This document shows positions 1 to 64,000 of a stretch of 64,000 nt of DNA, one piece after another; position 1 is the first letter of the stretch, and the number at the start of each line of letters is the position of its first letter. The stretch is from contig SVBB01000005.1 in assembly GCA_015059105.1 (NCBI GenBank), forward strand, positions 1-64,000, in the 5' to 3' direction. Below the pieces are notes generated by a model. The model ran no database searches and was not told the origin of the DNA. It saw only the letters and a program-made list of their open reading frames with translations. Source of the DNA: Erysipelotrichaceae bacterium. Lineage in GTDB: Bacteria > Bacillota_I > Bacilli_A > RFN20 > CAG-826. The position numbers were made by a program, and so were the translations under genes.

Positions 1-149
1 TCTGGAATAGAGGTAAAACCAAGAGACTTATACTGTTTTCTTTCATAATTACCAACGTTAAATAACTTACCGGCAGCGTAAGAGAGATGTCCAAGGATGA
101 TAGACATCGTCTCATTAACTCTTAATTCAAATTGGTAAGTCAGTAACAT
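1..149 (-). CDS. tnpB: TnpB-like IS200/IS605 RNA-guided nuclease, N-terminal fragment cut by window edge
   Basis: Reading leftwards from an ATG with a good GGAGA ribosome site 6 bases upstream, 49 codons stay open to the edge. The peptide starts MLLTYQFELRVNE and contains LGHLSYAAGKLFNVGNYER, the helical N-terminus typical of one Firmicutes TnpB/OrfB group. The RuvC active site (D...E...D) and zinc finger would lie outside the window, so activity cannot be judged. No tnpA is seen on the visible side. The family call rests on 49 residues recognised by eye. Confidence 0.7.
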   Translation of the reverse strand, partial: MLLTYQFELRVNETMSIILGHLSYAAGKLFNVGNYERKQYKSLGFTSIP

Positions 150-177
150 ATTATCTCCTATTTATATTATATCAAAT

Positions 178-197
178 AAGTGGAGTTTACTCCACTT
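178..197. repeat. Hairpin at the 5' end of the tnpB element
   Basis: AAGTGGAGT (178-186) and ACTCCACTT (189-197) form a 9-bp inverted repeat with a 2-base centre (or 8 bp with a 4-base loop), just upstream of the tnpB ribosome site. IS200/IS605 elements carry subterminal hairpins recognised by TnpA, and position and size fit a left-end hairpin. Not proven without the element boundaries. Confidence 0.5.
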
Positions 198-243
198 AAT
201 ATTTATATTATTACCACATATTTTTATCACATATAGTGACGAT

Positions 244-305
244 TATAGCCTTAACAACCAAGGCTCATTTTCATCTCGGCAGTTGAACAACCGAGGATTC
301 CCATT
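244..305 (-). ncRNA. Two tandem hairpins upstream of tnpB, omega-RNA-scaffold-like
   Basis: Read on the minus strand, a stem-loop CTCGG...CCGAG with inner GTTG/CAAC pairing (275-295) is followed by GCCTT...AAGGC (248-264). Their order and the connecting GATGAAAATGAGCC resemble the scaffold end of TnpB guide RNAs. Those normally sit 3' of tnpB, however, whereas this lies 5' of the gene. It may be the right end of another element copy or an unrelated structured leader. Confidence 0.35.
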
Positions 306-351
306 CGGTGTCCTAAAAAGAAACCTGGTCGATACGTATGTTTATATTTCA

Positions 352-915
352 TTATTTGATTTTCATGCCGTCTTTAAAGGCTGAGCCCACAACTTGATTG
401 CAAAGCACATACTTATGAGTGAATGGATCATAAGCAATGGCATCTAATTTTTCGATATCAACTTTACCATTAGTTAATACTTTTTCGTCAGCGGAAACAT
501 TGACAATCTGTCCGATTAATGTGCCACCTTCACCTTCTTGGCCATCTAAAGAAATTAGTTCGCATTCTAGTGTCACAGGATATTGCTCAAATAATGGAGC
601 GTTAACAAATTTACTCTTAAAATCTTTAAGACCTGATTTCTTCATCTTATCTGGATCTTTAGCTTGTGAAACAATGCCTACATAATCAGAAGCAATAAGT
701 GTTTCTTCAGTGGCAAGGGAAACAGTAAAAGCTTTATTCTTTCTAATATTTCTCGTCGTGACGTGGTCAGAAAGAGAAATGGTCACTTGATTATTATCAT
801 AAATCGCTCCCCAAGCGGCATTCATCGCATTTGGTTTGCCGTTTTCATCATATGTTCCAATGATTAATACTGGCATTGGGAACAATTGGCTTTGTGGTCC
901 AAAATCTTTTCTCAT
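352..915 (-). CDS. Flavin reductase-like FMN-binding protein
   Basis: 187 residues, the usual length of the DIM6/NTAB (flavin reductase-like domain) family. It begins with the family pattern PMPVLIIGTYDENGKPNAMNAAWG, followed by ISL...TTRNIRKNKAFTVSLA, which line the FMN pocket. Probably a soluble NAD(P)H:flavin oxidoreductase; the substrate is unknown. I prefer the ATG at 915, preceded by AAGG at good spacing, over an in-frame TTG seven codons upstream. It is divergent from the DJ-1 gene across 58 bases, which probably hold both promoters. Confidence 0.8.
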   Translation of the reverse strand: MRKDFGPQSQLFPMPVLIIGTYDENGKPNAMNAAWGAIYDNNQVTISLSDHVTTRNIRKNKAFTVSLATEETLIASDYVGIVSQAKDPDKMKKSGLKDFKSKFVNAPLFEQYPVTLECELISLDGQEGEGGTLIGQIVNVSADEKVLTNGKVDIEKLDAIAYDPFTHKYVLCNQVVGSAFKDGMKIK

Positions 916-934
916 TGTTACTACCTTCTTTCTC

Positions 935-973
935 AACTATTATATAATAAACTCATAAATAGGGGGAAAAGAT
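935..973 (+). promoter_or_regulatory. Promoter -10 and ribosome site for the DJ-1/HAD pair
   Basis: A TATAAT hexamer sits about 25 bases before the ATG, followed by GGGGGAAAAG as a strong ribosome site. No convincing -35 was found. The same short gap must also hold the flavin reductase promoter. Confidence 0.45.
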
Positions 974-1528
974 ATGGCAAAATTATTGATGTTATTCGTC
1001 GATGGAGTAGAAGATACTGAAGCAATTGCTACTTTAGATGTCCTCACCCGTGGAGGTCATGAAGTGACTTGTGCCTCAATGATGGGAAGAAAAACTATCA
1101 ACCCAAAATTAGGAAGAGCTCTTACATTAGAAGCGCTTATTGAAAATATAAGGCTTGATGACTTTGATGGGGTAGTTATTCCTGGTGGTCCAGGTTCATT
1201 TAAAATCATGTGCTATCACCCTCAAATCGATAGCATCATCTCTTATTTTGCAAATAATAAAAAACTCGTCTCTGCAATATGCGCGGCCCCATTTATGATT
1301 GGTCGTCTCGGCTATTTAAAAGATAGGAACTTCACTGTTCATCCAGGTTTTGAAGATCAAGTTATCGGAGGCAATTATTTAAGAGAAAAAGGTGTCGTTA
1401 GAGATGGTAATTTCATCACCGGTAAATCGATGTGGTATTCCCATGAATTTGGGTTAGAAATTGACGAATATTTTAACGGTAAAGAACATCGCGAAAATCT
1501 CGAAAAATCATGCAAAGGTGAGAAATAA
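974..1528 (+). CDS. DJ-1/PfpI (ThiJ) family protein
   Basis: 184 residues with the class I glutamine amidotransferase-like fold of DJ-1/YajL. Key signs are the early acidic residues in DGVEDTEA, the VIPGGPGS loop and the nucleophile elbow SAICAAP carrying the conserved cysteine (near residue 103). Family members are cysteine-dependent stress proteins, deglycase/glyoxalase-type enzymes or chaperones; which applies cannot be told. It is two bases from the following HAD gene, so the two are co-transcribed. Confidence 0.85.
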   Translation: MAKLLMLFVDGVEDTEAIATLDVLTRGGHEVTCASMMGRKTINPKLGRALTLEALIENIRLDDFDGVVIPGGPGSFKIMCYHPQIDSIISYFANNKKLVSAICAAPFMIGRLGYLKDRNFTVHPGFEDQVIGGNYLREKGVVRDGNFITGKSMWYSHEFGLEIDEYFNGKEHRENLEKSCKGEK

Positions 1529-1530
1529 TC

Positions 1531-2181
1531 ATGCAAAAAGCGGTTATTTTTGATTTAGACGGGGTAATTTTCAATACTGAAGATTGTTGGAAAGTTGGTT
1601 TTGAAATCATCACTAAAAAATACGGCCTTCCCCTTGATGAAAACTACCGCATCACCATATGTGGAAAAAGCGAAGCTAAAATCATTGAGGAACTAAATAT
1701 AATGTTCCCCACTTTAGACGCGGTCACATATCGAAAAGAAATCGCTTATGAATACGTCAATCAAATTGAAAAAGGTAATTATCATTTAAAGGAAGGATTC
1801 TTTGAATTAATCAACGAACTTAAAAAGAAGGATTACAAAATTGCCTTAGCGACATCTAACCTCAGATGGAGAATGGAAAAAATATTCTCTAACAAGGGTA
1901 TAGACCCATATAAGATATTCGATGTCATCATCACAGTCAGTGAAATCGGTAATAGAACTAAACCAGATCCATATATCTTTTTAAAAGCTTCTGAAGAGTT
2001 AGGCGCGGATCCAAAGCAAACAATGGTCATTGAAGATTCTCTTAACGGCATAGAAGCCGCTGTAAGAGGTAACTTTATTCCAGTGATGGATATTGACCTT
2101 ATACCCCCTAATGAATACGCGAAAAAACACTGCTATAAAATAGTTGATTCGTTATTAGAAGTAATCCCCTTGGTGAATTAG
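1531..2181 (+). CDS. HAD-superfamily phosphatase, beta-phosphoglucomutase-like subgroup
   Basis: 216 residues. HAD motif I is FDLDGVIFNTE, motif II the Ser/Thr in LATSNLR, motif III a Lys in NRTKPDPYIF, and motif IV VIEDSLNGIEAA. A helical cap lies between motifs I and II (about residues 15-85), the layout of beta-phosphoglucomutase and small sugar-phosphate phosphatases. Substrate unknown. It follows the DJ-1 gene immediately; its stop codon overlaps that of the convergent HTH gene by four bases, with no terminator in between. Confidence 0.85.
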   Translation: MQKAVIFDLDGVIFNTEDCWKVGFEIITKKYGLPLDENYRITICGKSEAKIIEELNIMFPTLDAVTYRKEIAYEYVNQIEKGNYHLKEGFFELINELKKKDYKIALATSNLRWRMEKIFSNKGIDPYKIFDVIITVSEIGNRTKPDPYIFLKASEELGADPKQTMVIEDSLNGIEAAVRGNFIPVMDIDLIPPNEYAKKHCYKIVDSLLEVIPLVN

Positions 2182-2675
2182 TAATTACATATGTAATTGA
2201 ATATAGCTTTAACTGTGTCGCGAGACACTTTTTTTACATTCCCATTCGTCAAATAATCGTTTATATTGCCAGGATTTAATTTTAAATCTTTATAAACACG
2301 GTAATTGCTAATACCTTTTTCATCCATTATCCTAACAATATTTTTATGAGCCTTTGCTTTGGTGATATCACTATATTCGTAATAATTTATTTTTCGTTTG
2401 TATGATGTAAAAATCTTCTTAAACTCATAATCATTAAACTCATCGCTTAAGAAATTATCTTGGGTTAATTTATTTAAAACAGTTTCATATTTGTTATTAG
2501 TGAACTGATTTAAGACTTTTCTTTTATTAGACAGGGCAGAATAAAGGATGAGACTATCACGGATTCGATAATTCTTCTTCATCTTCAAAACTAACTTATG
2601 AATATTTATAGATTTAAGTCCTGAAACATCTTGCAAATAAATCTTTAAATAATTTATAAAATGCTGTTTTCTCAC
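2178..2675 (-). CDS. Small HTH protein, partner of the adjacent nucleotidyltransferase
   Basis: 165 residues, basic and mostly helical. The last 55 residues look like an XRE-type helix-turn-helix (IMDEKGISNYRVYKDLKLNP, then a recognition-helix-like NDYLTNGNVKKVSRDTV). I start it at the GTG whose GTGA overlaps the stop codon of the upstream gene, giving translational coupling. A TTG four codons earlier is possible but sits directly on the ribosome site. The coupled HTH/nucleotidyltransferase layout resembles type IV (AbiE/MenAT-like) toxin-antitoxin pairs, but the family is not recognised with certainty. Confidence 0.6.
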   Translation of the reverse strand: MRKQHFINYLKIYLQDVSGLKSINIHKLVLKMKKNYRIRDSLILYSALSNKRKVLNQFTNNKYETVLNKLTQDNFLSDEFNDYEFKKIFTSYKRKINYYEYSDITKAKAHKNIVRIMDEKGISNYRVYKDLKLNPGNINDYLTNGNVKKVSRDTVKAIFNYICNY

Positions 2676-3190
2676 TGTTTGCCACAATCCTTTTTATATC
2701 TTTCGTATCTATCTAAAAACTCTTTATAATGCCTCTCATTAAATGAAACATCTGCTTCGCCTGATTCGATTATCTCATTAAGTTTATTCCAATTAAGTTT
2801 GTCAACTACTGCTTTTGATGTAATATCTTCGTAATCTTTTCCTCTAAAGGAATGAAGTTTCATTATCACCAAATCCTCCAAAGAAAGCATTTTATAATTG
2901 ACAGCTTTCGTTTCTATATCCAATTCCTCAAGGCGATCCTCATAATTTTCTGCTAACGAATCACCAAAAGTAAGGATTCTAGAATTGATATCATACATAT
3001 TAAAAATATGCTCAATTTCGTTATAAAAATTAATAACATCTATATCCGCTGTCTGTCTGGATAATAATCCTCTTATCAGTAGTGAACTTCCACCAGCAAT
3101 AACAATATCGATTTTTTCTTGTGGACCATAAGATAAATAGATTTCTTCATCCGCTAATTTTAATTTGTTTAGTAATTCATCTTTATTCAT
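2672..3190 (-). CDS. Nucleotidyltransferase-fold protein (DUF6036/AbiEii-like)
   Basis: 172 residues. The N-terminal third has a minimal nucleotidyltransferase signature, IVIAGGSSLLIRG followed by TADIDV, where the D-x-D would bind metal. A LEDLVIMKL...RGKDYEDI segment follows, as in AbiEii/DUF6036 proteins. It probably transfers a nucleotide to a protein or tRNA end. First gene of the two-gene unit with the HTH protein. The function as toxin is inference from gene pairing. Confidence 0.65.
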   Translation of the reverse strand: MNKDELLNKLKLADEEIYLSYGPQEKIDIVIAGGSSLLIRGLLSRQTADIDVINFYNEIEHIFNMYDINSRILTFGDSLAENYEDRLEELDIETKAVNYKMLSLEDLVIMKLHSFRGKDYEDITSKAVVDKLNWNKLNEIIESGEADVSFNERHYKEFLDRYERYKKDCGKQ

Positions 3191-3256
3191 AATTGTATTT
3201 CGTTAATACTATTATTGAATTATATTTTTAAAAAATCAATATAAATATTGTATCTA

Positions 3257-3838
3257 TTATTTCTTCATCCTATACCAAAGGAATAATGTTAATTCTGCAG
3301 GTGCACCTAAGATGAATAATGGCCATATTCCTTCTGAGATGAACTGCACGAAGAATCCAGTTAATGCACCCCAAATAAAAATCGACCAAGAGATGAAATA
3401 TAATAAGCGATTACGGAAATAACGATGATTCAATAAATTCAAGGCTGTCGCGCTGACGGGGATAGCCCAAATGAACACTTGCCAATAAACATAACTATGG
3501 AAAATCAATAACCATATAAATATAAATGTTGCAACCATCCACATGATGGATACTGTTAACGCTGTTTGCCATACTTTATTCGTGAAATCACTATCCTTAA
3601 CGACAAAGTCTTCTTTATCTTCTTTGCTACCAGGATGCGTCAAATAATCGATGGTCACACCATAGAATTCGCATAACGCATAAAGGGTTTCAATATCTGG
3701 GGAAGTTTCACCTTTTTCCCACTTTGATATCGCTTTATCGGTATAGTTAAATTTCTCAGCTAACTCCGCTTGAGTGAGCTTTTTTTCTTTTCTTAAAGCA
3801 GCAAGATTCTCACCAATGATTAATTTTAATTCTTCCAT
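3257..3838 (-). CDS. XRE-family membrane-anchored regulator
   Basis: 193 residues. Residues 1-65 are an XRE helix-turn-helix (ENLAALRKEKKLTQAELAEK, then KAISKWEKGETSPDIETL). After a short linker come four or five hydrophobic segments (about residues 90-190, rich in W/F/I). Such HTH-membrane fusions are common in Bacillota and are thought to sense envelope state. Its ligand is unknown. Divergent from the gene at 3968; an inverted repeat in the gap is a candidate operator. Confidence 0.8.
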   Translation of the reverse strand: MEELKLIIGENLAALRKEKKLTQAELAEKFNYTDKAISKWEKGETSPDIETLYALCEFYGVTIDYLTHPGSKEDKEDFVVKDSDFTNKVWQTALTVSIMWMVATFIFIWLLIFHSYVYWQVFIWAIPVSATALNLLNHRYFRNRLLYFISWSIFIWGALTGFFVQFISEGIWPLFILGAPAELTLFLWYRMKK

Positions 3839-3859
3839 AAAATTGATACTCTCTTATAT

Positions 3860-3879
3860 AGAATTTATAAATAAATTCT
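3860..3879. promoter_or_regulatory. Inverted-repeat operator candidate between XRE regulator and exported-protein gene
   Basis: AGAATTTAT-AA-ATAAATTCT is a perfect 9-bp inverted repeat about 20 bases upstream of the XRE gene, overlapping its probable promoter (TATAAG on the minus strand). The position suggests autoregulation. It is AT-rich, so chance is not excluded. Confidence 0.45.
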
Positions 3880-3955
3880 CTTTTTAGGAGATATTTATTT
3901 CTAACTCTATTTTAAAGTTTTTCATCAATAGAAGCAAAAACTATTTACATATGTG

Positions 3956-3967
3956 TAATATATACGC
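3956..3967 (+). promoter_or_regulatory. -10 element implying a leaderless mRNA
   Basis: TGTGTAATAT is an extended -10-like sequence whose last base lies six bases before the ATG at 3968. Transcription would start at or next to the start codon, and no ribosome site is present. The -35 is weak. Confidence 0.4.
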
Positions 3968-4906
3968 ATGGCAAAGAAAGAGAAAAAACCATTAAGCAAG
4001 AAAAAAGCAATCACCATCTACTCCATCGTTGGGGCATTACTCATCGGAGGCGGAATTGGCACTGGGGTAGTTTTGTACCAATTTTTCGGATTTAATGGGA
4101 CTGACTATTCTAATATCGCTCAAGATTCACTAGAGATGAATATGGTGGAGCTCACTAAGCGATATGAGAAAGCTAATGTCACCACTCTTAAAGATGCGAC
4201 TAGCAAATTCAACATACCAGAACTTGCTAATATCGCCATCTATAATTCTGAAGCCCACGAAAGCATGTCAATCATCGCAAAAGGTGAAGTCACCGCGACG
4301 ATGAATGTCAAACAATCTATACGTTCTTATCAAATTAAAAAAGATAACCACTACTTCCTAGAACAAATATCCCATTCAAGTTTCGTTGAACTCGCGTGGA
4401 GGATATATGGTGATGAAACTAAAACCACCACCACAAAAGGAAAATATGTGGATATCGAAGAAGGTGATTTCGTAAATGGACCAACGACTACTGAATACAC
4501 CAATGAAGAGTTTGAAAAAACATGGGGCAAACAAATGTCGAGTTCAATGATCTATATCATCTCTGATAAGACGGTCTTAGATACTTCATCGTTTACAGTA
4601 GAAGGTGATTCATTAAAGTTATCGCTCGACTTACATCCAATCTTCTCGGTGGTTAGATACGTTAAACAAATGGTGAAAACATCTGACCTAGGAAGAGAAC
4701 CAAGTTTCCATTCCGTCCATCTCGATATGGAAATCGATAAAGACTTGGTCTTACAAAAAGTCGATATCAAAGAAGTATATGACGTGCAATCATTCGGTAT
4801 AACTAGTAAAAACACCGTGGGAGAACTTCACGAAGTGAGATATTACGATCTCAATGAAGATATCCCAGAATTAAGTCAAAAATCCAATTATAACAAGGAG
4901 GCATAA
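3968..4906 (+). CDS. Membrane-anchored exported protein of unknown function
   Basis: 312 residues: a Lys-rich cytoplasmic start (about 15 residues), one transmembrane helix (about 16-40, IYSIVGALLIGGGIGTGVVL), then an extracellular part with predominantly beta character and no cysteine cluster. No domain recognised. It is followed after five bases by a much larger exported protein, so the two probably act together at the cell surface. No ribosome site precedes the ATG, and a -10 element abuts it (possible leaderless transcript). Confidence 0.7.
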   Translation: MAKKEKKPLSKKKAITIYSIVGALLIGGGIGTGVVLYQFFGFNGTDYSNIAQDSLEMNMVELTKRYEKANVTTLKDATSKFNIPELANIAIYNSEAHESMSIIAKGEVTATMNVKQSIRSYQIKKDNHYFLEQISHSSFVELAWRIYGDETKTTTTKGKYVDIEEGDFVNGPTTTEYTNEEFEKTWGKQMSSSMIYIISDKTVLDTSSFTVEGDSLKLSLDLHPIFSVVRYVKQMVKTSDLGREPSFHSVHLDMEIDKDLVLQKVDIKEVYDVQSFGITSKNTVGELHEVRYYDLNEDIPELSQKSNYNKEA

Positions 4907-4911
4907 AAAAT

Positions 4912-7900
4912 ATGTGGAAACAATTAATCGCAGGTGCAGCAGTCTTCTCCACTTCCGTGGGAGTAACATTCCTCACCTTAAAAAACACTAACAGCGCGAG
5001 CTCATCTTCTTCCGCTAATAACGTTTCTTCATGGACTAATAATAATCCTTATAAAGAAACCGCAGGCGAGAAGTTACTAGGTTCATTACTTTCTTATGAA
5101 GCGATGGATATCGATGGAGATATTACTATCACTTTAGGAAATCGCAACCAAATCAATTTGAAACTCGATGGACAAGGTTCCATCGCCGATATCAATAAAA
5201 TCAAGGTTCTCGCCAATATGGATTTAGACCTCGCTGGTATTCCATTAAGCGGTCAATTCTCATATTTCACTGATACGATGACATTCTCTGTCGATGAAAT
5301 TTGTAACTTCAAACTCAAAACAAATGATTTATTCGATTTCGTTAGTATGATTCCAACTTATGGAGTGTCCGTTGAACTCCCAGATTCTTTAGCTAACTTG
5401 GATACGAACACTTTATTAAGCAAGATTACTAATTTACAAGATGACCAAGCAAGAGTTCTTCCAACTGGAGAAAGATTCTTCACAGTCACTGTTGGGGAAG
5501 ATGAACAAGCTGTCGCCGTTGATGTCCTAGCGGATGAAAAAAATAATATCAAAGGTATTAAAATCGATAAATTAGAATATAAAGATACTGAATTATCATT
5601 AAGAATTAATTTAAGTGAAATCACAGGTGAACAGTTCGTCATCACTGATCCACTCGATGGAGAAGACGCAAAAAAATATCAAGACTTCAAACCAGTCTTC
5701 ACTTTAGTCGATAACTTATATTCTTTGATCAATAAGAATCAATTTGGAGTGAAAATCTATGCAGATCTCAGCGATACTACTAAAAAGATCGTCGATACAG
5801 AAGTTGATTTAAATGTCGATAAAACAAGCAACAAACTCGGTTTAGACATCTCCTTATTCGGTCCAGAAAAAGAAAATAGTGAGAAAACCAAATACACATT
5901 ATCTTCTGCTTATGTCGATGGCACAATCTACACGAAGTTCCATAACCTTGCCTTATCCATTGATACATTAACAATTTCTAACCTCATCGATATGGCGGTT
6001 GAACAAGTCAAAGATCAATTCTCTGAAAAACTCAATCAAGCATTAGAAGGTGGCATAGATACTAGCAATATCGACTTAAACGGTATCGTTGGTAAAATCA
6101 AAAACGTTTTAAAGAAAGTCAATGTTAACTCCTCTTCTGTTGATGTCGTCATCAATATCGCTGAATTCAACGAATACTTAGGTGAAAACCAAGTCTTACC
6201 AGAAGATAATATCGTTTTAACAATTAGCTTTAGCGATAGCAAGCTCGAATCCATCAGCTTATCCACTATCAAAGTCGCAGGTTATTCCATCAACTTTAAA
6301 GTTCAATTCACTGATTATCAAGAAGTTAATATCGCTGATCAATCTTCTTATGTCCGCATTGAAGACAGCGATATCCTCGTTGGTTCATTAATCGATTTAA
6401 TCAAACAAAAATCCTATTATATCGGTTTAGATGTCGAGACTGACGATAACGACAACACAACTGATGATTTATCAATGAACGGTTATGTCCAGCTCAACTT
6501 CAATAACGACAATAACTATGGATATGGCGATATGACCATCGTTGATAACAATAAATATCGTCACCACTTAAAAGCCGATATGTATAATCAAGGCAACTTT
6601 ATCTTCACATATAACGACAAGATGAAAGGTAGTTTCACTTCTCAAACGATCTTTGATATCGCTGGTATAGTCCAAGATGTCATCAACAATCCAGATGAAC
6701 ACTTCTATGAATTATTCGGTGAACTCCTTGAAAAACTCAATTCCGGTACTTTAAGCAGAATCATCGCTGGTGAATACACTCTCGCCTTAGATTATGAAAT
6801 CATCTCCAATTTAGTGATGAACGACCATAACACTAGCTTTGATGTCAACCTTGGCTTATTCGGTATGGATGATATGAATCTCCACCTCGATATCGGCTAT
6901 ACATATGACACAGCTAACTACACTTATGCGGATTTAGATTACTTAACTATCTCTAATCTCAAATTAGGTGATAAAGATGTGGAAGTCACTATCGATTTTG
7001 ATAAATACAAGACTGACCTAGATTCTTCTAGACTCAATCAATTCGATACTTATTTAGACTTCTCCTGCATCAAAGTGTTGCTCGGTTTAGGTATCAATAC
7101 TTCTAAATTCAACTATTATCACTTCACTGGTAACTTAAACCTCAACATTCCTTTAGCAAATCTTGATAACATCGGTTTAGATGCAAGAATTAGAAATGAA
7201 AAAGGTAACGTCACTGTCGCGATTGCTTTAAGCAATATCCCAATCGTGAAGATTCTCGGTGGTATAATCGATGATCTCAATCTCAACAGTGTCCCAGGAT
7301 ATAAGTCCACTGATCATAGAAATGCCTATATCTATTATCAACATTTCGAAGATCCAAATAAGACTGACTACTGGTATATCGATAGAGAAGATAAAGTCAC
7401 TGAAAAGGGAGAAGCTGTAAGCGGTATTATCTTTAAAAAATATAGATATAACGAATACACATTACACACGACAAGAAAATGCACGAACGAATATTTCTTA
7501 AATAACATCGTCGACATTCTCTTAAAAGATGTCTTAGGTGTCACAAGCGACAGAGTATTGAATATGATCAATAACAGTGATTCCTCGTCTAGCTCTTCTA
7601 TCAAATATGAAGAAATCTTGTCCGACTTCAGATATTCTGAAAATAAACATTCATTCTTCATCGATATCAATATGAAAGCCTTATTAGGCACTGGTATCAT
7701 CAACTTATTTGAAGTCACTATTAGAGAAGATGCTGCTAATAATATCTTAAAAGGCATTGATGTGAAGCTCGGTGTTCTAGCTTCTATCATCTCCGCGGAA
7801 TTCAATCTTGAATTTGAAAACGATCGTTCAGTCGACGTCTTCACTAGAGATGAAGAAGGTGAACTCACTACCACACCACTTCCTGGCACAGTAATTGCAG

Positions 7901-7995
7901 ACGCTAACGAATACATCGCTAACCATGCAAGTCAAACTGTTGATGCCGCTAACACTGATAGCAGCAGAACATTAATCAACACTTACGTTAAGTAG
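4912..7995 (+). CDS. Large exported protein of unknown function (1027 aa)
   Basis: It starts with an N-terminal hydrophobic segment (residues 3-25) ending in a Ser-rich stretch (SASSSSSANN). The body is a long beta-type chain rich in D, N, L and I, with recurring phrases such as LDI.L.GMDDMNLHLDIG and repeated LGxDI.L-like strands, suggesting a repetitive beta sheet or lipid-binding (LolA/LPXTG-less) fold. No sortase motif at the C-terminus. AAGGAGG precedes the ATG. Co-transcribed with the 312-residue protein; ends at a clear terminator. Confidence 0.7.
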   Translation: MWKQLIAGAAVFSTSVGVTFLTLKNTNSASSSSSANNVSSWTNNNPYKETAGEKLLGSLLSYEAMDIDGDITITLGNRNQINLKLDGQGSIADINKIKVLANMDLDLAGIPLSGQFSYFTDTMTFSVDEICNFKLKTNDLFDFVSMIPTYGVSVELPDSLANLDTNTLLSKITNLQDDQARVLPTGERFFTVTVGEDEQAVAVDVLADEKNNIKGIKIDKLEYKDTELSLRINLSEITGEQFVITDPLDGEDAKKYQDFKPVFTLVDNLYSLINKNQFGVKIYADLSDTTKKIVDTEVDLNVDKTSNKLGLDISLFGPEKENSEKTKYTLSSAYVDGTIYTKFHNLALSIDTLTISNLIDMAVEQVKDQFSEKLNQALEGGIDTSNIDLNGIVGKIKNVLKKVNVNSSSVDVVINIAEFNEYLGENQVLPEDNIVLTISFSDSKLESISLSTIKVAGYSINFKVQFTDYQEVNIADQSSYVRIEDSDILVGSLIDLIKQKSYYIGLDVETDDNDNTTDDLSMNGYVQLNFNNDNNYGYGDMTIVDNNKYRHHLKADMYNQGNFIFTYNDKMKGSFTSQTIFDIAGIVQDVINNPDEHFYELFGELLEKLNSGTLSRIIAGEYTLALDYEIISNLVMNDHNTSFDVNLGLFGMDDMNLHLDIGYTYDTANYTYADLDYLTISNLKLGDKDVEVTIDFDKYKTDLDSSRLNQFDTYLDFSCIKVLLGLGINTSKFNYYHFTGNLNLNIPLANLDNIGLDARIRNEKGNVTVAIALSNIPIVKILGGIIDDLNLNSVPGYKSTDHRNAYIYYQHFEDPNKTDYWYIDREDKVTEKGEAVSGIIFKKYRYNEYTLHTTRKCTNEYFLNNIVDILLKDVLGVTSDRVLNMINNSDSSSSSSIKYEEILSDFRYSENKHSFFIDINMKALLGTGIINLFEVTIREDAANNILKGIDVKLGVLASIISAEFNLEFENDRSVDVFTRDEEGELTTTPLPGTVIADANEYIANHASQTVDAANTDSSRTLINTYVK

Positions 7996-8012
7996 GTCTT
8001 GAATAATCTAAT

Positions 8013-8041
8013 CGACCTGGAGCAATCCAGGTCTTTTATTA
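8013..8041 (+). terminator. Rho-independent terminator of the exported-protein pair
   Basis: GACCTGG-AGCAAT-CCAGGTC followed by TTTTATT, 18 bases after the stop codon. Confidence 0.85.
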
Positions 8042-8227
8042 TGGGCTCACCGAAATATAGAGTGGAGAAGCCCCACGTTAAACCCACTTCAGATTTCGGA
8101 GAACATTATTATGAACGATTTTTACCTCTTATAAGCGAGATAAATACGAAAAAGGTTACTATTATTAGCTAGCAATATAAACGGCTCTATAAGCGGTTTT
8201 AAATGCGAAAAAATAGAGGAAAGAAAA
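8041..8227. other. Gene-free gap between convergent genes with inverted repeats, unassigned
   Basis: CCGAAAT (8050-8056) can pair with ATTTCGG (8093-8099). Inside that, AGTGG (8061-8065) could pair with either of two downstream CCAC tracts, so alternative hairpins are possible. No ORF of note. It may be a small RNA or a remnant; I matched it to no known RNA family. Confidence 0.3.
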
Positions 8228-8259
8228 ATGGGGAAGAGCCTATATAACTCTAACCCCAT
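8221..8259 (-). terminator. Terminator of the 16-kb c-di-GMP operon
   Basis: On the minus strand ATGGGG...CCCCAT (8254-8259 with 8228-8233) has an inner AGAG/CTCT pairing and is followed by TTTTCTTT. It lies 25 bases beyond the last GGDEF gene. Confidence 0.75.
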
Positions 8260-8283
8260 ATAAACCATATAAATAAAGTTGAA

Positions 8284-9651
8284 TTATTGAAGAATGTTCT
8301 TATGTGTTTTATAGAATTCCTTCTTCACTTCATACATGTTTTTATCCGCTTTACGGAAGATATCAAGAAGCTCATTGTCTTGACCTACTTCATATGTAGC
8401 GTAGCCAACTGATAACGAGAGAATAAATGGCATTTCAGTATTTGTATTATTAAATTGGTCAATCATACGTTTGCACTCTTCGTCTTTTGCTTTGAATTCT
8501 TCTACGCTTCCGCGATAAATGATGACGAATTCGTCACCACCAATTCTGAAACATATACGGTTTCCATAAACAGTTTGAATTATATTTGCAGCGATTTTTA
8601 AAAGTTCATCACCAATTTCATGCCCAGTTGAGTCATTAACAGTCTTTAAACCATTGACGTCATATATCGCAACTACAAGTTCTTTTAATTCGTTATTTTT
8701 GATTTGTTCGTTAATGACTTTTGATGTGCTAGTATAGGCATTTCTATTCGACACTCTAGTTAACCTATCAATTGACGCTTCTTCTTGAGCGTAATCAATG
8801 TAACGTCGAATTTCACCACGGAGGTTGAAAAGCTTATTTCTAATATTCGTGAGTTGATCATCACTACCCCCTTTGACGACGATCTCTTCTTGATAGGCGA
8901 CATCGTTAAGTGGCTTTTCAATATCACCGACGAGGTTTTGAATATCGCTTTCTAAGGAATTGATATCATTTGATAAATCTTTGATTTTCTTACGCATTGA
9001 ATAAGTGATTAATAAACTTAATCCAACGCCGAGAGCGATTGTGACAGCAGAAATAGAAACAACCGCGGAAGAATTTGTCGCGACCAATTTATCTAAGTAA
9101 TCTGCCCAGACATCAACACCAACAACCGCGGTTACTTGACCATCATCGTTTTTAACAGGGGCATAACCACTATATAATTTGCCCCATCTATCAACATAAG
9201 CTTGGTCATCAGTACCAGCAAAGCCTAAGAAAGATTTGTTCATCGCTTCTGTATTGATTGGTTCTTCTACCAAAAATTCTCCAGGGTCATTGCTTGGATC
9301 AACTGAGAAAACAATCTTTCCATCGATTTTCACTAATAGATAGATATAGGCAAGTTCACCATTGCTATCTTCGGAGCTCGTTTTAAAACTATTTAAAATA
9401 TTATAAGCAGTTGTGTAATTCGCTGTTTTATTATCTTTATCTTCTTTAGTGAGACTACCAACGACATTTCCATCTAATAAAGAAGCTGCCGTTAATGCAT
9501 CTTCCATGATTTTATGTTTGATTAAGTTGGTTGTCGAATTAATGGAATAAATGGTAAAGAAGATACCTAAACCAACGTCAGTTAAAAGTAACACTATAGA
9601 GACAGTGATGGCGACTAATAAGGATGTAGGAATCTTTCTTTTGCTTTTCAT
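8284..9651 (-). CDS. Membrane diguanylate cyclase with extracellular dCache-like sensor
   Basis: 455 residues. Transmembrane helix at about 12-36, extracellular sensor 40-190 with the Cache-type strand GYAPVKNDDGQVTAVVGVDV, second helix about 195-218, coiled-coil linker, then a GGDEF domain (290-450). The active loop RIGGDEF (369-375) and the DVNGLKTVND substrate segment are intact, so it should make c-di-GMP. No RxxD inhibitory site precedes the loop. Last gene of the fibre operon. A five-codon mini-ORF with the only good ribosome site ends one base before the ATG. Confidence 0.9.
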   Translation of the reverse strand: MKSKRKIPTSLLVAITVSIVLLLTDVGLGIFFTIYSINSTTNLIKHKIMEDALTAASLLDGNVVGSLTKEDKDNKTANYTTAYNILNSFKTSSEDSNGELAYIYLLVKIDGKIVFSVDPSNDPGEFLVEEPINTEAMNKSFLGFAGTDDQAYVDRWGKLYSGYAPVKNDDGQVTAVVGVDVWADYLDKLVATNSSAVVSISAVTIALGVGLSLLITYSMRKKIKDLSNDINSLESDIQNLVGDIEKPLNDVAYQEEIVVKGGSDDQLTNIRNKLFNLRGEIRRYIDYAQEEASIDRLTRVSNRNAYTSTSKVINEQIKNNELKELVVAIYDVNGLKTVNDSTGHEIGDELLKIAANIIQTVYGNRICFRIGGDEFVIIYRGSVEEFKAKDEECKRMIDQFNNTNTEMPFILSLSVGYATYEVGQDNELLDIFRKADKNMYEVKKEFYKTHKNILQ

Positions 9652-9652
9652 T

Positions 9653-9670
9653 TTATAAAATGATAGACAT
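9653..9670 (-). CDS. Five-codon leader cistron coupled to the GGDEF gene
   Basis: ATG TCT ATC ATT TTA TAA encodes MSIIL. It has a GAGGTG ribosome site, and its stop is one base from the GGDEF ATG, which itself lacks a ribosome site. This is the pattern of termination-reinitiation coupling. Whether the peptide matters is unknown. Confidence 0.35.
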   Translation of the reverse strand: MSIIL

Positions 9671-9757
9671 TTATCACCTCTTTTGCAACCTTTTATCTAT
9701 AAAAAATATTTCTTATTAAAAAGAAATATAATGGAATTTACAAAAAGAAAGAAATTG

Positions 9758-10879
9758 TTAACGAGGATTTTTTCTGCGTTCTAAAGTGCTATTGCGGTAG
9801 TAATTATCTTTATCGATATACATCTGTTCATCTGCTATTTTTGACATCTCTTCAAGGTCCATCGTCTTATTTTCATCGAAAGAAATACCGATAGAAACCG
9901 CGTATTTTGTCTCTTTTGTTTTCGTTTTGATATCGTCTCTCATTTTCTCTAAATCTGTTAATTTTCCGTTAATTAATAAGACAGTAAACTCATCGCCACC
10001 TAAACGATAAACATAGGAATTCCTAACCGCGCAAGCTTCAATTATTTGTGATATTTTTAATATCGCTTTATCCCCAGCATCATGGCCTTCTGTATCATTG
10101 ATAAATTTAAGACCATTCATATCTATATTGAGAACACCATTGATGTTCTTACCGAGTTTTTTGCAGTCATAATAGAATGTTTTACGGTCAAAACAACCAG
10201 TTAAAGCATCTTTTCTCGTCTGCTGCACATATAGATACAAATAATAGAACAAACACGATATAGCGATTGTTAAATTGAGCAAATTAGTCGCTAAATTAAA
10301 TGTTTCTAAAATTACTGCAGAGATAACGAAAAATCCCGCGACAAATAATACGATTGAATCTGTTTTTCTTTTCCCGTTTAATTTTCTGACGACGTTAACA
10401 AAGAAATAACTAACATACATCATGCCAACAACATGCGCAGTAAAATTCATGTACCCACGGTTATAAACTAGTTCAGTACCACCTTCGTTAAGCGTGTAAT
10501 AGAAAGCAAATTTATTAAGTGGGTCAACATTAACAAATAAGGAAAAAGAATAAACGATAAGATTGAAAATTAATGGGATATAAAATATCCATTGGTATTT
10601 AACTTTTTTACCGACAAGTTGAATGAAAAAATACACGAGCAAAGGGCGAACCACATAACCAAAAAAGGAAAACAGAGTTGTTAAGAAAATATTTAAAGTA
10701 ACTGTCTTATTATATCTTTCTAAAAAACCAAATATGGATAAGATAAGAGATCCAGCGATAATTAAAATCGCATAATGGTTTTCCCGTGAATAACCACGCA
10801 TGTTATAAATGACAATGAAAATCATCGTAATTGCGATGCATAGCAAAGCAAAATTAGAGGTAATAAATTCTAAAAACAT
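9758..10879 (-). CDS. Polytopic membrane diguanylate cyclase
   Basis: 373 residues. Seven or so hydrophobic helices fill residues 1-215 (7TM/histidine-kinase-N-like sensor layout). A GGDEF domain follows (about 220-365) with intact DMNGLKFINDTEGHDAGDKA and YRLGGDEF, so active c-di-GMP synthesis is expected. No RxxD product-inhibition site is visible just before the loop. The membrane part is probably a ligand sensor. It follows the 1014-residue protein after 58 bases. Confidence 0.88.
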   Translation of the reverse strand: MFLEFITSNFALLCIAITMIFIVIYNMRGYSRENHYAILIIAGSLILSIFGFLERYNKTVTLNIFLTTLFSFFGYVVRPLLVYFFIQLVGKKVKYQWIFYIPLIFNLIVYSFSLFVNVDPLNKFAFYYTLNEGGTELVYNRGYMNFTAHVVGMMYVSYFFVNVVRKLNGKRKTDSIVLFVAGFFVISAVILETFNLATNLLNLTIAISCLFYYLYLYVQQTRKDALTGCFDRKTFYYDCKKLGKNINGVLNIDMNGLKFINDTEGHDAGDKAILKISQIIEACAVRNSYVYRLGGDEFTVLLINGKLTDLEKMRDDIKTKTKETKYAVSIGISFDENKTMDLEEMSKIADEQMYIDKDNYYRNSTLERRKNPR

Positions 10880-10937
10880 CTCTATTATTTTAGTACATAA
10901 AATAAAGAATGTAATACGTTTTATTAATAAGGAAAAA

Positions 10938-13900
10938 CTAAGAGTTTTTTCTTAATTCTTCAATAAACTTCACTTTATCAAGTGGACGATAGAAGTGATA
11001 ACCTTGGACATATGTATTCTTGCTGATGTCCTTGATGAGGATGAATTGGTCTGCGTTTTCAACACCGACGAGAGAAGCTTTAATGCCCGCTGCTTCCGCT
11101 TCTTTAACTAACGCGGTCACTTCTTGTAAGTGCTGTGGATTGACTTCGATATCACCAACGATCTTTCTATCGATCTTAATCTCTGTAAAGCCTAATGCTT
11201 TTAATGTATCAATAGAAACATATTTACCGGTATATTGGTCAACTGAGAGGACGATATGTTCATTTAAGATTGTCTTCGTCATACCTTTGAATTCTTCCAT
11301 GTGGTTATAGATTTCTCTTTCCGTAATTTCAAAGCCTAAGAAGTCTCTTGGTAAATGATAATTGACAAGAAGATTATGAATCTCTTCATGGAATGATAAA
11401 TCCGCGAAATATGAATAGTCAGTGTTGATTGTAAGTCTTGTAAAGCCATACACTTTAAAAACTGTTAAACCAAACTGTTCATAAAGTTCACCGATATATT
11501 TAATCAAAGCATTAGAAATGAGAGAAATCTTACCGTTCTGCGCGGCAGTTTTAATTAATTCATCCGCGGAGAAGACCATGTTTCGATAGTTATCAGAAAG
11601 ACGTAAGAATATTTCAGCGCCATAAATGGATTTATCCACTGTTCTGACCATTGGTTGAAGAGCGACAGAGAATGTCTTATTACCAAACTGTTCATCGATA
11701 ACCGCAAGCATAAATTTATTTCTCGAGGCGCTTCTGGAGTAATCGCCATCTGGGAAGTAAAGGATATCTTTATTGATCTCGTAATTACGTTGATTGTAAT
11801 GACGAACGACGTATTTGAGGAAGTCTTCCGCGATTGGATATGACTGCGGGAAGGAATATGGAAGATAAGTGATATTGAAGTTATAAGCTTCTTCATCGAC
11901 TTTATAATCTTTTTTACTCGCTTCATAAATGTGTTCAACTAGGTTGACGACATCGATTTGGCCGCTTTCAGGTAAGAGAATTGCAATCGATTGATTATCG
12001 AAAGCATAGATATCTTCTTTTTCTTTATTAATCGCTTTAATCGCTTGAATGAACTGTCTCATTAAGAAGAGATATTTCTCAGAACCGACTTTATCTAATA
12101 AATCTTGATGGTTATCAATTCTTAACACTAAAACATATCCTCTCGCGTTGATGTTATATAATCCGCGTAAAGATAAGGCGAGAGACGTGAAAGAAGAGAT
12201 GAGTAATTCTTTATCAAATCTATCATAGACCGAGCTTTCATCAGTGATGATTTGAAGTAGGAGTCTCTTCAAAGTTGAATTTCTTTCGTTGATCGATAAA
12301 GAAGCGACATATTTAGTTCCATTAATTTCCCCATATTTCTTTTTAGAAGTAAGAAGCGGACAATTTGGACATGGTTTGTCTCTTCCTTCAATGACTTTGT
12401 AACATTTTTCACCGACTTTCGCGTTTTTAAATAACGATTCAAAGTTTCCGGAATAAGAGACGATATCATATGTTTCTTCATCAATACGATATAAAGTTGA
12501 GTTATTGCTAGAAAGCATCGCATTGATTTCGTTATATGTGTTATTGAAATGATCTTCTCTTCTCATCATTAAAAGGAAGTCACCGATTCTATGGAAAGCG
12601 AGGAAGATACCTTCTCTTAAATAAGAATTAATCGGCATTTCTCTATTTTGGTTGAAGAAATAAATCGCCGCATATGGGTAACCCTTATCACGTGAGACGA
12701 AATAATAGCCAGAGAATAAATTCATCTTATCAATAGATTCAGCGAGGCCAACGTTGCAGTGACTACGCGCGGAGAAATAATATGAGCAATCTTTATCGAC
12801 CGCTTGGTCAAGTGCTTCGATTAAATCGCGTGGGACTTCATCTCCTTCTTTAAAGATACGGCTTTCACCTTTCCCTAAAGAGAGAAGAGAATAATACCGA
12901 TGATTATCATCGTTTTGAATAAAGATACCTGCGTAATCGATATCGAGATAATTGCTAAGCGCGGACATCGCTTTTTTCACCGTTGATAAGGATTTATTTC
13001 TATCGCTTGAAGAGATTCTTAAATCGGATAGATATTCCAAAATGCGAGAAACGTTATTTAAATTCATCGAATTTTGCATAACTCCAGAATCACCAAGCGT
13101 GGATAAGCGGTTTGGAAGATATAAGTTAATGATTTCCCCTTGTCTTTTCGCATATCTTAAATCCGCGAATAAATCAGGAATATCGCTATAAGGATAACAA
13201 ACTAAAGAGAATCTCGCATTGATTGTAGAAATACCATCATAAGTCTTTTTAGAAACGCTTAAGCGCTTCATATAATTCGCGGCTAATTCGTGAATATGTG
13301 AGAAAGAATCGATATGAGGAAGGAAGATGTAATAACCACTATTATTTTCGTTTAAAGCAAAACGACGATATGGGAAATCACTAAAAACGTCCTTTAGTGA
13401 GGTTAATATTTGTTCTTTTTCTTCTTCATCTAAACTATCATTATCAAAATCATAGAATAATTCACATAAAGCGTTACGATAGTTTTGTGAACTATAGATG
13501 AGAGGTGATAGATACTTCTTTAAGGAAGCTAACGTTACAAGCTCCTCATCGTTATTGAGGTGTTCAAGTGGAATATTCGAATCATCATAAGTATGGGAAA
13601 TCAATATTCCATTTTCAAACTCTGCTTTAATGACATCGATTTTTTCATTTAATTCATTAATTTCTTTGATATTGGTTTCTGGATAAAGCGGTAAATCTTT
13701 TTCATTATTTTTGATTTTCTCCATCAAAACGGCAGTATTTTTATATAATCCATCGATATAATACTTTTTTAAACGTTTCACGATAATAAAGCAAAAGAAA
13801 GCATATATCGCTAAAACGAGGAAGACAAATCCGGCAAGGATATATAGGAAAACTGGATTACCTAAATTGATATATAAAAGTGATAAAGCAACCGTTCCAA

Positions 13901-13982
13901 GTAAAAGAACGAGAAGGATACCTCCTGGAAGGAAGATAGAAGCGAGGAATGAACGAGAAATCGTGTAAGTTCGTTTTTTCAT
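10938..13982 (-). CDS. Degenerate GGDEF/EAL membrane protein with Cys-containing PAS-like domain
   Basis: 1014 residues: two N-terminal helices (about 12-70), a coiled region, a GAF/PAS-like middle with the cysteine cluster GRDKPCPNCPL (around 555), a non-canonical GGDEF-like segment without the GGDEF loop, and a C-terminal EAL-like domain (about 755-1010). In the last, the EAL motif reads GAEIFLRL and DDFG is replaced by VDQYTG, while QGYHFYRPL is kept. Catalysis is unlikely; a c-di-GMP receptor or scaffold role is more plausible. It is three bases from the nucleosidase-like gene. Confidence 0.8.
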   Translation of the reverse strand: MKKRTYTISRSFLASIFLPGGILLVLLLGTVALSLLYINLGNPVFLYILAGFVFLVLAIYAFFCFIIVKRLKKYYIDGLYKNTAVLMEKIKNNEKDLPLYPETNIKEINELNEKIDVIKAEFENGILISHTYDDSNIPLEHLNNDEELVTLASLKKYLSPLIYSSQNYRNALCELFYDFDNDSLDEEEKEQILTSLKDVFSDFPYRRFALNENNSGYYIFLPHIDSFSHIHELAANYMKRLSVSKKTYDGISTINARFSLVCYPYSDIPDLFADLRYAKRQGEIINLYLPNRLSTLGDSGVMQNSMNLNNVSRILEYLSDLRISSSDRNKSLSTVKKAMSALSNYLDIDYAGIFIQNDDNHRYYSLLSLGKGESRIFKEGDEVPRDLIEALDQAVDKDCSYYFSARSHCNVGLAESIDKMNLFSGYYFVSRDKGYPYAAIYFFNQNREMPINSYLREGIFLAFHRIGDFLLMMRREDHFNNTYNEINAMLSSNNSTLYRIDEETYDIVSYSGNFESLFKNAKVGEKCYKVIEGRDKPCPNCPLLTSKKKYGEINGTKYVASLSINERNSTLKRLLLQIITDESSVYDRFDKELLISSFTSLALSLRGLYNINARGYVLVLRIDNHQDLLDKVGSEKYLFLMRQFIQAIKAINKEKEDIYAFDNQSIAILLPESGQIDVVNLVEHIYEASKKDYKVDEEAYNFNITYLPYSFPQSYPIAEDFLKYVVRHYNQRNYEINKDILYFPDGDYSRSASRNKFMLAVIDEQFGNKTFSVALQPMVRTVDKSIYGAEIFLRLSDNYRNMVFSADELIKTAAQNGKISLISNALIKYIGELYEQFGLTVFKVYGFTRLTINTDYSYFADLSFHEEIHNLLVNYHLPRDFLGFEITEREIYNHMEEFKGMTKTILNEHIVLSVDQYTGKYVSIDTLKALGFTEIKIDRKIVGDIEVNPQHLQEVTALVKEAEAAGIKASLVGVENADQFILIKDISKNTYVQGYHFYRPLDKVKFIEELRKNS

Positions 13983-13984
13983 AA

Positions 13985-14722
13985 TTAATCCTCCCTGATG
14001 ACGTCGTTACGACCGATATCACCGATACAGGTGACAACCGATTTACCGACATCGCTATAATGTTTTAAAACTTTTATATATGCTTCAGTGGTGTCTTTTT
14101 CATCGATTTTTCTTTCGACAACTTTCACCGCGATAACCGGCACTTTATGAAGATGACCCGCAATAGCCACTCCACCAGAAGTACAGTCACAGACGACATT
14201 ATGGTTATGACCTAAAACATAGCCACCCATTTCAATGTTCTTGATTCTTTCGTGAGTATCTAAAACCACATTGGAAGAAACAACTGAACATAATTCATTT
14301 TTTACAAAGCTTCTTTTCTCAATAGAAGCTGTTAAATATTTGATAACTTCTGGGTCGGATTCAAAAGAATGTGGAAATTTTGGAATTTGGCCGAGTCTAA
14401 CATTAGCCTCTTTAACTTGGTTGACATCCCCGATTAAAATACGTCTGCTAATAACGATATCACCTGTTTCTAAATTAGGTGAAAAGGCGACGCATTTACC
14501 AACTACAAAGGCAAGAATAACAAAGTATTTCTCAATGATATAAGAAGTTACTAATGAAGATTCATAACAAGTAAAGATATCCCAAACAAGGACTACTTCC
14601 TGATTGAATATCGTTCCAATAAGCGCTTTATACTTATCAAAAATTATGTCTTCTTTCTTATTGACCATGACACTTTCGAAATAGAGAATGTCATCATGAG
14701 TGGAACCTAAAATCATGATCAT
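13985..14722 (-). CDS. Divergent nucleoside phosphorylase/MTA-SAH nucleosidase-like protein
   Basis: 245 residues. FVVGKCVAFSPNLETGDIVI matches the central strand and glycine-rich segment of PNP_UDP_1 enzymes. CTSGGVAIAGHLHKVPVIAVKVV aligns with the MEGAAIAQVA...VP segment of MtnN/Pfs, but the catalytic Met-Glu and the later Ser-Asp are not preserved. It is therefore probably a non-catalytic nucleoside-binding homologue. Sited between the EAL phosphodiesterase and the degenerate EAL protein with gaps of two bases, it may sense a nucleotide or c-di-GMP breakdown product; that role is inference. Confidence 0.5.
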   Translation of the reverse strand: MIMILGSTHDDILYFESVMVNKKEDIIFDKYKALIGTIFNQEVVLVWDIFTCYESSLVTSYIIEKYFVILAFVVGKCVAFSPNLETGDIVISRRILIGDVNQVKEANVRLGQIPKFPHSFESDPEVIKYLTASIEKRSFVKNELCSVVSSNVVLDTHERIKNIEMGGYVLGHNHNVVCDCTSGGVAIAGHLHKVPVIAVKVVERKIDEKDTTEAYIKVLKHYSDVGKSVVTCIGDIGRNDVIRED

Positions 14723-14724
14723 AA

Positions 14725-16254
14725 TTATCTATCCTCCCCTCTTTCAAAAGGATTTGATAACAAGAATTTTTCATAATCCTTGACCGGCAAAGCCTCTGAA
14801 TAATAGAATCCTTGGATTGTATCGCATTTGAATCGTCTTAAAATATCGACTTGTTCTTTGTTATCAACACCTTCAGCGATGACTTCAAGGTCGCTTGCTT
14901 TACAGAGTTCGATTAAGAACTTGACGATATCGCGGCTCTTCATATCAGTGACGATATCATCGATATATGATTTATCGATTTTAACCGCGTCAAAAGGCAT
15001 CTTTCTTAAGTTACCGATATTAGAAAAACCAATACCAAAGTCATCCATCAAGACACGAACACCTCTATCTCTAAGTTTCTTAATGATGGAAATAGAGATG
15101 AATGTATTCGCTTGGCTAGTTGCTTCAGTGATTTCAATTTCAATATATGATGGGTTGATTTGATATTTATCTAAGATATTGATGATGGAGTTAAGGAAGT
15201 CGTTTGAATAGAATTCATATAATGAGAAATTGATAGAAACGGGAATAATTCTTCTTCCTTTTCTTTTCGCTTCATTTAAATCCTGACAAACTCTTTCAAA
15301 AACATAAGTATCGATTTCATGAATTAAACCTGCTGCTTCAGCAATAGGGATGAATTTAGCAGGAGTTAAGATACCATTTTTTGGTGAATGCCATCTCACA
15401 AGAGCTTCTGAGGAGACGAAACGTCGTACAGAAAGAGAGAATTTCGGCTGATAATAAACGACGAATTCGTTGTTTTTTAAACCCTGGGTAATCTCTTCCA
15501 CATCGCTTCTTGAAGAATGATGACGGAAGGATTCATGGTAATAAGTCATCGTTTCAAAGTTTCTTTCAGAAACGTTTCTAGCGACCATCGCATTTTCAAT
15601 ATCTTCGACTAAACGGGAATCACTAGTCATTTCACAGATGCCGAAGAATGGTTGCACCCAAATACGAATTTGGCTCTCTTGAGCGATTCTCAGTAAATTT
15701 GTAGAAATCGTATCCACTAATTCTCTGATTTGCCTTTCTTCATAATCACGACAGTAGAGAATAAAAATACCACGCGTAAAGCAATATGCGACATTTTTCT
15801 TTTTCTTTTTATCAAAGAATTTGTCTAGAAATTCCGCGATCGTTAAATTATAAGCGTTAACCGATTCATCACGATTGACGTTTTCGGTAACGGCTTTATT
15901 CGCGGCAGAGAAAGCGATGATGAACTGCTTTACCTTTTTGCTTCTAAAAGCTTTAATCGCCACCACTCTCGCACGGAATGCGTTTAAGTCGAAGAATGTC
16001 GTTGCTTCCCCAAAACTATAAAGGTTTTCGCTGATAAGAGAATGAGTTGAAGATAATACGGAAATGTATTTCGCCGTGAAAAGCGCGCCACATACCGCAC
16101 TAGCTGGTAGAACGCCCAAACAAATATAGAATAAGAACGCTAATTCTCCTTCATGGGTTAAGAAACGCAGTAAGATAATTCCTAGAAATGAAATGAAGAA
16201 TAAAGCGATACAAATAATCGATAATATCAAATATACTCTTTGTCTACTTTTCAT
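14725..16254 (-). CDS. EAL-domain c-di-GMP phosphodiesterase, membrane-bound
   Basis: 509 residues: two transmembrane helices (about 7-65), a degenerate GGDEF-like segment (about 90-230), then EAL (about 245-500). Catalytic elements look intact: SSEALVRW, PVSINFS, EIEITEAT, LMDDFGIGFSN, AVKIDKSYI, VIAEGVDN and QGFYYSEAL. It should hydrolyse c-di-GMP to pGpG. Lying in an operon switched on by c-di-GMP, it could provide negative feedback. It starts one base after the signal peptidase gene. Confidence 0.9.
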   Translation of the reverse strand: MKSRQRVYLILSIICIALFFISFLGIILLRFLTHEGELAFLFYICLGVLPASAVCGALFTAKYISVLSSTHSLISENLYSFGEATTFFDLNAFRARVVAIKAFRSKKVKQFIIAFSAANKAVTENVNRDESVNAYNLTIAEFLDKFFDKKKKKNVAYCFTRGIFILYCRDYEERQIRELVDTISTNLLRIAQESQIRIWVQPFFGICEMTSDSRLVEDIENAMVARNVSERNFETMTYYHESFRHHSSRSDVEEITQGLKNNEFVVYYQPKFSLSVRRFVSSEALVRWHSPKNGILTPAKFIPIAEAAGLIHEIDTYVFERVCQDLNEAKRKGRRIIPVSINFSLYEFYSNDFLNSIINILDKYQINPSYIEIEITEATSQANTFISISIIKKLRDRGVRVLMDDFGIGFSNIGNLRKMPFDAVKIDKSYIDDIVTDMKSRDIVKFLIELCKASDLEVIAEGVDNKEQVDILRRFKCDTIQGFYYSEALPVKDYEKFLLSNPFERGEDR

Positions 16255-16255
16255 A

Positions 16256-17143
16256 TCATTTTTCTCCTTTCTTATTAAGCATTTCTTCTAATAATTCTTT
16301 TTTCAGTCTCTCGCGATCTTTATCCGATAATTCGTCGAGTGATGATGGGGTATTACCTCCATCTCCACCGCCGCCTTCATCTTCTTCATCGTTATCTTTC
16401 ATCGCAGAGAAGATATCAAGAACAGATGTAATGACCAAATAGAAGGCCGGAACAAGGAGGAAGACTAATAATCCCCAAGGAGAAGATATAAAGCGGTAAA
16501 AACCCCCTAAAACCTTACTATTTGCCTGTACAATACCTAAATATTGTTTTTCGGTAAAGGCTTGATATTGACCAGCTTGCGCTTGGTGTTCACTGGTGTT
16601 GATACCAGCGACGATAAATGTATATCTACCGTCACCAACAGTTTTTGATTCATCAACTTGAATTTCTCTAAGTCTATGAGTCATTACTACTCCGGTTGGG
16701 TTAGTTTGATCATTGAGTTCTGGATGGTTAAGTGGTTTGACATAAGTTTGGTAAACATCCATAAATGTCATATCGATTTTAATAGTAGAATCAGTTAATG
16801 ATTTTTGATATCTATCATAAACGGATTCTAATGAATCGCGATGGGTGATAATCGCTGAATTAGTCATATAATCCGGTTCCATAGAATCAGTCAAGATGAC
16901 AAAGCTACCAAAACCAAAGGAAATGGTTTGCCCATAGTTTTCATTTTTATGAATCATCCCGTCGATTTGACCAGCGGCAAAAACGGCAAAAAAGGCAAAG
17001 AAAATACCGGTCAACACCCAGCCGATGATCTTTCTCACCTTGCTCTTAGGTTTTTTGACCTTTTCTTCTTTAGTAGGTTCCACGACTTCTGGATTCACTA
17101 CTTCGGGAGTTTCATCTAAGTTTTTCTTACTTTCTTCGTCCAT
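16256..17143 (-). CDS. SipW-type signal peptidase I
   Basis: 295 residues. After an acidic/Pro-rich cytoplasmic tail come TM1 (about 37-60) and the catalytic serine in LTDSMEP (Ser87). The general base appears to be the histidine of VVMTHRLRE (His156), giving the Ser-His dyad of the ER/SipW group rather than Ser-Lys. TM2 is about 228-252. The C-terminus ends with a charged helix LSDKDRERLKKELLEEML that recurs in the small membrane protein at 24.7 kb. It is the obvious processing enzyme for the exported proteins of this locus. TAATG overlap with the preceding gene. Confidence 0.88.
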   Translation of the reverse strand: MDEESKKNLDETPEVVNPEVVEPTKEEKVKKPKSKVRKIIGWVLTGIFFAFFAVFAAGQIDGMIHKNENYGQTISFGFGSFVILTDSMEPDYMTNSAIITHRDSLESVYDRYQKSLTDSTIKIDMTFMDVYQTYVKPLNHPELNDQTNPTGVVMTHRLREIQVDESKTVGDGRYTFIVAGINTSEHQAQAGQYQAFTEKQYLGIVQANSKVLGGFYRFISSPWGLLVFLLVPAFYLVITSVLDIFSAMKDNDEEDEGGGGDGGNTPSSLDELSDKDRERLKKELLEEMLNKKGEK

Positions 17144-18717
17144 TATTCTTCTTTCTTATCAGTTTCTTCATTAGTTTCAGGTTGTTCTATAACTTCTTGA
17201 TTCTCAACCACTTGTGGTTGTTCAACTACTTCAGCAGGGGTTACTTCCTGATTTTCCAGAGGTTGTTCTTCCACTGGTTGATTAGGAATAGGCTCTTCAA
17301 CAACCGGTTCTTTCTGTTCAACCTTTTCTTCTTCAATTTTATTCTTTTCTTGTTTATGTTCTTTTTTATACTCTTTTGCGTCTTTAATGAGGTTTTGTCG
17401 CATCGCTTCAATACGCGCTTCTTCTTCTAAGCGACGTTTCTCTTCTTCAGCGGCTCTTGCTAAAGCTTCTTCTTTCTCTCTTTGAGCGATAATCGCCTTT
17501 GCTTTCTTTTCGAATTCTTGCTGTTCTTTCTTCTTTCTTCTAAGAAGTTTTTCAAGTTCAGCTTTTTCTTTTAAAGCTTTCTTCTTCGCTTCGACATCTT
17601 CTTTGAAGTATTCTTTTTCTTGTTTGTTTGGACGAGATGGCATCTCCACTTTATTGAGATTTGCTAAATAATCGAGATAGCCTTCATCAACTCTTAAGAA
17701 TTCAATTGGGCCTTTATAAAGATCGCCATAAACGAAAGATTCATCATCTAAAGATGTTAAAATCCTTGGTTTATAAGTCTTTGCGGTTTGTTTTAAATAT
17801 TTCTTCTTGTCTTTGGCTTTTAAAGATAGATAATTATACCCCATTAATTTGGCCATTTGTTTCATCTCTTCAGGGGAGAAATCATAGACATCATCATCAA
17901 CTTTATAAGCAACACCTAAGTTGTCATATTTTTCAATGAAGCGATATAACTCATAACAGTTATGATATTTGACATTCTTTCTTAAGATGTTAGTCATTAA
18001 AATAGGCGCTCTCACGTTCTTTTCAGTCTTCATCGCTTTCATAAATGGGGATTTATAGAAATGCTGGACATATTCTCTAATTTCATTGATACGAGAAACG
18101 TAACGGTTAGAGATATCAGCAACTTCTGTTTCTGATTCAGAACGAACTTTCACTTTTGTTTCAACTTCTACTTCTGCCCCATCGATTGTCGTTTTAGATT
18201 TGAAATATAAAACTTCTTCATCGTGAAGAGGAGCAAATTTTTGAATGAATTCATATCTTTTTTCAATGAATAAAACTAATTTACGGACCAAAGTAGCGAT
18301 GAATTTATTTTCATATGTGTGTAAGTCTTGCTCATTATTGATAGTTAAAATCTTGCTAGGAATAACACTACCGTTTTCATTGACTTCTTTAATGAACTGC
18401 GTGTGACTTGCTAAGTGTCTGACCGATTCGGCATTAGTCTTCTTAGCAAGTTCAACAGGGACAATGCTCGTCACTGATTTCGTATTTTCACGTGGATTAT
18501 TGATAATATCACCTAAGTCAGGAATACAGGCTTCAATTTTATTGATCCAAGTCATATCGAAAGAAGATGATTCCAAACGGTCAGAACGCATATATAAGTT
18601 CTTCCCATTTGCGAAACAATCTAAAATATAGGCCCCATCTTTAGACTTATAAATCTGGTCTAATTTGCTTTCGGCTTTTTTAAATAAAATGGAAGTTTGG
18701 CTAGGTTTTTTATTCAT
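17143..18717 (-). CDS. DUF2357/McrC-like protein with long coiled-coil tail
   Basis: 524 residues, no signal peptide. The region about 80-310 includes NNEQDLHTYENKFIATLVRK, a pattern seen in DUF2357 proteins that partner McrB-type ATPases. No PD-(D/E)xK nuclease motif could be found. Residues about 370-470 are a continuous Lys/Glu coiled coil and the last 60 are Pro/Glu/Val-rich and disordered. It is three bases downstream of the McrB-like ATPase gene, so a complex with it at the membrane is likely. Function unknown. Confidence 0.6.
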   Translation of the reverse strand: MNKKPSQTSILFKKAESKLDQIYKSKDGAYILDCFANGKNLYMRSDRLESSSFDMTWINKIEACIPDLGDIINNPRENTKSVTSIVPVELAKKTNAESVRHLASHTQFIKEVNENGSVIPSKILTINNEQDLHTYENKFIATLVRKLVLFIEKRYEFIQKFAPLHDEEVLYFKSKTTIDGAEVEVETKVKVRSESETEVADISNRYVSRINEIREYVQHFYKSPFMKAMKTEKNVRAPILMTNILRKNVKYHNCYELYRFIEKYDNLGVAYKVDDDVYDFSPEEMKQMAKLMGYNYLSLKAKDKKKYLKQTAKTYKPRILTSLDDESFVYGDLYKGPIEFLRVDEGYLDYLANLNKVEMPSRPNKQEKEYFKEDVEAKKKALKEKAELEKLLRRKKKEQQEFEKKAKAIIAQREKEEALARAAEEEKRRLEEEARIEAMRQNLIKDAKEYKKEHKQEKNKIEEEKVEQKEPVVEEPIPNQPVEEQPLENQEVTPAEVVEQPQVVENQEVIEQPETNEETDKKEE

Positions 18718-18719
18718 AA

Positions 18720-20252
18720 TTAGTAGTTTTTAATAAATCCGTCGATAGTCGCATGAGACATTGGGAAAGTGTTCTTGCCGTATAATTTGTCGAGCTGCGT
18801 GTTAAGCTCTTTTAATTCATCTTTTAAGAATGCTAAGTTAAGAGATTCAAATTTCTTTAAAATCTTATTGGCAAAGATGAAATCAAAGCCATCTGATTCT
18901 TTACCGCCACACGCAACATAAACAGGGATGAATGTAGTGAGTTGTTTTAAAATACGGTTACCAAAGGCCAACTTGAATTTCTTGATGACGAAGTTATCCA
19001 AAGCATTGAACTTATCGAGCATTGCATCAGAGATTGGATATTGGTTAATCGCATCATCAAACAAGGCTTTTAATTGGTTATAAGGAACATTGATTGGGTC
19101 TTGATATTCCGCATCAAATGGTCTGCCTTTATCGTCGAAGAAAAGGGAAATCGCACGGTCATAGACCTTATCAGAAATAGTAAATGTCGAATCATCGTTA
19201 TTCGCCGTGCCGAAGAATACGACATTTTGAGGAATTAATAATTTACCTTCTTTTAAATTGATAGGGTCACCAGGTTGAGTAGAGGGGATTAAATCGATTA
19301 ACCAATCGGAAGTATCTCTCATTTCCATAATGGATAAGAATTCCGCGAAGTAATATTCAATACGGGCTAAGTTCATTTCATCGAGGACGATGACATCTAA
19401 GTCTTTTCTATATGTAGTAACATATAATGCTTTTAAAAATTCCGATTCATTAAATTTCTTTGTGAATTCGTTATAGTAACCTAAAAGTTCACTTCTATCT
19501 TTCCAAGATGGTTGGACTGGAATGATGGCTGAGTCGAAGTTAAAGAATTTACCAAGGACATAGGCTAAAGAAGTTTTACCAGTACCAGAGATACCTTCTA
19601 AGATGATTAATTTAGAAGTAGCTATACCAGCGAATAATTGTCTAATTGTTTCAATCTTATAGTATAAGTGTTCTTGGCTAGCCGCATAGTTTCTTAAAGA
19701 ATTACATAATTCTTCAAGTGATAAACCATCTTTAAATGGAATAGTCATATCGACACCTTTATAGGCTTTATCAACATGGACGAGTTTTGGGAAGCGGGAA
19801 TTGAGTTCATCAACATCGACTTGTTGTTCTTCGTTTTCCCCACTTTGCTTACCATCTTCAGGTTTTAAACCCATATAACCAACTTTTAAATTCAATATTT
19901 TATCTTTTTCTTGAACAGCTGTATATAGTTCATAATTGAGTCTTTCGACTTGGCTTTGAAGTTCATCTTTATCAACTTCTCTTTTATAGAATTTGACATA
20001 TTTTCTAATAAGGATGAAAATCAAAAATCCAATACCGGCGATTAAAGCGATGAAAAGGATTAAAAATAAGACCCAGAAGAACCAACCCCAGAAACCAAAT
20101 TCAGGGGAATAAGATCCAAAGATGGAACCATAGGAATCAAAATTACCAGGAACATCCGCCCAAGGGGAGGCAAAAACTTTATTGAAGAATCTTCCTAAAT
20201 CTGAGAAGAATCTTATCACCATTTCTTTTAAATATTCGAAATATGCACTCAT
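18720..20252 (-). CDS. Membrane-anchored McrB-like AAA+ ATPase
   Basis: 510 residues. One strong transmembrane segment (about 55-84) and a short coiled coil precede an AAA+ domain. Walker A is EGISGTGKTS (Lys226). The Walker B/second-motif run VIVLDEMNLARIEYYFAEFL is the McrB signature, and sensor 1 lies in FFGTANNDDSTF. McrB ATPases normally drive a restriction nuclease. Here the ATPase sits in the membrane within an export operon next to a DUF2357 protein, suggesting energy-driven assembly or remodelling of the surface structure (inference). Confidence 0.82.
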   Translation of the reverse strand: MSAYFEYLKEMVIRFFSDLGRFFNKVFASPWADVPGNFDSYGSIFGSYSPEFGFWGWFFWVLFLILFIALIAGIGFLIFILIRKYVKFYKREVDKDELQSQVERLNYELYTAVQEKDKILNLKVGYMGLKPEDGKQSGENEEQQVDVDELNSRFPKLVHVDKAYKGVDMTIPFKDGLSLEELCNSLRNYAASQEHLYYKIETIRQLFAGIATSKLIILEGISGTGKTSLAYVLGKFFNFDSAIIPVQPSWKDRSELLGYYNEFTKKFNESEFLKALYVTTYRKDLDVIVLDEMNLARIEYYFAEFLSIMEMRDTSDWLIDLIPSTQPGDPINLKEGKLLIPQNVVFFGTANNDDSTFTISDKVYDRAISLFFDDKGRPFDAEYQDPINVPYNQLKALFDDAINQYPISDAMLDKFNALDNFVIKKFKLAFGNRILKQLTTFIPVYVACGGKESDGFDFIFANKILKKFESLNLAFLKDELKELNTQLDKLYGKNTFPMSHATIDGFIKNY

Positions 20253-20254
20253 AA

Positions 20255-21301
20255 CTACATCTCCCTTAAAATTTTGAATCCCAGTTCGAGACCGAAGCTA
20301 GCACCCATATGCGCGTTAGTACAATCTAGATCCCAACCTTCCATATAGAAGGAGAGAACGATTCTTTTTGGAATGTTGTGATACATTGGAATAATCACAT
20401 TATCTAATTCATCTAACGAATAGCTTTTCTCTTTTGCTATTTCTATTCCATTAGTTAGCGATTTTTCTTGGTTATAGCGATATACACCTTTTTTATCTCT
20501 CGCATTGAAGGAGGTTTCTTCGCCAACTAATTCGCTATCTTGATCAAGTGGTTCGTCATATACCACCTTGTCACGATTATTTATTTCTCCAAATACCGTT
20601 TCATATAATTTGCCATCAGTGACGTAATATGAGTAATATCCAGTTTTTTCTAAGTCTAACTTACCCCCGAGAAGAACATCATTTTCATCCTTATATGGAT
20701 CGATGATGTAGAAACGGTAATCATTTTCATCAGGGACGAGTATTGATACTCTCATGCATTTTTTCAAGTTGTTAAGTCTAGTAAGTATCTCATCAACTGT
20801 ATATTCAGGATATCGAGGAGCGATTTGTTCCGCTCTTACTTTATTTTTTTCGATATCTTCACTTATTTTGAACATCTCTTTATCAAGAGTGACATAGGCA
20901 TCATCATCAACCTTGAGATATAACTCTTGAGTGAATAACCCTTTTGTCGCTATCGAGTGACTTGGTCGTCCATCTTTATCGACAAACGGCATATCATATC
21001 GGTATAACTCAGGATTAGCTTTCTTTTCTTTGATCCACAAGTTACTATCCATTGAGGAACAAGGATCGAACATTCCGGAATCGGTGAGTTCTTCATATCT
21101 AAGTGAGCTTTTATATTCGCCATCTCTATCTGGAGAAATAACCAAGTTTCTTTCATCATGAACGGATATGTCTATACCCGCGATTTCAACTCGCGCGCTT
21201 GACGCGTACCACGCGTACGAAAAAGAGAGGGAGGTAACCCCAATTGAGATTACCCCTAAAATACTAGCTATCGTAATTCTTTTTCGTTGTTTGTCGTTCA
21301 T
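20255..21301 (-). CDS. SipW-type exported fibre-like protein 4
   Basis: 348 residues. The hydrophobic start (about 8-35) ends in SLSFSYAWYASSARVEIAG, the same AWY-type junction as its neighbours and comparable to TasA/camelysin precursors. The C-terminus has FYMEGWDLDCTN followed by an FGLELGFKIL strand, the family hallmark here. The middle is charged and less hydrophobic than in its paralogues. ATGA overlap with the upstream subunit gene. Probably a minor subunit or cap; direct evidence is lacking. Confidence 0.7.
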   Translation of the reverse strand: MNDKQRKRITIASILGVISIGVTSLSFSYAWYASSARVEIAGIDISVHDERNLVISPDRDGEYKSSLRYEELTDSGMFDPCSSMDSNLWIKEKKANPELYRYDMPFVDKDGRPSHSIATKGLFTQELYLKVDDDAYVTLDKEMFKISEDIEKNKVRAEQIAPRYPEYTVDEILTRLNNLKKCMRVSILVPDENDYRFYIIDPYKDENDVLLGGKLDLEKTGYYSYYVTDGKLYETVFGEINNRDKVVYDEPLDQDSELVGEETSFNARDKKGVYRYNQEKSLTNGIEIAKEKSYSLDELDNVIIPMYHNIPKRIVLSFYMEGWDLDCTNAHMGASFGLELGFKILREM

Positions 21302-22467
21302 AATCGAGAAATTTGGAATTGTAACCCTAGGTTAAAGGAGTGATGATTCTCCTGGTCGATCACGTGGTGATCCCATCCTTCTAACCATATGGTTACGTCT
21401 AAGTTAGCGACGCCATTAACAGCATCTGTTGCACATACTGGTTTGCCCCATGAAAGAGCACCATTATCATCGATAGGCTTCACCGTCCCAATAGTATCAT
21501 AATTTTGATACTTCGCATGTAAATCGGCGAATGAGGCAGGACGTAAAGTATTTTTAAAATACTTTGATGAGAAAGTCGTCAGTTCATCCGTCTTTCCCGT
21601 TAAGTTGAAGTCTTGAATAGTAGCCGAACTAGTATCCCCTTGATCAACAGTTTCAATTGCTAAGATTTCATCTTCAGTTTCGTATTCGGTTTCACCGTAT
21701 ACAATATTGTAACTATGACCATTCTTCTCATAAGTATCGTAATAACCGTTACCAGAAATATCTAATAACCCTGCAACTGCAGTTTTTCCCTTGCTAGTGT
21801 TAGTATCAGATGGATTGATTAAGTATTTAACAGGCGCAAAGTTTAATACTTCATCGTTAACAGTAGCCTGTTGACCAGAAGTAAACATTCTAATCGCCTT
21901 ATATACTTCTCCGTCTTTTTCCGCGTCAGAAGCTTGAACCTTGGTATCAGATAACCAAATGTTCTCCCCTTTCGCGTAATCTTTAACATTGGAACTATTA
22001 TATCTAATAATCCTAAACGCTAATGGGATATAGACGTATTTTTTAGTATCAGCAGTATAAGAATTAAACGGGGTGCCAGATACAAGCGGATTCTTTAAAG
22101 ATAAGTCACCGCTTGTATAACTACCGGAAGTGACTGGTTCTAATTTATTAGAAGCATAGACTTTTTCATCTTCCAAGTATGTTTTGATGATTTCAGCAGG
22201 TAACCCTGCTCCAGCGTCGCACCAGTAATAGGATTGACCAGCGACATCTTCTCGTTTCATACCTAAAGTACCGAGATTGGGATCATCTGTTTTGATACCA
22301 ATCTGCAGTTGTTCAGAGCTCGCCACAGAAGTGCCTTGGTAAGAGATGCTTACTCTAGTAGAGTAGGCCCACCATGCTAGAGACCCGGATATAGTCCCTG
22401 CAAACCCAAGGAAAACGAGTGACGTTAGCCCAATAGATAGAAACGATATTCTTCTCTTGGTCTTCAT
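21298..22467 (-). CDS. SipW-type exported fibre-like protein 3
   Basis: 389 residues. Signal segment about 5-35 ends in TISGSLAWWAYSTRVSISYQ. The mature part is Thr/Ser/Asn/Tyr-rich and lacks cysteine apart from two dispersed residues. Its C-terminus reads IWLEGWDHHVIDQENHHSFN and ends in a beta strand LGLQFQIS. GAAAGG ribosome site. A 99-base gap upstream carries a GCATACGCGT motif also found at both c-di-GMP promoters. Same family as the three adjacent genes. Confidence 0.75.
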   Translation of the reverse strand: MKTKRRISFLSIGLTSLVFLGFAGTISGSLAWWAYSTRVSISYQGTSVASSEQLQIGIKTDDPNLGTLGMKREDVAGQSYYWCDAGAGLPAEIIKTYLEDEKVYASNKLEPVTSGSYTSGDLSLKNPLVSGTPFNSYTADTKKYVYIPLAFRIIRYNSSNVKDYAKGENIWLSDTKVQASDAEKDGEVYKAIRMFTSGQQATVNDEVLNFAPVKYLINPSDTNTSKGKTAVAGLLDISGNGYYDTYEKNGHSYNIVYGETEYETEDEILAIETVDQGDTSSATIQDFNLTGKTDELTTFSSKYFKNTLRPASFADLHAKYQNYDTIGTVKPIDDNGALSWGKPVCATDAVNGVANLDVTIWLEGWDHHVIDQENHHSFNLGLQFQISRL

Positions 22468-22510
22468 CCTGCTACCTTTCGTTTTAAATTGTTTTTTATG
22501 TAAGGCTTAA

Positions 22511-22522
22511 AGACGCGTATGC
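22511..22522. promoter_or_regulatory. Third copy of a CGCATA/CGCG motif
   Basis: The minus-strand GCATACGCGTCT matches the core of motifs located inside the spacers of the two riboswitch promoters. It lies in the only sizeable gap of the subunit genes and might mark an internal promoter. Confidence 0.3.
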
Positions 22523-22566
22523 ACGTGGGATTAAACCTAATGTGTTGTATTAATTGTTAATTGAGA

Positions 22567-23544
22567 TTAACGATCTGCTTTGCAAGCAAATTGTAATTGA
22601 ATATTGAAGTTTTGAGCAATGTAATCAGTTGACCAAGTAGCATTTTCTCCACCGAGTTTGTCCCAACCTTCAAGCCAAATTCTAACAGTTAATACTTCAT
22701 TGACTTTACAAATAGCTTTTGCAGCAATATCATCATCAGAGTCTAAATCATAAACATGATTCTTTAATTCATCTTGAGTGAGAACCCAGCTATCATGAGC
22801 ATCTGTAGAGTAGGAACTTTCAGACACTGAAGTATCGTTAGAGTATTTGATTAATTTGCTTGAATCAGTGTTATCTGAATCAGTGCAATCCCAAAGCATA
22901 GTATCTGGACCAGTGCTATTACCATTAAGATCCAAATTACCTTCAGTTAATGTTTTTAAACCAGCTCCAGACTTTTCTTTGCCTAGTAAAGCCTTAGCTT
23001 TTCCAGCGCTATTTAAGAATGCAACTCTAACAGCACTTGAGACATCTTTTGTGTGAGTTTCGTCAGTCACTGGAACAATAGCGAAATGTGATAAATAGAT
23101 ATTTCTAGCATCGCTAGTTGGTGCGGCCCAAGCAGAACCATCAGTACTTTCTTGGAATCTAAAGTCAAAACTTAAATCAACGTATGGTGCTGTTTCAGTT
23201 GAACCAAATGCTGGTAATTGAGCAACTTGATAAACTGGGTGTTTTAAGAAGGCTAAAGTATCACCTTCAGATCCTGTACCAGCAGTTCTTTTAATTGTTG
23301 TTGGTAGGAAATTGCTTGGACCAACTACAACTTTTTGTTTCCAATCAGTTTCTTGATGTGAAGCAGCGTGTTGTACGATTTGTAATCTACCTAATGTGCC
23401 AGCGCTAGTACCTTGGATTAAAGCAGCCGCTCTAGTGGAATATTGATACCACGCGACAGATCCAGAAATTGATCCGGCTAAGCCTGCTCCCATTGCTAAC
23501 GCTAATACAGAGACTACAACTTTCTTTTTGTTATTCGTTTTCAT
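22567..23544 (-). CDS. SipW-type exported fibre-like protein 2 (probable major subunit)
   Basis: 325 residues. Signal segment about 8-33 ends in GSISGSVAWYQYSTRAAAL. The mature protein is rich in A, S, T, D and G with few basic residues, as in major fibre subunits. The C-terminal signature is IWLEGWDKLGGENATWSTDY followed by FNIQLQFAC. It overlaps the first subunit gene by 14 bases. TasA-like fibre formation is inferred from signal type, composition and the adjacent SipW peptidase. Confidence 0.78.
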   Translation of the reverse strand: MKTNNKKKVVVSVLALAMGAGLAGSISGSVAWYQYSTRAAALIQGTSAGTLGRLQIVQHAASHQETDWKQKVVVGPSNFLPTTIKRTAGTGSEGDTLAFLKHPVYQVAQLPAFGSTETAPYVDLSFDFRFQESTDGSAWAAPTSDARNIYLSHFAIVPVTDETHTKDVSSAVRVAFLNSAGKAKALLGKEKSGAGLKTLTEGNLDLNGNSTGPDTMLWDCTDSDNTDSSKLIKYSNDTSVSESSYSTDAHDSWVLTQDELKNHVYDLDSDDDIAAKAICKVNEVLTVRIWLEGWDKLGGENATWSTDYIAQNFNIQLQFACKADR

Positions 23545-24376
23545 ATGCGTTTATTTCAACTCCTAATTTTATTGTTGCACCTTGAGGTGCCATACCGCCG
23601 GATTGAGGATCATAACCCTCGATCCATGCGACAATTGTGTATCGATTCATATCACTTTGATTGAAGTATTTAACTGGTATACTTGTGACAACGTTCTCAC
23701 TTTTGAATTCAGTAGCAAATCCTGGGAATGGTACGCCTGTGTCTTCCGCGAGTTCGGGTGATATGGAAATATATTCCTTATTTGTAATATTCCCGTCCAA
23801 GTCGGTTTTTGTCTTTTCACTTGCTAATGCATATACTTCGTAATTATGGCTATTAACATCATAACCATCATTCTGATAAAGCATTACGCGTATCATACTA
23901 TCAAGATAGACTGGTCGGCCATCAAGCATGGCTGGTTTTGATTCAACAATGCGAACTGTCAAATTGTAATCCGCGGAAATCGTGCCCATATTCTTAATGA
24001 AGAACGTGTATTTGAAGAATTTCATTGAAATGTCAGAACTTTCTCCAATGTTATACGGCGTTGTTTCATTATCGACTACGTCGTCTGACGGTAGAGCTCT
24101 AAACGTCATCTGGTCAAACGCCTTCAATGTGTCGACTTTAAGGAATGAACTAACCACTCCGTCTCTACCATCTTCAGTCTTTCCAGTAAGGTATTCCTGA
24201 TTGTTAGATAAGGAGATTTTGACGTTTCCTGTGTTGAGGGATATGGTGAAACTTCCTGAGACGTTTCCTAAGAATGAGACTAAAATCAACGTGCTAATAC
24301 CGATGGTACCTAACCCCGATACAATAGCCGCTATCTTTTTCCTCTTTCTTTTTTTAACATAACCGTTTTCAATCAT
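23531..24376 (-). CDS. SipW-type exported fibre-like protein 1, first gene of the c-di-GMP operon
   Basis: 281 residues. Basic start KKRKRKK, hydrophobic helix about 16-36, then LGNVSGSFTISLNTGNVKIS. Here the AWF/AWY junction is replaced by SFTIS, so its processing may differ from its paralogues. The C-terminus carries VAWIEGYDPQSGGMAPQGAT and a closing strand IKLGVEINAY. First gene behind the riboswitch, it may be an anchor or initiator. No strong ribosome site precedes the ATG. Confidence 0.75.
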   Translation of the reverse strand: MIENGYVKKRKRKKIAAIVSGLGTIGISTLILVSFLGNVSGSFTISLNTGNVKISLSNNQEYLTGKTEDGRDGVVSSFLKVDTLKAFDQMTFRALPSDDVVDNETTPYNIGESSDISMKFFKYTFFIKNMGTISADYNLTVRIVESKPAMLDGRPVYLDSMIRVMLYQNDGYDVNSHNYEVYALASEKTKTDLDGNITNKEYISISPELAEDTGVPFPGFATEFKSENVVTSIPVKYFNQSDMNRYTIVAWIEGYDPQSGGMAPQGATIKLGVEINAYENE

Positions 24377-24439
24377 AATAATATGTTGCTCTCATCAAAA
24401 TACGCTTTTGAATCGAGCTATTGTGTCCCATGGGATTAA

Positions 24440-24562
24440 TAAAAGCCAGTGCCTATCATCCAATACATTGGCGGATTATTCATCCCTAAGGCAGCTGGCT
24501 ATCTTAGTTATTATAAGACCCTTTAGTTTTGCGACCCCATATCACTATGAGTGTGCTTTTAG
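24440..24562 (-). promoter_or_regulatory. c-di-GMP-I (GEMM-I) riboswitch with overlapping terminator
   Basis: On the minus strand: GCACAC, a P2 hairpin, GGTCGCAAAAC, then AAAGGGTC...AAGATAGCCAGCTGCC, matching the GEMM-I conserved skeleton (GCA-, -ACGCAAAGC-, -GATAGCCAG-TGCC). The same 3' strand (AGCCAGCTGCCT, 24488-24500) pairs with AGGCACTGGCT (24443-24454) to form a terminator followed by TTTTATT. Ligand binding would hold the 3' strand in the aptamer and prevent termination, so this is an ON switch. It controls the 16-kb operon. Confidence 0.93.
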
Positions 24563-24571
24563 CTCGGCCTT

Positions 24572-24600
24572 AATTTAACGCATATATCGCGTGTTGTCAA
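24572..24600 (-). promoter_or_regulatory. Promoter of the 16-kb c-di-GMP operon
   Basis: TTGACA, 17-base spacer, TAAATT. The spacer carries CGCATATATCGCGTGT (24579-24594, read on the plus strand), close to the motif in the promoter at 27.3 kb. The start point falls just before the aptamer. Confidence 0.8.
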
Positions 24601-24664
24601 GAGTCTTTCGAAAATTATTTTTTAAAATAAAAAACCAAAAAATGAGAATTGCTTATTAATAATA

Positions 24665-24685
24665 AAAAAAAGTGGGGTTACCACT
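24665..24685 (-). terminator. Terminator of the small membrane protein gene
   Basis: AGTGG-GGTTA-CCACT-type stem (minus strand AAGTGGTAACCCCACTT) followed by a run of T, overlapping the stop codon of the 115-residue gene. Confidence 0.75.
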
Positions 24686-25032
24686 TATTCATCTTTGTTT
24701 AGGTCTTTGAGAAGTTCTTTCTTAAGGGCTTCTTTTTGTTCATCAGAGAGATCGCTGACTTGCACAGGTTCTTTCTTTGTGCTCTTACGAACGTAGATGA
24801 CAAGTCCAATCACGTTAGCAGCAAGAAGAACGAACAATGGAACGACGAAGGCTACTCCGTAAACCCATGGTTGGAGATTCACTAACCAGCCAACAAAACC
24901 AGTCATCGCTTGTCTTTCCACATCACTCTTACCAGCATTCGCGAGCATGATGATACTTAAAACGAATAAAAAGATAGTGACAGCAACATCAACTGATATT
25001 CCGCAGATAAATAGCACTTTCTTCTTATTCAT
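24685..25032 (-). CDS. Small two-helix membrane protein sharing a C-terminal motif with the signal peptidase
   Basis: 115 residues from the ATG at 25032; a TTG three codons earlier is less likely. Helices at about 5-30 and 50-80, short basic loop, then the tail SDLSDEQKEALKKELLKDL. A near-identical tail (LSDKDRERLKKELLEEML) ends the SipW-type peptidase of the same locus. It sits between the two divergent fibre operons as a monocistron with its own terminator. Possibly an accessory or anchoring factor for the peptidase; inference only. Confidence 0.65.
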   Translation of the reverse strand: MNKKKVLFICGISVDVAVTIFLFVLSIIMLANAGKSDVERQAMTGFVGWLVNLQPWVYGVAFVVPLFVLLAANVIGLVIYVRKSTKKEPVQVSDLSDEQKEALKKELLKDLNKDE

Positions 25033-25304
25033 GGTCAGCAAAAGCTTTCTACGATTATATATGTTATACCACTACTTCAATTTTTCAAAACATTTTTTTA
25101 TCTTATATTATAAGGATTTTTTATTTTTAACATACATTTACGCATTTGCATTTGTATCATTTATATACTTTTGTCCATATAACCTAAATATTAAATATCT
25201 TCTTTTTAAATAAAAACATATAAAAATCTAATATTCCTTATGTGTTGAAAGTAACGATCAACCAAGAAAAAAATAACAAACAAGCTTTGCTTAATAAAAA
25301 ATAT
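25033..25304. other. AT-rich gap between divergent units
   Basis: Very AT-rich DNA with no supported gene. It holds the probable promoter of the small membrane protein gene (TATAAT on the minus strand near 25055-25060). Nothing else recognised. Confidence 0.5.
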
Positions 25305-25334
25305 TTGACGAAATATGGTTTTTGCTTCTACAAT
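25305..25334 (+). promoter_or_regulatory. Promoter of the 318-residue fibre-like gene
   Basis: TTGACG, 18-base spacer, TACAAT. Expected start about 25341, leaving a leader of roughly 120 bases. Confidence 0.75.
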
Positions 25335-25335
25335 G

Positions 25336-25438
25336 ATTATGCTGAACGAAAGCGATTAGGACGTCCCATCCTTATTGGCGACATGCGAGGCAAATTATAG
25401 CTATCATCCATTCAATTAAAACAAGTTGAATGATTTTT
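25336..25438 (+). promoter_or_regulatory. Structured leader with terminator, unidentified class
   Basis: The leader can fold with ATGAT...GCT pairing AGC...ATCAT as closing stem and a GGACGTCC palindrome within. It ends in CATTCAA (25409-25415)/TTGAATG (25426-25432) followed by TTTTT, a terminator just before the ribosome site. This is the layout of a riboswitch or attenuator. It lacks the conserved bases of c-di-GMP-I and does not match my recollection of c-di-GMP-II or other common classes. Confidence 0.5.
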
Positions 25439-25461
25439 GTCGTTTAATATAAGGAGAAATT

Positions 25462-26418
25462 ATGAAAAACAAAAAATCTAAAATCATAGTTCCTGCGCTC
25501 GGATTAATCTTATTATCAACTGCTGCTAGTATTTCCGGATCTGTGGCATGGTTCACTGCTAACAGAACTGCAACAATCAACACTGGTGCATTCGGTGTTG
25601 TCAAAACAGATGGTACTTTAGCTGTAGAAGTCACCAATGGAGTTGGCACTGTTGTGACCAACACTACCGTCAGTCGAGTTACGGATGCTAAAATTGCCGA
25701 TGTTTCTTTTAACCCAAAAACACATCAGTTGTACACTGATAAAGGTAATGGTGATGTAAGTGGTTATCGCGAAATCGGTGGTACTACTTCGTTTAGTACT
25801 GCCCCAACAGGAGGCACTGGAACAGGGGCGCACGCTTACAAAATCGATGATAAAACATACTATGCGTTCACATGGAGTGTCACCCTCACATACACATGGG
25901 GGCCAGACAAGACACCATTAAACGTTTTCTTTGATTATAAGAATTCTAGCATGTCAACAACTTCTGCAGCAGAAACTGACTCTGGTTTGAGAATAGCAAT
26001 GGCTGCTACTAAAACTGTTGTATTCGCCGGAATGCAAGCAACTGCAGGTAACTTAAAGGGTGTATATGGCACTGCTGCAAATAATTTTGAAGAATACGGC
26101 ACTACAAACATTACGGGCGGAGTCTTTGGTGGCTATTTTGCTCAATCTGTTTACGGAGATAGCAATACTGCGTCTAGTAACGCAACAGCCACTAAAACAA
26201 CATACTCACAAGCGTTAGATGGAGATACTCAATCTGTCCAAATCGCCAGACCAGATTTCTTAGGCACCATCGAACAAGAAGGTGAAGAAACTAATAGTGA
26301 TATTGTCATTAACTGTATCGCCTGGTATGAAGGAACTGACCCAAACGTTGTTAATAACAAATCTTTAGGTGAAGTTAGTTCTACACTCGCATTCTACGCC
26401 ACAACACAAGGCGAATAA
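25462..26418 (+). CDS. SipW-type exported fibre-like protein 5
   Basis: 318 residues. Signal segment about 8-30 ends in AASISGSVAWFTANRTATIN, the clearest match to TasA/camelysin-type precursors in the window. The mature part is Thr/Ala/Gly/Asn-rich, acidic and free of cysteine except one. The C-terminus has IAWYEGTDPNVVNN followed by a strand, the same signature as the minus-strand paralogues. AAGGAG ribosome site. Monocistronic behind its own structured leader, and likely a major fibre subunit (inference). Confidence 0.78.
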   Translation: MKNKKSKIIVPALGLILLSTAASISGSVAWFTANRTATINTGAFGVVKTDGTLAVEVTNGVGTVVTNTTVSRVTDAKIADVSFNPKTHQLYTDKGNGDVSGYREIGGTTSFSTAPTGGTGTGAHAYKIDDKTYYAFTWSVTLTYTWGPDKTPLNVFFDYKNSSMSTTSAAETDSGLRIAMAATKTVVFAGMQATAGNLKGVYGTAANNFEEYGTTNITGGVFGGYFAQSVYGDSNTASSNATATKTTYSQALDGDTQSVQIARPDFLGTIEQEGEETNSDIVINCIAWYEGTDPNVVNNKSLGEVSSTLAFYATTQGE

Positions 26419-26439
26419 GCGATAACTCAATCAAAAAAT

Positions 26440-26868
26440 GGCGCCCCAAAGTTTAAGGGGGCACAAGAAGAAAAGTCCCAAAGTTAAGGGGGGTTTCAAA
26501 GGAAAATTGCCTGGAAATCGTTGGTTTCTGGGCTTTTTATATCTCCCGTTTATAAACACAAACATGTTCAATTTCGGCAGCTAAAAAGTACTTGTGATTG
26601 TGCGATCCATTTGGCAACACCTGATTGATAAATAAATGCCTTATAATTTATATATCCTTTAGGATAATGTTTATAATTTTTTTGTGGAATAACAAGAAAA
26701 AAGTGTTATTGAAATAACTTTATTTCTCTTTCTTTTCTTCCCAGCGGGAAAAGAAAGCCGACAAAGAAAAGAAGGCATCCATTTGAACTGCCCCCTTTAA
26801 CTTTGGGACTTGATTTCTAGGCCCCCTTAAACTTTGGAGGGATATCCATGCCCCCTTTAACTTTGGTT
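26440..26868. mobile_element. IS21-like remnant bounded by repeated termini
   Basis: The left side has two copies of CCAAAGTT(T)AAGGGGG (about 26445-26461 and 26477-26493). The right side has three inverted copies of CCCCCTT(T)AA(A)CTTTGG (about 26791-26807, 26821-26838, 26850-26866). Multiple short terminal repeats facing inwards are typical of IS21-type elements. The interior of about 300 bases has no intact transposase. It separates the 318-residue gene from what looks like its original terminator. Confidence 0.6.
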
Positions 26869-26872
26869 TACT

Positions 26873-26906
26873 CAAAAAAACCACTTCAATTCGAGGTGGT
26901 TTTTGT
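26873..26906 (+). terminator. Terminator, probably of the 318-residue gene before the insertion
   Basis: AAACCAC-TTCAATTCGA-GGTGGTTTTT, a strong stem followed by T residues. Immediately after it, GCGC-GTCAATT-GCGC-TTTTTT (26908-26928) forms a second terminator-like hairpin. Confidence 0.75.
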
Positions 26907-27049
26907 TGCGCGTCAATTGCGCTTTTTTGCGCTTTTGCCTTTTAGTTGATATTTATATCAAGTGCTTGAATAAAAAAGTGCAACTTTGTACAAAGCAGCA
27001 ATAATAATATTATTAAACCTATTTCTCTAACATTTGCCATAAAAAATGT

Positions 27050-27239
27050 TTACATTTTCTATAATAAATGTAAGTATAAAAGTAGCTACAGGTCAGGGTA
27101 ATGCCTCCTGCAAGACGTTGCGATAAACAATGACGCTCAGTCTTCAATCGGATTACCGATCTAAAACTAGTGGTAGAGTGAAAGTTAAGCGAATTGGCGC
27201 AGTTATTGGATCTCAATTTATCCCCTCGCAAGGGTTTTT
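27050..27239 (-). ncRNA. Structured repeat RNA candidate, copy 1
   Basis: Minus-strand order: P1 CCCT-TGCG-AGGG, GATAAATTGAGATCCAATA, a GCG...CGC hairpin, AACTTTCACTCTACCACTAG, hairpin ATCGG-TAAT-CCGAT, a conserved stretch, then CAGG...CCTG enclosing GGCATTACCCTGA, and a tail hairpin TTACATTT...AAAATGTAA. About 150 bases are nearly identical to the two copies near 44 kb, while the outer stems differ in sequence but keep pairing. Short ORFs across it are not real genes. Confidence 0.65.
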
Positions 27240-27295
27240 ATTTTAGCAAAATATAATAATATTATTATAAAACTCAAATCTTATCGGTAAAACTC

Positions 27296-27325
27296 TTGAC
27301 AACTTTTCGCATACGCGTGTATATT
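27296..27325 (+). promoter_or_regulatory. Promoter of the second c-di-GMP transcript
   Basis: TTGACA, 18-base spacer, TATATT with a TG extension. The spacer contains CGCATACGCGTGT (27308-27320), related to the motif in the minus-strand operon promoter. Confidence 0.8.
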
Positions 27326-27332
27326 ATAGATG

Positions 27333-27430
27333 TAAAAAGCAAAACTACAGTGATGTAGTGACGCAAAGCTAGAGGGTCTTGATAATGAAGATAGCCAGTT
27401 GCCGAAAGAAAGGTAACTGGATTTTTATTA
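27333..27430 (+). promoter_or_regulatory. c-di-GMP-I (GEMM-I) riboswitch with overlapping terminator
   Basis: AAAAAGCAAAAC, P2 hairpin CTACAGTGATGTAG, TGACGCAAAGC, AGAGGGTC, then GAAGATAGCCAGTTGCC: all GEMM-I landmarks in order. CCAGTTGCC (27395-27403) then pairs with GGTAACTGG (27412-27420) around GAAAGAAA and is followed by ATTTTTATT, a terminator that uses the aptamer 3' strand. Binding should therefore prevent termination (ON switch) for the 268- and 1325-residue surface proteins. Confidence 0.95.
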
Positions 27431-27437
27431 TAAGACT

Positions 27438-28244
27438 ATGAGAAAAGTTAGAAATAATAAAAACTTAAAGATCATCGCATCCATCAGTGTTGTTCTTTTC
27501 TCTTTAGTCGCTACTTTCTCTGGTGCAATCGCTTGGTTCCAAGCCATGAGAAACACAAACAACACTACTGACTCTTTTAAAATTACTCCACGTGCTGGGT
27601 TACTCAGAACATTATCTATTCATGAACTTGTTGAAAATGACGCATTTATATATAACCAAACGGGAGACATCGTCGGATATAATTTCAACCCAATAGCTGC
27701 TAGTGATATCACGATCAACTGGGGTGAAGCAGTTACTCCTCAATACAATGTAGACACCCCATCATTAGGCCAATACTCGTTGCTTCAAAAAACAAATCCT
27801 CTGCTTCTCGTCTTTGAACTCAATAACAGCATTGCTTCTAGCAGCGTAACAATCACCGCTACAGCAAGTGAAACATATAACGCTGAGCAATACGATACTG
27901 AAGCATCGGGAGATGGCAATCCATTATCGTGGGTTGTGAAATATTCATCAAAAGCATTCTCTAAACAACAACTCGCTGATAGCGATTATATCATCACTAC
28001 TGAATCCCTTTCTAACGAGGGACATTTTGCTACTATAGACAATAGCGGAACTCTTTCTGAATTCAATAAAACTCAAACCTTTTATCACGGAAACAACAGC
28101 ACAGAAATCAATTACGTTTTTGTCGTCTTAGATTACTACGAAGCAGCTATGGAATTCTTCTATTTCGCCAACCTGGGCAAAGATTTTATCAGTGACGCGA
28201 CAAAAGATGTTCCTTTTAACATCGACTGGACCATGGAGATATAA
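27438..28244 (+). CDS. SipW-like exported protein 6
   Basis: 268 residues. Signal segment about 9-32 ends in ATFSGAIAWFQAMRNTNNTT. The mature domain has the Ser/Thr/Asn-rich composition of the other subunits. In place of the W-x-EG-x-D motif it has VVLDYYEAAMEFFYF, and it ends in a strand FNIDWTMEI. The start follows the riboswitch terminator by 12 bases and lacks a clear ribosome site. The next gene begins one base after its stop; the two are probably assembled or anchored together. Confidence 0.7.
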   Translation: MRKVRNNKNLKIIASISVVLFSLVATFSGAIAWFQAMRNTNNTTDSFKITPRAGLLRTLSIHELVENDAFIYNQTGDIVGYNFNPIAASDITINWGEAVTPQYNVDTPSLGQYSLLQKTNPLLLVFELNNSIASSSVTITATASETYNAEQYDTEASGDGNPLSWVVKYSSKAFSKQQLADSDYIITTESLSNEGHFATIDNSGTLSEFNKTQTFYHGNNSTEINYVFVVLDYYEAAMEFFYFANLGKDFISDATKDVPFNIDWTMEI

Positions 28245-28245
28245 T

Positions 28246-31200
28246 ATGGCAAAGAAGTTATTCGGTACCATTGCTATCTCCTCTATGATTGCTATGTCTG
28301 CAGTTGCAGCTATTTCTGCTTCTGTTGCATGGTTTCAAAGAAACGCTAGTCTAGATGAAAGAACAAAAATACAAGGCTGGTCCCAAGGCGCGTACTTTGC
28401 TGGTGGACACGGTGTTGATGGCGATCCATATATCATCAATAAACCAGTTCACCTATACAATTTAGCGTGGCTACAATACATCGGCTACTTCAACGATGGC
28501 CAAAACGCAGATGGCACTGGTGCTATTGCAGCTAATAAACAAACATATTTTAAACTTGAAGCTGATATAGATATGAGCTCATTCGGTTCCGCCCTTCCCC
28601 CAATCGGTACTTCTAAATACCCATTTGTCGGTAACTTTGATGGCAACGGCAAAACCATATCTAACTGTGTAACCACTAATGATTTCAGCGAAACAACTAA
28701 ACACCCATCAATCGTTAAAAGTATTACTGACGCTAATTGTGTTGGACTTTTTGGTGTTGTAGGAAAACAGTCCGGCCAATCTTTTACATATACTAGCAGC
28801 ATTAACGAAATTAAAAACCTCGGCATTCTAGGAGCGACCGTTAAAAGTTCAACATCTACCACTTTAGCGGGTATCGCTGCTGGATATGTTAACGGAACTC
28901 TTGATAATGTTGCAGTTAACCAATCTAATCTATATACATTACAAAGTGCTAGCCCTATCACTTCTATTACAAATAATGTATCTGATTATTCTTTAGTTGG
29001 ATACACCACTAACGAGTACAAAAGAAAAATTAGACTAAGAAGCGATGATGCAAATATTCCAACCGTAGAAAACCCTAATACTGCACAAGGCGGTGATAAA
29101 TGGGGTGGATCCATCAACATGCTCGATATGTTCAATTATTTACGAGCTCAAAGCAATTCTCTTCCGGCATATGAGTTCCCGACAGAAGAAAACGTTTATA
29201 TAGACGTAGATGGAACCGAAACAAGACAAGTTCTCGATACCGATGTCGCATATGACTATAATACTAGTTTTGGAGAATACATTCGTTATGAAGGTGGAAA
29301 AGTCATAGAAGACGGAAAAGAATATGCGTCATTCTCTTTCGCAAGGTCGTCAGGTAATAGTAGTTTTTCATCATATAACAACTCAGATAATCAATTTATT
29401 TGCTTGTATGGTGGTTCCACTAAAAGAGCGACAAAAGCTAGTTATGGTTATTGGGATGGATATTCGGCTAATTATCAAACTAAATCTGTTACCACTTATA
29501 CTGATACAACAATTGACAACTACGTTATCACTGATGGATTAGCAAATTACTTAAGAATAAATGGCGGCACTATTTCGAATTCAACAACACTTCAAACAGG
29601 ATGTTATTTTACTTTAGATAATAATGGGTATTTATATACATCTACCGGCACTACCTATTATCTTTACAAAAACGGCGAAAATTTGGCAGCAGCCACCACG
29701 AGACAAAACAATGATGATTACAAATGGGTTTACGATGAAGATAACAGCTATTTAAAAGTCAGTGGTGGTAATTATTATTTAAGATATACGGGAACAAGGT
29801 GGGAAATCGTGAGCAAAACACAGACCCAGAATGTAGATCACTTTTCTCTAAAGACCGGTAACTATTATTTGAATGCCAATGGCACTAATTTAGAACTTAG
29901 CAGCGGAGATAACACTAATTGGTATGTTTTAGACAATAATGTATATACTATCATAGGTGGCACCCGTTACTATATTTGTTATTCTGGCGACAACATTCTG
30001 CTATCGAATAATGGTAGTAAATTCACATTTTCTTCGGGCAAATTCTATTATACCTATTGGTCATACTATAACAGGTATTATCGTTCTATTGTGGTAAATA
30101 ACGCGACTTTAACGCTTGCAGCCCAAAATAGTAGTACCAATAATGCGACTGTTTTTACCCAAACCTATCATACAGAACCTTTATATTTGACTGCTGAAGC
30201 ATATTACACTAATAAATCTACTTCAGTCAGTGGCCCGACAAACGAGAATTCATACTATAATACACTCCCAACTTATTTCCCATTAACTAGAGAAAAAAAT
30301 GAAAAAGGAGAATTCACTGGTTCAAGCAAACCTGACATTAAAAACACTGGTTATGTCGTCTCTGGATCTTATTTGACACACGAAAGCCAAGGACCATATG
30401 GTGATATACGTGTGTCGAGATTTGCAATGAGTGACATTAGCGTTGCCTTAAGTGGCTCAAGTTCATATTCTTCTAGTAAACTAGAGGTGGTTACAAGAAC
30501 TTGTGTCCCAAATGATAGCGGCCAATATAGTGATTCTGGATGGACTCGTATTTCTGATGAAGATAATAAGAATAATACTGCATCCAGCAGTCTTTCAAAA
30601 GCCTATCCTAACAAATTGAACTATAAGACAGGGCTAAGGCTTGGTAAATATAAAAATTCGAGAACTCAACTTGGCAACACACTAAGTAATGGGGGAGGAA
30701 ATATTTACGGACTTCACTTTATGGACGCATCTATTTCAACAAGCAAAGTAATCGAAGCCAAAAACGTGACTGTTCTAGATGGAAAGACTTTTGATGGAGA
30801 TGACCCAATTGGCACATATTATCCAACTTATGAGCTTCCCGAAGACTCAATCGATTTTAATCTCAAAAACCAAGGTTTTATCAATTTCTTCGCAGGAACA
30901 TATTTCTCCAATGGTAGCGGTTCAAATAGAATTGTAAACGACACCTTCTTTTCCCTTCACACAATCACTAGAAACCAAGACAACACAATAGCTGATATCC
31001 AGGAGATTAAAAAGATTTACGCCCCTGCATCTGGAGAGCCAAGTGATGAAAACCCATATATTTATTCTTTTGACGGAAATAAGCCTACAGGCTCCGGAGA
31101 TTTAGTTTTTGACACAGAATGGATTACTAATCCAAATAAAGATATAAAGATTGTAGAAGATGCGGTCTATTACTTTGAAGTCCCGGTTAACGCTGGGGAA

Positions 31201-32223
31201 TTTGCCTTAGGTTCTGTTTCTACCAGAAACGGTGCTTATTTGATGTATCTAGATATCGGTGCTGGTATTGATAACTATAAAGATATTGTTACCACCGAAT
31301 CTATATCCACTGCTGTCAATTATACTGATTATCCATTAGGAATTGATTTCTTGTCATTTACTGCTGGTACGGCAAGAAGCGCTATTATTAAAGGCGGCGA
31401 TTCGGCTTGTATTAAAGTTGGAACTAATAGCGTTGCTGGTCAAACCATTGCTTTCATTTATAGTGATTCTACATTAACCGTCTCAACAGCAAGTGATACT
31501 CTTCCTGCTGCTGTACAGTATGAATCTCTTAGCACGAGTGTTAAAAAGAAAATTGGAGAAGCTGGCGCTACAGACCTCACTTTCTCTCCACCATCGCTAT
31601 TTACTTCAGTAGAGGAAAAAGTAACTCTTGAAAGCTTTAACGTCTTTACTTCTCAAGTGACTAGATCTGTAACCCAAACAATAACGTATTCAGGAGGAGC
31701 AACAGGCGAAATAGTTAAGCTTCCAACACCAGTGACGACTACCGGATTCACAATCACTGAAGCCGCAACTTATAGCGTTGAACAGGGTAACCCAGCGACA
31801 ATAGATAACACCAAAAAAGAATTAACTTGGACTGGTAGTGGCACTGTGAAACTAACAATGACCTATGCTGAAACTATGAATAACGTTGAAGAATGGGCAA
31901 CAGCAACCACCGCCTCTTCGGACAATACTGAAGGAACAATCTTCGAATATCACTTACGTGATTACGACGATCCAAACTTAACTGTCTATTACTATTACGA
32001 TGTGGCAAGCAAAACATATACTTTGTATATCAATGCGGCTAATGACACAGAACTATATATTGATAGCCTACCACCAGCTCCTAGAGCAGAGACACAACAG
32101 TTGCCAGCGATACCTCTTTACACAGTTGAAATCGTTGTTAATGGTGATACCGCTCATAAGACAGTTCTCACTTCAGCTTCAACCTCTATCACTTCTATTC
32201 CAATTACTGGAACAGGAGCATAA
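28246..32223 (+). CDS. Large GLUG-type surface protein with SipW-like signal (1325 aa)
   Basis: I start it at the ATG directly after the upstream stop (GGAG eight bases before), not at an ATG inside the upstream gene. The signal segment ends in AAISASVAWFQRNASLD. Residues about 45-130 contain GDPYIINKPVHLYNLAWLQYI and a buried-strand repeat, and about 160-230 the GLUG-like GILGATVK...TLAGIAAGYVNGTLDNV, as in bacterial adhesins. The middle is a long Tyr/Ser/Asn-rich beta region; the end is Thr-rich without a sortase motif. Likely the tip adhesin or surface layer of the fibre system (inference). Confidence 0.75.
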   Translation: MAKKLFGTIAISSMIAMSAVAAISASVAWFQRNASLDERTKIQGWSQGAYFAGGHGVDGDPYIINKPVHLYNLAWLQYIGYFNDGQNADGTGAIAANKQTYFKLEADIDMSSFGSALPPIGTSKYPFVGNFDGNGKTISNCVTTNDFSETTKHPSIVKSITDANCVGLFGVVGKQSGQSFTYTSSINEIKNLGILGATVKSSTSTTLAGIAAGYVNGTLDNVAVNQSNLYTLQSASPITSITNNVSDYSLVGYTTNEYKRKIRLRSDDANIPTVENPNTAQGGDKWGGSINMLDMFNYLRAQSNSLPAYEFPTEENVYIDVDGTETRQVLDTDVAYDYNTSFGEYIRYEGGKVIEDGKEYASFSFARSSGNSSFSSYNNSDNQFICLYGGSTKRATKASYGYWDGYSANYQTKSVTTYTDTTIDNYVITDGLANYLRINGGTISNSTTLQTGCYFTLDNNGYLYTSTGTTYYLYKNGENLAAATTRQNNDDYKWVYDEDNSYLKVSGGNYYLRYTGTRWEIVSKTQTQNVDHFSLKTGNYYLNANGTNLELSSGDNTNWYVLDNNVYTIIGGTRYYICYSGDNILLSNNGSKFTFSSGKFYYTYWSYYNRYYRSIVVNNATLTLAAQNSSTNNATVFTQTYHTEPLYLTAEAYYTNKSTSVSGPTNENSYYNTLPTYFPLTREKNEKGEFTGSSKPDIKNTGYVVSGSYLTHESQGPYGDIRVSRFAMSDISVALSGSSSYSSSKLEVVTRTCVPNDSGQYSDSGWTRISDEDNKNNTASSSLSKAYPNKLNYKTGLRLGKYKNSRTQLGNTLSNGGGNIYGLHFMDASISTSKVIEAKNVTVLDGKTFDGDDPIGTYYPTYELPEDSIDFNLKNQGFINFFAGTYFSNGSGSNRIVNDTFFSLHTITRNQDNTIADIQEIKKIYAPASGEPSDENPYIYSFDGNKPTGSGDLVFDTEWITNPNKDIKIVEDAVYYFEVPVNAGEFALGSVSTRNGAYLMYLDIGAGIDNYKDIVTTESISTAVNYTDYPLGIDFLSFTAGTARSAIIKGGDSACIKVGTNSVAGQTIAFIYSDSTLTVSTASDTLPAAVQYESLSTSVKKKIGEAGATDLTFSPPSLFTSVEEKVTLESFNVFTSQVTRSVTQTITYSGGATGEIVKLPTPVTTTGFTITEAATYSVEQGNPATIDNTKKELTWTGSGTVKLTMTYAETMNNVEEWATATTASSDNTEGTIFEYHLRDYDDPNLTVYYYYDVASKTYTLYINAANDTELYIDSLPPAPRAETQQLPAIPLYTVEIVVNGDTAHKTVLTSASTSITSIPITGTGA

Positions 32224-32235
32224 TCACAACACTAG

Positions 32236-32259
32236 GGCACTCTTATATGAGTGCCTTTT
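32236..32259 (+). terminator. Terminator of the c-di-GMP-controlled surface protein transcript
   Basis: GGCACTC-TTATAT-GAGTGCC followed by TTTT, 12 bases after the stop codon. Confidence 0.85.
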
Positions 32260-32456
32260 CCTTTAGGGGAAAACATTTGATATGGTATGTAGCATTTGCT
32301 ACAACACATATAAATAGTTAATTATTTATTGACTATCATATAGCAAATACCCATACCACTGTCGCAAAAAGAATACAAAAACTGCGACAACAAAAAGCGA
32401 ATCATAAAATAATTAATTCATAATTAGTTTTTTGTAAAAAACACCAAGAAAAATCA

Positions 32457-32486
32457 TTGGTGCATTTTGGTGCATTTTGGTGCAAA
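32457..32486. repeat. Triple 10-bp direct repeat upstream of the hipBA-like unit
   Basis: TTGGTGCATT, TTGGTGCATT, TTGGTGCAAA in perfect 10-base phase, with an inverted CACCAA just upstream (32442-32447). One repeat per helical turn suggests cooperative protein binding on one DNA face. Confidence 0.5.
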
Positions 32487-32534
32487 CTACCAAATGTTAC
32501 CGAGAAACTACCGACAGTAATAATTACCCATAAC

Positions 32535-32583
32535 GTAAAATATAATTGACAAATATGTGTTGTTTTGTAAAATATAATTGACA
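32535..32583 (+). promoter_or_regulatory. Duplicated operator overlapping the hipBA-like promoter
   Basis: GTAAAATATAATTGACA occurs twice (32535-32551 and 32567-32583), 32 bases apart. The first copy supplies the -35 (TTGACA), and the second overlaps the -10 (TAAAAT at 32568, spacer 16). The ATG at 32586 is so close that the mRNA must be leaderless or nearly so. The arrangement suits repression by the HTH antitoxin. Confidence 0.6.
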
Positions 32584-32585
32584 TT

Positions 32586-32897
32586 ATGAAAAGAACCAAA
32601 CTCGTATTATTGCCAAAAGTCCTCGCTAATCTTGCACTGATGGGTGAAAACATCAAACTTGCACGATTAAGAAGGAATATTTCAATGCGTTTAATCTGTG
32701 AACGCGCGCATATTTCTCGACCAACATTAATGAAGGTTGAACAAGGCTCTCCCGATGTATCAATGGGAATATATGCTGCTGTTCTTAACGCTTTAGAAAA
32801 CCACGATGATGAATTAGCTCATATATTAGAAGAAGATGAACTTGGAAGAACCATACAAGACTTAAATATCAAAGAAAGGAAAAGAGGAAGAAGATGA
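32586..32897 (+). CDS. HipB-like XRE antitoxin
   Basis: 103 residues. The HTH lies at about 20-75 (IKLARLRRNISMRLICERAH then ISRPTLMKVEQGSPDVSMGI), the usual HipB position, with a basic C-terminal tail. Its stop overlaps the ATG of the HipA-like kinase (ATGA). It should bind the duplicated site over its own promoter and neutralise the kinase. The start lacks a ribosome site. Confidence 0.8.
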   Translation: MKRTKLVLLPKVLANLALMGENIKLARLRRNISMRLICERAHISRPTLMKVEQGSPDVSMGIYAAVLNALENHDDELAHILEEDELGRTIQDLNIKERKRGRR

Positions 32898-34087
32898 AAA
32901 AGTTATATTTATATATCTCAAACAATGAAGATTTTTTTCTTGGCACTCTTTCACTTTCATACGTCAAAGGAAAAGAAGTGTTCTCATTTGAGTTTTCTGA
33001 CGAATATTTAAAAGACAACAAAAATATATTGGTTGACCCTTTGTTATCACTATATAAAGGAAAACAATATAATTTTAAATTTATCAACGATATGACTCCT
33101 GATAGATTTGGTAGCCTTCTCATAGACAAAGAAGAGCAAATAAATGCGATAAAAGAAAATAGACCACCAAAAAAACTAACTCTATATGATTACTTAACAA
33201 GGGTTAACGATTTATCAAGAATGGGGGCCATAAGAATCAAAGAAGAAATAGATGGTCGTTTTATTAATGATACAAAAGATGCTATACCGCCATACATCTA
33301 CCTTAGAGATATAGAATATGCTTCAATTCAATTAGAAGAGAATCCGGATATAGATAACGATCTGTATCGACGTCTATTGTTGCCGGGATCATCATTAGGA
33401 GGAGCAAGACCAAAAGCTAACGTTTACATTGATGAGGATGTATACCTAGCAAAATTTCCTTCTAGAAATGATTCATACGATGTTGAATTATGGGAATATA
33501 TCGTTTTAAATATCGCTAAAAAATGCGACATTGATGTCCCAGATATCAAGCTAGATAAATATTCTTCTTTTGGCCACACATTATTGATTAAAAGATTTGA
33601 TAGAGATAAAAATAAAAGGATCCATTATATCAGCGGTGTCACCGCGTTAGGAACGGAAGATGGAAACAGCAGTAAATATTCATATTTAGATTTGGTTAAT
33701 TTTATCAATTCTCACTGTATAAATATAGAAAATAGTTTAAAACAATTATATAGAAGAATGGTCTTTAATTTTCTCATAAATAACACTGATAACCATTTAA
33801 GAAACCACGCTTTCATTTCCACTAACGATGGCTTAACAATCTCTCCATTGTTCGATGTTAACCCCTCCTTTTCTCAAAGCGTATTTGAACTACCCTTTGG
33901 ATTAGGAGAAAGCAAGGAAGGGCTAATTAATATTTCAAAGCACTTCTACCTTGATGAAGAACAAGCAACTAAATTATATGATTCATTGAAAGAGATTATA
34001 TTTAGTTCAATTATAGAATACGCAAACAAATTCCCTGAGATTAAAAAACAAGCAGATATATTATTAAAAATCATTGGTCATAGATAA
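32894..34087 (+). CDS. HipA-like serine/threonine kinase toxin
   Basis: 397 residues, slightly shorter than E. coli HipA. Features: an N-terminal HipA_N-like beta domain (about 1-110), the glycine/serine loop LPGSSLGGARPKA (about 165) that is autophosphorylated in HipA, the ATP-lysine in YLAKFPS, the catalytic loop NNTDNHLRNHAF, and the metal-binding ISPLFDVNPS. All catalytic residues are present. HipA kinases phosphorylate glutamyl-tRNA synthetase and induce dormancy; the target here is not known. Confidence 0.88.
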   Translation: MKKLYLYISNNEDFFLGTLSLSYVKGKEVFSFEFSDEYLKDNKNILVDPLLSLYKGKQYNFKFINDMTPDRFGSLLIDKEEQINAIKENRPPKKLTLYDYLTRVNDLSRMGAIRIKEEIDGRFINDTKDAIPPYIYLRDIEYASIQLEENPDIDNDLYRRLLLPGSSLGGARPKANVYIDEDVYLAKFPSRNDSYDVELWEYIVLNIAKKCDIDVPDIKLDKYSSFGHTLLIKRFDRDKNKRIHYISGVTALGTEDGNSSKYSYLDLVNFINSHCINIENSLKQLYRRMVFNFLINNTDNHLRNHAFISTNDGLTISPLFDVNPSFSQSVFELPFGLGESKEGLINISKHFYLDEEQATKLYDSLKEIIFSSIIEYANKFPEIKKQADILLKIIGHR

Positions 34088-34234
34088 TACATACTTGCAA
34101 TTTAATCTTTATATTGTTGAATAGCTGTGTGATATGCGAAATAATCACGATGGATAGCTAAAACATATCCATTGTGGTTTAAAAGGTTGCATTTATTTAA
34201 CATAATCCTATAATTACTAACTAGAAGGACTAGT

Positions 34235-35119
34235 ATGAAGATCAACACAACAAATATTTTTGGTATAAAAAATAATGTTCTAAAAGAAGTGGTTAACTGT
34301 TTGATATCCACTCTTTTAACAATGGGCTTAGTTTTGCTTGTTAGATACGCAAACATCCCTAACCCGAATTTAATATTATTTACCGTGATTGTGGTAATCA
34401 CCGTCATGTTTGGTTTTATCGCTGGTATTATTCCCACTATTTCAATGATTATATATTCATTAAGGTTCTTCTCTACCAATAATGATTTTGTGACTTTCAC
34501 AAGTCAAAACGCTACTAAGGTAGTTGTCTCAGTTATTACTGGTGTCCTTTGTTATGCCTTCACTGGTTTTATCAATTTGCTATATGAAAGAAGTGTGAGC
34601 AAATTAACAAAAGATAAAGAGAAACTCGAAAATATCTCACGAACTGATTCTTTAACAAAAGCAAAGAATCGTTATTCATTACGTAACGATTTCCCCGGGT
34701 TTGTTAATCAAGAAATCCATCTTTTAGTGTTCGATGTTGATGATTTTAAAAAAATCAATGATGAATATGGTCACCCTTTTGGAGACAGTGTTCTCAAAGA
34801 TGTGAGCAGATTAACAAAAGAAATATTCTCTGATAACAATGTCTATCGTTTTGGAGGCGATGAATTTGTCGTCATCAAAAAAGAATTATCGCTTAATGAA
34901 TTTAAACAGCTTATTGAGAAGTTGCAACAAGAAGTAAATAAGATAACATATGAAAACAAAGATATTACCATACGATTATCTATCGGCTATACATATGGAA
35001 TCGCTTCTAGCGAACTTGAATTAAGAAATATGATCAAATATGCAGATGCTTTGATGTATAAGGTGAAAGCGTCATCTAAAAACAATTATTACGGTCATAA
35101 ATTTGGTCTTGGAATCTAA
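34235..35119 (+). CDS. Membrane diguanylate cyclase
   Basis: 294 residues. Three or four transmembrane helices (about 15-110, including NLILFTVIVVITVMFGFIAG), then GGDEF (about 130-290) with VFDVDDFKKINDEYGHPFGD and YRFGGDEFVVI intact. No RxxD site before the loop. It lies outside the fibre operon, after the hipBA-like pair, with its own AAGGA ribosome site, so it may feed c-di-GMP to the riboswitches under different control. Confidence 0.88.
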   Translation: MKINTTNIFGIKNNVLKEVVNCLISTLLTMGLVLLVRYANIPNPNLILFTVIVVITVMFGFIAGIIPTISMIIYSLRFFSTNNDFVTFTSQNATKVVVSVITGVLCYAFTGFINLLYERSVSKLTKDKEKLENISRTDSLTKAKNRYSLRNDFPGFVNQEIHLLVFDVDDFKKINDEYGHPFGDSVLKDVSRLTKEIFSDNNVYRFGGDEFVVIKKELSLNEFKQLIEKLQQEVNKITYENKDITIRLSIGYTYGIASSELELRNMIKYADALMYKVKASSKNNYYGHKFGLGI

Positions 35120-35120
35120 T

Positions 35121-35255
35121 AGTTTTATCGGTCGTACTTGTGCAGGTAAAACCACCGCGATAAAACTGATGCATGGATTAATTAAGCCAAGCAATGGGAG
35201 TGCCTATTATTCAGCTACTTCGGTTTTTATCTTGCCAACTGTACCCATCCAATAG
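35121..35255 (+). pseudogene. Decayed fragment of an ABC-transporter ATPase
   Basis: In one frame FIGRTCAGKTTAIKLMHGLI is readable, an eroded copy of the FIGRNGAGKTTVMKLILGLL Walker A region of the intact ATPase 1 kb downstream. The frame is lost within about 25 residues after this and ends at TAG. It follows the GGDEF stop directly. Evidence of an old duplication and deletion. Confidence 0.7.
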
Positions 35256-35288
35256 TCACTACATCAAAGTTGCATAAGGAGGTTTCAC

Positions 35289-35363
35289 ATGGAACAAACA
35301 AACCCATTTAGTTTAAAATCAGAAATTCTCGGGGAAAAATTTAATTATTTTTATAATTATTGA
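35289..35363 (+). CDS. 24-residue ORF with a strong ribosome site
   Basis: MEQTNPFSLKSEILGEKFNY plus four residues, behind AAGGAGG at optimal spacing. It could be a small protein, or the stump of a lost gene, since the surroundings hold other debris. Its 3' half resembles the non-coding stretch at 36021-36081, which weakens the case for a gene. Confidence 0.3.
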   Translation: MEQTNPFSLKSEILGEKFNYFYNY

Positions 35364-35371
35364 TTAAAACG
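35321..35371 (+). repeat. Repeat shared with the ABC-operon upstream region
   Basis: AAAATCAGAAATTCTCGGGG and the AT-rich tail that follows resemble 36021-36081 (AAAATCAGAAATTTTCGGGA...). Together with the ATPase fragment this suggests that the whole ABC promoter region was once duplicated. Confidence 0.5.
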
Positions 35372-35499
35372 CGATAACGAGTAATGATATTGTAACTTGT
35401 ATTGCACATTGTTATATGATTTAATCATATTGTTAGCGAATAGCCGTTATGTTATGCAGAATAATAATGACGGATGCTAATTCAAGGGCCTTAGCCCTT

Positions 35500-35904
35500 T
35501 TATTTTATGCTTTTAATCCTTTTTCTATCGATTCTTTTTAGTTTTTTCATATCTCTTTTTGATATTGCCCAAGTTATATGTGCTCTGAATCGATTAGCAT
35601 TGTTAACAACAACCATTAATCTCCTTATCGATTTATGATAATAACTTCTCTCTTTATTCGTAGGATTAGGATTCCTTCTGAAACTAATATAACCACTTCT
35701 TGGCGTCCTGTTATTCCGTAATGATGGGTGAGATGTCATTTCATGCCCATAATAATAATTTCTATGTTTAGAAATTCGCATATAAGGGTGACCACTTTTA
35801 CTGTCCCTATAAAACGCTAATTTGTGGTCACCTGGAATCATCTGTTTGTTCCATGGCTTTTGGATTTTATACTTTTTCCTAATTCTTTTTTTATTTGTTT
35901 TCAC
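35500..35904 (-). CDS. Small very basic protein of unknown function
   Basis: 134 residues from a GTG with AAGGA before it. It is very rich in Arg, Lys, His and Tyr throughout, with no acidic patch, no signal peptide and no recognised domain. Patterns include KSGHPYMRISKHRNYYYGHE and RRLMVVVNNANRFRAHITWA. The composition suggests nucleic-acid binding, perhaps a mobile-element or phage gene. Isolated, antisense to its neighbours. Confidence 0.55.
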   Translation of the reverse strand: MKTNKKRIRKKYKIQKPWNKQMIPGDHKLAFYRDSKSGHPYMRISKHRNYYYGHEMTSHPSLRNNRTPRSGYISFRRNPNPTNKERSYYHKSIRRLMVVVNNANRFRAHITWAISKRDMKKLKRIDRKRIKSIK

Positions 35905-36106
35905 TTTTTTCCTTCTTTCTTTAGTTATCTACGCGCATCCTAATGTTTGGTTGCTATCAATGCAGCATAATCATGTTGTTTTGATAAGCAAAAAACAGGC
36001 TCTAATATATATAGAGTCTAAAAATCAGAAATTTTCGGGAAAAAATTTAATTTATTTTTTAAAAATGTTTATTAAAAGGCGCTTTATTTATCGAATAAGA
36101 ATAAGA

Positions 36107-36123
36107 AGATGATATAATCATCT
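36107..36123. promoter_or_regulatory. Palindromic operator over the ABC-operon -10
   Basis: AGATGA-TATAA-TCATCT is a perfect palindrome centred on the -10 hexamer TATAAT. An AGGAAG ribosome site follows. Regulator not identified. Confidence 0.5.
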
Positions 36124-36138
36124 CTAGGAAGTATTATT

Positions 36139-37041
36139 ATGGCAGAATACATCATTGAAACAACTGACCTAACAAAATCATTTAATAACAAAAAAGCATG
36201 TGATGAAGTAAACATGCATGTTAAACGCGGTGATATCTATGGTTTTATCGGTCGTAACGGGGCGGGTAAAACTACAGTGATGAAACTGATATTAGGTTTA
36301 TTAACTCCTAATAAAGGAAATATCTCTTTATTTGGTTCCAGCACTAACTTAAATGAATCTCGTAAAAAGATTGGTTCTCTAGTGGAAACTCCTGCTTTAT
36401 ATAAAAACGCGACCGCTTTAGAAAATATGAAGCGATATGCGATATTATTTAACGGTAAGGAAGAAGAGATAAAAGAGATATTAGACCTCGTTGGTCTAGC
36501 TAATACTGGAAAGAAACCCGCGGGTAGATTCTCTTTAGGTATGAAGCAAAGATTAGGTATCGCTATTGCTTTACTCGGTAACCCTGAAATATTGATATTA
36601 GATGAGCCAATCAATGGACTTGACCCCGCTGGTATAAAAGAAGTTAGAGACACTATATTAAAATTAAATAAGGAAAAAGAAGTGACTTTCCTCATCTCCT
36701 CCCACTTATTAGATGAACTTGGGAAGATCACCACTACGTACGGCATCATCAATAACGGTAAATTAGTAGAAGAAATCGATGCCGAAGAATTAAAAAGAAG
36801 ATGTGAAGACCATCTACTTATCAAAGTTAATGATGTTGATAAAGCATTACATATCTTAAAAGATAATGATTTATTAGGCAGATACACTAAAGAGAGTGAT
36901 AACGTTTTCACTTTATATGACAACTTTGATAAAGCAAGTGCCATCAACACTTTATTGGTCAAAAATGATATCGAAGTATTTGAACTCACTCCCAATGTCA
37001 CTGGTATGGAAGAATATTTCATCGAAAGGTTAGGCAAATAA
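36139..37041 (+). CDS. ABC transporter ATP-binding protein
   Basis: 300 residues, BcrA/CcmA-like drug or bacitracin-type ATPase. Walker A GRNGAGKTT, Q-loop around GSLVETPALYKNAT, signature FSLGMKQRLGIA, Walker B ILILDEPINGLDPAG, H-loop ISSHLLDEL. The roughly 85-residue C-terminal extension is typical of antibiotic-resistance ABC-2 exporters. Two bases from its permease gene. A decayed duplicate lies 1 kb upstream. Confidence 0.9.
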   Translation: MAEYIIETTDLTKSFNNKKACDEVNMHVKRGDIYGFIGRNGAGKTTVMKLILGLLTPNKGNISLFGSSTNLNESRKKIGSLVETPALYKNATALENMKRYAILFNGKEEEIKEILDLVGLANTGKKPAGRFSLGMKQRLGIAIALLGNPEILILDEPINGLDPAGIKEVRDTILKLNKEKEVTFLISSHLLDELGKITTTYGIINNGKLVEEIDAEELKRRCEDHLLIKVNDVDKALHILKDNDLLGRYTKESDNVFTLYDNFDKASAINTLLVKNDIEVFELTPNVTGMEEYFIERLGK

Positions 37042-37043
37042 TT

Positions 37044-37802
37044 ATGGTTAAACTAATCAAATTCGAACTGAGAAAAGTCTTCACCAGCAAATATATGTAT
37101 ATCATCTTTGGGATTGGTTTATTCTTAACGCTTCTAAGCGTATTAATGACCAAAGCTCTTAATTCCATCTTAGAATCCGTTGGGGAACCTACTGTTCCTT
37201 ATTCTGGCTATTTAAGCGCGAAGTCCGCTTTATCATCTGCTTTCGCTCTTACAAGCGGAATATTCATCGCGATATTCGCCTGCGAAGACTTTGCTTTGCA
37301 AACTAATAAAAATATATTAGGAAGAGGATATAACCGCTTATCTTTGTTCTATAGCAAATATTTAGTCTCACTTGTCTTATCTATCGCCTATGCATTATTA
37401 CTCATACTAATATCATTAGGAATTGGCTATGCCTTATATGGAGATGGAGGCTTATCAATCGATGATAATGTCGCGGTGATATTCTTAATGCAGCTATTAG
37501 TAGTCATCGCTTATCATGCCTTTTTCTTCTTCATTTCTTATTCTATCGCCCGTACGGGAGTTGCTTTAGCAATCAATATCATCGTCCCCATACTTTTAGA
37601 AGCAATTGTCAGTATCGTTGATGTTATTATTAATAACCCAAATTTCAAAATCGGCGATTATGTCATCGATGGGGTGTTAATGAATTTATCGGCCGCGTAC
37701 ACAAATACGGACTTATTACTTGTAAGTATGTTATTATTAATTGTGTATATTCTTTTATCTAATATATTAGGTGTACTAATCGCAAGAAAGAAACAGTTTT
37801 AA
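37044..37802 (+). CDS. ABC-2 type permease
   Basis: 252 residues with six hydrophobic segments (about 15-35, 65-85, 105-130, 145-170, 178-200, 225-248). It pairs with the ATPase as a two-component exporter. Substrate unknown; lantibiotic/bacitracin-type immunity or export is the usual guess for this class. Confidence 0.8.
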   Translation: MVKLIKFELRKVFTSKYMYIIFGIGLFLTLLSVLMTKALNSILESVGEPTVPYSGYLSAKSALSSAFALTSGIFIAIFACEDFALQTNKNILGRGYNRLSLFYSKYLVSLVLSIAYALLLILISLGIGYALYGDGGLSIDDNVAVIFLMQLLVVIAYHAFFFFISYSIARTGVALAINIIVPILLEAIVSIVDVIINNPNFKIGDYVIDGVLMNLSAAYTNTDLLLVSMLLLIVYILLSNILGVLIARKKQF

Positions 37803-37819
37803 AGGAGATATTAACTATT

Positions 37820-38767
37820 ATGGTCAATCCACGTAAAGTCGTTGTCATTGGAGATGGGAATGTTGGTAGTTCTGTCGCTTTCACTCTCGTCATTAAAAAA
37901 CAAGTCAGTGAACTCGTCATCATCGATGTCAACAAAGATAAAGCAGAAGGCGATGCCCTAGATATGGCTCATGCAATGTCAATTAACGCGCCAGTCAATA
38001 TCAAAGCTGCCGGATATAGTGAAATAGCTGATGCTCGTATCATTATCATCACCGCCGGAGCCGCTCAAAAACCAGGCGAAACAAGAATTGATTTATTAAA
38101 TAAAAATAAGATGATTTTCGATTCTATCTTTGATAACATGAGACCTTATCTCAACCAAGAAAGCATTGTTTTAGTAGTTACTAACCCTGTCGATGTTCTC
38201 ACGATGTATACATATGACAAATTATCCTTACCAGCTAACCAAGTCATCGGTTCTGGCACTGTCTTAGATACTGGAAGACTTAAATATCTCTTAAGTAGAG
38301 ATACTGGTATTGACCCAAGAAATATCCATGCCTATATCATCGGCGAACATGGCGATTCTGAACTCGCCGCTTATTCCGTCACTTCTATCGGGGGTGTTAC
38401 CATGTCAGAATATTGCAAAGAATGCGGAAGATGCGGAGGCAGACAAGAAGAAAGACTTGAACTCATCGAAGAGGAAGTCGTTAAATCCGCTTATGAAATC
38501 ATCGCTAAGAAAGGCAGCACATATTACGGTATCGCTGCCGCGACAAGTCGTATAGTCGATGCCATCTTGCATGACACAAGATCGATATTAACAGTCTCTA
38601 GCTATATCTCTAATGGATTAGGCGGACAAATCGATGGAGTCTATCTCTCTGTTCCAACGATCGTTTCTCATTTAGGCGCAGAAAAAACTATCTGGCCAAA
38701 TTATTCTGAAGAAGAGAAACAATCCTTAATCGAAAGTGCAAACAAATTAAAATCATTAATTGGATAA
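37820..38767 (+). CDS. ldh: L-lactate dehydrogenase
   Basis: 315 residues, full length. NAD-binding VVVIGDGNVGSSVAFTL, acidic Asp after beta-2 (VIIDVNKDKAEGDALDM), TNPVDVLT, catalytic IIGEHGDSE (His) and STYYGIAAA. It reduces pyruvate to lactate, regenerating NAD+ in fermentation. A four-cysteine loop (EYCKECGRCGG) precedes the late helix, as in several clostridial enzymes. AAGGAG ribosome site 17 bases after the permease, so possibly read with the ABC genes. Confidence 0.92.
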   Translation: MVNPRKVVVIGDGNVGSSVAFTLVIKKQVSELVIIDVNKDKAEGDALDMAHAMSINAPVNIKAAGYSEIADARIIIITAGAAQKPGETRIDLLNKNKMIFDSIFDNMRPYLNQESIVLVVTNPVDVLTMYTYDKLSLPANQVIGSGTVLDTGRLKYLLSRDTGIDPRNIHAYIIGEHGDSELAAYSVTSIGGVTMSEYCKECGRCGGRQEERLELIEEEVVKSAYEIIAKKGSTYYGIAAATSRIVDAILHDTRSILTVSSYISNGLGGQIDGVYLSVPTIVSHLGAEKTIWPNYSEEEKQSLIESANKLKSLIG

Positions 38768-38792
38768 TTCTTCAATATTTATAATTTATTAT

Positions 38793-38820
38793 AAAAGGGC
38801 AATTCGAATTGCCCTTTATT
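38793..38820. terminator. Bidirectional terminator between ldh and the RelB-like gene
   Basis: AAAAGGGCAATT-CG-AATTGCCCTTTATTTT: a palindromic stem with A residues on one side and T residues on the other, serving both converging genes. Confidence 0.85.
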
Positions 38821-39082
38821 TTGCATCCATAATGTCTTTGAAGGTTTTATACCTTTTATATTTATCCTTGTTATTTTTCATCTCATGTATTTCGTCAATA
38901 GCATCTTTTGTATCTTTGTTAGGGATGTTGACTTCAAAAGGTAAACCGTTATGAAGAATAACTTGTTTGTAAAAAATATTTATAGCAGTAGAAACTGATA
39001 TGCCAAGTTCTTCTAATACTTTTTCGGCCTGTTTTTTGATTTCAGGATCAATTCTTACACATAAACTCGCAGTTTTTCGCAT
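38816..39082 (-). CDS. RelB/DinJ-family antitoxin without adjacent toxin
   Basis: 88 residues. Ribbon-helix-helix start SLCVRIDPEIKKQAEKVLEE, then LGISVSTAINIFYKQVILHN, the standard DinJ pattern, with a toxin-wrapping C-terminal half. No RelE/YafQ gene follows; downstream is ldh on the other strand. Good GAGGTG ribosome site and a palindrome upstream. Orphan antitoxin, or a solitary regulator. Confidence 0.85.
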   Translation of the reverse strand: MRKTASLCVRIDPEIKKQAEKVLEELGISVSTAINIFYKQVILHNGLPFEVNIPNKDTKDAIDEIHEMKNNKDKYKRYKTFKDIMDAK

Positions 39083-39110
39083 AATATCACCTCATAATAA
39101 TTACATTAAA

Positions 39111-39124
39111 TAATGTTTACATTA
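39111..39124. promoter_or_regulatory. RelB operator candidate
   Basis: TAATGT-TT-ACATTA, a perfect 6-bp inverted repeat about 30 bases before the RelB-like ATG, as expected for ribbon-helix-helix autoregulation. Confidence 0.5.
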
Positions 39125-39138
39125 CTTTTAAAACAATA

Positions 39139-39543
39139 TTAGAAATTAATAATACAATCTTCTGCAAAACAGCCCATCAATGAATCATGAGTCAATAATC
39201 TCATTCCATTAGTTTTTGCCTGAGTAACAAGCATTTTATCAAATGGATCTCGGTTAACTTTCATCCCTTCCTTGTAAGCAATTTCGTTATACATAACAGC
39301 GTGGTCGATATTCATCGAAAGAAAATAATATCCCGCGATAGTCGCGTAATTAACGATATCTTTTGCTGAATATGGCATCTCATGTGGCAATTTTTGATTT
39401 TTAATCGCGATTTCCCATATTGATGTAGCGCTAACATAGACATCGTTATGAGGATCAACTATTAATTCTATAATGTCATAAGGTAGTTTTGGATTATTTT
39501 GCAAGGCCCAGATCAAAACATGAGTATCTAATAGTATTTTCAT
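39139..39543 (-). CDS. PIN-domain toxin (VapC-like)
   Basis: 134 residues. Acidic PIN residues in ILLDTHVLIWAL, SATSIWEIAIK, NRDPFDKMLVTQA and LLTHD. This is the VapC-type RNase subgroup with LDTHVLIW usually paired with Phd antitoxins, cutting tRNA or rRNA. Three bases from the antitoxin gene. Confidence 0.88.
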   Translation of the reverse strand: MKILLDTHVLIWALQNNPKLPYDIIELIVDPHNDVYVSATSIWEIAIKNQKLPHEMPYSAKDIVNYATIAGYYFLSMNIDHAVMYNEIAYKEGMKVNRDPFDKMLVTQAKTNGMRLLTHDSLMGCFAEDCIINF

Positions 39544-39545
39544 AA

Positions 39546-39788
39546 TTAGTTATCCTTTCCATAAAATAGTTCCTCAACGTCAACCGAATTGAACAAGTCT
39601 AAATCTAAATCAGGCAATTTACCTTCAGCAATACCAATTCTCCTTGATTTTTTCTTAGGTTGGATACGTGACATTTGCACTACCGGTGTACCATTTTTGC
39701 AGATAATGACTTCATCCTCTTTTTCGTCAATAAGAGCTTGAATTAGTCTTGATAAGTTTGCCTTCGCTTCATAAATATTAACTTCCAT
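39546..39788 (-). CDS. Phd/YefM-family antitoxin
   Basis: 80 residues. NIYEAKANLSRLIQAL and VIICKNGTPVVQMSRI are the Phd/YefM DNA-binding core; the C-terminal acidic helix (VDVEELFYGK) should occupy the PIN active site. First gene of the toxin-antitoxin pair, with adjacent palindromes in its promoter. Confidence 0.87.
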   Translation of the reverse strand: MEVNIYEAKANLSRLIQALIDEKEDEVIICKNGTPVVQMSRIQPKKKSRRIGIAEGKLPDLDLDLFNSVDVEELFYGKDN

Positions 39789-39798
39789 AAATACTCCT

Positions 39799-39828
39799 GA
39801 CTAGTCTGGTCTGACCACTATTATTATA
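39799..39828 (-). promoter_or_regulatory. Promoter and double-palindrome operator of the Phd/PIN pair
   Basis: GACTAGTC (39799-39806) and TGGTC-T-GACCA (39807-39817) are adjacent palindromes just downstream of TATAAT (39823-39828 on the minus strand). This fits autorepression by the antitoxin-toxin complex. Confidence 0.6.
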
Positions 39829-39856
39829 ACTAATAAAAACTGAGATGTAAATAAAA

Positions 39857-39875
39857 CCCCGCATATATGCGAGGT
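39857..39875 (-). terminator. Terminator of nagB
   Basis: On the minus strand CCTCGCATATATGCGGGG followed by TTTTATTT, 25 bases after the nagB stop codon. Confidence 0.75.
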
Positions 39876-39900
39876 TATGGTATTATTTTGTTTTTACTGA

Positions 39901-40653
39901 TTAATCAGCAATGATTGTGATGTTAACTTCTTTTTCAAGTAAGGAAGCAGCATCTTGATCGACGTAAGCAACACAGTTGATGTGGTTACGTAAGACTGCA
40001 GCTGGATGAGATGGGTCTTTGCTTCCAGTGACCATATCTCTGACCGCTTGTGCTTTATTAGTACCTGTCGCGAGTAAGACGATCTTCTTCGCGTTCATGA
40101 TGCTATTTAAGCCCATAGTAACCGCTTTCTTTGGGACTTGGTCTTCGGATTCAAAGAATCTGGCGTTATCTTTAATTGTGGATTCTGCAATATCAGTAAC
40201 GTGTGTTAATGAATTGAGATCAGTGCCTGGTTCATTAAAGGCGATGTGACAGTCGCTGCCTAAACCTAAGATTTGGAGGTCGATACCACCATGGCTAGCA
40301 ATCTTCATATCATATTCTTGGGCACTGTGGTAGATATTGCCTTTACCACGTGGAACATAAGTATTGTTCTTATCGATATCAACTTGGTCAAATAAGTTGG
40401 TATTCATGAAATAACGATAGGATTGATCATCATCGCCATCTAATCCAACATATTCATCGAGGTTGAATGTGGTGACATCTTTGAAGGAGATCTCTCCTTT
40501 TTTATAAGCTTCGACTAAGAGCTTGTAAACGCCTAATGGTGAACTACCAGTGGCTAAGCCTAGTACAGCATTTGGTTTTCTTTTAATAAGGTTAATGAAC
40601 TCGTCTGCGATAGCGCGGTCGATATCTTCTTTTCTTAAAATCTTAACTTTCAT
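39901..40653 (-). CDS. nagB: Glucosamine-6-phosphate deaminase
   Basis: 250 residues, family length. LATGSSPLGVYKLL phosphate loop, FNLDEYVGL with the catalytic Asp, LGLGSDCHIAFNEPGT with the catalytic His, and LLATGTNKA. It converts glucosamine-6-phosphate to fructose-6-phosphate and ammonia, linking amino-sugar breakdown to glycolysis. Divergent from the glmM fusion, which uses the same pool in the anabolic direction. Confidence 0.93.
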   Translation of the reverse strand: MKVKILRKEDIDRAIADEFINLIKRKPNAVLGLATGSSPLGVYKLLVEAYKKGEISFKDVTTFNLDEYVGLDGDDDQSYRYFMNTNLFDQVDIDKNNTYVPRGKGNIYHSAQEYDMKIASHGGIDLQILGLGSDCHIAFNEPGTDLNSLTHVTDIAESTIKDNARFFESEDQVPKKAVTMGLNSIMNAKKIVLLATGTNKAQAVRDMVTGSKDPSHPAAVLRNHINCVAYVDQDAASLLEKEVNITIIAD

Positions 40654-40833
40654 TTTGTAATTTCCTCACTACTGCGAATTATTCTAGCAAACAATATTTG
40701 TCAGTCAAGATTTTTTTTGCAATTCGTGGTTGCCTATCAAAAATTGTGGAAAACTCGTAAAAAATTGTTGACAAGGTGGCCATATAGGAGAAAAATATTT
40801 GAGAATGCAATTACCGGTTGCGGAGGAAAGAAT

Positions 40834-42468
40834 ATGACAACAGGTGAAAAAATCGTCCACTTACGAATCAGTAATGGAGTCTCACAAGAACAACTCGCGA
40901 AATATCTCAAAGTCTCTAGACAGTCCGTCTCTAAATGGGAAAGCGACAAATCACAACCAGAGATTGAAAAGATCGTCAAACTCGCTGAATTATTTAAAAT
41001 CACAATTGATGAATTATTAAATGATAATATCGTTATCCATCGCGGTAAAACGCTTGATAACGCTGAAGAAAAGATTGAAAACCACTACTTCGGCACTGAT
41101 GGATTTAGAGGAGAGGTCAACAAAGTCTTAACATGCGACCACGCATATAAGATTGGCCGTTTCTTCGGCTGGTTCTTCTCTAACCCAAAATACACTTTAC
41201 AAAAGAAGAGCTATCGTCCAAAAGTCGTCATCGGTAAAGATACGAGAAGAAGTTCCTATATGCTCGAATACGCAGTGGCCGCTGGTTTAGCAGCTTCAGG
41301 CGCGGATGTATATTTATTACACGTCACCACTACACCTAGCGTTTCCTATATCGTTAGACAAGATTATTTCGACTGTGGAGTGATGATCACTGCTTCTCAT
41401 AACCCATTTTATGATAACGGTATTAAAATCATTAACTCCGCTGGTGAAAAGCTCGATGATAACATCGCTTCCTTATGCGAAGCCTATATCGATGGCAACT
41501 TAGCCAAACTCGGCATTAAAGGTGATGACTTACCATTCGCTGAACAAGAAAAGATTGGCACAATCGTCGACTACTTCTCTGGTAGAAATAGATATATCGC
41601 CTACCTCATCTCTTTAGCGAGACACTCTATGAGCAACCTCAAGATTGGTTTAGATACTGCTAACGGTGCGTCTTGGATGATTGCTAAAAGCGTCTTTGAT
41701 GCTTTAGGCGCTCAAACTCATATCATCAACAATCAACCAAATGGTTTAAACATCAATAAAGATGCGGGTAGCACTCATATTGAAAAATTCTGTCAATTTG
41801 TCAAAGACAATAAATTAGATGTCGGCTTTGCTTTCGACGGTGATGCGGACCGCTGCTTAGCAGTCGATGAAAAAGGTGAAGTTGTCGATGGTGATAAAAT
41901 CATCTACTTACTCGCCTGCAAACTCTTAAAAGAAGAAGCCCTTTCCAATAACACAGTGGTCACCACTATCATGTCTAACACTGGCTTAACTAAAGCTCTT
42001 AAAGCCATTGGGGTGAACAATGTCCAAACTCAAGTCGGTGATAGATTCGTCTTTGAAAGAATGCAAAAAGATGGTTTCGTCTTAGGCGGGGAACAATCTG
42101 GTCATATCATCATCAAGAGATACGCCACTACTGGTGACGGCGTTTTAACTGCGATTATGGTCGCGGAAGAGATGTTAACGAGAAAAGAAAGCTTATCTAA
42201 ACTCGTCGCTCCTGTGAAATTATTACCACAAGAGATGAAATCCGTGAGAGTGACATCTAAAGATGATGCAATCAATGATGAACAAGTTCAAGAAGCCTTC
42301 AAGAAGATCAATGAAGAAATCGGTGAAGATGGCCGCATCTCACTTAGAAAATCTGGCACTGAACCAGTGATTCGTATTATGGTGGAATATCCAAATGTCG
42401 AAGGCTGCAAGAAATATATTGATAGAATGTATAACGTCATCAAGAAAAGAGGATATGTCTGTGAATAA
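40834..42468 (+). CDS. Phosphoglucosamine/phosphohexomutase fused to an N-terminal XRE helix-turn-helix
   Basis: 544 residues from the ATG behind GGAGGAAAG; an upstream in-frame ATG would add 39 unlikely residues. Residues 1-65 are an XRE domain (LRISNGVSQEQLAKYLKVSR, then QSVSKWESDKSQPEIEKI). From about 87 on the GlmM family begins (YFGTDGFRGEV), with the phosphoserine loop ITASHNPFYDNG, metal loop FDGDADRCLA, sugar loop GGEQSGHI and phosphate loop RKSGTEPVIRIM all intact. It probably makes glucosamine-1-phosphate for UDP-GlcNAc. A DNA-binding domain on this enzyme is unusual, perhaps allowing self-regulation by substrate. Confidence 0.85.
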   Translation: MTTGEKIVHLRISNGVSQEQLAKYLKVSRQSVSKWESDKSQPEIEKIVKLAELFKITIDELLNDNIVIHRGKTLDNAEEKIENHYFGTDGFRGEVNKVLTCDHAYKIGRFFGWFFSNPKYTLQKKSYRPKVVIGKDTRRSSYMLEYAVAAGLAASGADVYLLHVTTTPSVSYIVRQDYFDCGVMITASHNPFYDNGIKIINSAGEKLDDNIASLCEAYIDGNLAKLGIKGDDLPFAEQEKIGTIVDYFSGRNRYIAYLISLARHSMSNLKIGLDTANGASWMIAKSVFDALGAQTHIINNQPNGLNINKDAGSTHIEKFCQFVKDNKLDVGFAFDGDADRCLAVDEKGEVVDGDKIIYLLACKLLKEEALSNNTVVTTIMSNTGLTKALKAIGVNNVQTQVGDRFVFERMQKDGFVLGGEQSGHIIIKRYATTGDGVLTAIMVAEEMLTRKESLSKLVAPVKLLPQEMKSVRVTSKDDAINDEQVQEAFKKINEEIGEDGRISLRKSGTEPVIRIMVEYPNVEGCKKYIDRMYNVIKKRGYVCE

Positions 42469-43126
42469 GAAATGCGTCTTAACTAAAGAACTATACGATT
42501 GCCAAATCGATTATTTAGCCCCATATTTTAACGAAAGTACTTATCCATGGGAAATCCTTCCAAAGATTAAAGAAATCGTCTCTAATGCCCTTAAAAATGG
42601 TTTAAAAGGCTATTCCCTTCTTAAAGAAGGAGTCTTAGTTGGCGAAAATGTCACAATCGCGGAAACTGCCACTATCATTCCACCCGCAATTATCGGTCCA
42701 GATACAGAGATCAGACCAGGTGCATATTTAAGAGGCAATGTCATCGTTGGTCCTAAATGTGTCTTAGGCAATTCATCCGAATTCAAAAACTGTATCTTAC
42801 TCGAACACGTGCAGTGCCCACATTATAACTATGTCGGTGATTCCATCTTAGGCAACTACGCACATACGGGTGCAGGGACAATATGTTCCAACCTCAAAAG
42901 CGATGGCAAGAATATCGTTATCCATGGCGATAAGGATTATGAAACTGGCTTACGTAAAATCGGTGGCATCTTAGGCGACCACGCGGATGTCGGATGTGGT
43001 TCAGTTCTCAATCCAGGAACAGTCATCGGTAAAAACACTCAAGTGTATCCATTAACAATGGGTAGAGGTGTTTATCCTGAAAACTCTATTGTTAAAGGTA
43101 CAAAAGAGTACGTTGACAAAAAATAA
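42455..43126 (+). CDS. Left-handed beta-helix acyltransferase, GlmU C-terminal-like
   Basis: 223 residues from the ATG that overlaps the glmM end by 14 bases (a GTG two codons later is possible). The hexapeptide repeat region contains VGENVTIAETATIIPPAIIG, PGAYLRGNVIVG and GDHADVGCGSVLNPGTVIGK, the parallel beta-helix of UDP-GlcNAc/acetyltransferases. No nucleotidyltransferase domain is present. With glmM and nagB nearby, N-acetylation of glucosamine-1-phosphate is the best guess. Confidence 0.8.
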   Translation: MSVNKKCVLTKELYDCQIDYLAPYFNESTYPWEILPKIKEIVSNALKNGLKGYSLLKEGVLVGENVTIAETATIIPPAIIGPDTEIRPGAYLRGNVIVGPKCVLGNSSEFKNCILLEHVQCPHYNYVGDSILGNYAHTGAGTICSNLKSDGKNIVIHGDKDYETGLRKIGGILGDHADVGCGSVLNPGTVIGKNTQVYPLTMGRGVYPENSIVKGTKEYVDKK

Positions 43127-43152
43127 ATAATAATACTTAATGTATTCAACAT

Positions 43153-43174
43153 AAGACCCTTTGGGTCTTTTTTA
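43153..43174 (+). terminator. Terminator of the glmM unit
   Basis: AAGACCC-TTT-GGGTCTT followed by TTTT, 27 bases after the stop codon. Confidence 0.88.
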
Positions 43175-43277
43175 TTGTTTGTAATAATTGCTGAAAATAA
43201 AATCCGAAAAAAACATGTTTTTCACGTCTTTATATATAGGGGCATATTTTTACTCACATGTATAAGGAGCAACTATT

Positions 43278-43802
43278 ATGAATATCGTCATTAATTTAGC
43301 AGAAAAAGAATCAACGATAGAGGTATTACAAAAACTAATGGAAAAAGAATACGTTCCATTCGATATTGAAATAACTAATAGCCATATTAAAGATATTAAT
43401 AATATAACTGGGTATAAGCTTTTCACAAAAAGGAGTCTTTATGTTTCTTCTTCAACGCTTTATGAATTAATGCAGCCTCTTGGTGGCAAAGGTCAACATA
43501 ATTATCACGCTTTAACCCCTGAAGATGTTTTTATGGCACTTGATTCTATCAAAGATCCTATGTATGTAATATTTGTTAAAGATAAAAGATACGCGATGAT
43601 ATCGGTAAAACTATCTCACTTTCATATTCCCTTAATGTTAATTGTCGAAACTGAAGCAAGTTTGATTACAAATACTAATGCAAATATTAATAAAGTGGTT
43701 ACTATTTATCCAAAAAGTCACATCGAAGAGTTTATCAATAAATTAGATAAAGAAGCATTGATATATAAAAAACCCTCAAACGAGGGTGAGGTGATAAATT
43801 GA
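43278..43802 (+). CDS. Hypothetical protein resembling phage MuF C-terminal/barnase-EndoU-type nuclease domains
   Basis: 174 residues, no signal. The central part, HALTPEDVFMALDSIKDPMY, VIFVKDKRYAMISV, PLMLIVETEA and NKVVTIYPKS, follows the strand order of small toxin/nuclease domains found at the ends of phage MuF and polyvalent proteins. This is recognised by pattern only. AAGGAG ribosome site. Its last dozen codons and stop lie inside the first hairpin of a structured repeat, so its natural C-terminus may have been replaced. Confidence 0.45.
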   Translation: MNIVINLAEKESTIEVLQKLMEKEYVPFDIEITNSHIKDINNITGYKLFTKRSLYVSSSTLYELMQPLGGKGQHNYHALTPEDVFMALDSIKDPMYVIFVKDKRYAMISVKLSHFHIPLMLIVETEASLITNTNANINKVVTIYPKSHIEEFINKLDKEALIYKKPSNEGEVIN

Positions 43803-43965
43803 GATCCAATAACTGCGCCAATTCGCTTAACTTTCACTCTACCACTAGTTTTAGATCGGTAATCCGATTGAAGACTGAGCGTCATTGTTTATCGCAACGT
43901 CTTGCGAGAGTCATTACCCTTACTCGTAGCTACTTATATAATACAATAGTTGTAATAATTGTAAA
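43769..43965 (+). ncRNA. Structured repeat RNA candidate, copy 2
   Basis: P1 is CCCTC-AAAC-GAGGG (43773-43786), then GATAAATTGAGATCCAATAA, GCG...CGC, hairpin ATCGG-TAAT-CCGAT and the conserved core. The late stem is CGAG (43905-43908)/CTCG (43923-43926), where the other copies have CAGG/CCTG, so two base pairs are changed on both sides. The tail hairpin is TACAATAGTTGTA. The 5' stem overlaps the end of the preceding gene. Confidence 0.65.
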
Positions 43966-43974
43966 TAGAAAAAT

Positions 43975-44172
43975 AAAACCCCAAAGAAGGGGTTATGATA
44001 AATTGAGATCCAATACGGGCGCTACTTCGCCTTAACTTTCACTCTACCACTAGTTTTAGATCGGTAATCCGATTGAAGACTGAGCGTCATTGTTTATCGC
44101 AACGTCTTGCAGGAGGCATTACCCTGACCTGTAGCTATTTATATAATACAACAGTTGTAATAATTGTAAATA
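43975..44172 (+). ncRNA. Structured repeat RNA candidate, copy 3
   Basis: Tandem to copy 2 with a period of 204 bases. P1 AACCCC-AAAGAA-GGGGTT (43977-43994), P2 GGCG-CTACTT-CGCC (one pair longer than in copies 1 and 2), ATCGG-TAAT-CCGAT, late stem CAGG (44110-44113)/CCTG (44128-44131), tail palindrome TACAACAGTTGTA (44147-44159). The central 75 bases are identical to the other copies. Confidence 0.65.
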
Positions 44173-44287
44173 TATTTATCGTAAAGAAGGCATTACTATA
44201 TGACATTTTGACTTGCAACTTAGTAGTCATAAGATACTATTTTGCATTATTTGAAATAAATTACTTTGTAATTTAAACCTGCCTTTT

Positions 44288-44350
44288 ACATTTTTTGGTG
44301 GGGAAAAAGTGTGAAATCTAACATTTTTTGGTGGGGAAAAAGTGTGAAAT
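44288..44350. repeat. Two perfect 30-bp direct repeats
   Basis: A 30-base unit beginning ACATTTTTTGGTGGGGAAAA and ending AGTGTGAAAT occurs at 44288-44317 and 44321-44350, separated by three bases. It resembles the multiple termini of IS21-like elements more than a CRISPR. It lies 58 bases before the AAA/DUF4143 gene and may be a relic or a tandem binding site. Confidence 0.6.
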
Positions 44351-44407
44351 ACTCTTTATTTTTATCTTAAAAAGAAACATAATTAAGGTGTCGAGGAGGC
44401 CATTTAT

Positions 44408-45802
44408 ATGTTCTATAAAAGAAAAGTATATGATTCATTAGTAAAATGGAAACAAGAAGGAAGTAAAAAAGCTATTCTTATCGAAGGGCTAAGACAAATA
44501 GGAAAATCAACTTTATGTGAAGAATTTGTAAATAAAAACTACACTAATGTCTATAAATTTGATTTCAGAGAAAATGAAGACGATAGGCTTATTTTTACTA
44601 GCAACTTCAATCTTGATTCTTTTAAAGAAGATTTATTTATACGTTTTAAAAAAGAATATAACGACAACGATGCAGTATTACTCCTTGATGAAATCGGTGA
44701 CTGCCCTAACGCACGTGCAGCAATAAAATACTTACTAAAAGAAACGAACTTTGATATTATCGCCACTGGATCATTATTAGGTGTACATGGTTTTTCATCT
44801 AGAAAGAAAAGATCTCCATCTGTCGGTTTTACCCATTACTGCACAATGCATTCTTTTGACTTTGAAGAATTCCTATGGGCAATCCAAATCCCTGACACAA
44901 TTATTCAAAGAATTAAAGAAAGTGTTGTTACTTCAACCCCATTAGATGAAAAAAATCATAATCTACTAAAAAAACTATTCAAACACTATATCATCACCGG
45001 AGGAATGCCCGAAGCAGTCGCTCAATATTTATCAAGCCATGATTTTGCGAAAGTTATCACCACTAACACCGACAAACTAAAAGAGATGCAAGGCGACTTT
45101 GGTCGCGTCCTTGATAAAAACGGGGAGGTAACTACTGATAACGATTTGCTCTTTAGAACTAATGAGGTTTATTCAGTGCTTGTTCCAGAACTTGCGAAAG
45201 ATAACGCTAAATTCCAATTCTCAATGATTAGAAAAGGAGCGAGAAGCAAAGAATACGAAAAAACCATCACATGGTTAGAAGACTATGGATTAGTTTGTAA
45301 ATGCTATAACCTAAGGGATTTAAAACTACCATTAGAAGGATATGAAAACATCGATTCATACAAACTTTATTTTGGTGATATTGGTCTATATATAGCAAAA
45401 ATGGGGTTAGAAACCGCCTCATTATTATTGGGCAACGAATTAGATTCATATGGTGGCTATATTTATGAAGGAATTGCTGCAGATATATTAAACAAAGCGG
45501 ATTTCCCTTTGTATTATTTTGATAATGGAAAATCTGAACTTGATTTCATCATACAAGATGACAACAAGTTAGCGATTATAGAAGTAAAGATGAATAAAGG
45601 AAAATCAAAGTCTGCAAAAGCAATCATGGAAGGTAAAAGCAACCATCATGCGGACATTTGTTACCGCGTAACTGATAAGAATTTCTCAATAGGCTCCTAT
45701 TATAAAGGGGTGCCCCACTATGCGCTCCCATTTCTACTTGAACACATTAAAACAAAACTTCTTAAATCGCTCATTGTGGAACCAGTGAAGATAGAAGAAT
45801 GA
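44408..45802 (+). CDS. AAA ATPase with DUF4143 C-terminal domain
   Basis: 464 residues. Walker A LIEGLRQIGKST, Walker B AVLLLDEIGD, and sensor IIATGSLLGV lie in the AAA_14-type N-terminal half. The DUF4143 region follows (about 200-400), with a C-terminal nuclease-like strand pattern YFDNGKSELDFII...LAIIEVKMNKGKS that fits a restriction-endonuclease-like fold. The family is widespread in anaerobes, biochemical role unproved; defence is often suspected. GGAGG ribosome site. Confidence 0.85.
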   Translation: MFYKRKVYDSLVKWKQEGSKKAILIEGLRQIGKSTLCEEFVNKNYTNVYKFDFRENEDDRLIFTSNFNLDSFKEDLFIRFKKEYNDNDAVLLLDEIGDCPNARAAIKYLLKETNFDIIATGSLLGVHGFSSRKKRSPSVGFTHYCTMHSFDFEEFLWAIQIPDTIIQRIKESVVTSTPLDEKNHNLLKKLFKHYIITGGMPEAVAQYLSSHDFAKVITTNTDKLKEMQGDFGRVLDKNGEVTTDNDLLFRTNEVYSVLVPELAKDNAKFQFSMIRKGARSKEYEKTITWLEDYGLVCKCYNLRDLKLPLEGYENIDSYKLYFGDIGLYIAKMGLETASLLLGNELDSYGGYIYEGIAADILNKADFPLYYFDNGKSELDFIIQDDNKLAIIEVKMNKGKSKSAKAIMEGKSNHHADICYRVTDKNFSIGSYYKGVPHYALPFLLEHIKTKLLKSLIVEPVKIEE

Positions 45803-46609
45803 TTATGCTTTTGAATCATCTATTTCTTTTTTGATGGCAATCAATTCTTTTAATAAAGATTCCTTCATACTTTGAGGAAGATCATTATTCAAAACACCTT
45901 GGATATAATCGTCGATATCTATTTCGCCATTATAAAACATCTCTTTGATATTCGGCCCTAATGATAGTTCTGTTTTATTAAGATTAATTGGACCATGTTT
46001 TTTAAGTAGTTCGCTTGGCGTATAACCACGATTAACCCATAATCTCGTATTGTTATATAAAGCTTGAATAATCCCAACTACTTTTTGAGTTGTTTCAAAA
46101 TCGAATTCAAATCCCCAAAACAATAGTCTCTTAAGAGTCATTGTTAATGGATCGTTGCCATCATAATATGAAAGGCTTTGGAAATCATAAAATATCGTTG
46201 TAACACAAAGATCCGTATTACCACGGCCATTATTTCTCAAAATCTTTTTTAGTTCTTTAACTTCTTTATTATTATATTGTTCCCAATAATTATAAGATGA
46301 GTGATTGAGAAACTTGTCATATGTTTTCGGAATATAATAGTCTTTGTCTTTTTGTAAACCCAATATAGCGTCTATACTTTCAGAATCCAAAAAATCTTCG
46401 ACGATGAGATATAGATTTCTTTTTCTCGTTTTCCAAATGCTGTAAGTGTGAGTAAATTTATCAAAACGAGTAGATAAGTCTTTTATGAATGATTTTTTCT
46501 CTGCCTCTGGATAATAATGCTTAAAGATATCAAAAGCATTATCGGAATCAATAACTCCATATAGTTTCACACATCCAATATAGAATTCGCGATATTGTTT
46601 CGGCGTCAT
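45803..46609 (-). CDS. Hypothetical protein with a YTPSEL-type motif
   Basis: 268 residues, soluble, helical and charged. NNTRLWVNRGYTPSELLKKH resembles a segment that precedes the SEC-C zinc motif in many Bacillota proteins, but no SEC-C cysteines follow. No other recognisable domain. It abuts the convergent AAA/DUF4143 gene with no base between stop codons, so both transcripts probably overlap. Confidence 0.55.
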   Translation of the reverse strand: MTPKQYREFYIGCVKLYGVIDSDNAFDIFKHYYPEAEKKSFIKDLSTRFDKFTHTYSIWKTRKRNLYLIVEDFLDSESIDAILGLQKDKDYYIPKTYDKFLNHSSYNYWEQYNNKEVKELKKILRNNGRGNTDLCVTTIFYDFQSLSYYDGNDPLTMTLKRLLFWGFEFDFETTQKVVGIIQALYNNTRLWVNRGYTPSELLKKHGPINLNKTELSLGPNIKEMFYNGEIDIDDYIQGVLNNDLPQSMKESLLKELIAIKKEIDDSKA

Positions 46610-46660
46610 ATTTATTATTTTAAACCATAGTGTGTATCAATACAAAGATTCATTATCAAA

Positions 46661-46700
46661 AGGCCTAGCGTGTCGCTAAGCCTTAACGCATTCACTGCGT
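46661..46700 (-). terminator. Terminator of the giant lipoprotein gene
   Basis: Minus strand GGCTTAGC-GACAC-GCTAGGCC followed by TTTTGAT. A second small hairpin, ACGCA-TTCAC-TGCGT, lies just before it. Confidence 0.7.
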
Positions 46701-46724
46701 AAATATATTATAGTCGCAAGATTA

Positions 46725-49700
46725 TTACCAATTGATGTTGATTGTTGTTGCTTCACTTACAGTAATAGATTGATCATCGTTAGGATACCAGTTATCATTG
46801 TCACCCCAATTATGAGCATCATTATCAAGTCTTATCTTATATTTGTAAGTGTTGTTAACTGTCCATTCAACTGTTCCTTCCCATATTTTGGAATTGGCCG
46901 CTGTTTCAACTAATTTAATAGCGTTTGCGTTTGATGCTGACCATTCACAAAAATCGCCAACAATATAAACGGAACCACCCCAATCAGTAACATCGCCTTT
47001 GTTTTTTAAATCAGCGTGGAAAGTAATTGTTACTTTTTCTCCTGGTTCAGGGTCGGGAGAAGGTCTAGCAGGGAAAGTAATTGCACCTTTGTTTTCAACA
47101 ACAGCATCGACACCAACAGCAAATATTCTGTTCTTTTGAACTGTGTTTTCCCAAACATAAGTGGTTGGATCACTCGACGCTATTCTCACAAACTTATAGT
47201 TATATTCTTCTTTTGGAAGAAGTTGGATGGTTAATTTATAACACCCTTCAGTGTTGTCATATACCATTTTATAACTATCACTTGCTTTCCAAGCTGTTTC
47301 ATCAACAAAAGTGAAATCACCAACAACGTACAATGATTCACCATCTAAGATATCATCACAAGTGGCTTTGAAAGTGACATTAGTATTAATTGCTTCGATA
47401 TAGATTGTAAGTTTTTCATTCTTTTCTCTTAAATAAAGCTTGTAGTTGCCTGCAATATTAACAACTATATTGTCGTCATCATCAGCGACAAAGTTTGCTT
47501 TAGCGCCGCCATCATCCACAGACTCAAAGCCAAGCCATAATGAATTACCATCGTTTACTTTAATCTTTGTACTCTTATCTAGACCAAGTTGAATAGACCA
47601 TTGATGTGCTACACCTTCTGGTAAACTCTCTTCATCTTTTTCTAAAACAGCAGTACTAGTTGAATAATTCCAAATATCGCCAACTCCTAAAACTTTATAG
47701 ATAGTTTCCTCTGTTGAATGCACACCAAAGTAAACAGTACCAGCAGCTTTTGCAAAGATATCGACTTCGCAATCTTTTAAGACAGTGTAAGTCTTTGTAC
47801 CACTATCATAAGAAATGTATTCTTCTGCGCCTGCTTCAGGAGTTAAACCTAATGCAGTTTTGCCGTCTGTATCAAAAATCTTGAATGTTTGATCTTTGCT
47901 AAGAGCAACATCATCTTTCTTGAATTGAACAGTTCCACCATTATAGTCGAAGGCTAAATCAGTTTGAGGTGCTTCACCAACTTGAAGTTTGTAGTTCGCA
48001 CCAACAAAGCCTAAATAGATAGTAACAGTCTTGTTAGCGTCATTTGCGACTTTAAAGTATAGAGTAACTTGGCCTGCGTATAATGGTTTGATGTTGCTTC
48101 CAGATGGGTTTTCAAAATAAACATGGCCTTCTTCTTGAGAAACACAGTTAAATGGGAATGTTTCCATATTTACACAGTTCATTGGTTTGAATAATTCGTT
48201 AGCAGAAACATCAAACACGGATTTATATTGAGCGAGATAATTAGCTTTTTCTCCTTCAGGTAATTCATCATAAGCATCTACAAACATGAATCCACTGCTT
48301 GGAAGCATTTCATCTTTACAAACGACTTTATATGCATCAATGAATGTAACACCTGTTAGCCAAACTTCCCAAACATTGCCTTCGTTCTTATGGAGAACAT
48401 ACGCATGAGCATCATTAACAGCTAAACTAGTTTTTAATGTATCGCTTGGTTTGACTGCATTATTAATGTTTAATACACCACCGGCTTTAGGGTTTGCAGC
48501 TTTATTTTCACCAGCAATTCTCACGACGATTGCTTGTTCTTTAGCAATATCGAGTTCATCACCGACATATTCAAATTTTTCATCATAACCTTGATCAACA
48601 TCATTTGACTTAGTTAATTGAACTTTCTTACTACCAATAGTAATTGAATACTTATATTCAACTGCTACTTGGCAAGTATCTCTTACAGTTTCTTCTTCAT
48701 CAATAACACCATCTTGGTCTAAATCGATGAACGCTGTTATTGTGACATTTCCTTCTTTTACAGGAGTAACTACACCATTAGCAACAGTTGCAACATCTTC
48801 ATCGCTGCTCTTCCAAGCGAGAAGTTCCGCTTGGGTAGTATTAGCAGGAGTAAATTCACAGTTAAGAGTTAATGTTTCGCCCATAAAGAGGGTTCCAGAA
48901 GCATATTCGTCTTCACCATTTCTAATCGCTAATCCAGTAGCAGGAATAACTTGCTCAATGACATTGACATTAAATGTGTTAGATAAACCTAAGTATTGGA
49001 CAGTAATAACTGTGTTGTTTTTAATCACTGTCACAGTATTTCCAGCGACGCCATCAACGAGGTATGTAACACCTTCTTTACCTGCGCTACCAAGGAATTC
49101 CTCCATTTTGCTGCCAAATTGATCTTTAACTATAACGGTTAAAGTGCTTAAATTACTGATTGAGCTATTAACAACGATATCACCACCACTATAAGAAACT
49201 TCTAATGTGGTAGCGACAGGGAGTTCTTGTACGTAGAAATATCCGTTATACCATCCTTCTCCACCATCTCCATTAGGTCTAAAGTAAATTTGGTATAAAC
49301 CATCTTTTGCAACTTGATATTCATTACCTGAACCAGAAGGATAATAAACTGTCGCATCCGCATTCATTACTTTAATACCATCGCCGTTTTTTAACATCAA
49401 TGATTCGCTTAATAAGAATTCACCAGTAACAGAAGGATTTTCACTTAATTCATATTCTTTAGTGCTCCATTTTCCGGAATCACCATTAATCTTGCCGACA
49501 ACATAATAATGAACAACAGGAATATCTTCCCAAGTTGCAACGATTGTTACGTCATCTGTTAAAACACCAATGCTAGCGCCAGGTTGTTTAACTTGTTCAT
49601 TGACTAACCAACCTGCAAATTGCTGCCCAGATGGTGCGTCATATGGGTTAGCTGGTAAGAAGTATTCAATGCCTTTATCTACTGGAATATTAGTTGTTTC

Positions 49701-52700
49701 GCCTTCTGCAGATGGTTTTTGTGTAATAGATACTTTTACGATAGAAGCAGAAATCTTGTTGTTTTGAGTATTAATAACAAAGTTATAATATCTACCAAAT
49801 GCTAGGATAATGTTGTGGTTATCGTCTTTATCATCAACAAACACTTTTGTTCCACCAATATCTAGTGATTTTGCTTCATCGCTCAAAGCTTCGTAAGATA
49901 AACATCCGTCCCAGACACCATTGATGCAAACCTTAAATTTGGCGTCTTTCGCTAATTGAACATTCAATAACGAAACTTGGTTTTCACCAGTAGAAACAAA
50001 CGAATAAGTAGTATCAGTCTCAACCCAGCCATTCATAGAACCAACAAGGGCATAGTTATTCACAACTGGAACAGGAGTATAGCCACTCACTCTTACTTTG
50101 AAAGCAACTGGGTCGACTGTGACAGTTAAATCTCCACCTTCAATGATTGCCATTCCATCAGTGAGGTTGTTATTTTCCATATCTGTGTCTTTGCTATAAG
50201 CATCATAGGAGAATGATAAGACATCACCAGCTTTAAGACCGTTAACTTCAAATACATATTTGCCGTCTACCTTTTCAGTGGCTATTTTACTTTGGTTCCA
50301 AGCACCATTAACATAGATAGCTAAACCTTTAGTTCTATCAAGAGCAATCTTGTAACCATTTGTATAAATCTTGAAGTAAATATTATATACACCAGCATCT
50401 AAATAGATATTGCTATCGCTTTCATCTGGAGTGTTGCCTTCTAGATAATTATCGCCATAATAAACGCCTTTAATACTTAAGACCTTCATATTTAATGGTT
50501 CAGTAACTGTCAATTGATATTTAACTTGGCCAATGGCGTTAGCTTCTTCGATATCAACGTGAGTACCAACTAAAGCAGTATCCCAAGCCCATTTGTTTGG
50601 ATCGCTATCGACTGCGCTGCCACAGGCAAGTTTATATAATTCATAATCATGAATCACATTAACGAGTTCAATGAATACACCCTCGGCATTCGCGTGGAAG
50701 ATATATTGACCATCTTGGAGAACGATGAAGTCGTTATATGTGCCAGTACCAGAGAAATACCCTTGCACTGTTTCGCTTGTTTTCACCAAATCAAGATCGT
50801 TGTAATGCAAATAATGATCACTAGTTCCATCAATGATTTTGACATATAAGACATCGTTTCTATATAAAGTTAATGTTTCAGATTTAAAGTACCCGACATT
50901 AACTGTATCCTCGCTAAGAGCGTTAGCAACATCGTTGACATAAATGTTATTAGGCTTTACCCAAATACAGCTATTAGTTGTGCGATAGGCATAATCATAT
51001 GTCTTTCTCACTACAACAGCACTGGTCCAGTCAGAACCATCAAATTTTTCACCTTCTTTAACTTCAACGAGCAAGAAGCCATCAACATTGAAGATATCCG
51101 CGCCAACATTGAATGTCACGTTTGTGCCATCAATAGTCGCTGGGTAAGCCTTATTAAAAGTTTTATCTTTATTCCATGCCCAAACCGCTACAGAATTACC
51201 CTCTGCGATCGCTTCGTCAATGCTTACAGTCTTGCTTGTAGTCACATAATCAGTGATTGCAACTTTAAGATCAGCATCAACTTTAAAGTCATAGAACTTA
51301 TAACCGACTGCTTTAAATTCAGCGACAGCAGGATTTTCGCCGTAATATAAATTCAACTCATCACCATTTCTATCGTAGAAGGAAATCTTATCTCCATCAG
51401 CGAGATAGATTCTATATTCTGCCTTGTATTCAGATGATTGTTCTTTAATATCTGTTAATTCGATAGGAGAACCATTAACTTTAGCTTTAACTCTGTATAA
51501 GTCTTCTTCGCTGACGATAGAGAATCCACCAGGAAGCGCATATATCGTATACTTGCCTGCTGTAACAACAACAAGGTTACCATCGCCATCATGAGTGAAG
51601 GAAGCATATGTTTCAGGAGTACAGAATGATTCTAGTAAGTTTGCGTAATGTAAGTAGTAGTTTTCACAAGCGAGGAAGAACTTATCGCCTACATTAAGAG
51701 TAATTTGATCGCTAACATAATTATTCTTTTCTTGAACATAAGTTAATGGATAAACAACTGGATTATCCCAATCAGCAAGAGGAGCAACAGTCACTTGATT
51801 GACAATCGCTTTCCATTCTGTGGATGTATCACTCATCGTAATGTGATTTGATTCTCTTAAAACGATTGTGCTCCAGTCGTTACCAGAAGTTGATGGAGTA
51901 ATAGGATGTAAATCATCTCTCACTTCCACAAACATATATCCGGTAATTAAATCAGTATTCGTACCGAAATCAAATGTGTATTTAGAAGTCAATGGGTCAA
52001 AAGAATCCACTTCTACAACATATTTATTATCACTACTATCCCAGCCATAGGCATAAACGTTATGGGTAGGAGCAGTACCAGTGATAACAACAGACTTTTC
52101 AGTATTTCTTTCAACATAGAAGTAGCCTTCATACCATCCTTGGTGGCCGCCTTCTGGTCTGAAGTAAACCTTATATTCACCATCTACGGGGATATCGTAT
52201 TCGTTATCTTCACCATCAGGGTAATAAACATAACCATTAGAATTCATCACTTTAATGCCATCACCGGCTTTTAAAGAGATGTAATTTTCTAATAAATATT
52301 CACCTTCGACTTGGCCATTTTCAACTAATTCATAGTCGGTCGCATCCCATTTGTCTTCACCACCGATTATGCCAACAACATAATATTGATTAGCTGGAAT
52401 ATCTTCATATTTGGCAGTGATTGTCACATTGCCCTCAATATCTATTTCAGCATCAGGATATTGTAATTCAGCTTCGTTACCAACTTGCCATCCTTCAAAT
52501 TGCTTACCATCAGGAGCAGTAAATGTTGATTTTGGTAAGACAAATGTACCAGCTTGCATCACTACTGAATCCATTGAACCACTACCTTCTCCAGCGGAGA
52601 AAGTAATCGTATATTCTGGATCGATTTCAACGAGGTCAACTTTTAAAGAAGAACCTGTAATTGTGAAATTGAATGTACCATTCTTAAGAGCTTTTAATGC

Positions 52701-53672
52701 TTTAAAAGTATCAACCTCTTCGTATTCAAAATATTCTTTACCAGTAGAGGCGCTATCGAGATTGTCATAATCAAAGATTTCCGTTCTAAATCCATAATAA
52801 TAACAACCTTCGATGAGATTATCTTTAGTTACATGGACGTTATTCGCGACATAGCTATCGCCACTCTTACTCATTTCGATAGGCTGGTCTTCACTCAAGA
52901 TGGAGATCGTCGCATCAAAGAGCCAAGAGGAATTGCCTGTCTTAAAGTCAGTAGATTTGATTGTATTACTAATTCTATAAACATCTTCTTCTACTCTTTG
53001 AGGGTCAAAAGTTGTCACGCCTTCTTTTAATTCCACAAAGTTAAGAGCGGAATATTTACTTGCAGGATTTTCACCTAAATCAACTGTAAATTTAAGACCA
53101 TTAACAGCAACCGGAACAACATCAAAATCACTTTGGTCGAGATTTGCTTTAATGGCAACACCAACAACTTTGTGATTTGCTAAAGGCGCTTCATCCATCG
53201 TGATGACAAAGGATGTATCAACTTCTTCGTTAACAATGACAACACAAGTGTCATTCTTATCGTTACAAGACGCTGTAACAGTCGCGACACCAGGTTTTAA
53301 AGCGGTGATTAAACCAGTGTTAATGTTGACATCAACAATCGTATTATGGTCAACGTCATAATGTACTGTTTTGTCAGTAGCGTCCACCGGGAGCACTGTT
53401 GGAACGAGTTGGAAAGTATCTCCGACATCGAGTTCAAGATTGTGCTCGTTAAGGGTCACACTGCTAACAGGAACAACTGGAGAACCACTACTGGATGAGT
53501 TGGAACTCGAGCTTGATGGGTCTAGGCTGCTAGTTGATGATGGCCCAACATCAGAACTACTCGCCGGAATTTCTGAACTGCTGGATGAACTTGATGGAAC
53601 CATCACATCACAGGCAGAAAGCGCAAGTAAAAACACCGACAAAGCGGAAACTAAAAGAGTTTTCTTCTTCAT
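46725..53672 (-). CDS. Giant modular surface lipoprotein (2315 aa)
   Basis: Lipobox LSAC with Cys21, then about 50 residues almost entirely Ser/Pro. Modules in order: a Big2 Ig-like domain (about 75-150), an InlB-type repeat (about 355-425, GTFVLPKSTFTAPDGKQFEG), repeated beta-sandwich modules beginning YYVVGIIGG or HYYVVGKING and ending in VYFRPEGG...GWYEGYFYVE, a second InlB-type repeat, a second Big2 (about 1590-1680), further beta modules, and a C-terminal starch-binding-like domain (YIVGDFCEWSAS...YKYKIRLDNDAHNWGDNDNW). Probably binds polysaccharide at the surface. Long cysteine-poor mature chain; own promoter likely. Confidence 0.85.
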   Translation of the reverse strand: MKKKTLLVSALSVFLLALSACDVMVPSSSSSSSEIPASSSDVGPSSTSSLDPSSSSSNSSSSGSPVVPVSSVTLNEHNLELDVGDTFQLVPTVLPVDATDKTVHYDVDHNTIVDVNINTGLITALKPGVATVTASCNDKNDTCVVIVNEEVDTSFVITMDEAPLANHKVVGVAIKANLDQSDFDVVPVAVNGLKFTVDLGENPASKYSALNFVELKEGVTTFDPQRVEEDVYRISNTIKSTDFKTGNSSWLFDATISILSEDQPIEMSKSGDSYVANNVHVTKDNLIEGCYYYGFRTEIFDYDNLDSASTGKEYFEYEEVDTFKALKALKNGTFNFTITGSSLKVDLVEIDPEYTITFSAGEGSGSMDSVVMQAGTFVLPKSTFTAPDGKQFEGWQVGNEAELQYPDAEIDIEGNVTITAKYEDIPANQYYVVGIIGGEDKWDATDYELVENGQVEGEYLLENYISLKAGDGIKVMNSNGYVYYPDGEDNEYDIPVDGEYKVYFRPEGGHQGWYEGYFYVERNTEKSVVITGTAPTHNVYAYGWDSSDNKYVVEVDSFDPLTSKYTFDFGTNTDLITGYMFVEVRDDLHPITPSTSGNDWSTIVLRESNHITMSDTSTEWKAIVNQVTVAPLADWDNPVVYPLTYVQEKNNYVSDQITLNVGDKFFLACENYYLHYANLLESFCTPETYASFTHDGDGNLVVVTAGKYTIYALPGGFSIVSEEDLYRVKAKVNGSPIELTDIKEQSSEYKAEYRIYLADGDKISFYDRNGDELNLYYGENPAVAEFKAVGYKFYDFKVDADLKVAITDYVTTSKTVSIDEAIAEGNSVAVWAWNKDKTFNKAYPATIDGTNVTFNVGADIFNVDGFLLVEVKEGEKFDGSDWTSAVVVRKTYDYAYRTTNSCIWVKPNNIYVNDVANALSEDTVNVGYFKSETLTLYRNDVLYVKIIDGTSDHYLHYNDLDLVKTSETVQGYFSGTGTYNDFIVLQDGQYIFHANAEGVFIELVNVIHDYELYKLACGSAVDSDPNKWAWDTALVGTHVDIEEANAIGQVKYQLTVTEPLNMKVLSIKGVYYGDNYLEGNTPDESDSNIYLDAGVYNIYFKIYTNGYKIALDRTKGLAIYVNGAWNQSKIATEKVDGKYVFEVNGLKAGDVLSFSYDAYSKDTDMENNNLTDGMAIIEGGDLTVTVDPVAFKVRVSGYTPVPVVNNYALVGSMNGWVETDTTYSFVSTGENQVSLLNVQLAKDAKFKVCINGVWDGCLSYEALSDEAKSLDIGGTKVFVDDKDDNHNIILAFGRYYNFVINTQNNKISASIVKVSITQKPSAEGETTNIPVDKGIEYFLPANPYDAPSGQQFAGWLVNEQVKQPGASIGVLTDDVTIVATWEDIPVVHYYVVGKINGDSGKWSTKEYELSENPSVTGEFLLSESLMLKNGDGIKVMNADATVYYPSGSGNEYQVAKDGLYQIYFRPNGDGGEGWYNGYFYVQELPVATTLEVSYSGGDIVVNSSISNLSTLTVIVKDQFGSKMEEFLGSAGKEGVTYLVDGVAGNTVTVIKNNTVITVQYLGLSNTFNVNVIEQVIPATGLAIRNGEDEYASGTLFMGETLTLNCEFTPANTTQAELLAWKSSDEDVATVANGVVTPVKEGNVTITAFIDLDQDGVIDEEETVRDTCQVAVEYKYSITIGSKKVQLTKSNDVDQGYDEKFEYVGDELDIAKEQAIVVRIAGENKAANPKAGGVLNINNAVKPSDTLKTSLAVNDAHAYVLHKNEGNVWEVWLTGVTFIDAYKVVCKDEMLPSSGFMFVDAYDELPEGEKANYLAQYKSVFDVSANELFKPMNCVNMETFPFNCVSQEEGHVYFENPSGSNIKPLYAGQVTLYFKVANDANKTVTIYLGFVGANYKLQVGEAPQTDLAFDYNGGTVQFKKDDVALSKDQTFKIFDTDGKTALGLTPEAGAEEYISYDSGTKTYTVLKDCEVDIFAKAAGTVYFGVHSTEETIYKVLGVGDIWNYSTSTAVLEKDEESLPEGVAHQWSIQLGLDKSTKIKVNDGNSLWLGFESVDDGGAKANFVADDDDNIVVNIAGNYKLYLREKNEKLTIYIEAINTNVTFKATCDDILDGESLYVVGDFTFVDETAWKASDSYKMVYDNTEGCYKLTIQLLPKEEYNYKFVRIASSDPTTYVWENTVQKNRIFAVGVDAVVENKGAITFPARPSPDPEPGEKVTITFHADLKNKGDVTDWGGSVYIVGDFCEWSASNANAIKLVETAANSKIWEGTVEWTVNNTYKYKIRLDNDAHNWGDNDNWYPNDDQSITVSEATTININW

Positions 53673-53752
53673 ATAAAATGTCCTCTACGCATAAATATGC
53701 TTGTAAATACATTATAATGCGTTTTTTTATATTTATATAATTATTTTTTATG
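53673..53752 (-). promoter_or_regulatory. Short gap with probable lipoprotein promoter
   Basis: TATAAT on the minus strand (about 53712-53717) and AGAGGAC before the ATG. No terminator for the upstream phosphatase operon was found, so read-through into the lipoprotein gene is possible. Confidence 0.35.
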
Positions 53753-55909
53753 TTAGAGAGTGATAACGACGTAACTATGGCCGTTTTTATACTCATAGGA
53801 GGTCGTTTTCGCTAAGTCTTTAACAATGGAAATACCAAAGCCACCTGCAACGATATCTTCACTATATTCTTCTAAATATTTCTCTGTGTTGTCTTTAAAT
53901 GGGTCGTAGTCATGACCGTTGACCACAATACTGATTGTCAATACATCTTTACTATAAGTAAATGTCACTTCAATGACTAAATCATCTCTTTCTTCATAAG
54001 AGATGTAATTGTTGATGAGTTCATCAAGAATCACCCCTGCTTTTGGTTTAATCTCATCATCTAAATAAGAGAATTTCTCATTGAATTTATCGACCATATC
54101 GACGATGATTTGAGGATTTTTTTCTTTATAGACGAGTTTTAAAGAAGCATTGTTAAATCTCGCGATCATCATCGTCACATCATCAAATGGTTCTTGCCCG
54201 CTGGTGAATTGACTTAAGGCATTATTCATATTAGAGATATATCCATCTAGAGATGAACCACTAGAGGCTTTTAACGTTTCTTCAATGCGAGAATAAGAGA
54301 ATTCTTCGCGTTTATCATCGATTGATTCATTTAATCCATCGGTGAACATAAAGATCGCATCTCCTTTATGGAAAGAATGTTTTTCTTCGATGAAACTGAC
54401 ATCTGGGACCGCGCCTAAAACATAGTTAGATTCACCATCGAGTTTGATGATTTCATCTTTAGAGATGATGTATGGTTTTTCATGACCAGCGTTGACGTAT
54501 TTGATTTCTTCTTTCTTAAAGTTGATAACACCGATAAAGGAAGTGACAAATAGACATTCATCGTTATTAGTGGTCAACACTTCATTCACTTCTTTCACCA
54601 CTTCTGCTAAAGAACTACCGCCTAATAACTTCGATTTGATGAGCTCTTTGCTCTTCATCATAAATAAGGAAGCTGGAATACCTTTACCAGAGACATCAGA
54701 CATGATGATGGCGAGTTCGTTGTCGTTCAAATAGAAATAATCATAGAAGTCACCACCGACTTCTTTGGCAGGTTTAATAAAGGAACGGACGGAAATATGT
54801 TTATCATCAAATGATGATTTTGGTAAAGCTTCAAGTTGAATCTTGCTCGCGATTTCAAGTTCGGCATTCATTCTTTCTTTTTCGCGCATGCTGTTTCTGA
54901 TGATGTCGACATAATTGACAATTTGATTTTCCATCGCTACAAAAGAACTACTGAGCATCATGATTTCATCGCGTGACTTAATATTTGGATCGACGACTTC
55001 AAATTTCTCATCATTTCCTAATCTATCTGTCGCGCTTATCGCAGCTTTATTCAAACGATTGATATTCTTCACAAATACCAAATATGAAAGAAGCGCGTAT
55101 AAAAGGATGATTGCTAAACTAGTGAATAGCATAATCAATAATTCATTGATTAAAACTGGACGGTACTGTTCATATACACGTGAAGTCTCATATTCGACAA
55201 ACATATAACCGATGACTTCAAACTCCTGAGTTTCATCGTTTTGGGCCTTGATTTCGATATAACGAGTATTGTATTTACCTAAAGTAAATCCTTTGATGAA
55301 ATCTTGACCGATATCATAGGTAGCATCGGTTTCTTTTAATTGATAATTACTAGCAGGGCAGTGATAATACACGCCTTTTGTTTTGCTCGTCCCAATTCGT
55401 GAATCGCAGATGAAGACGAAACGATTAGAATCGTTAGGATCTTTCACCGCGAAGAATGAGACTTGATCGCTATAAAAAGAAGCGTTCAATAGGATTTGGT
55501 TAATCGCATTGTAATTCTGTTTAAAAGTTGGATAATCACGCGTCATGAAAATGCCGTCTGCATAGAAATAAGGCAAATTGTTTTTAAAAACTGTTTCATA
55601 TTCAATGAATGTTGAATAATCCTTTTGCCTTGCATTATGGACTTCCGGCGCATTGTTATAGATATTCATCACATAATCTCTAACGTAAATGAAAGAATTG
55701 ACGTTGACATAAGTATCACTCGTCGCGTCGAGTTGATTATTCGCATATATCAAAGCTTCGTTCGCAGATTCATTTAAATCATCAGTCGCTTTTTTAATCG
55801 AATAATTGTAGTTGACGATAATCGCGGTTGTTGAAGTGATTAAAGCGGTGATAATACCTAAAAGTAAAACCTTTAAAAGAATCGGAAAATAAAAGCGCTT
55901 CTTTTTCAT
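53753..55909 (-). CDS. Membrane SpoIIE/PP2C-type phosphatase with sensor and C-terminal ATPase-like domain
   Basis: 718 residues. TM1 (about 10-30), extracellular sensor (35-245), TM2 (about 250-275), HAMP-like linker, then a SpoIIE phosphatase (about 360-590) with metal-binding EVGGDFYDYF, MSDVSGKGIPASLFM, NAGHEKPYI, FTDGLNES and FDDVTMM. It ends in an HATPase-like domain (about 600-718) with AGVILDELINNYISY and AGGFGISIVKDL. It should dephosphorylate the STAS protein next door in response to an outside signal. Combining phosphatase and kinase-like domains in one chain is notable. Confidence 0.88.
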   Translation of the reverse strand: MKKKRFYFPILLKVLLLGIITALITSTTAIIVNYNYSIKKATDDLNESANEALIYANNQLDATSDTYVNVNSFIYVRDYVMNIYNNAPEVHNARQKDYSTFIEYETVFKNNLPYFYADGIFMTRDYPTFKQNYNAINQILLNASFYSDQVSFFAVKDPNDSNRFVFICDSRIGTSKTKGVYYHCPASNYQLKETDATYDIGQDFIKGFTLGKYNTRYIEIKAQNDETQEFEVIGYMFVEYETSRVYEQYRPVLINELLIMLFTSLAIILLYALLSYLVFVKNINRLNKAAISATDRLGNDEKFEVVDPNIKSRDEIMMLSSSFVAMENQIVNYVDIIRNSMREKERMNAELEIASKIQLEALPKSSFDDKHISVRSFIKPAKEVGGDFYDYFYLNDNELAIIMSDVSGKGIPASLFMMKSKELIKSKLLGGSSLAEVVKEVNEVLTTNNDECLFVTSFIGVINFKKEEIKYVNAGHEKPYIISKDEIIKLDGESNYVLGAVPDVSFIEEKHSFHKGDAIFMFTDGLNESIDDKREEFSYSRIEETLKASSGSSLDGYISNMNNALSQFTSGQEPFDDVTMMIARFNNASLKLVYKEKNPQIIVDMVDKFNEKFSYLDDEIKPKAGVILDELINNYISYEERDDLVIEVTFTYSKDVLTISIVVNGHDYDPFKDNTEKYLEEYSEDIVAGGFGISIVKDLAKTTSYEYKNGHSYVVITL

Positions 55910-55915
55910 AAAAAA

Positions 55916-56212
55916 CTATTTAACAGTTAATATATTTTTAAATCCTGTAACTTTAAAAACTTCCTGACAGATTGGGGAGAGGTTATGAACTTCGAGTTCT
56001 TTACCTTGTGGGGCTAACGACTTTTTAACCGCGAGCAACGCGCGTAAACCAGCAGAAGAAATATATTCGAGATCACTCATGTCGATGATGACGAGTTTCT
56101 CATCGATTTTCTCTGCGTTCATTCTGTTTGTAAAGTCGACAGATGTCACCGTGTCGAGTCTTCCGGATAAATAGACGACTAACTGTTCTCCGTGTTTGAT
56201 GTTAATTTCCAT
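55916..56212 (-). CDS. STAS-domain anti-sigma-factor antagonist
   Basis: 98 residues, the typical SpoIIAA/RsbV length. VVYLSGRLDTVTS and VIIDMSDLEYISSAGLRALL contain the phosphorylatable serine loop. It is the switch protein between the RsbW-like domain (kinase) and the PP2C phosphatase. Starts 11 bases inside the MATE fusion gene, giving coupled translation. Confidence 0.92.
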   Translation of the reverse strand: MEINIKHGEQLVVYLSGRLDTVTSVDFTNRMNAEKIDEKLVIIDMSDLEYISSAGLRALLAVKKSLAPQGKELEVHNLSPICQEVFKVTGFKNILTVK

Positions 56213-57962
56213 TACTGATACCTCCGTTTAATTTTATTTCAAATATTGTGTTATTCAAATTAAGTATACGCATATATGTCATCTTATCAGTAAGATTTTT
56301 GATAAGTTTGATACCACTTGTGGAATATTCTTCCTCTTCATTTTCCTCATATTTAGTCGGATCAAAAGGCACTCCGTCATCTCTAATTCTTAATAATAAG
56401 TTATCTTCATAGAGCTTGAGATTGACATCGATATAACTGCTCTTTTCCTTTTTATAGCCATAGACGATGATGTTGTCCACCATCTCTTCTGCCGCTAAAC
56501 CGATGATTTGACTTTCTCTTTCTGGAATATTATGCTTCTTTGCAAATTCAACGATTTGTTCGGAGACTTTTGACGCATTAGCCTCATCATTCTTCAAAGA
56601 AACATCAAATGATTCGACATCGAGTTTTTCAAGCATGAATAAGCCACGGTATCCTTTTTTCCTATTATAGAAATATATAAATATATAGGTGATGATAACT
56701 GTCACAACTTCGTTAAGTGCAGAAGCAAGGCTATAACCCATTAATCCGTTCGTATGTAATAAGACAAGCGTCAACGGTAAAACGATAATCAATTCTCTTA
56801 ATAAGACGGTAACGATAGAAGCGACACTCTTATCCACTGTTGGATAATAGTTCATCGAGAATTTGTTGATCTCATACGGTAAGAAGGATATTAGATAGAC
56901 CCATAATAAGTTATTGACATAGCTAGGATTATCAGAATTATTAAAGCCGAATATCGCGCAGTATACATTCGGGAAAATGAGAATGAATAAGGATATCAGC
57001 ACTGTAATTACAATATTGACGACATATATCTTTCGAGCAATAGACCGTAACGAATAATAATCCTTTTCTCCATAGAATATCCCACATAACGTAGGAATGA
57101 TATTAAGTACACCACCGCATAATAAGTCGAAGAGGAACACCATATTGGAAATAAGACCAAAGATGACCAAATCAAAATCGGATAATAGTTTACCGATAAA
57201 GATATTGATGATGAGCATCTGCACTGCTGTTAATAATAAATTAATCGCAGAAGTCGCACTGGCCTTGCTCACATCCTTAATCATGCAACCCTTAAGTTTG
57301 AAAGTGAAAGATAATAATCTCTTTTTACTCACAAAATAGAAGATGGTGACGATAAGTCCGACGAAATATCCTGCCCCAGTAGAAAGAGCTGCACCCCACA
57401 TTCCCATTTTAAATACAGCGATAAATAATATTTCTAAACCAACTTTCGCCGCATTAGAAACGATATAAAACAAGGATGATAAACGTGGATTATTATCCAC
57501 AGCCATAAATGAACCAATCAGCAGGGCAAAAGTAATCACTGGATCGGTTAATAAAAACATATAAACATATGGATATGAATACTCAATAGAGGCTTCACCG
57601 AATAAAGAAGCTAATGGACGAGAAACAAAGAAGGAAAGCAAAGCAAATAGAAGTGATAAACCCATTCCGACAACCATCGTGAACGAAAATGTTCTTTTCG
57701 CCCCTTCCACATCTCTTTTTCCAAGTTGATTAGCGACGACAATCGATCCCCCAATTCCTAAAGCAAAACCTGGCATTTGAACAACATATAGAATCGGAAC
57801 GACAAGAGAAGAAGCACTGAGGGCTTCATTGCTGATCATATTGCCGATTAAAATGCCATCTACCAAGGAACCAAACTGCATTGCAAAAATCATCAAGATA
57901 GATGGGATGAGATAAGTGATAAACTTACGGTTAATAAGTTTTGAATTTCTTTCTAAACTCAT
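56202..57962 (-). CDS. MATE-family transporter fused to an RsbW-like ATPase/kinase domain
   Basis: 586 residues. Residues about 15-440 are a 12-helix MATE transporter (start KFITYLIPSILMIFAMQFGS, with GIGGSIVVANQLGKRDVEGA). Residues about 455-586 are a GHKL/HATPase domain with N-box LAAEEMVDNIIVYGY, G1 IRDDGVPFDP and G2 STSGIKLIKNL, as in anti-sigma kinases. Overlaps the synthetase gene by four bases (ATGA), so it is probably its exporter. The fused kinase domain would place a partner switch directly on the pump. Confidence 0.9.
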   Translation of the reverse strand: MSLERNSKLINRKFITYLIPSILMIFAMQFGSLVDGILIGNMISNEALSASSLVVPILYVVQMPGFALGIGGSIVVANQLGKRDVEGAKRTFSFTMVVGMGLSLLFALLSFFVSRPLASLFGEASIEYSYPYVYMFLLTDPVITFALLIGSFMAVDNNPRLSSLFYIVSNAAKVGLEILFIAVFKMGMWGAALSTGAGYFVGLIVTIFYFVSKKRLLSFTFKLKGCMIKDVSKASATSAINLLLTAVQMLIINIFIGKLLSDFDLVIFGLISNMVFLFDLLCGGVLNIIPTLCGIFYGEKDYYSLRSIARKIYVVNIVITVLISLFILIFPNVYCAIFGFNNSDNPSYVNNLLWVYLISFLPYEINKFSMNYYPTVDKSVASIVTVLLRELIIVLPLTLVLLHTNGLMGYSLASALNEVVTVIITYIFIYFYNRKKGYRGLFMLEKLDVESFDVSLKNDEANASKVSEQIVEFAKKHNIPERESQIIGLAAEEMVDNIIVYGYKKEKSSYIDVNLKLYEDNLLLRIRDDGVPFDPTKYEENEEEEYSTSGIKLIKNLTDKMTYMRILNLNNTIFEIKLNGGISNGN

Positions 57963-60900
57963 ATATCAGTCCTTTCAAAGAAACCGAGAGTTTCAAGTGC
58001 TTCAATCGCATTTCTTAAATATTGATAATCGGTGATTGGCCACTTATATCCGAGGTGATAAAGTGCCTTATTAGTAAATTCGTTATCAGAAAGGATAAAT
58101 GAGTGGGTATGCATATCGCTTGATGAATAGGAAATAAGAGAAGAAACTAACATGCTCTTCGTATCATCCATCATCATCTTTTTCATCGATTCAAGGAACT
58201 CTTCATCGCTGACAACTTTGATATCAAAACCAAGTTCATTTAGCACATAAATAATGTCGCCCATTTCCACCATATGGGAATTAGCAGAATGGAAAATAGT
58301 GAATTTTTGCGGTGTTTTTGCTAATAAAATGATAGTTTTTGCCACTTCATCAATTGGAGAGAAGTCAACAGTGATATCCATCGAATTGACTGGGAATTTA
58401 TGTAAAGTTGCGTATCCTTTTAGGTCGCGCATAAAGCCGTTAGTAATCGAATTAGCCTGGAACTCACCATCGCTATTTCGACCCATCAAGTTACCGACAC
58501 GGATAACCTTTGCGTCCACCCCATTTTCTGCAGCTTCAAGGATTGCTTTTTCTGCATTGAATTTAGAATGCACATATTTATTGGAGACATCTTGACCGAA
58601 GTCGAGCATATCTTCTTTCATCTTGAAGGATGGGGCAAATTTGTTATCGATATTTTCACCAGCGACAGAAAGCGTTGAGATTTGAATGATGCGACATTTC
58701 TTCTCTTTTGCCACTTCAATCAAATTGACCACTCCACCGACATTCACTCTTTCGATGATATCGTCGTTAGCAAAGTGTTTAACAATCGCCGCCGCATTGA
58801 TGATGGTGTCGAAATCATATTGTTCAAGTTTTTCAATTAATGTCTTGTCGGTGACGTCCCCGTCCACTACTTCGACAAGTCGATCTACTTCTTTATTAAG
58901 CGGAGAGTCAAAGTAATAAGCAAGTAGCGCTGATAGTCTTTCTCTTGAAGATAACTCACTATTACCTCTAACTAAAGCAACGACATTGATATTTTGATTC
59001 ATTAATTCTCTTAAAATATGTATGCCTAAGAATCCAGTCGCCCCTGTTAATAAGACTTTTTTAATCTCGTGTTCAGCGATGACATCATTAATTTCAGCAA
59101 CTGTATTATGGATAAGAGCTTTATTATCAGAAACAGTCTCGCGTTTTTCTTCTTTCTTATTAGTTGCTTCACCAGTTATTTCTGCAATATGTTTTTCAAG
59201 TTCTAAAACGGTTGGATAATCGAAGACATCGCCGTACGCGATTGGTAATGATGCATTAAGCGCGAACATCGCAACTTTCGAAACGCTTAAGCTCGTCCCG
59301 CCCATTTCAAAGAAGTCATCATCAACACCGACGTTATCCGTTCCTAAGACTTTCTTGAAGATGCCTAATAATTTTTCCTCTAAATCATTAGAAGCAGCTT
59401 TTACATCCTTCTTCTTTTCTTCCATCACTGGTTCAGGAAGTGCTTTTTTATCGATTTTGCCGTTAGGAGTAAGTGGAATCTTTTCTAACTGCATCATCAC
59501 TTTTGGAATCATATATGGGGTTAATGATTTAGCCATATGAGCGGTTAAATCATCTTTATCCACTTCTTTTGACGCCGCGAAATAGGCGACTAAATAGTCC
59601 CCATCAGTAGGATTGGTCTTCACTAAGATGACGGAATTAGAAACACCTGGATAAGAATTGAGCACTTTTTCAATTTCATCGAGTTCGACTCTTAATCCTC
59701 TAAGTTTAACTTGGTTATCAAGTCGACCAAAGAATTCGACATTGCCGTCATTATTGATACGGGCTAGGTCACCTGTACGGTACGCTCTTTCGCCGTTAAC
59801 TTCGATAAAAGCAGTTTTTGTTTTTTCAGGCATACCGTAATAACCTAAACCAACAGAATCCCCAGCAATTGTTAAATCACCAATCGCATTCGTTGGTAAG
59901 ATATGACCAGTCTTATCTAAGATATAGACTTTCGTGTTCGCGACTGGTTTACCAATTGTCATATATTCATCTCTAACAAGAGAATAAGTACAAGTGATCG
60001 TCGTTTCAGTTGGACCATATCCATTATTGATAGTCGCGTTAACACCTAATCCTCTAAGTTTATTACATAATTCAATTGGAACATTCTCCGCGCCCATATC
60101 GAGTTGTTTAAATCCTCTCAAGGCATCGATGAATTCTTCCATATCAACAAAGTTAGAAACAAAGGATGGAGTCATAAACATCACATTGACTTTATTCTTC
60201 TTTAAAGTCTTGGCAAGCAAGAGAGGATTTTCGATTTCTTCTTCGCTAGCGATAACCGCAGTATAGCCATGAGTTAAGACGACAAATTCTTCTTGTAAGG
60301 AAGCATCAAATGAGAATGAAGCAAAAGAACATGCGACGCAGTCATTTCCAATTTCTCGATATTCTCTAGTTGCTAAGTTAGAACCATCACAAACATAGTT
60401 CATGAGGTTATGATGGGCAATCATCACACCTTTTGGTTTACCAGTTGAACCAGATGTATAAATCATATACGCCAAAGAAGTAGAAGGAATCTTCACATTT
60501 GGATTATCATCCTTTTTAGAAGTTAAAACATCTTCAATGGCAAATGGAATAATGCCAGTTTTTTTGATTAAATCTTGGCGATTTGCAATGATTTCACGTG
60601 TAGAAAGCATAAATTTGCTCTTGCTATCAGTGATGATATATTCGACACGGTCATCAGGATATTTTGGATCAATTGGAACGAAAGCACCACCGGATTTAAC
60701 GATGCCTTGTCTTACAACATAGGCTTCTTTAATACGCGGCATGAACATCACAACTGGTTGGCTAAGTTCCACTTTATTATCGAGTAAAGTATGAGCAACT
60801 TTGTTTGCTGCTTTATTAAATTCATCATAAGTGAACTGACCGTTACAACCGATGACTGCCACTTTATCTTTGTTTTTAATCGCTTGTCGTTCTAATAAGA

Positions 60901-63900
60901 CATTAACAGTGACGTCTTCCACATCGACATGTGTATTATTAACATCTTTTAATATCTCTTCATCTTCTTTTGGTAAAAGGTTTAGTTCCGAAATATTCTT
61001 TTTATTAATTAATTGCCCAAGAACGAGTTCAAATAAACGGTTAAAGGAAGCGATGCTATAGTTATTATAAATCGCTTGATCCCATTCATAATGTGCGCGG
61101 TAAACTCCATTTTCTAAGAAGATATCTAAGCCAAAATCACTCTTAGGAGTGTCGCTTTCTAGCAAGATAGAAGATACTTTATATCCTCCAATATTATCAA
61201 AGAGGAAGTCATCACCTTGATAAGCAAAGATGATGTCCGCGGAAATATCATAATCGTTAACGACATCACCGAAAGAATATAAGTCGTTTTCTTCAAGTCC
61301 TTCTAAAAGAACTTTCATTTCATTAATTTTAGAAAGGATATCACTATTATCTTCATATTTGAGATAAACAGGTAATGTCTTCACTAACATGGAGACAGTG
61401 TTCATCATCTTTGATGATTTTCTTCCGTTATAAATGGTTGTATATAATGCTTCATTCTTATATAAGAATTTAGATAGAGTGAAGGCAAAAGCGAAATTGA
61501 ATAAAGCATTGCTTGTCACCTTGTTATCACTGACGAACTTCTTGATGAGCTCACTATTTAAGTTAAGCGAATAATCAATAGATGCTAATTTAGAAGTTTT
61601 CGCAACTTTTAAATCAGGCTTTAATGTGTATTTGCCGTCCACATCTTTTAAGACATTTTGATAAAAAGCTTTTGCCTTATCTAACTTATCACTGGCCAAA
61701 TCTGCTTTTTCTTTTAAGGCGATTTCAAAACCAGTATATGTTTCTAATGTTAATTCTTCCCCAAGATAAGCTTTATTTAAATCACTTAAGATAATTGCTT
61801 CCGAAGTACCGTCACAGATGATGTGATGGAAATCTAAATAGAGATAATTATCTTTTCCTTCATATATTTCAATGCGATAAAGTGGACTATCTAAAATTGT
61901 AAATGGCCTCACCAATTTAGATTTATCAATCTCACCTTTGATGATGCTGACTTCCGCTGGGACATCTTTTCTTCTCGCTAAGATATCGCCGTTATCATTC
62001 ATCAATAAAGTGGTCTTCAAATATGGGTGAGCGTCCACTACTTTGATAAGCGCTTGTTTAAGTTTATTTAAATCGATATTCTTATCTAATTTGAAAAGAT
62101 ATGGAATGTTATAATTCGTGGAATTAGCCTTAGAAACGCATTCGACAAAAATGCCTTCTTGAGTCTTGCTAAGCGGGTATTCTTCCAATAATTCAAAAGA
62201 CTCTTCCTCTTCACTCTTATTGAGCAAGAATTTCGCTAATCCTTCAATCGTTGGATTTTCTTTTAAATCAGAATTTTCCACGGATTTGCCGTACTTTTTC
62301 GACAAAAGTATCGTTAATCTGATTGAAGAAACAGATGTTAAACCGACATCAAATATGTTATTGGTAACACCGAATTGGTCATGCCCAATGACATCTTTAA
62401 CAATATCAAATATCGCTTGTTCATCTTCATTTCTCGGGGCGATAACTTCTTCTTGTTTAATCTCTGGCATTGGCAAAGCACGTTTATTAACTTTTTGGTT
62501 TTGGTTAAGTGGGATTTTATCTAACTGCATCGTATAAGCAGGGACCATATAAGGTGGCTTTTTGCTTCTGATGAATTCATTTAAATCTTCTACAGATACC
62601 TTTTCATCACTGACGACATAGGCAACGATAAATTTCACTCCACTTGGGTCAGTGAAATCTTTAACGGTGGCGTCTTTAATAGATGGATATTCACGTATTA
62701 CTTTTTCAACTTCTGAAAGTTCAATACGGAATCCTCTAATCTTCACTTGCCCATCTTTTCTACCGATGAAATCGATTGTCCCATCTGGTAAGAAACGAAC
62801 AATATCGCCTGTTTTATATAATCTTTTAAAATTTGGATCATCTGTAAACCAGTTATTTAAGAACGCTTCTTTATGTTCTTTTTCTCTATTTAAATAGCCT
62901 CTTGCCACTTGTGGACCAGAGATATAGAGTTCACCGTTTACTAAAGTTGGTAATCTCTTTTTATTTTTATCTAATACATATGCTTTATACGTTGGTAAAG
63001 TTGGTCCAATCGGGACGCGGTGATATAGTTGATTAACTAGTTGAATCGTACAGAACACTGTTCCTTCAGTTGGCCCGTATAAGTTATAGAATTTATATCC
63101 CTTAGGTGGGGCGATTGGAACAAGCTTTTCTCCTCCTAAAGCAAAGTGAGTGAGAGAAGCGCATTCTACTTCACTCGCAAACTGTCTACCAACTTGAGTG
63201 GTAATAAAGGAATGAGTAATCTTATTGCTATTGAAATATTCTCCGAGTTCCATGAGATTTAATCTCATCTCATCGGGAATGACATAGACACATGCACCAA
63301 TAGTAAGAGTTGGATATAAATCCATCATATCGGCGTCAAAACCATATGAAGCATAAGCGGAAACTCTACTATCACTAGTTAAGTCCATTTGACGTTGATA
63401 GTATTTACAAAATGTATAGATATTTCCGTGCTCTAACATAACTCCTTTTGGTAGTCCAGTTGAGCCAGAAGTATATAACATGATGAATAAATCTTGAGGT
63501 GAAGGTCTAGTTTTGATAGGAGAATTATCTTTAAAAGATAATAATTCACTAACCAATATTTCTTCACCTTTAAATTCAGTGATGATGCCACTTAAATTAT
63601 CATCTCTAATGAGAATGATTGCACTGGAATCATTGACCATGAAATTGAGTCTTTCTTGAGGATAAGAAGGATCAAGTGGTTGATAGGCTGCTCCCGATTT
63701 AACAACCGCTAAAGAAGCTAAAACGATATATTCCGATTTGTTAATCAAAATAGAAACAACTTTTTCTCTACCGGCACCTCTTTTGATGAGCTCATTAGCG
63801 ATTCTCGTCGTGATTTCATCAACTTCTTTATAAGTGTATTTATGGTCTTTAAATACCACTGCGAGATTATTTGGATATTTCTTCACACAGTTATCAAATT

Positions 63901-64000
63901 CATCTAATATGGTATGGCCGTCTCCTATATATGGGGCATCGATAACATTGAATGATTCGAGAAGCTTCTCTTCTTTTTCATCTACTAAATTGACATCTGC
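57959..64000 (-). CDS. Nonribosomal peptide synthetase, A-T-C-A-T-reductase, N-terminus beyond window
   Basis: The frame stays open to the right edge, so the gene is incomplete; 2013 residues are visible. From the edge: adenylation 1 (core LYTSGSTGLPKGVM), carrier 1 with Ser in DVGLTSVSS, condensation domain with HHIICDG, adenylation 2 (YTSGSTGKPKGVM), carrier 2 (EMGGTSL), and terminal thioester reductase (VLLTGATGFLGIHIL and YVHSKFNAEK). The reductase releases an aldehyde or alcohol, so a dipeptide aldehyde/pyrazinone-type product is likely if nothing precedes adenylation 1. Substrates cannot be assigned. Confidence 0.93.
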   Translation of the reverse strand, partial: ADVNLVDEKEEKLLESFNVIDAPYIGDGHTILDEFDNCVKKYPNNLAVVFKDHKYTYKEVDEITTRIANELIKRGAGREKVVSILINKSEYIVLASLAVVKSGAAYQPLDPSYPQERLNFMVNDSSAIILIRDDNLSGIITEFKGEEILVSELLSFKDNSPIKTRPSPQDLFIMLYTSGSTGLPKGVMLEHGNIYTFCKYYQRQMDLTSDSRVSAYASYGFDADMMDLYPTLTIGACVYVIPDEMRLNLMELGEYFNSNKITHSFITTQVGRQFASEVECASLTHFALGGEKLVPIAPPKGYKFYNLYGPTEGTVFCTIQLVNQLYHRVPIGPTLPTYKAYVLDKNKKRLPTLVNGELYISGPQVARGYLNREKEHKEAFLNNWFTDDPNFKRLYKTGDIVRFLPDGTIDFIGRKDGQVKIRGFRIELSEVEKVIREYPSIKDATVKDFTDPSGVKFIVAYVVSDEKVSVEDLNEFIRSKKPPYMVPAYTMQLDKIPLNQNQKVNKRALPMPEIKQEEVIAPRNEDEQAIFDIVKDVIGHDQFGVTNNIFDVGLTSVSSIRLTILLSKKYGKSVENSDLKENPTIEGLAKFLLNKSEEEESFELLEEYPLSKTQEGIFVECVSKANSTNYNIPYLFKLDKNIDLNKLKQALIKVVDAHPYLKTTLLMNDNGDILARRKDVPAEVSIIKGEIDKSKLVRPFTILDSPLYRIEIYEGKDNYLYLDFHHIICDGTSEAIILSDLNKAYLGEELTLETYTGFEIALKEKADLASDKLDKAKAFYQNVLKDVDGKYTLKPDLKVAKTSKLASIDYSLNLNSELIKKFVSDNKVTSNALFNFAFAFTLSKFLYKNEALYTTIYNGRKSSKMMNTVSMLVKTLPVYLKYEDNSDILSKINEMKVLLEGLEENDLYSFGDVVNDYDISADIIFAYQGDDFLFDNIGGYKVSSILLESDTPKSDFGLDIFLENGVYRAHYEWDQAIYNNYSIASFNRLFELVLGQLINKKNISELNLLPKEDEEILKDVNNTHVDVEDVTVNVLLERQAIKNKDKVAVIGCNGQFTYDEFNKAANKVAHTLLDNKVELSQPVVMFMPRIKEAYVVRQGIVKSGGAFVPIDPKYPDDRVEYIITDSKSKFMLSTREIIANRQDLIKKTGIIPFAIEDVLTSKKDDNPNVKIPSTSLAYMIYTSGSTGKPKGVMIAHHNLMNYVCDGSNLATREYREIGNDCVACSFASFSFDASLQEEFVVLTHGYTAVIASEEEIENPLLLAKTLKKNKVNVMFMTPSFVSNFVDMEEFIDALRGFKQLDMGAENVPIELCNKLRGLGVNATINNGYGPTETTITCTYSLVRDEYMTIGKPVANTKVYILDKTGHILPTNAIGDLTIAGDSVGLGYYGMPEKTKTAFIEVNGERAYRTGDLARINNDGNVEFFGRLDNQVKLRGLRVELDEIEKVLNSYPGVSNSVILVKTNPTDGDYLVAYFAASKEVDKDDLTAHMAKSLTPYMIPKVMMQLEKIPLTPNGKIDKKALPEPVMEEKKKDVKAASNDLEEKLLGIFKKVLGTDNVGVDDDFFEMGGTSLSVSKVAMFALNASLPIAYGDVFDYPTVLELEKHIAEITGEATNKKEEKRETVSDNKALIHNTVAEINDVIAEHEIKKVLLTGATGFLGIHILRELMNQNINVVALVRGNSELSSRERLSALLAYYFDSPLNKEVDRLVEVVDGDVTDKTLIEKLEQYDFDTIINAAAIVKHFANDDIIERVNVGGVVNLIEVAKEKKCRIIQISTLSVAGENIDNKFAPSFKMKEDMLDFGQDVSNKYVHSKFNAEKAILEAAENGVDAKVIRVGNLMGRNSDGEFQANSITNGFMRDLKGYATLHKFPVNSMDITVDFSPIDEVAKTIILLAKTPQKFTIFHSANSHMVEMGDIIYVLNELGFDIKVVSDEEFLESMKKMMMDDTKSMLVSSLISYSSSDMHTHSFILSDNEFTNKALYHLGYKWPITDYQYLRNAIEALETLGFFERTDI

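Follow-up and report, generated by a model that had tools for sequence, protein, structure and literature searches.

Between positions 8284 and 32223 of the 64,000-nucleotide stretch that we analysed (the window, part of contig C18) lie two divergent gene blocks, each with one c-di-GMP-I riboswitch. They belong to a small rumen bacterium whose genome measures 1.5 Mb. The closest named record is the 'Erysipelotrichaceae' MAG SIG220, and the other relatives are mostly rumen or gut MAGs. The genes and elements of the locus are the following.

8284..9651, minus: DGC1, diguanylate cyclase with a Cache-like sensor (Pfam GGDEF, 2.6e-26); found in the nearest relative, L049
9758..10879, minus: DGC2, membrane diguanylate cyclase (Pfam GGDEF, 5.7e-20); the L049 gene is 95% identical
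10938..13982, minus: EAL1, two TM helices, degenerate GGDEF and degenerate EAL domains (Pfam EAL, 2.5e-33)
13985..14722, minus: MTAN-like protein with a nucleosidase fold (Pfam PNP_UDP_1, 5e-9); its placement between the EAL1 and EAL2 genes is conserved
14725..16254, minus: EAL2, predicted membrane EAL phosphodiesterase (Pfam EAL, 1.9e-67)
16256..17143, minus: SipW-type (Ser/His) signal peptidase (NCBIfam SipW, 1.7e-6, partial)
17143..18717, minus: DUF2357 partner resembling the N-domain of McrC; tail long and charged, nuclease undetected (Pfam matches of homologues)
18720..20252, minus: NxD-type McrB-like AAA+ ATPase/GTPase; single TM helix at the N-terminus (AAA_5, 3.9e-6)
20255..21301, minus: ExpA, exported, SFSYAW junction
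21298..22467, minus: ExpB, exported, SGSLAW junction
22567..23544, minus: ExpC, exported, SGSVAW junction, paralogue of ExpB
23531..24376, minus: ExpD, TM-anchored beta-sandwich (AF2 pLDDT 88.8)
24445..24501, minus: intrinsic terminator; the 3' strand of the aptamer serves as its 5' arm
24487..24567, minus: c-di-GMP-I riboswitch before ExpD (Rfam RF01051, 50.5 bits)
24685..25041, minus: smTM, small protein with two TM helices, a conserved member of the locus
25338..25448, plus: structured leader RNA with a terminator, conserved, not in Rfam
25462..26418, plus: ExpE, exported, SGSVAW junction
27328..27406, plus: c-di-GMP-I riboswitch before ExpF (Rfam RF01051, 62.7 bits)
27395..27420, plus: intrinsic terminator overlapping the aptamer's 3' strand
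27438..28244, plus: ExpF, exported, SGAIAW junction
28246..32223, plus: ExpG, exported protein of very large size, SASVAW junction (we chose 28246 as the start codon)

The initial annotation had placed two c-di-GMP riboswitches in these divergent blocks, and both score above the RF01051 gathering threshold of 35 bits; the SipW-type peptidase and the membrane McrB-like ATPase that it named were likewise recovered by the family searches given above. Other parts of that description needed correction. Six of the seven proteins listed as exported with an AW-type junction carry it (ExpA, ExpB, ExpC, ExpE, ExpF and ExpG), but the seventh, ExpD, has an N-terminal membrane helix and lacks the AW site. 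The c-di-GMP proteins, counted as three, are present but number four, with GGDEF domains in the genes starting at 8284 and 9758 and EAL domains in those starting at 10938 and 14725. The DUF2357 assignment stands through relatives of the protein, since Pfam detects the domain in 5 of 23 homologues (best 2.7e-9) but not in the window protein itself. The nucleosidase-like gene, the small membrane gene and the structured RNA before ExpE were absent from that account.

Conservation of the locus and its relation to CoCoPALM

A scan of GTDB genomes yielded about 80 named loci with the full block or a reduced one, in Bacilli, Acholeplasmatales, Izemoplasmatales and Clostridia. Synteny is kept in many Bacilli, the Clostridia have a reduced block, and more than 15 related genomes keep all or most of the order ExpE-smTM-ExpD-(ExpC-ExpB)-ExpA-AAA-DUF2357-SipW-EAL2-MTAN-EAL1. 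Reduced loci were found in Ruminococcus albus strains KH2T6 and 8 (L124 and L164), where the order is EAL-like, ExpD, SipW, AAA, DUF2357, with an ExpE-like gene nearby. Because gene order is conserved in this way across related genomes and named loci, we conclude that the arrangement is not due to chance and that the locus is a real, widely conserved system.

To describe the company of the AAA gene we used those named loci, 42 in all, whose sequence extends 5 kb to either side of it. Exported AW-type proteins lie near it in 42/42 loci, SipW in 41/42, DUF2357 in 40/42, ExpD in 36/42 and EAL-like genes in 34/42; as the sample was picked by similarity to the window AAA, these figures describe that clade and not all McrB-like proteins. 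All 29 SipW-bearing relatives also have an AAA match, and in all but two of them SipW is on the same contig as the AAA/DUF2357 pair. The proposal that SipW processing, exported proteins, a membrane AAA/DUF2357 pair and c-di-GMP control form one unit is thus borne out by their conservation together. The constant neighbours SipW, DUF2357 and EAL-like genes argue against a stray restriction system, and a predominant association of the pair with nucleases or methylases, which would have spoken against a fibre role, was not seen: no such neighbours were noted in the loci examined.

A profile of the AAA protein finds E. coli McrB (6hz4) at 1.8e-7. Its motif GTANNDD corresponds to NxD followed by D/E, with N351, D353 and D354 invariant in 25 sequences, and a single TM helix near residues 57-85, a feature of nearly all members, is followed by a charged heptad-like stretch; the part after the helix is positively charged and presumably cytoplasmic. 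No FtsB/DivIC match was among the 25 Pfam families listed. The DUF2357 partner has a long, charged and repetitive tail that appears coiled-coil-like, and neither PD-(D/E)xK nor any other nuclease family was among the Pfam matches of its 23 homologues. The pair resembles E. coli McrBC in the McrB AAA+ core and in the N-terminal DUF2357 of McrC, and differs from it in having NxD instead of NxxD, a membrane helix in place of the DNA-binding domain and no detected nuclease. The signal peptidase is of the SipW type, with a Ser/His catalytic pair in place of Ser/Lys, and its Ser87 and His156 are invariant in 123/123 homologues.

No described system with this set of genes had been thought to exist, but the same core is already named: an eLife 2024 census of McrBC relatives introduces CoCoPALM in one paragraph, with its description deferred, as an NxD-type GTPase resembling McrB and joined to an FtsB-like TM/coiled-coil domain, with an McrC homologue and a signal peptidase, and predicts a role in pilus assembly (PMC11090510). 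Our locus shares the NxD McrB-like GTPase with its N-terminal TM helix, the McrC/DUF2357 homologue with a coiled-coil-like tail and the signal peptidase partner, and we regard it as a variant of a kind that was named but left undescribed. What it adds to that paragraph are the subunits, the predicted ON-type riboswitches, the EAL pair, the MTAN-like protein and the leader RNA; the firmest of these additions are the leader RNA and the predicted switching ON by c-di-GMP. Neither c-di-GMP nor riboswitches, EAL, TasA or biofilm come up in the main text of the census (PMC11090510). In the literature that we searched, which left out most subscription journals and bioRxiv, we found neither a later account of CoCoPALM nor a paper with both 'c-di-GMP riboswitch' and 'SipW'.

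Other NxD pairs occur in the same bacterial order as the window in different membrane contexts. Six loci (L070, L072 and L074-L077) hold a tandem AAA-DUF2357-AAA arrangement with large surface proteins that bear MBG, WxL-interacting or transglutaminase domains, L081-L084 hold four-TM NxD AAA and DUF2357-type genes beside an ABC transporter-like pair, and L085-L087 encode NxD AAA proteins with 11-12 TM helices; no linkage to nucleases was seen in the loci viewed, where most neighbours are unannotated. In a further locus, L193, a signal-peptidase-like gene is accompanied by AW-type exported proteins and by a c-di-GMP-I riboswitch; the first genes viewed there include no AAA gene.

RNA switches and c-di-GMP proteins

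When 69 named loci were searched together with the window, we found 44 c-di-GMP-I aptamers in 30 loci, and all 44 lie directly 5' of block genes or of other genes for exported or membrane proteins: 25 precede ExpD, three SipW, one an EAL-like gene, one ExpG and 14 other membrane or exported proteins. Across 114 relatives the riboswitch is found in 24 of the 29 genomes with SipW vs 12 of the 85 without it (p 2.7e-11), and for most aptamers outside the operon the genes that follow encode an ExpF-ExpG-like pair of exported proteins, one small and one very large. Compared with RF01051 riboswitches at large, the copies of this locus are mostly dedicated to SipW-type surface genes. This control is not universal, as none of the seven Clostridia loci searched has a c-di-GMP riboswitch. 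Tandem aptamers stand before exported or membrane proteins in L114, L115, L117, L129, L141 and L154, which belong to Acholeplasmataceae and relatives. A third c-di-GMP-I riboswitch of the window's own genome (L189, C24:46626-46703, minus strand) precedes a gene for a GGDEF protein, which suggests feedback.

The anatomy of the expression platform bears on the direction of the switch. The terminator takes its 5' arm from the aptamer's 3' strand in both riboswitches of the window and in 49 of the 63 copies overall, whereas shuffled downstream sequence gives an expectation of 5.1. Since one strand would serve both structures, ligand binding and termination should be mutually exclusive, and this arrangement predicts that the riboswitches of the locus are ON switches.

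The two EAL proteins appear to have diverged in function. In EAL1 the catalytic site departs from that of active EAL enzymes (DD to DQ, K to R and E to V/G), and we predict from these changes that the protein is a c-di-GMP receptor or sensor and not an enzyme. Most catalytic positions of EAL2 are conserved (in 53-55 of 57 homologues), and for this reason we infer that EAL2 is an active phosphodiesterase that destroys c-di-GMP. The protein encoded between them matches MTA/SAH nucleosidases (MTAN) at a profile value of 4.9e-36 and shares their fold by profile, but its catalytic ME and SD motifs are replaced, so that it is probably a pseudo-enzyme and may act as a sensor.

A second kind of RNA element lies before ExpE. 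This leader consists of a hairpin (P3), a terminator and a conserved GUCCC loop able to base-pair with a GAC further downstream. In an alignment of 12 sequences 13 of 24 pairs are changed on both sides, 0/500 shuffles reached the covariation score, and the P3 pairing is sequence-specific (0/2000 permutations). A covariance model found the leader in 12 of 114 relatives, once per genome; 11 of these matches stand before ExpE-type genes, and the remaining one, in G034, is a weak match that lacks an adjacent gene call of this type. Besides the window, it is seen in L089, L091, L092, L094, L095, L099, L101 and L108. Comparison with Rfam gave no credible match, and the leader may be a riboswitch, a candidate orphan. 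Pairing of a P3 strand with the ExpE ribosome-binding site was also considered and is unsupported (permutation p 0.14).

Exported proteins and a model for the locus

ExpD, with 53 homologues in the named loci, is the most widely conserved exported component, and its AF2 model is a confident beta-sandwich behind one membrane helix; the ExpE model is poor (pLDDT 56.5). The profiles of ExpD and ExpE are related (probability 98.1, E 1e-13), and several subunit-type Exp proteins, these two included, share a C-terminal W-x-E-G-x-D motif. Pfam and NCBIfam searches of the exported proteins gave nothing useful, and searches of PDB sequences with the ExpD and ExpE profiles returned no matches.

A relationship of the exported proteins to TasA or camelysin had been raised as a test of the fibre idea. 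By sequence it was not found: profile comparison with TasA, for which the B. subtilis sequence was used (a PDB search gave the identical chain 8aur), reached a probability of 0.6% in hhalign, no detectable relation; Pfam Peptidase_M73 (PF12389) had no match at the locus, and a class-wide search for this family gave too few sequences to build a profile. The TasA query had no match in plasmids either. On the side of the fold, Foldseek returned for ExpD weak matches that include fimbrial lectins and adhesins, donor-strand filaments and a Sulfolobus thread; those to fimbrial proteins had a best E of 5.8e-4 and TM-scores of about 0.2, and TasA was not among the best 50 matches listed. The locus resembles the B. 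subtilis tapA-sipW-tasA operon in its SipW-type peptidase beside exported subunits, and ExpD could fill the place of the anchor, but it has no detectable sequence similarity to TasA and its transcription control differs. To our knowledge, the B. subtilis operon has no AAA/DUF2357 pair.

Taken with the synteny, the company of SipW, AAA and DUF2357, the placement of the riboswitches, the terminator overlap, the kept and lost catalytic residues and the relation of ExpD to ExpE, these results lead us to favour, with some reserve, the view that this is a locus of the CoCoPALM type whose products build a surface fibre or an adhesive filament when induced by c-di-GMP. ExpE is a possible main subunit and ExpG a probable adhesin-like partner. 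Judging from the anatomy of the 49 overlapping copies, a rise in c-di-GMP would hold both aptamers together and block the terminators, so that the operon from ExpD to the EAL genes and the ExpF-ExpG pair would be transcribed. The Exp proteins would then be exported, cleaved by the SipW-type peptidase at their AW site and assembled on membrane-anchored ExpD, while an AAA ring at the inner face of the membrane might drive or gate subunit export and assembly, with the DUF2357 protein stimulating it by analogy with McrC and McrB. EAL2, if its conserved residues are a guide, would destroy c-di-GMP and limit the response, and two candidate sensors, the MTAN-like protein and degenerate EAL1, may relay the c-di-GMP state to the machine. 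The AAA protein could also serve a step other than fibre export or assembly. A more specific version, in which a restriction-type McrB/McrC ring has become an energised motor, anchored in the membrane, for assembly or retraction of SipW-processed fibres, with c-di-GMP acting through an RNA switch and a degenerate EAL/MTAN protein switch and the leader RNA, as a second riboswitch-like element, setting the supply of ExpE, we hold only tentatively, as a doubtful extension of the favoured reading.

Other readings of the same genes have to be considered. The Exp proteins, either secreted or tethered to the membrane, could form a matrix or adhesin coat without filaments, with the AAA/DUF2357 pair as a quality control device that extracts mis-inserted or unprocessed SipW substrates. 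The single membrane helix of the AAA protein and the positively charged, presumably cytoplasmic part behind it would suit such a task, as would a general role with membrane proteins suggested by the related NxD pairs that adjoin an ABC-type transporter and large surface-protein loci; however, the related subunits with the W-x-E-G-x-D motif and their large partner resemble a multi-subunit polymer, and pilus assembly is the role predicted for CoCoPALM (PMC11090510), so we regard the coat as unlikely. We consider it very improbable that the pair is still a defence module of the type IV restriction kind that sits in a surface operon or enlists surface proteins against phage. McrB homology, DUF2357 and the predicted defensive function of the sister CoCoNuT systems (PMC11090510) speak for this, but no nuclease domain was detected, nearly all AAA members have the N-terminal TM helix, and the constant company is SipW and exported proteins, with no methylase or nuclease family noted nearby.

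The direction of control could also be the reverse of what we propose, with a surface system made at low c-di-GMP, for some c-di-GMP-I riboswitches are OFF switches. Against this stand the terminator 5' arms formed by the aptamer 3' strand, in both window copies and most others, and we judge this reading to be quite improbable. If the c-di-GMP-induced fibre or filament is correct, it would give the first outline of a role outside DNA restriction for the McrBC relatives of CoCoPALM and would tie CoCoPALM to c-di-GMP in small-genome Bacilli and Acholeplasmatales; the locus would also supply candidates for the subunits and for two kinds of RNA switch.

Finally, we noted other features of the window. 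Directly 3' of ExpG, at 32586-34087 on the plus strand, lie genes for what look like a small HTH protein and, after it, a HipA-like protein. Near-identical translations of short open reading frames at 27019-27231 (minus) and 43799-44035 (plus) probably reflect an intergenic repeat of the genome. At 57959-63886 on the minus strand, this small genome encodes a protein of 1975 aa that is AMP-binding/synthetase-like in appearance.

Follow-up and report, generated by a model that had tools for sequence, protein, structure and literature searches.

A membrane-anchored McrB-type ATPase and a nuclease-free DUF2357 partner in a conserved operon with exported pilin-like proteins

A gene pair related to the McrBC restriction system was found in a tight and deeply conserved operon together with genes for exported proteins with SipW-type signal peptides, a signal peptidase, EAL and GGDEF proteins and a nucleosidase-like protein, and it is this combination that is new here. 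The window analyzed is the stretch of 64,000 nucleotides at positions 1 to 64,000 of contig SVBB01000005.1 (assembly GCA_015059105.1, Erysipelotrichaceae bacterium), to which all coordinates refer. The pair belongs to a class that already bears a name, CoCoPALM, and we regard it as somewhat probable that such a module is a motor of McrBC origin which no longer recognizes or cleaves DNA and now serves in the biogenesis of surface fibres. Computation showed the domains and the membrane helix, the absence of a nuclease, the conserved operon with its co-occurrence pattern, and a pilin-like predicted fold.

CoCoPALM was named in a single paragraph of Bell et al. (2024, eLife; PMC11090510), which in the main text gives no substrates, partner genes or mechanism, and our literature search found no further study of the class. 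As far as that paragraph describes it, the class resembles the present pair in that its McrB domain is of the NxD type and is fused to a TM plus helical segment, its McrC homologue is extended by a long helix, and a signal peptidase is linked to it. The exported pilin-like proteins, the c-di-GMP and nucleosidase genes, the absence of a nuclease and the co-occurrence counts are added here.

The McrB-type ATPase

The first-pass annotation of this DNA, which was made from the sequence alone, had placed the two genes at 17143-20252, and both their coordinates and their minus-strand orientation were confirmed. The first gene product (18720..20252, minus strand) is a membrane-anchored McrB-type AAA+ NTPase of 510 amino acids, composed of a TM helix, a linker helix and the AAA+ domain, and carrying the motifs GISGTGKTS, DEMN and NND-D (NxD). 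Its identification as McrB was upheld by the search against solved structures, in which the single sequence matched McrB (6hz4) with an E-value of 0.0013 and a 38-sequence profile did so at 4.6e-06, while no solved AAA+ family other than McrB was matched in the sequence search. The accompanying claim that DEMNLARIEYYFAEFL is a canonical McrB signature had to be given up, as this sequence marks a derived branch of McrB; canonical McrBs of the same order, encoded beside nuclease-bearing McrCs, have DEINR(G/A)N(I/V)S(K/R)...G(E/D)LI. In a small tree of our own sequence set, which separates only the derived branch from canonical McrB, the membrane McrB branch and the canonical McrBs of the same order were split at 100/100.

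Alignment of the membrane McrB relatives revealed that Walker A, Walker B and the N351-x-D353-D354 residues, i.e., the NxD feature of CoCoPALM, are invariant in all 38. Because the catalytic motifs are so fully retained, the motor is predicted to be catalytically competent and active rather than decayed. The TM helix that had been proposed at residues 55-84 is indeed present (about residues 57-84, in a hydrophobic helix spanning 50-88), as is one such helix in each of the 38 family members, and by the positive-inside rule the motor side is cytoplasmic. In CoCoPALM, the McrB fusion is to an FtsB-like TM plus coiled coil; the Pfam scan of the membrane McrB-type protein returned no FtsB/DivIC match, and heptad periodicity in the helices of both proteins of the pair was not above that of shuffled sequences (p 0.2-0.7).

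The DUF2357 partner

The second protein of the pair (17143..18717, minus strand) is a McrC-like partner of 524 amino acids without a nuclease domain, recognized by DUF2357 and by its predicted structure, for which the alignments were built from the window sequence and related loci. The DUF2357-like part noted at first pass was borne out, as residues 70-160 of the trimmed core matched DUF2357 (PF09823; McrC N-terminal) at 28.5 bits over a cut-off of 23.3; the Pfam scan of the full-length protein was empty, probably on account of the charged tail. The predicted layout consists of a DUF2357 core (residues ~1-300) with a β-hairpin stalk at 165-194, a disordered linker, a helix of 93 residues (372-464) and a disordered tail, the fold being confident up to residue 300. 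The helix is long, charged and K/E-rich, and its earlier description as a coiled coil found no support in heptad periodicity; of the CoCoPALM pattern of DUF2357 plus coiled coil, DUF2357 is present here, together with a predicted long helix.

In structural comparison, solved McrC structures ranked at the top, over their DUF2357 half only, and the McrC alignment with the partner model was limited to residues 3-191 of the E. coli chain. The DUF2357-family profile found nothing when run against the single E. coli McrC sequence, and the relatedness of the partner to McrC is therefore based on PF09823 and on the modeled structure. No PD-(D/E)xK domain is present in the predicted structure, which has no room for one past residue 300, nor does the family alignment contain a conserved D...(D/E)xK set, in agreement with the earlier reading that the nuclease site is missing. 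The PDB profile search also gave a weak hit to PvuII (E 9e-05), in which positions 249-281 of the profile were aligned with only about the first 30 PvuII residues; it was dismissed as a chance or local similarity.

It is to be noted that the E. coli K-12 McrBC system (Type IV restriction) shares with the present module the McrB AAA+ core and the DUF2357 half of McrC. The module nonetheless differs from it in that it lacks the McrB DNA-binding domain and the McrC PD-(D/E)xK domain, is anchored in the membrane, has NxD in place of NxxD, and lies in another gene setting.

Operon composition and conservation

Most genes of the operon overlap or are no more than 2 nt apart. The gene for a SipW-type signal peptidase (295 amino acids; 16256..17143, minus strand), with Ser87 in the SMEP... 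motif region and THR motifs, overlaps the DUF2357 gene by 1 nt; its match to the SipW model NF046067 is weak (E 1.7e-06, under the curated cut-off). It is followed on the same strand by a membrane EAL protein (14725..16254; PF00563, E 1.9e-67), in which the EALVR, EITE, DDFG, KID, AEG and QG motifs are all found and which is predicted to be an active c-di-GMP phosphodiesterase, by a phosphorylase/nucleosidase-superfamily protein of 245 amino acids (PF01048; 13985..14722), and by a large membrane protein of the EAL type that also matches GGDEF weakly (10938..13982). On the other side of the pair are genes for exported proteins of 348 (20255..21301), 389 (21298..22467), 325 (22567..23544) and 281 (23531..24376) amino acids, all on the minus strand; the 389- and 325-residue proteins belong to the superfamily of the 348-residue one, and the 281-residue protein belongs to subfamily c6, which is the most widely kept. 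They are joined by a small membrane protein (118 amino acids; 24685..25041, minus strand) that recurs in the operon of close relatives, and by a divergently encoded member of the exported superfamily (318 amino acids; 25462..26418, plus strand), which we infer to be a candidate major subunit and the copy number of which varies among relatives.

In a survey of 80 loci, drawn from MAGs of diverse Bacilli and Clostridia and with positions counted from the DUF2357 gene, an McrB-like gene occupied position -1 in 73 of 74 readable cases and a signal peptidase position +1 in 64 of 72, as in CoCoPALM (the SipW match in the window being weak). Position -2 held either an exported protein or another signal peptidase in 65 of 67. 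Across 147 genomes of the order, the exported proteins were found in 47 of the 48 genomes with the membrane McrB and in 5 of the 99 without it (Fisher p 1.7e-31; the genes are linked, hence this value is not independent evidence of interaction). These results agree with the original description of the setting as an export operon and not a restriction locus: exported proteins and signal peptidases are linked to the pair, and restriction context is absent. Neither of the two findings that had been named as able to overturn that description was obtained: no conserved nuclease site was detected, and no DNA-methyltransferase family recurred among 140 unclassified flanking proteins, the judgment covering families matched by at least two of them. 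Overall, the initial observation is real and was mostly read correctly; the CoCoPALM name and an identification of the exported proteins were absent from it.

The same neighborhood bears on the idea of defence, by which a membrane-tethered McrBC relative would detect phage damage or incoming nucleic acid and respond either by perturbing the membrane or with the help of a partner nuclease acting in trans. The wider NxD McrB branch does include the CoCoNuTs, which are predicted RNA-targeting defence systems and which, in the part of Bell et al. (2024; PMC11090510) that treats them, have the same NxD McrB, long helices and frequent loss of the McrC-homologue nuclease; furthermore, the PADLOC candidate PDC-M26A matches the AAA+ protein (E 3.4e-41), and plasmids carry partial relatives of the AAA domain. 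Nevertheless, PDC-M26A fits in two stretches only of its 724-position model, and the DUF2357 partner is matched by no PADLOC model. HEPN or other nucleases belong to CoCoNuTs, as do RNA-binding domains; none of these is found in the conserved operon, where TM, signal peptidase and exported proteins appear instead, and a nuclease is absent from both proteins of the pair as well. The viral contigs searched contained no relative, and no plasmid or phage record covered 80% of the AAA+ protein. The pair is, moreover, tightly linked to genes for signal peptidases and exported proteins, and a defence role appears quite unlikely.

In many loci the module is followed by membrane EAL, nucleosidase-like and GGDEF-EAL genes in fixed order, with EAL at +2 and the nucleosidase-like gene at +3 in 35 each of the 80 loci. 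Such an arrangement would suit a signaling or gating device, in which matrix production is switched on and off through NTP-driven changes of the ring that regulate either the signal peptidase or the neighboring EAL/GGDEF proteins. In many other loci (Acholeplasmatales, Clostridia), however, the EAL genes are missing or elsewhere while the exported proteins and signal peptidases stay, and we consider this role very improbable.

The exported proteins

The 348-residue exported protein, which has a SipW-type signal peptide, was predicted with high confidence (pLDDT 91) to fold as a β-sandwich. The top four structural neighbors of the model are all FimA pilins (Z 5.4-5.7 over 135-141 residues), which suggests a weak resemblance to donor-strand FimA pilins, although a common arrangement could explain Z scores of this size. 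Foldseek gave no significant match for this model, and by itself no usable match for the partner model either; TasA was not among the structural matches listed, and the 46 exported proteins searched against Pfam and NCBIfam had no family in common.

FimA pilins share their donor-strand logic with TasA filaments (PMC10151520). Fibres of the TasA type assemble through donor strands with the help of a chaperone outside the cell, and no motor is known for them. This lends some weight to a quality-control function, in which the ring would extract or unfold stuck or mis-inserted precursors and keep the signal peptidase and Sec clear, while the fibres form by themselves outside through donor-strand exchange; the cytoplasmic position of the motor, away from the fibre, fits as well. 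Taken alone, quality control leaves unexplained why the motor is retained only with these substrates, and we judge it rather unlikely.

Proposed role

In the favored reading, that of a motor for surface-fibre biogenesis, six McrB-type subunits would form a ring on the cytoplasmic face of the membrane, held there by their N-terminal helices, and the β-hairpin stalk of the DUF2357 protein would enter the ring and stimulate NTP hydrolysis, both by homology to McrB and McrC. The long charged helix may take the place of the nuclease and work as a lever or tether. Judging from the operon linkage, the ring may act on pilin-like precursors that bear SipW-type signal peptides and are nascent or still embedded in the membrane. 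It would release or thread them into the growing fibre, the direction of force being presumed, as they are cut by the signal peptidase of the operon; the EAL/GGDEF proteins may couple expression or activity to c-di-GMP. Against this motor it can be held that the operon linkage could reflect co-regulation only, that Bacillus TasA/CalY fibres assemble without a motor known to us, that the FimA resemblance is weak, and that the PDC-M26A match leaves some room for a link to defence. The TasA/CalY (camelysin)-SipW operons are similar in that a SipW-type peptidase lies beside exported β proteins with an A-W-F/Y type signal-peptide motif. We know of no McrB/DUF2357 motor in them, and the exported proteins here differ in matching no Pfam or NCBIfam family.

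The McrB branch was seen in at least three operon architectures: with signal peptidase and pilin-like proteins; with signal peptidase, small exported proteins and an ABC-2 exporter; and with two AAA+ genes flanking DUF2357 and large surface proteins. The two sister architectures suggest a cell-surface repurposing of this branch. As a tentative extension, which we would not yet call probable, the branch may energize the export or assembly of surface structures in at least three architectures, with the window version as the motor of a sortase-independent, c-di-GMP-regulated class of pili.

If the motor reading is true, surface-fibre biogenesis has taken over a motor that is otherwise known only from the restriction of DNA and from predicted defence against RNA, and many unannotated exported proteins gain a predicted role in Bacilli and Clostridia of the gut and rumen that are uncultured. 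CoCoPALM function would become directly testable, e.g., in Paracholeplasma vituli, an isolate, and annotation pipelines would be cautioned against counting membrane McrB/DUF2357 genes as defence.

Transcription signals

Terminator-like sites were in excess of chance (25 found versus 11.8 expected), and promoter-like sites were not. On the minus strand, one promoter-like site lies at 24600-24572 and one terminator-like site at 8076-8062, which is consistent with a single transcript without proving one. Two more GGDEF-type membrane proteins are encoded at 8284..10879 (minus strand); they are kept beside the module in a genome of the same genus, and possibly form the end of the operon.

An McrB-type motor anchored in the membrane

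Among solved AAA+ structures, McrB was the only match for the 510-aa AAA+ protein (18720-20252, minus strand; 6hz4, E 0.0013), and a 38-sequence profile of the protein returned 6hz4 at 4.6e-06, 6ut6 at 9.9e-06 and 7vsr at 1e-05; in a Pfam scan, AAA_5 was also matched above its cut-off. The first-pass annotation had described an McrB carrying a membrane helix, and it was right on both counts: residues 50-88 form one strongly hydrophobic stretch, and a similar stretch is kept in 38/38 relatives. Since RKYVKFYKR follows this stretch, the positive-inside rule would place the motor domain on the cytoplasmic side of the membrane. The 38 relatives share, without exception, Walker A as GISGTGKTS, Walker B as DE[ML]N and a sensor motif that reads N-x-D-D. 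Partial relatives of the AAA+ domain, spanning about a third of the protein, lie in the unannotated faecal phage records MT835511.1 (40037-40528, 48% identity) and MT837127.1 (4228-4887, 31%).

The partner keeps the McrC N-terminal half and lacks the nuclease

The partner gene (17143-18717, minus strand; 524 aa) is separated from the AAA+ gene by 2 nt. As anticipated, its trimmed core matched DUF2357, the N-terminal domain of McrC (28.5 bits against a curated cut-off of 23.3); relatives in distant lineages also exceeded the cut-off, reaching 46 bits, and a whole-genome PF09823 scan landed on this locus. In the AlphaFold2 model (48 sequences), residues 1-300 form a confident core, with a beta-hairpin (165-194) that may be the counterpart of the McrC stalk, followed by a disordered linker, a 93-residue helix and a disordered tail. 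Structural comparison of the model gave McrC chains in all of the top four rows (E. coli, Thermococcus; Z 7.6-7.8, 138-147 residues), residues 49-270 aligning with E. coli McrC 3-191; the Z just under 8, moderate by itself, agrees with the Pfam match.

The nuclease had been reported missing, and indeed the McrC nuclease half found no counterpart in the model, nor do the conserved partner residues (H101, E136, R154, K92, K93) include a D...(D/E)xK set. Canonical McrC (PF10117) occurs in 9/147 genomes of the order and is absent from the source genome. The long coiled coil, also proposed earlier, stood only as a predicted helix, rich in K/E; its coiled-coil nature is unproven, because its heptad periodicity did not rise above shuffles. 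At full length, the shortest relative of the partner has 448 aa and the longest about 1,600 aa, with the core retained.

The exported proteins and the operon

Four exported proteins are encoded upstream of the AAA+ gene on the same strand (20255-24376) and a fifth diverges from them (25462-26418), while a SipW-like signal peptidase, an EAL protein with standard catalytic motifs, a phosphorylase/nucleosidase-superfamily protein (13985-14722, minus strand) and a large EAL protein follow the partner, in keeping with the export operon first suggested. Most operon genes overlap or lie no more than 2 nt apart. On the plus strand, three exported proteins with SipW-type signal motifs, one of 1,343 aa, carry the exported-protein cluster past the operon (25462-32223).

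All five exported proteins belong to one deep superfamily, marked by an A-W-F/Y signal motif and a C-terminal W-[IL]-E-G-x-D motif, and searches of Pfam and NCBIfam returned no known family. The model of protein 20255-21301 (pLDDT 91, pTM 0.83) has an N-terminal helix and then a beta-rich domain. Foldseek gave no significant match with it; in VIA-align the top four rows were all FimA pilins, some self-complemented (135-141 residues aligned, Z 5.4-5.7), which is suggestive, not proof, of a FimA-pilin-like fold. TasA fibres also form by donor-strand assembly, with a SipW-type peptidase (PMC10151520; PMC13082335).

Conservation and co-occurrence

With each species represented by one genome, a scan yielded at least 566 partner relatives, and viral contigs yielded none. 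The best 80 sit in MAGs and isolates whose labels are Bacilli, Erysipelotrichaceae, Acholeplasmatales, Anaeroplasma, Clostridia or the like; one further bin carries the label Gammaproteobacteria, likely wrongly. At these 80 loci, the -1 neighbour is an McrB-like gene in 73/74 readable cases; a signal peptidase stands at +1 in 64/72, and either an exported protein or a second signal peptidase at -2 in 65/67; EAL occupies +2 in 35, and the nucleosidase-like gene has a fixed slot behind it, at +3, also in 35. No DNA methyltransferase family recurred among 140 unclassified flanking proteins, in line with the view that this is not a restriction locus. At six loci, Clostridia-like and some others (L097, L098, L103, L109, L115, L120), a giant gene (about 1,800-3,100 aa), possibly for a very large surface protein, lies directly or closely behind the DUF2357 gene.

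The full membrane McrB is present in 48/147 genomes of the order. The exported proteins occur in 47 of these 48 and in 5 of the 99 that lack it; in four of those 5 the match is weak. Because the genes are physically linked, the counts show that they are passed on as a unit and do not prove that their products interact.

Two further AAA+ classes occur in the order. The second (L163-L165, L168-L170, L172, L174) combines an McrB-like AAA+ of about 600 aa with a DUF2357-like protein, a signal peptidase, an about 820-aa protein and between one and three small exported proteins whose signal motif is of the A-x-W-V-I type; an ABC-2-type exporter (ABC ATPase, ABC-2 permease) lies downstream. The third (L166:6378-10743; L167:6376-10601; L171:7032-11608; L042:5440-9902) is arranged AAA-DUF2357-AAA, its two McrB-like genes very similar, and adjoins large surface proteins with InlB-type repeats or transglutaminase core domains. 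Window-type exported proteins were found in 0/35 genomes carrying only these two classes. In the tree, all three classes stand apart from the canonical McrB of the order (100/100, very long branch).

Class assignment and proposed role

Bell et al. 2024 gave the name CoCoPALM to an McrB clade that has the NxD motif, is fused to an FtsB-like TM/coiled-coil part and is linked with signal peptidases, and deferred it to later work (PMC11090510); a full-text search of open-licence papers found no follow-up. The module in the window has the NxD, TM and signal-peptidase features; a Pfam scan gave no FtsB/DivIC match, and heptad periodicity did not exceed shuffles. Unlike canonical McrBC, the module has neither nuclease nor NxxD. 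It is therefore filed as a new member of this already named class. Separately from that assignment, we infer that it works like the McrBC motor minus the DNA parts. Its role is best explained as export or assembly of surface fibres, in which the ring may pull, push, clear or gate, since the motor is intact and strictly conserved, the stalk domain is intact, every recognisable DNA-acting part is lost, a membrane anchor is present, and the pilin-like exported proteins and their peptidase are near-obligate companions.

Elsewhere in the window, a 2,315-aa putative secreted lipoprotein, probably with repeats, begins MKKKTLLVSALSVFLLALSAC (46725-53672, minus strand). A 1,975-aa gene (57959-63886, minus strand) appears NRPS-like by eye, with two adenylation-type regions, a condensation-like region and a terminal reductase-like region, which is uncommon for a 1.5 Mb genome.

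Follow-up and report, generated by a model that had tools for sequence, protein, structure and literature searches.

Two divergent c-di-GMP-I riboswitches, predicted to be ON switches, and a plausible leader-to-leader relay in a TasA/SipW-like fibre locus

The window, by which we mean the whole 64,000-nucleotide stretch of DNA analysed here, contains exactly two c-di-GMP-I aptamers when scanned with cmscan against Rfam, and these are divergent and lie 2.76 kb apart (Table 1). Aptamer identity, promoters, overlap of terminator with aptamer, co-variation of both helices and gene context are direct results of computation. As an explanation of the whole, we consider it highly probable that both elements are genuine riboswitches of the c-di-GMP-I class, that they act on transcription as ON switches, and that they switch the two halves of a fibre locus; the sign and size of the response to ligand are what we infer. 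An earlier note on this DNA had proposed two divergent switches of this class, and they are borne out, both lying above the gathering score; of its further details, the close divergent pairing holds, the spacing of 2.9 kb is corrected to that given above, and the region that it delimited ended at 27430, just short of the start codon of the right operon at 27438.

Table 1. Features of the two-switch locus, in window coordinates
Feature	Coordinates	Strand	Remarks
Right-switch promoter, TTGACA-18-TATATT	27296..27325	+	11/12 consensus matches
Right c-di-GMP-I aptamer (R)	27328..27406	+	62.7 bits, E 6.9e-10; A at Vc2 position 20
Right intrinsic terminator	27395..27426	+	5' arm 27395-27403 (3' strand of R aptamer), 3' arm 27412-27420, then U-tract
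R268, first right-operon gene	27438..28244	+	secreted; TasA/SipW-type N-terminus (GAIAWF)
R1343, right operon	28192..32223	+	large secreted protein
Left-switch promoter, TTGACA-17-TAAATT	24572..24600	-	10/12 consensus matches
Left c-di-GMP-I aptamer (L)	24487..24567	-	50.5 bits, E 6.5e-7; A at Vc2 position 20
Strand T, AGCCAGCTGCC	24490..24500	-	L aptamer 3' strand and L terminator 5' arm
Latch strand A, GGGATGAATAA	24476..24486	-	also 5' half of local hairpin within terminator loop
Motif m1 of left leader, TGGATGATAG	24453..24462	-	complementary to third leader 25401-25410
Strand T'	24444..24453	-	L terminator 3' arm
U-tract (24440-24443) and latch strand A2', TTATTAATCCC	24432..24443	-
Motif m2 of left leader, ATGGGAC	24425..24431	-	complementary to third-leader apical loop
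L1, first left-operon gene	23531..24376	-	predicted helix and beta-sandwich
L2, L3, L4	20255..23544	-	secreted; (S/A)xAW(Y/W/F)-type N-termini
McrB-like AAA ATPase and conserved partner P524	17143..20252	-	ATPase with N-terminal membrane segment
SipW-like signal peptidase	16256..17143	-	NCBIfam NF046067 match, below cut-off
EAL, phosphorylase-like, EAL, GGDEF, GGDEF genes	8284..16254	-	end of left gene run
M118	24685..25041	-	small membrane protein conserved in locus
S-leader promoter	25305-25334	+
Third leader (S RNA)	25337..25455	+	5' hairpin, linker, terminator hairpin 25409-25432 and U-tract, Shine-Dalgarno
S-leader apical loop GTCCCA	25363-25368	+	in 5' hairpin
S-leader linker CTATCATCCA	25401-25410	+
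S318, behind S leader	25462..26418	+	secreted; SVAWF N-terminus

Aptamers

Both elements match the Rfam c-di-GMP-I model (RF01051, gathering score 35 bits) over its full length, model positions 1-87, and the covariance search that the earlier note had proposed as a check gave 62.7 and 50.5 bits, not the low scores that it had said would speak against its claim. A covariance model specific to the lineage gives 83.7 bits for R and 72.8 bits for L, the next match within the window standing at 12 bits. Aptamers of this class were found in 19 of 58 relatives and in 0 of 14 control genomes. The intercalating A and the Watson-Crick C that correspond to A47 and C92 are present in R and L alike, at residues 38 and 75 of the R aptamer and at their aligned partners in L. 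The complete GEMM-I skeleton that had been claimed stands as a full-model match but not at every residue, for the equivalent of G20, which reads the second guanine, is absent from both aptamers (A at model position 11), and this lowers confidence in the ligand rather than in the fold. L, the weaker match, has two further, correlated departures (A15C/A34U; GCACA...GTCGC against the consensus GCAAA...GACGC), which are unusual changes in lower P2, and the c-di-GMP-I-GGC model scores about equally on it (50.0 bits, below that family's cut-off of 59).

Switching logic

Each aptamer lies immediately downstream of a sigma-70-type promoter, and transcription would start at the aptamer's edge in each leader. 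In both leaders the 3' strand of the aptamer doubles as the 5' arm of the terminator, and this strand contains the C that reads the ligand, so that the terminator stem does consume it, as the earlier note had it for both sides; the terminators fold with z-scores of -7.4 (R) and -2.7 (L). When ligand is absent, the 3' strand of the aptamer (AGCCAGYTGCC, with the ligand-pairing C) would join the downstream arm in an intrinsic terminator, and with ligand bound the same strand would be locked in P3 and the binding pocket, letting RNA polymerase read through into the fibre genes. High levels of the cyclic dinucleotide would then turn on both halves of the TasA/SipW-like surface-fibre locus.

The mutual exclusion of ligand and terminator predicted in the earlier note finds support in related leaders, as judged from their sequences. 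Aptamer 3' strand and terminator 5' arm coincide in 68 of 82 of them (by a loose criterion that shuffled controls pass at 30%), and the terminator arms co-vary, native duplexes averaging -12.5 kcal/mol against -10.4 for swapped arms in 75 related leaders (p 1e-10), with the native pairing better than the swapped mean in 63 of the 75. Since the arms co-vary across these leaders, the switches are best read as ON, although the model of overlapping arms is not fitted by about one sixth of related leaders, the third switch of this genome among them. There is a slim chance that the left or the right element is instead an OFF switch or a decayed aptamer that no longer switches. L is off consensus at two conserved positions, and Bc1, a related switch with a long platform, binds c-di-GMP yet is unresponsive in cells (PMC11218506), so that architecture is no guarantee of function and a leader competent in binding can be idle; against this, we saw no antiterminator that would free a terminator upon ligand binding, and the overlap between aptamer strand and terminator arm is both conserved and co-varying.

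Ligand

No cGAMP synthase was detected in the genome, and EAL phosphodiesterases are among the products of the left operon; for these reasons c-di-GMP is the likelier ligand. An A at position 20 is the hallmark of GEMM-Ib, the cGAMP class, and G20A is a known change that enables recognition of cGAMP; both switches of the window have it, as do 22 of 39 related aptamers. Those cGAMP switches that have been studied by experiment, pilM for one, are moreover ON switches (PMC9262584). Sensing of 3',3'-cGAMP, or of both dinucleotides, would leave the switches ON and place them in a cGAMP pathway, but we hold this to be unlikely. Position 20 is reported to act as a selectivity factor and not as a hard filter, and cGAMP switches are able to bind c-di-GMP via a protonated A (PMC9262584, citing Keller 2018 and others). 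A and G alternate at this position among orthologous leaders of related genera, and the presence of EAL enzymes in the left gene run also speaks against cGAMP. The genome encodes nine GGDEF domains, and the eight with readable motifs (seven GHxxGD and one GHxxGN; the ninth domain is unreadable) include none with the Hypr Ser motif, nor was a SMODS/CD-NTase found in this assembly, which is 92% complete.

The left-leader latch

In the left leader, the strand just 3' of the aptamer pairs with the region of the U-tract, forming a helix that we call the latch. Its native pairing exceeds that of swapped partners in 39 of 39 genomes (36 distinct strands; 0 of 5000 permutations). From the order of the sequences, the latch crosses the terminator and is possible only in read-through RNA, and with no ligand its state lies 4 kcal/mol above the terminator state in ViennaRNA. 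After read-through, the strand behind the aptamer would pair with the U-tract region, and we infer that this would prevent the terminator from re-forming. A reading in which the latch and the complementarity described below have no part in switching, the latch merely compacting or stabilising the mRNA leader after read-through, holds an appreciable minority share of our belief: the latch strand is complete only once polymerase has passed the U-tract and so has no direct say in termination, but the helix is under selection, as its strong co-variation shows. We found no description of a co-varying helix from the U-tract region that forms only after read-through, and the latch looks new. The two-switch reading of the earlier note is supported; the note had passed over the latch, as well as the third leader and the complementarity of the latter to the left leader.

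A leader RNA between the switches, complementary in part to the left leader

The gene that lies between the two switches has a conserved leader RNA of its own (the S leader), which matches no Rfam family at gathering score or at E<=5 and looks new, and whose 5' hairpin co-varies. Two conserved motifs of the left leader find their complements in its apical loop and in its linker, with a few compensatory changes, suggesting that the three leaders may communicate as RNA. The signal is limited to the specific motifs m1 and m2, and the whole-leader duplex is no stronger than with shuffled S (-48.2 against a mean of -43.7, sd 5.0). Co-variation of m2 is weak (permutation p 0.01), one pair being broken in G001 and G029.

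A relay in trans from riboswitch to leader is plausible, if unproven. At high ligand, the read-through left leader, held by the latch, would expose UGGAUGAUAG and AUGGGAC/UUGGGAC, which would dock first on the S apical loop GUCCCA and then on the linker CUAUCAUCCA. The m1 partner site on the linker overlaps the base of the S leader's own terminator stem, so that pairing there would anti-terminate S318, which would need no aptamer of its own. That the left riboswitch passes the second-messenger signal in trans to the aptamer-less S318 in this way is a tentative proposal, to which we would give a little under an even chance; an alternative is the reverse direction, in which the left mRNA would be the target and S RNA would serve as a small RNA. 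It is also conceivable, with a chance that we would call modest, that one transcription factor recognises the inverted motifs shared by the two leaders as DNA sites, and that they are not partners in RNA-RNA pairing, and on this the evidence comes only from the leader pairs compared here. Parallel change in the two leaders, as seen in G017/G155 and G077, would be expected of an inverted protein site too. On the side of RNA pairing, one motif forms the apical loop region of an RNA hairpin that co-varies and the other lies in a single-stranded linker adjoining a terminator stem, the spacing between motifs is variable, and one-sided changes in the 9-nt core of m1 mostly keep G-U pairs (G026, G166, G200, G108, G017, G155), the exceptions being G158, G130 and G077, at one position. 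Leader-to-leader pairing, if real, would be a compact way of passing the decision of one riboswitch to a gene that has no aptamer.

Candidates set aside

Several candidate features were rejected. A long-range P1 between the 5' end of the left aptamer and the sequence behind GGGACA, with 7 bp in the window, is unconserved (native against swapped, p 0.72). The conserved upstream open reading frame that might start from ATGGGACA has TTG or TAG at its start in relatives, which retain GGGACA. A transcript at 27075-27255, considered as a structured leader, belongs to an element that is specific to the genus and present in several copies, with 6 matches in its own genome, and its fold is not unusual (z 0.17). 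Pairing in the R leader of the P3 strand with the sequence that runs from behind the U-tract to the start codon (26 bp) holds for a subset (n=50, p 0.004) and is not general. Weak R2 matches in G003, G035 and G047 (24-26 bits) were left uncounted; G003, the one inspected, is without both motifs.

The fibre locus and known systems

The two-switch locus recurs across genera, with like gene sets behind the switches, in tandem or divergent order, in many genera. In G015, G020 and G021 the same two operons are arranged in tandem, at a distance of 6-7 kb and each under a switch of its own, which supports the earlier suggestion of two halves of one functional locus, and homologues of R1343 stand behind a right-type switch in other genera. 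The fold predicted for L1 (pLDDT 89.8) may be TasA-like, and its nearest solved fold is the TasA fibre 8aur, the top match (Z 6.5) among other beta-sandwiches, with 143 residues aligned at an rmsd of 3.5 and a sequence identity to TasA of 13%; the AF2 model of R268 is poor (pLDDT 52). The SipW-like peptidase matches NF046067 at E 1.7e-6 and 27.8 bits here and that of a relative at E 4.4e-20 and 72.1 bits, both below the curated cut-off of 190. The locus presumably has a filament function, the whole left gene run is probably one transcript, and the EAL and GGDEF enzymes within it suggest feedback.

Among the closest known designs are the c-di-GMP-I switches Bc3-5 of Bacillus thuringiensis, which were shown by experiment to be ON, with a terminator that, as here, takes up the C in contact with the ligand and part of P3, making ligand and terminator exclusive (PMC4759541). 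They form a tandem triplet ahead of a single operon (cspABCED), whereas here there are two divergent single switches and a TasA/SipW-like locus, and neither a latch nor a partner leader is among the features described in the parts consulted of that work (PMC4759541). Bc1 resembles the present leaders in its long platform 3' of the aptamer and in having more than one alternative helix, but it has two terminators 28 bp apart (PMC11218506), in place of one terminator and a co-varying latch with the U-tract region. A further parallel is offered by the pilM cGAMP riboswitch, which presumably carries, as here, the GEMM-Ib hallmark A at position 20. In that case, from Geobacter metallireducens, aptamer and terminator are likewise exclusive and the switch is ON before a surface-filament operon (PMC9262584), but in the present genome no Hypr cyclase turned up, and the gene run behind the switch itself includes EAL genes. 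For pairing in trans there is a precedent in the SAM riboswitch SreA of Listeria, which base-pairs with the prfA 5' UTR as a terminated short RNA (PMC8079631). The present case differs in that, of the two motifs that would pair, one is made only upon read-through, and in that the partner, too, is an attenuator-like leader of the same locus.

If the reading as ON switches is true, riboswitch control of TasA/SipW-type fibres would extend cyclic-dinucleotide signalling to uncultured, small-genome rumen Bacilli, and, as no PilZ receptor was found in the genome, the known readers of cyclic dinucleotides in this group may chiefly be riboswitches. The locus shares with the TasA-SipW matrix fibre locus of Bacillus a SipW-like peptidase and a set of secreted proteins, of which L1 has a predicted fold that may be TasA-like, and differs from it in having many more secreted proteins, the McrB-like AAA ATPase with P524, EAL and GGDEF enzymes and control by cyclic-dinucleotide riboswitches.

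Two c-di-GMP-I aptamers and their genes

An earlier note had placed two divergent c-di-GMP-I riboswitches at 24440-27430, and the covariance search with the Rfam model that it called for confirms them: when the 64-kb window was scanned with cmscan against all of Rfam, both leaders exceeded the gathering threshold, and they are the only two matches at that score. With a lineage model built from 29 related aptamers, the next-best match in the window reaches 12 bits. A good sigma-70-type promoter lies a few bases before the start of each aptamer, leaving almost no space for a classical P1, and the lower P2 of the left aptamer carries correlated A-to-C and A-to-U changes that are absent from the sister species. 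One further c-di-GMP-I aptamer, upstream of a GGDEF gene (locus L002/L056), is present in the source genome (1.50 Mb, 26 contigs); its best terminator leaves the aptamer strand unused, so its sign may differ, and feedback on cyclase synthesis is possible. Among farther relatives, in Acholeplasmatales and other groups (loci L100, L101, L103, L116, L128 and L141), such aptamers form close tandem pairs near the gene family of this locus.

Features of the locus and related elements (bits: Rfam; lineage model)
Feature	Position	Strand	Bits
Left aptamer	24487-24567	-	50.5; 72.8
Right aptamer	27328-27406	+	62.7; 83.7
Third aptamer of genome	G000:C24:46626-46703	-	
S318 leader	25337-25455	+	
Extended pairing, right leader	27376-27437	+	
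Left leaders with two 3' strands	L074 4211-4480; L075 4243-4510; L093 4346-4620		
AAA ATPase and P524	17143-20252	-	
HipA-like kinase and partner	32586-34087	+	
GGDEF gene after kinase pair	34235-35119		
~440-bp element	26440-26880		
~150-bp element	27075-27255	+	
~150-bp element	43788-43940; 43997-44145	-	
~150-bp element	G000:C9 82-231, 283-437, 551-621	-	

The left operon (- strand) encodes the secreted proteins L1-L4, a McrB-like AAA protein with its partner P524, and a SipW-like signal peptidase (NF046067), and the left gene run includes, in order, EAL, phosphorylase-like, EAL, GGDEF and GGDEF genes; R268 and R1343 form the right operon (+), and M118 and S318 lie between the switches. The predicted structure of L1 (pLDDT 89.8) has TasA (8aur) as its top match (Z 6.5 over 143 residues), which is no more than suggestive by itself but, taken with SipW, points towards filament proteins. 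The AAA ATPase has a membrane segment, and the linkage of this pair with surface genes is kept from Bacilli to Ruminococcus; PADLOC assigned the pair to a candidate model only and to no recognised system. A HipA-like kinase and its helix-turn-helix partner lie directly downstream of the right operon. The nearest named relative is the rumen 'Erysipelotrichaceae' MAG SIG220 (identity 57% for L1, 86% for the AAA protein); others are mostly rumen and gut Bacilli, and farther ones include Acholeplasmatales, Izemoplasmatales and Ruminococcus. Three genomes (G015, G020, G021) have these modules in a tandem arrangement: a right-type switch, S318-like and M118-like genes, and a left-type switch 6-7 kb on. 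The two-switch design is therefore ancestral or recurrent, divergence being one arrangement of it, and the reading that the switches serve two halves of one locus is supported.

Ligand

At model position 11, the counterpart of G20 in Vc2, both aptamers carry A; among 39 lineage aptamers this position is A in 22 and G in 17. The best-known natural A20 switches (GEMM-Ib) are cGAMP-selective, and the shared A would favour cGAMP over c-di-GMP as the molecule sensed. Against cGAMP count the EAL domains downstream in the left gene run and the eight readable GGDEF motifs, which read GHxxGD (7) or GHxxGN (1) and never show the Hypr Ser signature (PMC6456294). No SMODS domain was found in the source genome, which also counts against cGAMP, but the lack of a cGAMP synthase is no proof in an assembly that is 92% complete. 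Judged from sequence, c-di-GMP is the likely ligand, with cGAMP as the less likely alternative.

Probable ON architecture

In both leaders the aptamer 3' strand, including the C equivalent to C92 of Vc2, is the terminator 5' arm. The right terminator is a CCAGTTGCC/GGTAACTGG stem with an 8-nt loop, followed by ATTTTTATT; the left is an AGCCAG.TGCC/GGCA.TGGCT stem with a branched loop, followed by TTTTATT. A terminator using this strand was found for 68 of 82 aptamers from relatives, by a loose criterion that is also passed 30% of the time when the downstream sequence is shuffled. Swapping arms between genomes is a stronger test: own arms pair at -12.5 kcal/mol vs -10.4 for foreign ones and are better in 63 of 75 cases (p 1e-10), with arm pairs such as AGCCAGCTACC with GGTAGCT and AGCCAGTTATC with GATAATTGGCT. 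These results support the earlier prediction that both are ON switches. The same exclusion between ligand binding and terminator is documented for Bc3-5 (PMC4759541) and pilM (PMC9262584), whose ON logic both window leaders are predicted to share; aptamers and mechanism are of already known kinds.

The P3 strand of the right leader can also pair with the U-tract and the sequence up to the start codon, lengthening the terminator to about 26 bp; this extension, seen in some relatives only, possibly adds translational control. Three left leaders elsewhere (L074, L075, L093) combine a single aptamer 5' half with two consecutive 3' strands. As each of these strands has a terminator of its own, the second could take the place of the first.

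A proposed latch in the left leader

Two parts of the left system look new, a proposed latch and a putative partner leader. Left-type leaders have a strand A directly after the aptamer, GGGATGAATAA in the window, that complements A2' in the U-tract region (TTATTAATCCC). In a first test of 24 leaders, own strands paired at -10.1 vs -6.2 kcal/mol for foreign ones (p 1.6e-4), and a set of 15 leaders sharing the window's type gave -12.1 vs -5.7; across 39 genomes (36 distinct strands) the values were -11.15 vs -5.68, own being better in 39/39 and 0 of 5000 permutations as good. Another left-leader type (G004, G015, G020, G021, G030) shows latch-like pairing to a varying degree. With T and T' as the terminator arms, the transcript carries the strands T, A, T' and A2' in that order, so that the latch crosses the terminator helix; with loops of 3-4 nt, both are unlikely to coexist at full length. 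Strand A also pairs locally within the terminator loop, and A2' would therefore displace that hairpin after read-through. A2' is complete only past the U-tract, too late for the latch to decide termination, and our best guess is that the latch locks the read-through state.

A possible partner leader upstream of S318

The S318 leader, conserved in both sequence and shape, consists of a long 5' hairpin with apical loop GUCCCA, single-stranded CUAUCAUCCA, an intrinsic terminator and a Shine-Dalgarno sequence; an Rfam search with it gave no match. Its terminator stem co-varies, as do the arms of its loop hairpin (own -6.9 vs foreign -3.5, p 4e-4). Two conserved left-leader motifs complement it in the antiparallel order that a duplex requires: m1, UGGAUGAUAG, which lies after the loop hairpins and before T', complements CUAUCAUCCA exactly, and m2, (U/A)UGGGAC, right after A2', complements the apical loop. 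Among 224 family genomes the S-leader model matches 44 and the motif pair 39, and they occur together in 34 where about 8 would be expected if independent, although shared ancestry alone inflates this overlap and, for each of the two, a few matches are uncertain or missed because of fragmented assemblies. The five genomes with the other left-leader type have neither m1 nor m2 and no S leader. The complementarity is retained whether the genes are tandem or, as in the window, divergent.

The motifs vary little, yet the changes are informative. Genus g17 (G017, G155) has m1 G-C replaced by A-U and m2 A-U by U-A, G077 has m1 U-A replaced by A-U, one-sided changes in G026, G166, G200 and G108 preserve G-U pairs, and G158 and G130 each lack one terminal pair. 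Own partners pair better than foreign ones for m1 (-18.5 vs -17.9, permutation p 0.007) and m2 (-11.9 vs -11.7, p 0.01; n=39 each). The main rival reading, that the motifs are one transcription-factor DNA site in opposite orientation, is weakened by this G-U tolerance and by their RNA-structural context. When the window RNAs were co-folded, the read-through left RNA was predicted to bind the S leader via m2, and the terminated one was not. Pairing of m1 would cover the lowest base pairs of the S terminator stem, beside the U-tract, and in the left leader would reach only the loop end of the stem, for which reason we favour action of the left read-through RNA on S: the S apical loop would dock first, and the left RNA would then anti-terminate S.

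Repeat elements

A multi-copy element of ~150 bp, with promoter-like and terminator-like ends, occurs in tandem pairs or triples and has no Rfam match; full copies are 86-95% identical and are otherwise found only in the sister species, and it is possibly a small RNA array. Between S318 and the right switch lies a ~440-bp element that lacks a long reading frame, bears CCAAAGTTTAAGGGGGC repeats at its ends and has several other genomic copies (up to 94-97% identity); it resembles an inserted non-autonomous transposon.

What the first reader, a model, noticed from the sequence alone, without database searches (positions are those of the whole stretch)
53753..64000. Nonribosomal peptide operon wired to a partner-switching module
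The synthetase, a MATE pump carrying an RsbW-like domain, a STAS antagonist and a sensor PP2C phosphatase are overlapping or nearly so. Partner switching usually controls a sigma factor, but none is present. The kinase domain being part of the pump suggests that phosphorylation of the STAS protein controls export, or that export state signals to gene expression.
Basis: partly seen in the sequence, partly recalled or inferred. Interest (0 to 1): 0.75.

Follow-up and report, generated by a model that had tools for sequence, protein, structure and literature searches.

The report
Peptide exporter with built-in switch kinase
In rumen and gut bacteria, the enzyme that makes a small peptide is encoded with its likely export pump, and the pump carries the kinase of a signalling switch that normally controls sigma factors; some carriers have no such sigma factor, which suggests the switch acts on the peptide's export or synthesis instead of on transcription.

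Summary
On the minus strand a 2414-aa NRPS (C-A-T-C-A-T-R, running past the window end), a MATE pump fused to an RsbW/SpoIIAB-like GHKL domain, a STAS protein with the phospho-serine motif, and a membrane PP2C phosphatase overlap or nearly abut. In an unselected sample of 196 family genomes the pump occurs in 30, all beside the NRPS; the cognate phosphatase occurs in 29, of which 28 have the NRPS. A species-wide scan found 66 loci with an intact GHKL domain, 63 with an NRPS within 3 kb, in Bacilli, Clostridia, Negativicutes, Acholeplasmatales and Synergistota, with shuffled gene order. Three near-complete carriers have only RpoD as sigma factor, so the classic output is excluded there. The phosphatase carries a second, degenerate GHKL domain, so the pump holds the only intact kinase of the locus. 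Desulforhopalus splits the roles: degenerate domain on the pump, separate intact kinase gene. Four relatives keep NRPS, STAS and PP2C together without the pump, so the pump is not the only possible output. Most likely this is a sigma-independent partner switch dedicated to a peptide-aldehyde pathway. Function is untested.

The parts
57959..64000 (-). NRPS, C-A-T-C-A-T-R with C-terminal thioester reductase domain; 5' part lies beyond the window (contig C18 up to 65203, 2414 aa)
   Evidence: Pfam/NCBIfam; full frame; catalytic motifs HHxxxDG x2, SGSTGxPKG x2, carrier Ser x2, TGATGFLG and YxxSK present
56202..57962 (-). MATE-family exporter (residues ~8-440) fused to a C-terminal RsbW/SpoIIAB-like GHKL kinase domain (residues ~450-578)
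   Evidence: Pfam MatE 1e-25 and HATPase_c_2 9e-15; AlphaFold model matches MATE structures, Z 33; GHKL best solved relatives SpoIIAB and RsbW, E493=E46 and N497=N50 of SpoIIAB
55916..56212 (-). STAS-domain protein (SpoIIAA/RsbV-like), predicted phospho-acceptor Ser53 in YISSAGLR
   Evidence: Pfam STAS 5e-15, TIGR00377 above cut-off; aligns Ser53 with SpoIIAA Ser58; Ser present in all 26 neighbouring-STAS relatives aligned
53753..55909 (-). Membrane sensor PP2C phosphatase: TM, ~210-aa extracytoplasmic domain, TM, linker helix, PP2C/SpoIIE domain, degenerate GHKL domain
   Evidence: Pfam SpoIIE 1e-39, HATPase_c_2 5e-6; hydropathy; model, best solved match Rv1364c RsbU-RsbW (3ke6), Z 27.5; metal-binding residues conserved
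54155..54724 (-). PP2C catalytic domain
   Evidence: PF07228 match
56268..56591 (-). Intact GHKL kinase domain of the pump
   Evidence: PF13581 match; catalytic residues
53765..54070 (-). Second, degenerate GHKL domain on the phosphatase (DxG Asp replaced: VVNGHDYDP)
   Evidence: PF13581 match; alignment

Best explanation
This is a sigma-independent partner-switching module dedicated to one natural-product pathway. The NRPS makes a small peptide released by its reductase domain, most likely an N-acyl dipeptide aldehyde, and the MATE pump exports it. The pump's cytosolic GHKL domain phosphorylates the STAS protein on Ser53. The membrane PP2C, through its extracytoplasmic sensor domain, removes that phosphate when it detects its cue. 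Unphosphorylated STAS then rebinds the pump's GHKL domain and changes export, so the outside signal and the pump's own nucleotide state together set when product leaves the cell. Shown: the genes, their intact catalytic residues, their joint inheritance with the NRPS, and the absence of an alternative sigma factor in several carriers. Inferred: the phosphorylation cycle, the effect on export and its direction, the product and the signal.
For: GHKL catalytic residues (E493, N497, D528, G530, G550) are invariant in the 19-member alignment A1 and kept in 66 of 79 loci; the domain is as conserved as the membrane domain. The phosphatase's own GHKL domain is degenerate in the window's clade and evolves faster (35% vs 53% mean identity), leaving the pump as kinase. 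STAS Ser and PP2C metal residues are conserved. STAS usually follows the pump directly, also in loci without local PP2C (L110, L111, L128, L130). Carriers with no local PP2C hold the cognate phosphatase elsewhere, with a STAS gene beside it where opened. Gene order is shuffled in distant phyla yet the set stays together. In Desulforhopalus the pump's C-terminal domain is degenerate and a stand-alone intact GHKL gene stands after PP2C-STAS, as if the pump domain were a STAS receiver. Only RpoD in three carriers.
Against: Four relatives (G081, G125, G190, G006) keep NRPS, STAS and PP2C together but have no pump of this family, and only degenerate GHKL domains were found in their genomes (G125 is 87% and G190 58% complete); there the switch cannot work as described. 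Ten Selenomonadaceae loci have NRPS and pump with no STAS or PP2C beside them, and their genomes were not searched for a distant pair. No binding, phosphorylation or transport was measured. That the pump exports this product rests on operon context only.
Confidence: 0.5

Rival explanations
1. The pump is the kinase and sensor, but the output is another protein: STAS, phosphorylated or not according to pump state and the PP2C's signal, acts on the NRPS or on a separate regulator, so that export state feeds back on synthesis.
For: STAS and PP2C stay with the NRPS in four genomes without the pump; the cognate PP2C occurs in 29 genomes, 28 with the NRPS. Known sigma-independent switches act on enzymes (SiaABCD, PMC7647112) or on DNA (CapK-CapS, PMC13373217).
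Against: The STAS protein has no extra domain, and no constant further regulator gene was seen beside the set.
Confidence: 0.28
2. Classic control: the pump's GHKL domain is an anti-sigma factor for a sigma factor encoded elsewhere.
For: The nearest solved relatives of the domain are the anti-sigma factors SpoIIAB and RsbW; the window's own genome has three short ECF-size sigma-70-like proteins besides RpoD.
Against: G046, G109 and G133 (94-97% complete) have the intact set and RpoD as the only protein with sigma region 2; the three extra ones in the window's genome lie in 187-208-aa frames, ECF size.
Confidence: 0.05
3. The GHKL domain is only a docking platform: STAS binds it to hold the pump, the synthetase and the phosphatase together, without catalysis.
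For: Degenerate GHKL domains occur on related pumps (L169-L177) and on the phosphatases.
Against: The catalytic residues are kept in 66 loci whose pumps are down to about 30% identical, which docking alone would not require.
Confidence: 0.12
4. Chance neighbourhood of an NRPS operon and an unrelated signalling operon.
For: None beyond the existence of other STAS/PP2C genes in the genome.
Against: Co-occurrence 30/37 vs 0/159 and 28/37 vs 1/159; same set in several phyla with different gene order.
Confidence: 0.01

Closest known systems
SiaABCD of Pseudomonas aeruginosa (PMC7647112, PMC8457831)
   Same: Membrane PP2C phosphatase, kinase and small anti-sigma-antagonist-like protein forming a partner switch whose target is not a sigma factor; the SiaA PP2C domain is among the best structural matches (Z 26.6)
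   Different: Target is a diguanylate cyclase; the kinase SiaB is a separate protein; no transporter and no NRPS
SpoIIAB-SpoIIAA-SpoIIE and RsbW-RsbV-RsbU of Bacillus
   Same: GHKL Ser kinase, STAS antagonist with phospho-Ser, PP2C phosphatase; catalytic residues align
   Different: Those control sigma F or sigma B; here the kinase is fused to a MATE pump and carriers can lack any alternative sigma factor
Rv1364c of Mycobacterium tuberculosis (3ke6)
   Same: PP2C joined to an RsbW-like GHKL domain in one chain; best structural match of the phosphatase
   Different: Here the phosphatase's GHKL domain is degenerate and the intact one is on the pump
ClbM (4z3n), MATE transporter of the colibactin pathway
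   Same: MATE fold (Z 24.4); encoded with a peptide synthetase (own knowledge)
   Different: No GHKL domain (own knowledge)
Gut dipeptide-aldehyde NRPS clusters (ruminopeptin; reviewed in PMC12327764) and AusA
   Same: Small NRPS; dipeptide aldehydes are their reported products; AusA is the best NCBIfam match here (1041 bits)
   Different: Score far below AusA's cut-off (2500); extra N-terminal C domain; no report of a partner-switching module with them was found in the papers searched
CapK-CapS (PMC13373217)
   Same: Anti-sigma-like kinase and STAS-like substrate with no sigma factor
   Different: CapS is a DNA-binding repressor; the pair is not described with a PP2C or a transporter in the abstract

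Membership tests
Partner-switching system | GHKL (RsbW/SpoIIAB) kinase domain with intact N-box Glu/Asn and DxG | tested here: met
Partner-switching system | STAS protein with conserved acceptor Ser | tested here: met
Partner-switching system | PP2C/SpoIIE phosphatase with metal-binding residues | tested here: met
Partner-switching system | Reversible Ser phosphorylation and exclusive binding of STAS to one of two partners | not testable with these tools
   needs purified proteins
Anti-sigma factor system (RsbW/SpoIIAB proper) | A cognate alternative sigma factor | tested here: not met
   only RpoD in G046, G109, G133, which carry the intact set; the window's own genome has three more, ECF-size
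MATE transporter | MATE fold and sequence family | tested here: met
   Pfam, structures Z up to 33
MATE transporter | Cation-driven export of a substrate | not testable with these tools
   D35 of TM1 invariant within A1; transport not measured
Reductase-terminated NRPS (aldehyde-releasing) | C, A, T domains and terminal NAD(P)-binding reductase with catalytic motifs | tested here: met
Reductase-terminated NRPS (aldehyde-releasing) | Aldehyde product | not testable with these tools
   no chemistry
AusA equivalog (NF047350) | Score above the curated 2500 bits and A-T-C-A-T-R layout | tested here: not met
   1041.5 bits on the part of the protein inside the window (1975 aa), and an additional N-terminal C domain

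The most novel reading that the evidence does not exclude
Partner switching acting directly on a membrane pump: a MATE exporter with a built-in Ser kinase whose STAS substrate, dephosphorylated by an outside-sensing PP2C, gates export of a peptide natural product, with no transcription factor involved.
Probability: 0.45. Interest if true: 0.82.

Novelty: new variant of a known kind. Interest (0 to 1): 0.68.

Why it matters
Partner switches are best known as sigma-factor controls; only a few are known to act on something else. Here the kinase is part of an exporter, and the set travels with one NRPS type across several phyla. It offers a way to ask how gut and rumen bacteria time the release of a reactive peptide, and the phosphatase sensor gives a possible handle for switching on silent clusters. 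That sensor is the fastest-changing part (19% mean identity against 48% for its catalytic domain), as expected if each species listens for a different cue.

Tried and rejected
Classic sigma control: rejected for three carriers by sigma region 2 and 4 searches. Inactive GHKL domain on the pump: rejected by alignment. Fusion as an assembly artefact: rejected, since it recurs as a single frame in 29 genomes of the family sample (in a thirtieth it is split between contigs) and in loci of many independent assemblies. My expectation that pump-less loci would have an intact GHKL on the phosphatase failed, and no other GHKL protein of that family was found in those genomes. Sensor domain: Pfam gave only weak matches without meaning up to E 5, and the structure searches were filled by the PP2C domain, so its fold is undetermined. 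Plasmid search for the fusion found no record covering 80% of the query; the listed rows match only the membrane part. Literature searches for MATE with RsbW/STAS in an NRPS context found nothing relevant; the library is open-access only and the main gut dipeptide-aldehyde paper is not held. Promoter scans gave no excess over shuffles.

Full report
Observation. The window is positions 1-64000 of a 97-kb contig of a 1.5-Mb, 92% complete genome; the nearest named relatives are uncultured Erysipelotrichaceae/Bacillales MAGs, many of them from rumen. On the minus strand lie PP2C (53753-55909), STAS (55916-56212), MATE with a C-terminal HATPase_c_2 domain (56202-57962) and an NRPS that runs off the window. 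Reading on, the NRPS begins at contig position 65203 and is 2414 aa, C-A-T-C-A-T-R, with all catalytic motifs I looked for. Upstream on the same strand follow an Sfp-type PPTase, a UshA-like nucleotidase lipoprotein and a membrane protein (named by eye). Neighbouring genes overlap by 1-11 nt or are 6 nt apart, so this is one operon by layout.

Anatomy. The pump model has the MATE fold (Z 33 to a solved MATE). Its C-terminal domain is closest among solved proteins to SpoIIAB and RsbW; E493 and N497 align with E46 and N50 of SpoIIAB. The STAS Ser53 aligns with Ser58 of SpoIIAA. In the window's clade the Asp of that domain's DxG motif is replaced (VVNG, SNG, TNG), while it is intact in more distant relatives. 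So the only intact kinase domain of the locus is on the pump.

Distribution. A sample of 196 genomes of the family, not chosen for this gene, gave the pump-GHKL protein in 30 (in one split between contigs) and an NRPS reductase region in 37. All 30 pumps lie next to the NRPS, against 0 of 159 genomes without it (p = 5e-29). The cognate phosphatase occurs in 29 genomes, 28 of them with the NRPS (p = 5e-25). These tests count genomes, not independent gains, so the p-values overstate the evidence. The five pump carriers of this clade without a PP2C at the NRPS locus (G069, G153, G099, G161, G194) have it elsewhere; in the two opened (G069, G099) a STAS gene stands beside it. A scan of one genome per species found 79 loci. 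66 have an intact GHKL domain and 63 of those have an NRPS within 3 kb. Of the three others, one contig is cut inside the pump (L157), one ends just after STAS with no NRPS upstream (L135) and one (L162) is a real exception. Carriers are Bacilli, Clostridia, Negativicutes, Acholeplasmatales and Synergistota. This scan used patterns from the pump itself, so its proportions are less neutral than the family sample. In Synergistaceae the order is STAS-PP2C-pump-NRPS; in one Selenomonadaceae locus it is pump-PPTase-NRPS-PP2C-STAS. Clostridial sequences sit among Bacilli ones in the pump tree, which suggests transfer between classes; MAG binning errors cannot be excluded for single rows. In samples of about 400 genomes from the whole class and phylum, matches are rare: the pump in 4 genomes and the NRPS region in 6.

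Natural variants. Desulforhopalus vacuolatus has the NRPS, a MATE whose C-terminal domain has lost the catalytic residues, and further on PP2C, STAS and a stand-alone intact GHKL protein. Robinsoniella peoriensis and a rumen Eubacterium also combine a degenerate pump domain with a separate GHKL gene beside a PP2C, there without NRPS in view. I read this as kinase and receiver being split, which fits the pump domain as a target of STAS; it is an inference. Against a pump-only output, four relatives (G081, G125, G190, G006) keep a full or contig-cut NRPS next to STAS and PP2C but have no pump of this family; a fifth, G167, has the NRPS and, on another contig, the PP2C. The only HATPase_c_2 domains found in these genomes are on the phosphatases, and the aligned ones are degenerate. 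G081 and G006 are 96% complete, the others less. What phosphorylates STAS there is unexplained.

Sigma factors. Sigma region 2 was searched in 15 carriers. G046, G109 and G133, 94-97% complete and with the whole set, have a single match, RpoD. Region 4 added only short or partial matches without region 2. The window's genome has three more region-2 proteins, all in 187-208-aa frames, ECF size. The classic output is therefore excluded in three carriers, within the limits of draft genomes, and unlikely in general.

Evolution. Over 25 complete sets the pump membrane domain, its GHKL domain, STAS, PP2C and the NRPS domains diverge in step (rank correlations 0.76-0.95). The phosphatase sensor is by far the fastest (19% mean identity) and the phosphatase GHKL is also fast (35%), against 53% for the pump GHKL. 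Correlated divergence also follows from shared ancestry, so it supports joint inheritance, not contact.

Mechanism and verdict. Best reading: a sigma-independent partner switch dedicated to one peptide pathway, with the pump as kinase and probable target, the STAS protein as the switch and the PP2C as the outside sensor. What is shown is anatomy, conservation and co-inheritance; phosphorylation, gating, product and cue are inferred. It resembles SiaABCD (PMC7647112) in steering something other than a sigma factor, and RsbUVW in its parts, but it fails the defining feature of an anti-sigma system in the carriers tested. I found no report of a MATE-GHKL pump in the open-access literature searched, so I call it a new variant of a known kind.

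Noticed in passing
L005 7740-12728 (contig C26): Second partner-switching module in the same genome: STAS, PP2C with an intact GHKL domain, then by eye a RelA/SpoT-type synthetase and a protein with HD-like and APH-like parts.
   Followed up: partly
L006 8304-9755 (contig C26): A third PP2C phosphatase with several membrane segments and no GHKL domain.
   Followed up: no
L056 15938-17092; similar genes in L109, L110, L130: STAS domain fused to an APH-type phosphotransferase, near another STAS and a PP2C-GHKL gene, in relatives of the NRPS locus.
   Followed up: partly
L178 6107-15781; L179; L180; L184: NRPS with STAS and PP2C but no pump, and no intact GHKL domain found in the genome; the kinase is missing or unrecognised.
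   Followed up: partly
L175 9938-18066: Robinsoniella peoriensis: MATE with degenerate GHKL, GNAT, dCache-PP2C, stand-alone GHKL, a small sigma-like protein and short proteins resembling Nif11-type leader peptides; perhaps a RiPP counterpart of the NRPS sets.
   Followed up: partly
L071, L072, L076: MATE proteins carrying a degenerate GHKL-like C-terminus in other gene contexts without NRPS, in the same family of bacteria.
   Followed up: no
window 46725-53672: A 2315-aa lipoprotein with a serine-rich N-terminus lies directly downstream of the operon on the same strand.
   Followed up: no
L176 11765-14590: Between pump and PP2C in Desulforhopalus lie what look by eye like a PaaK-type ligase and an NMT1-like substrate-binding protein, the latter perhaps part of the phosphatase's sensing.
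   Followed up: no
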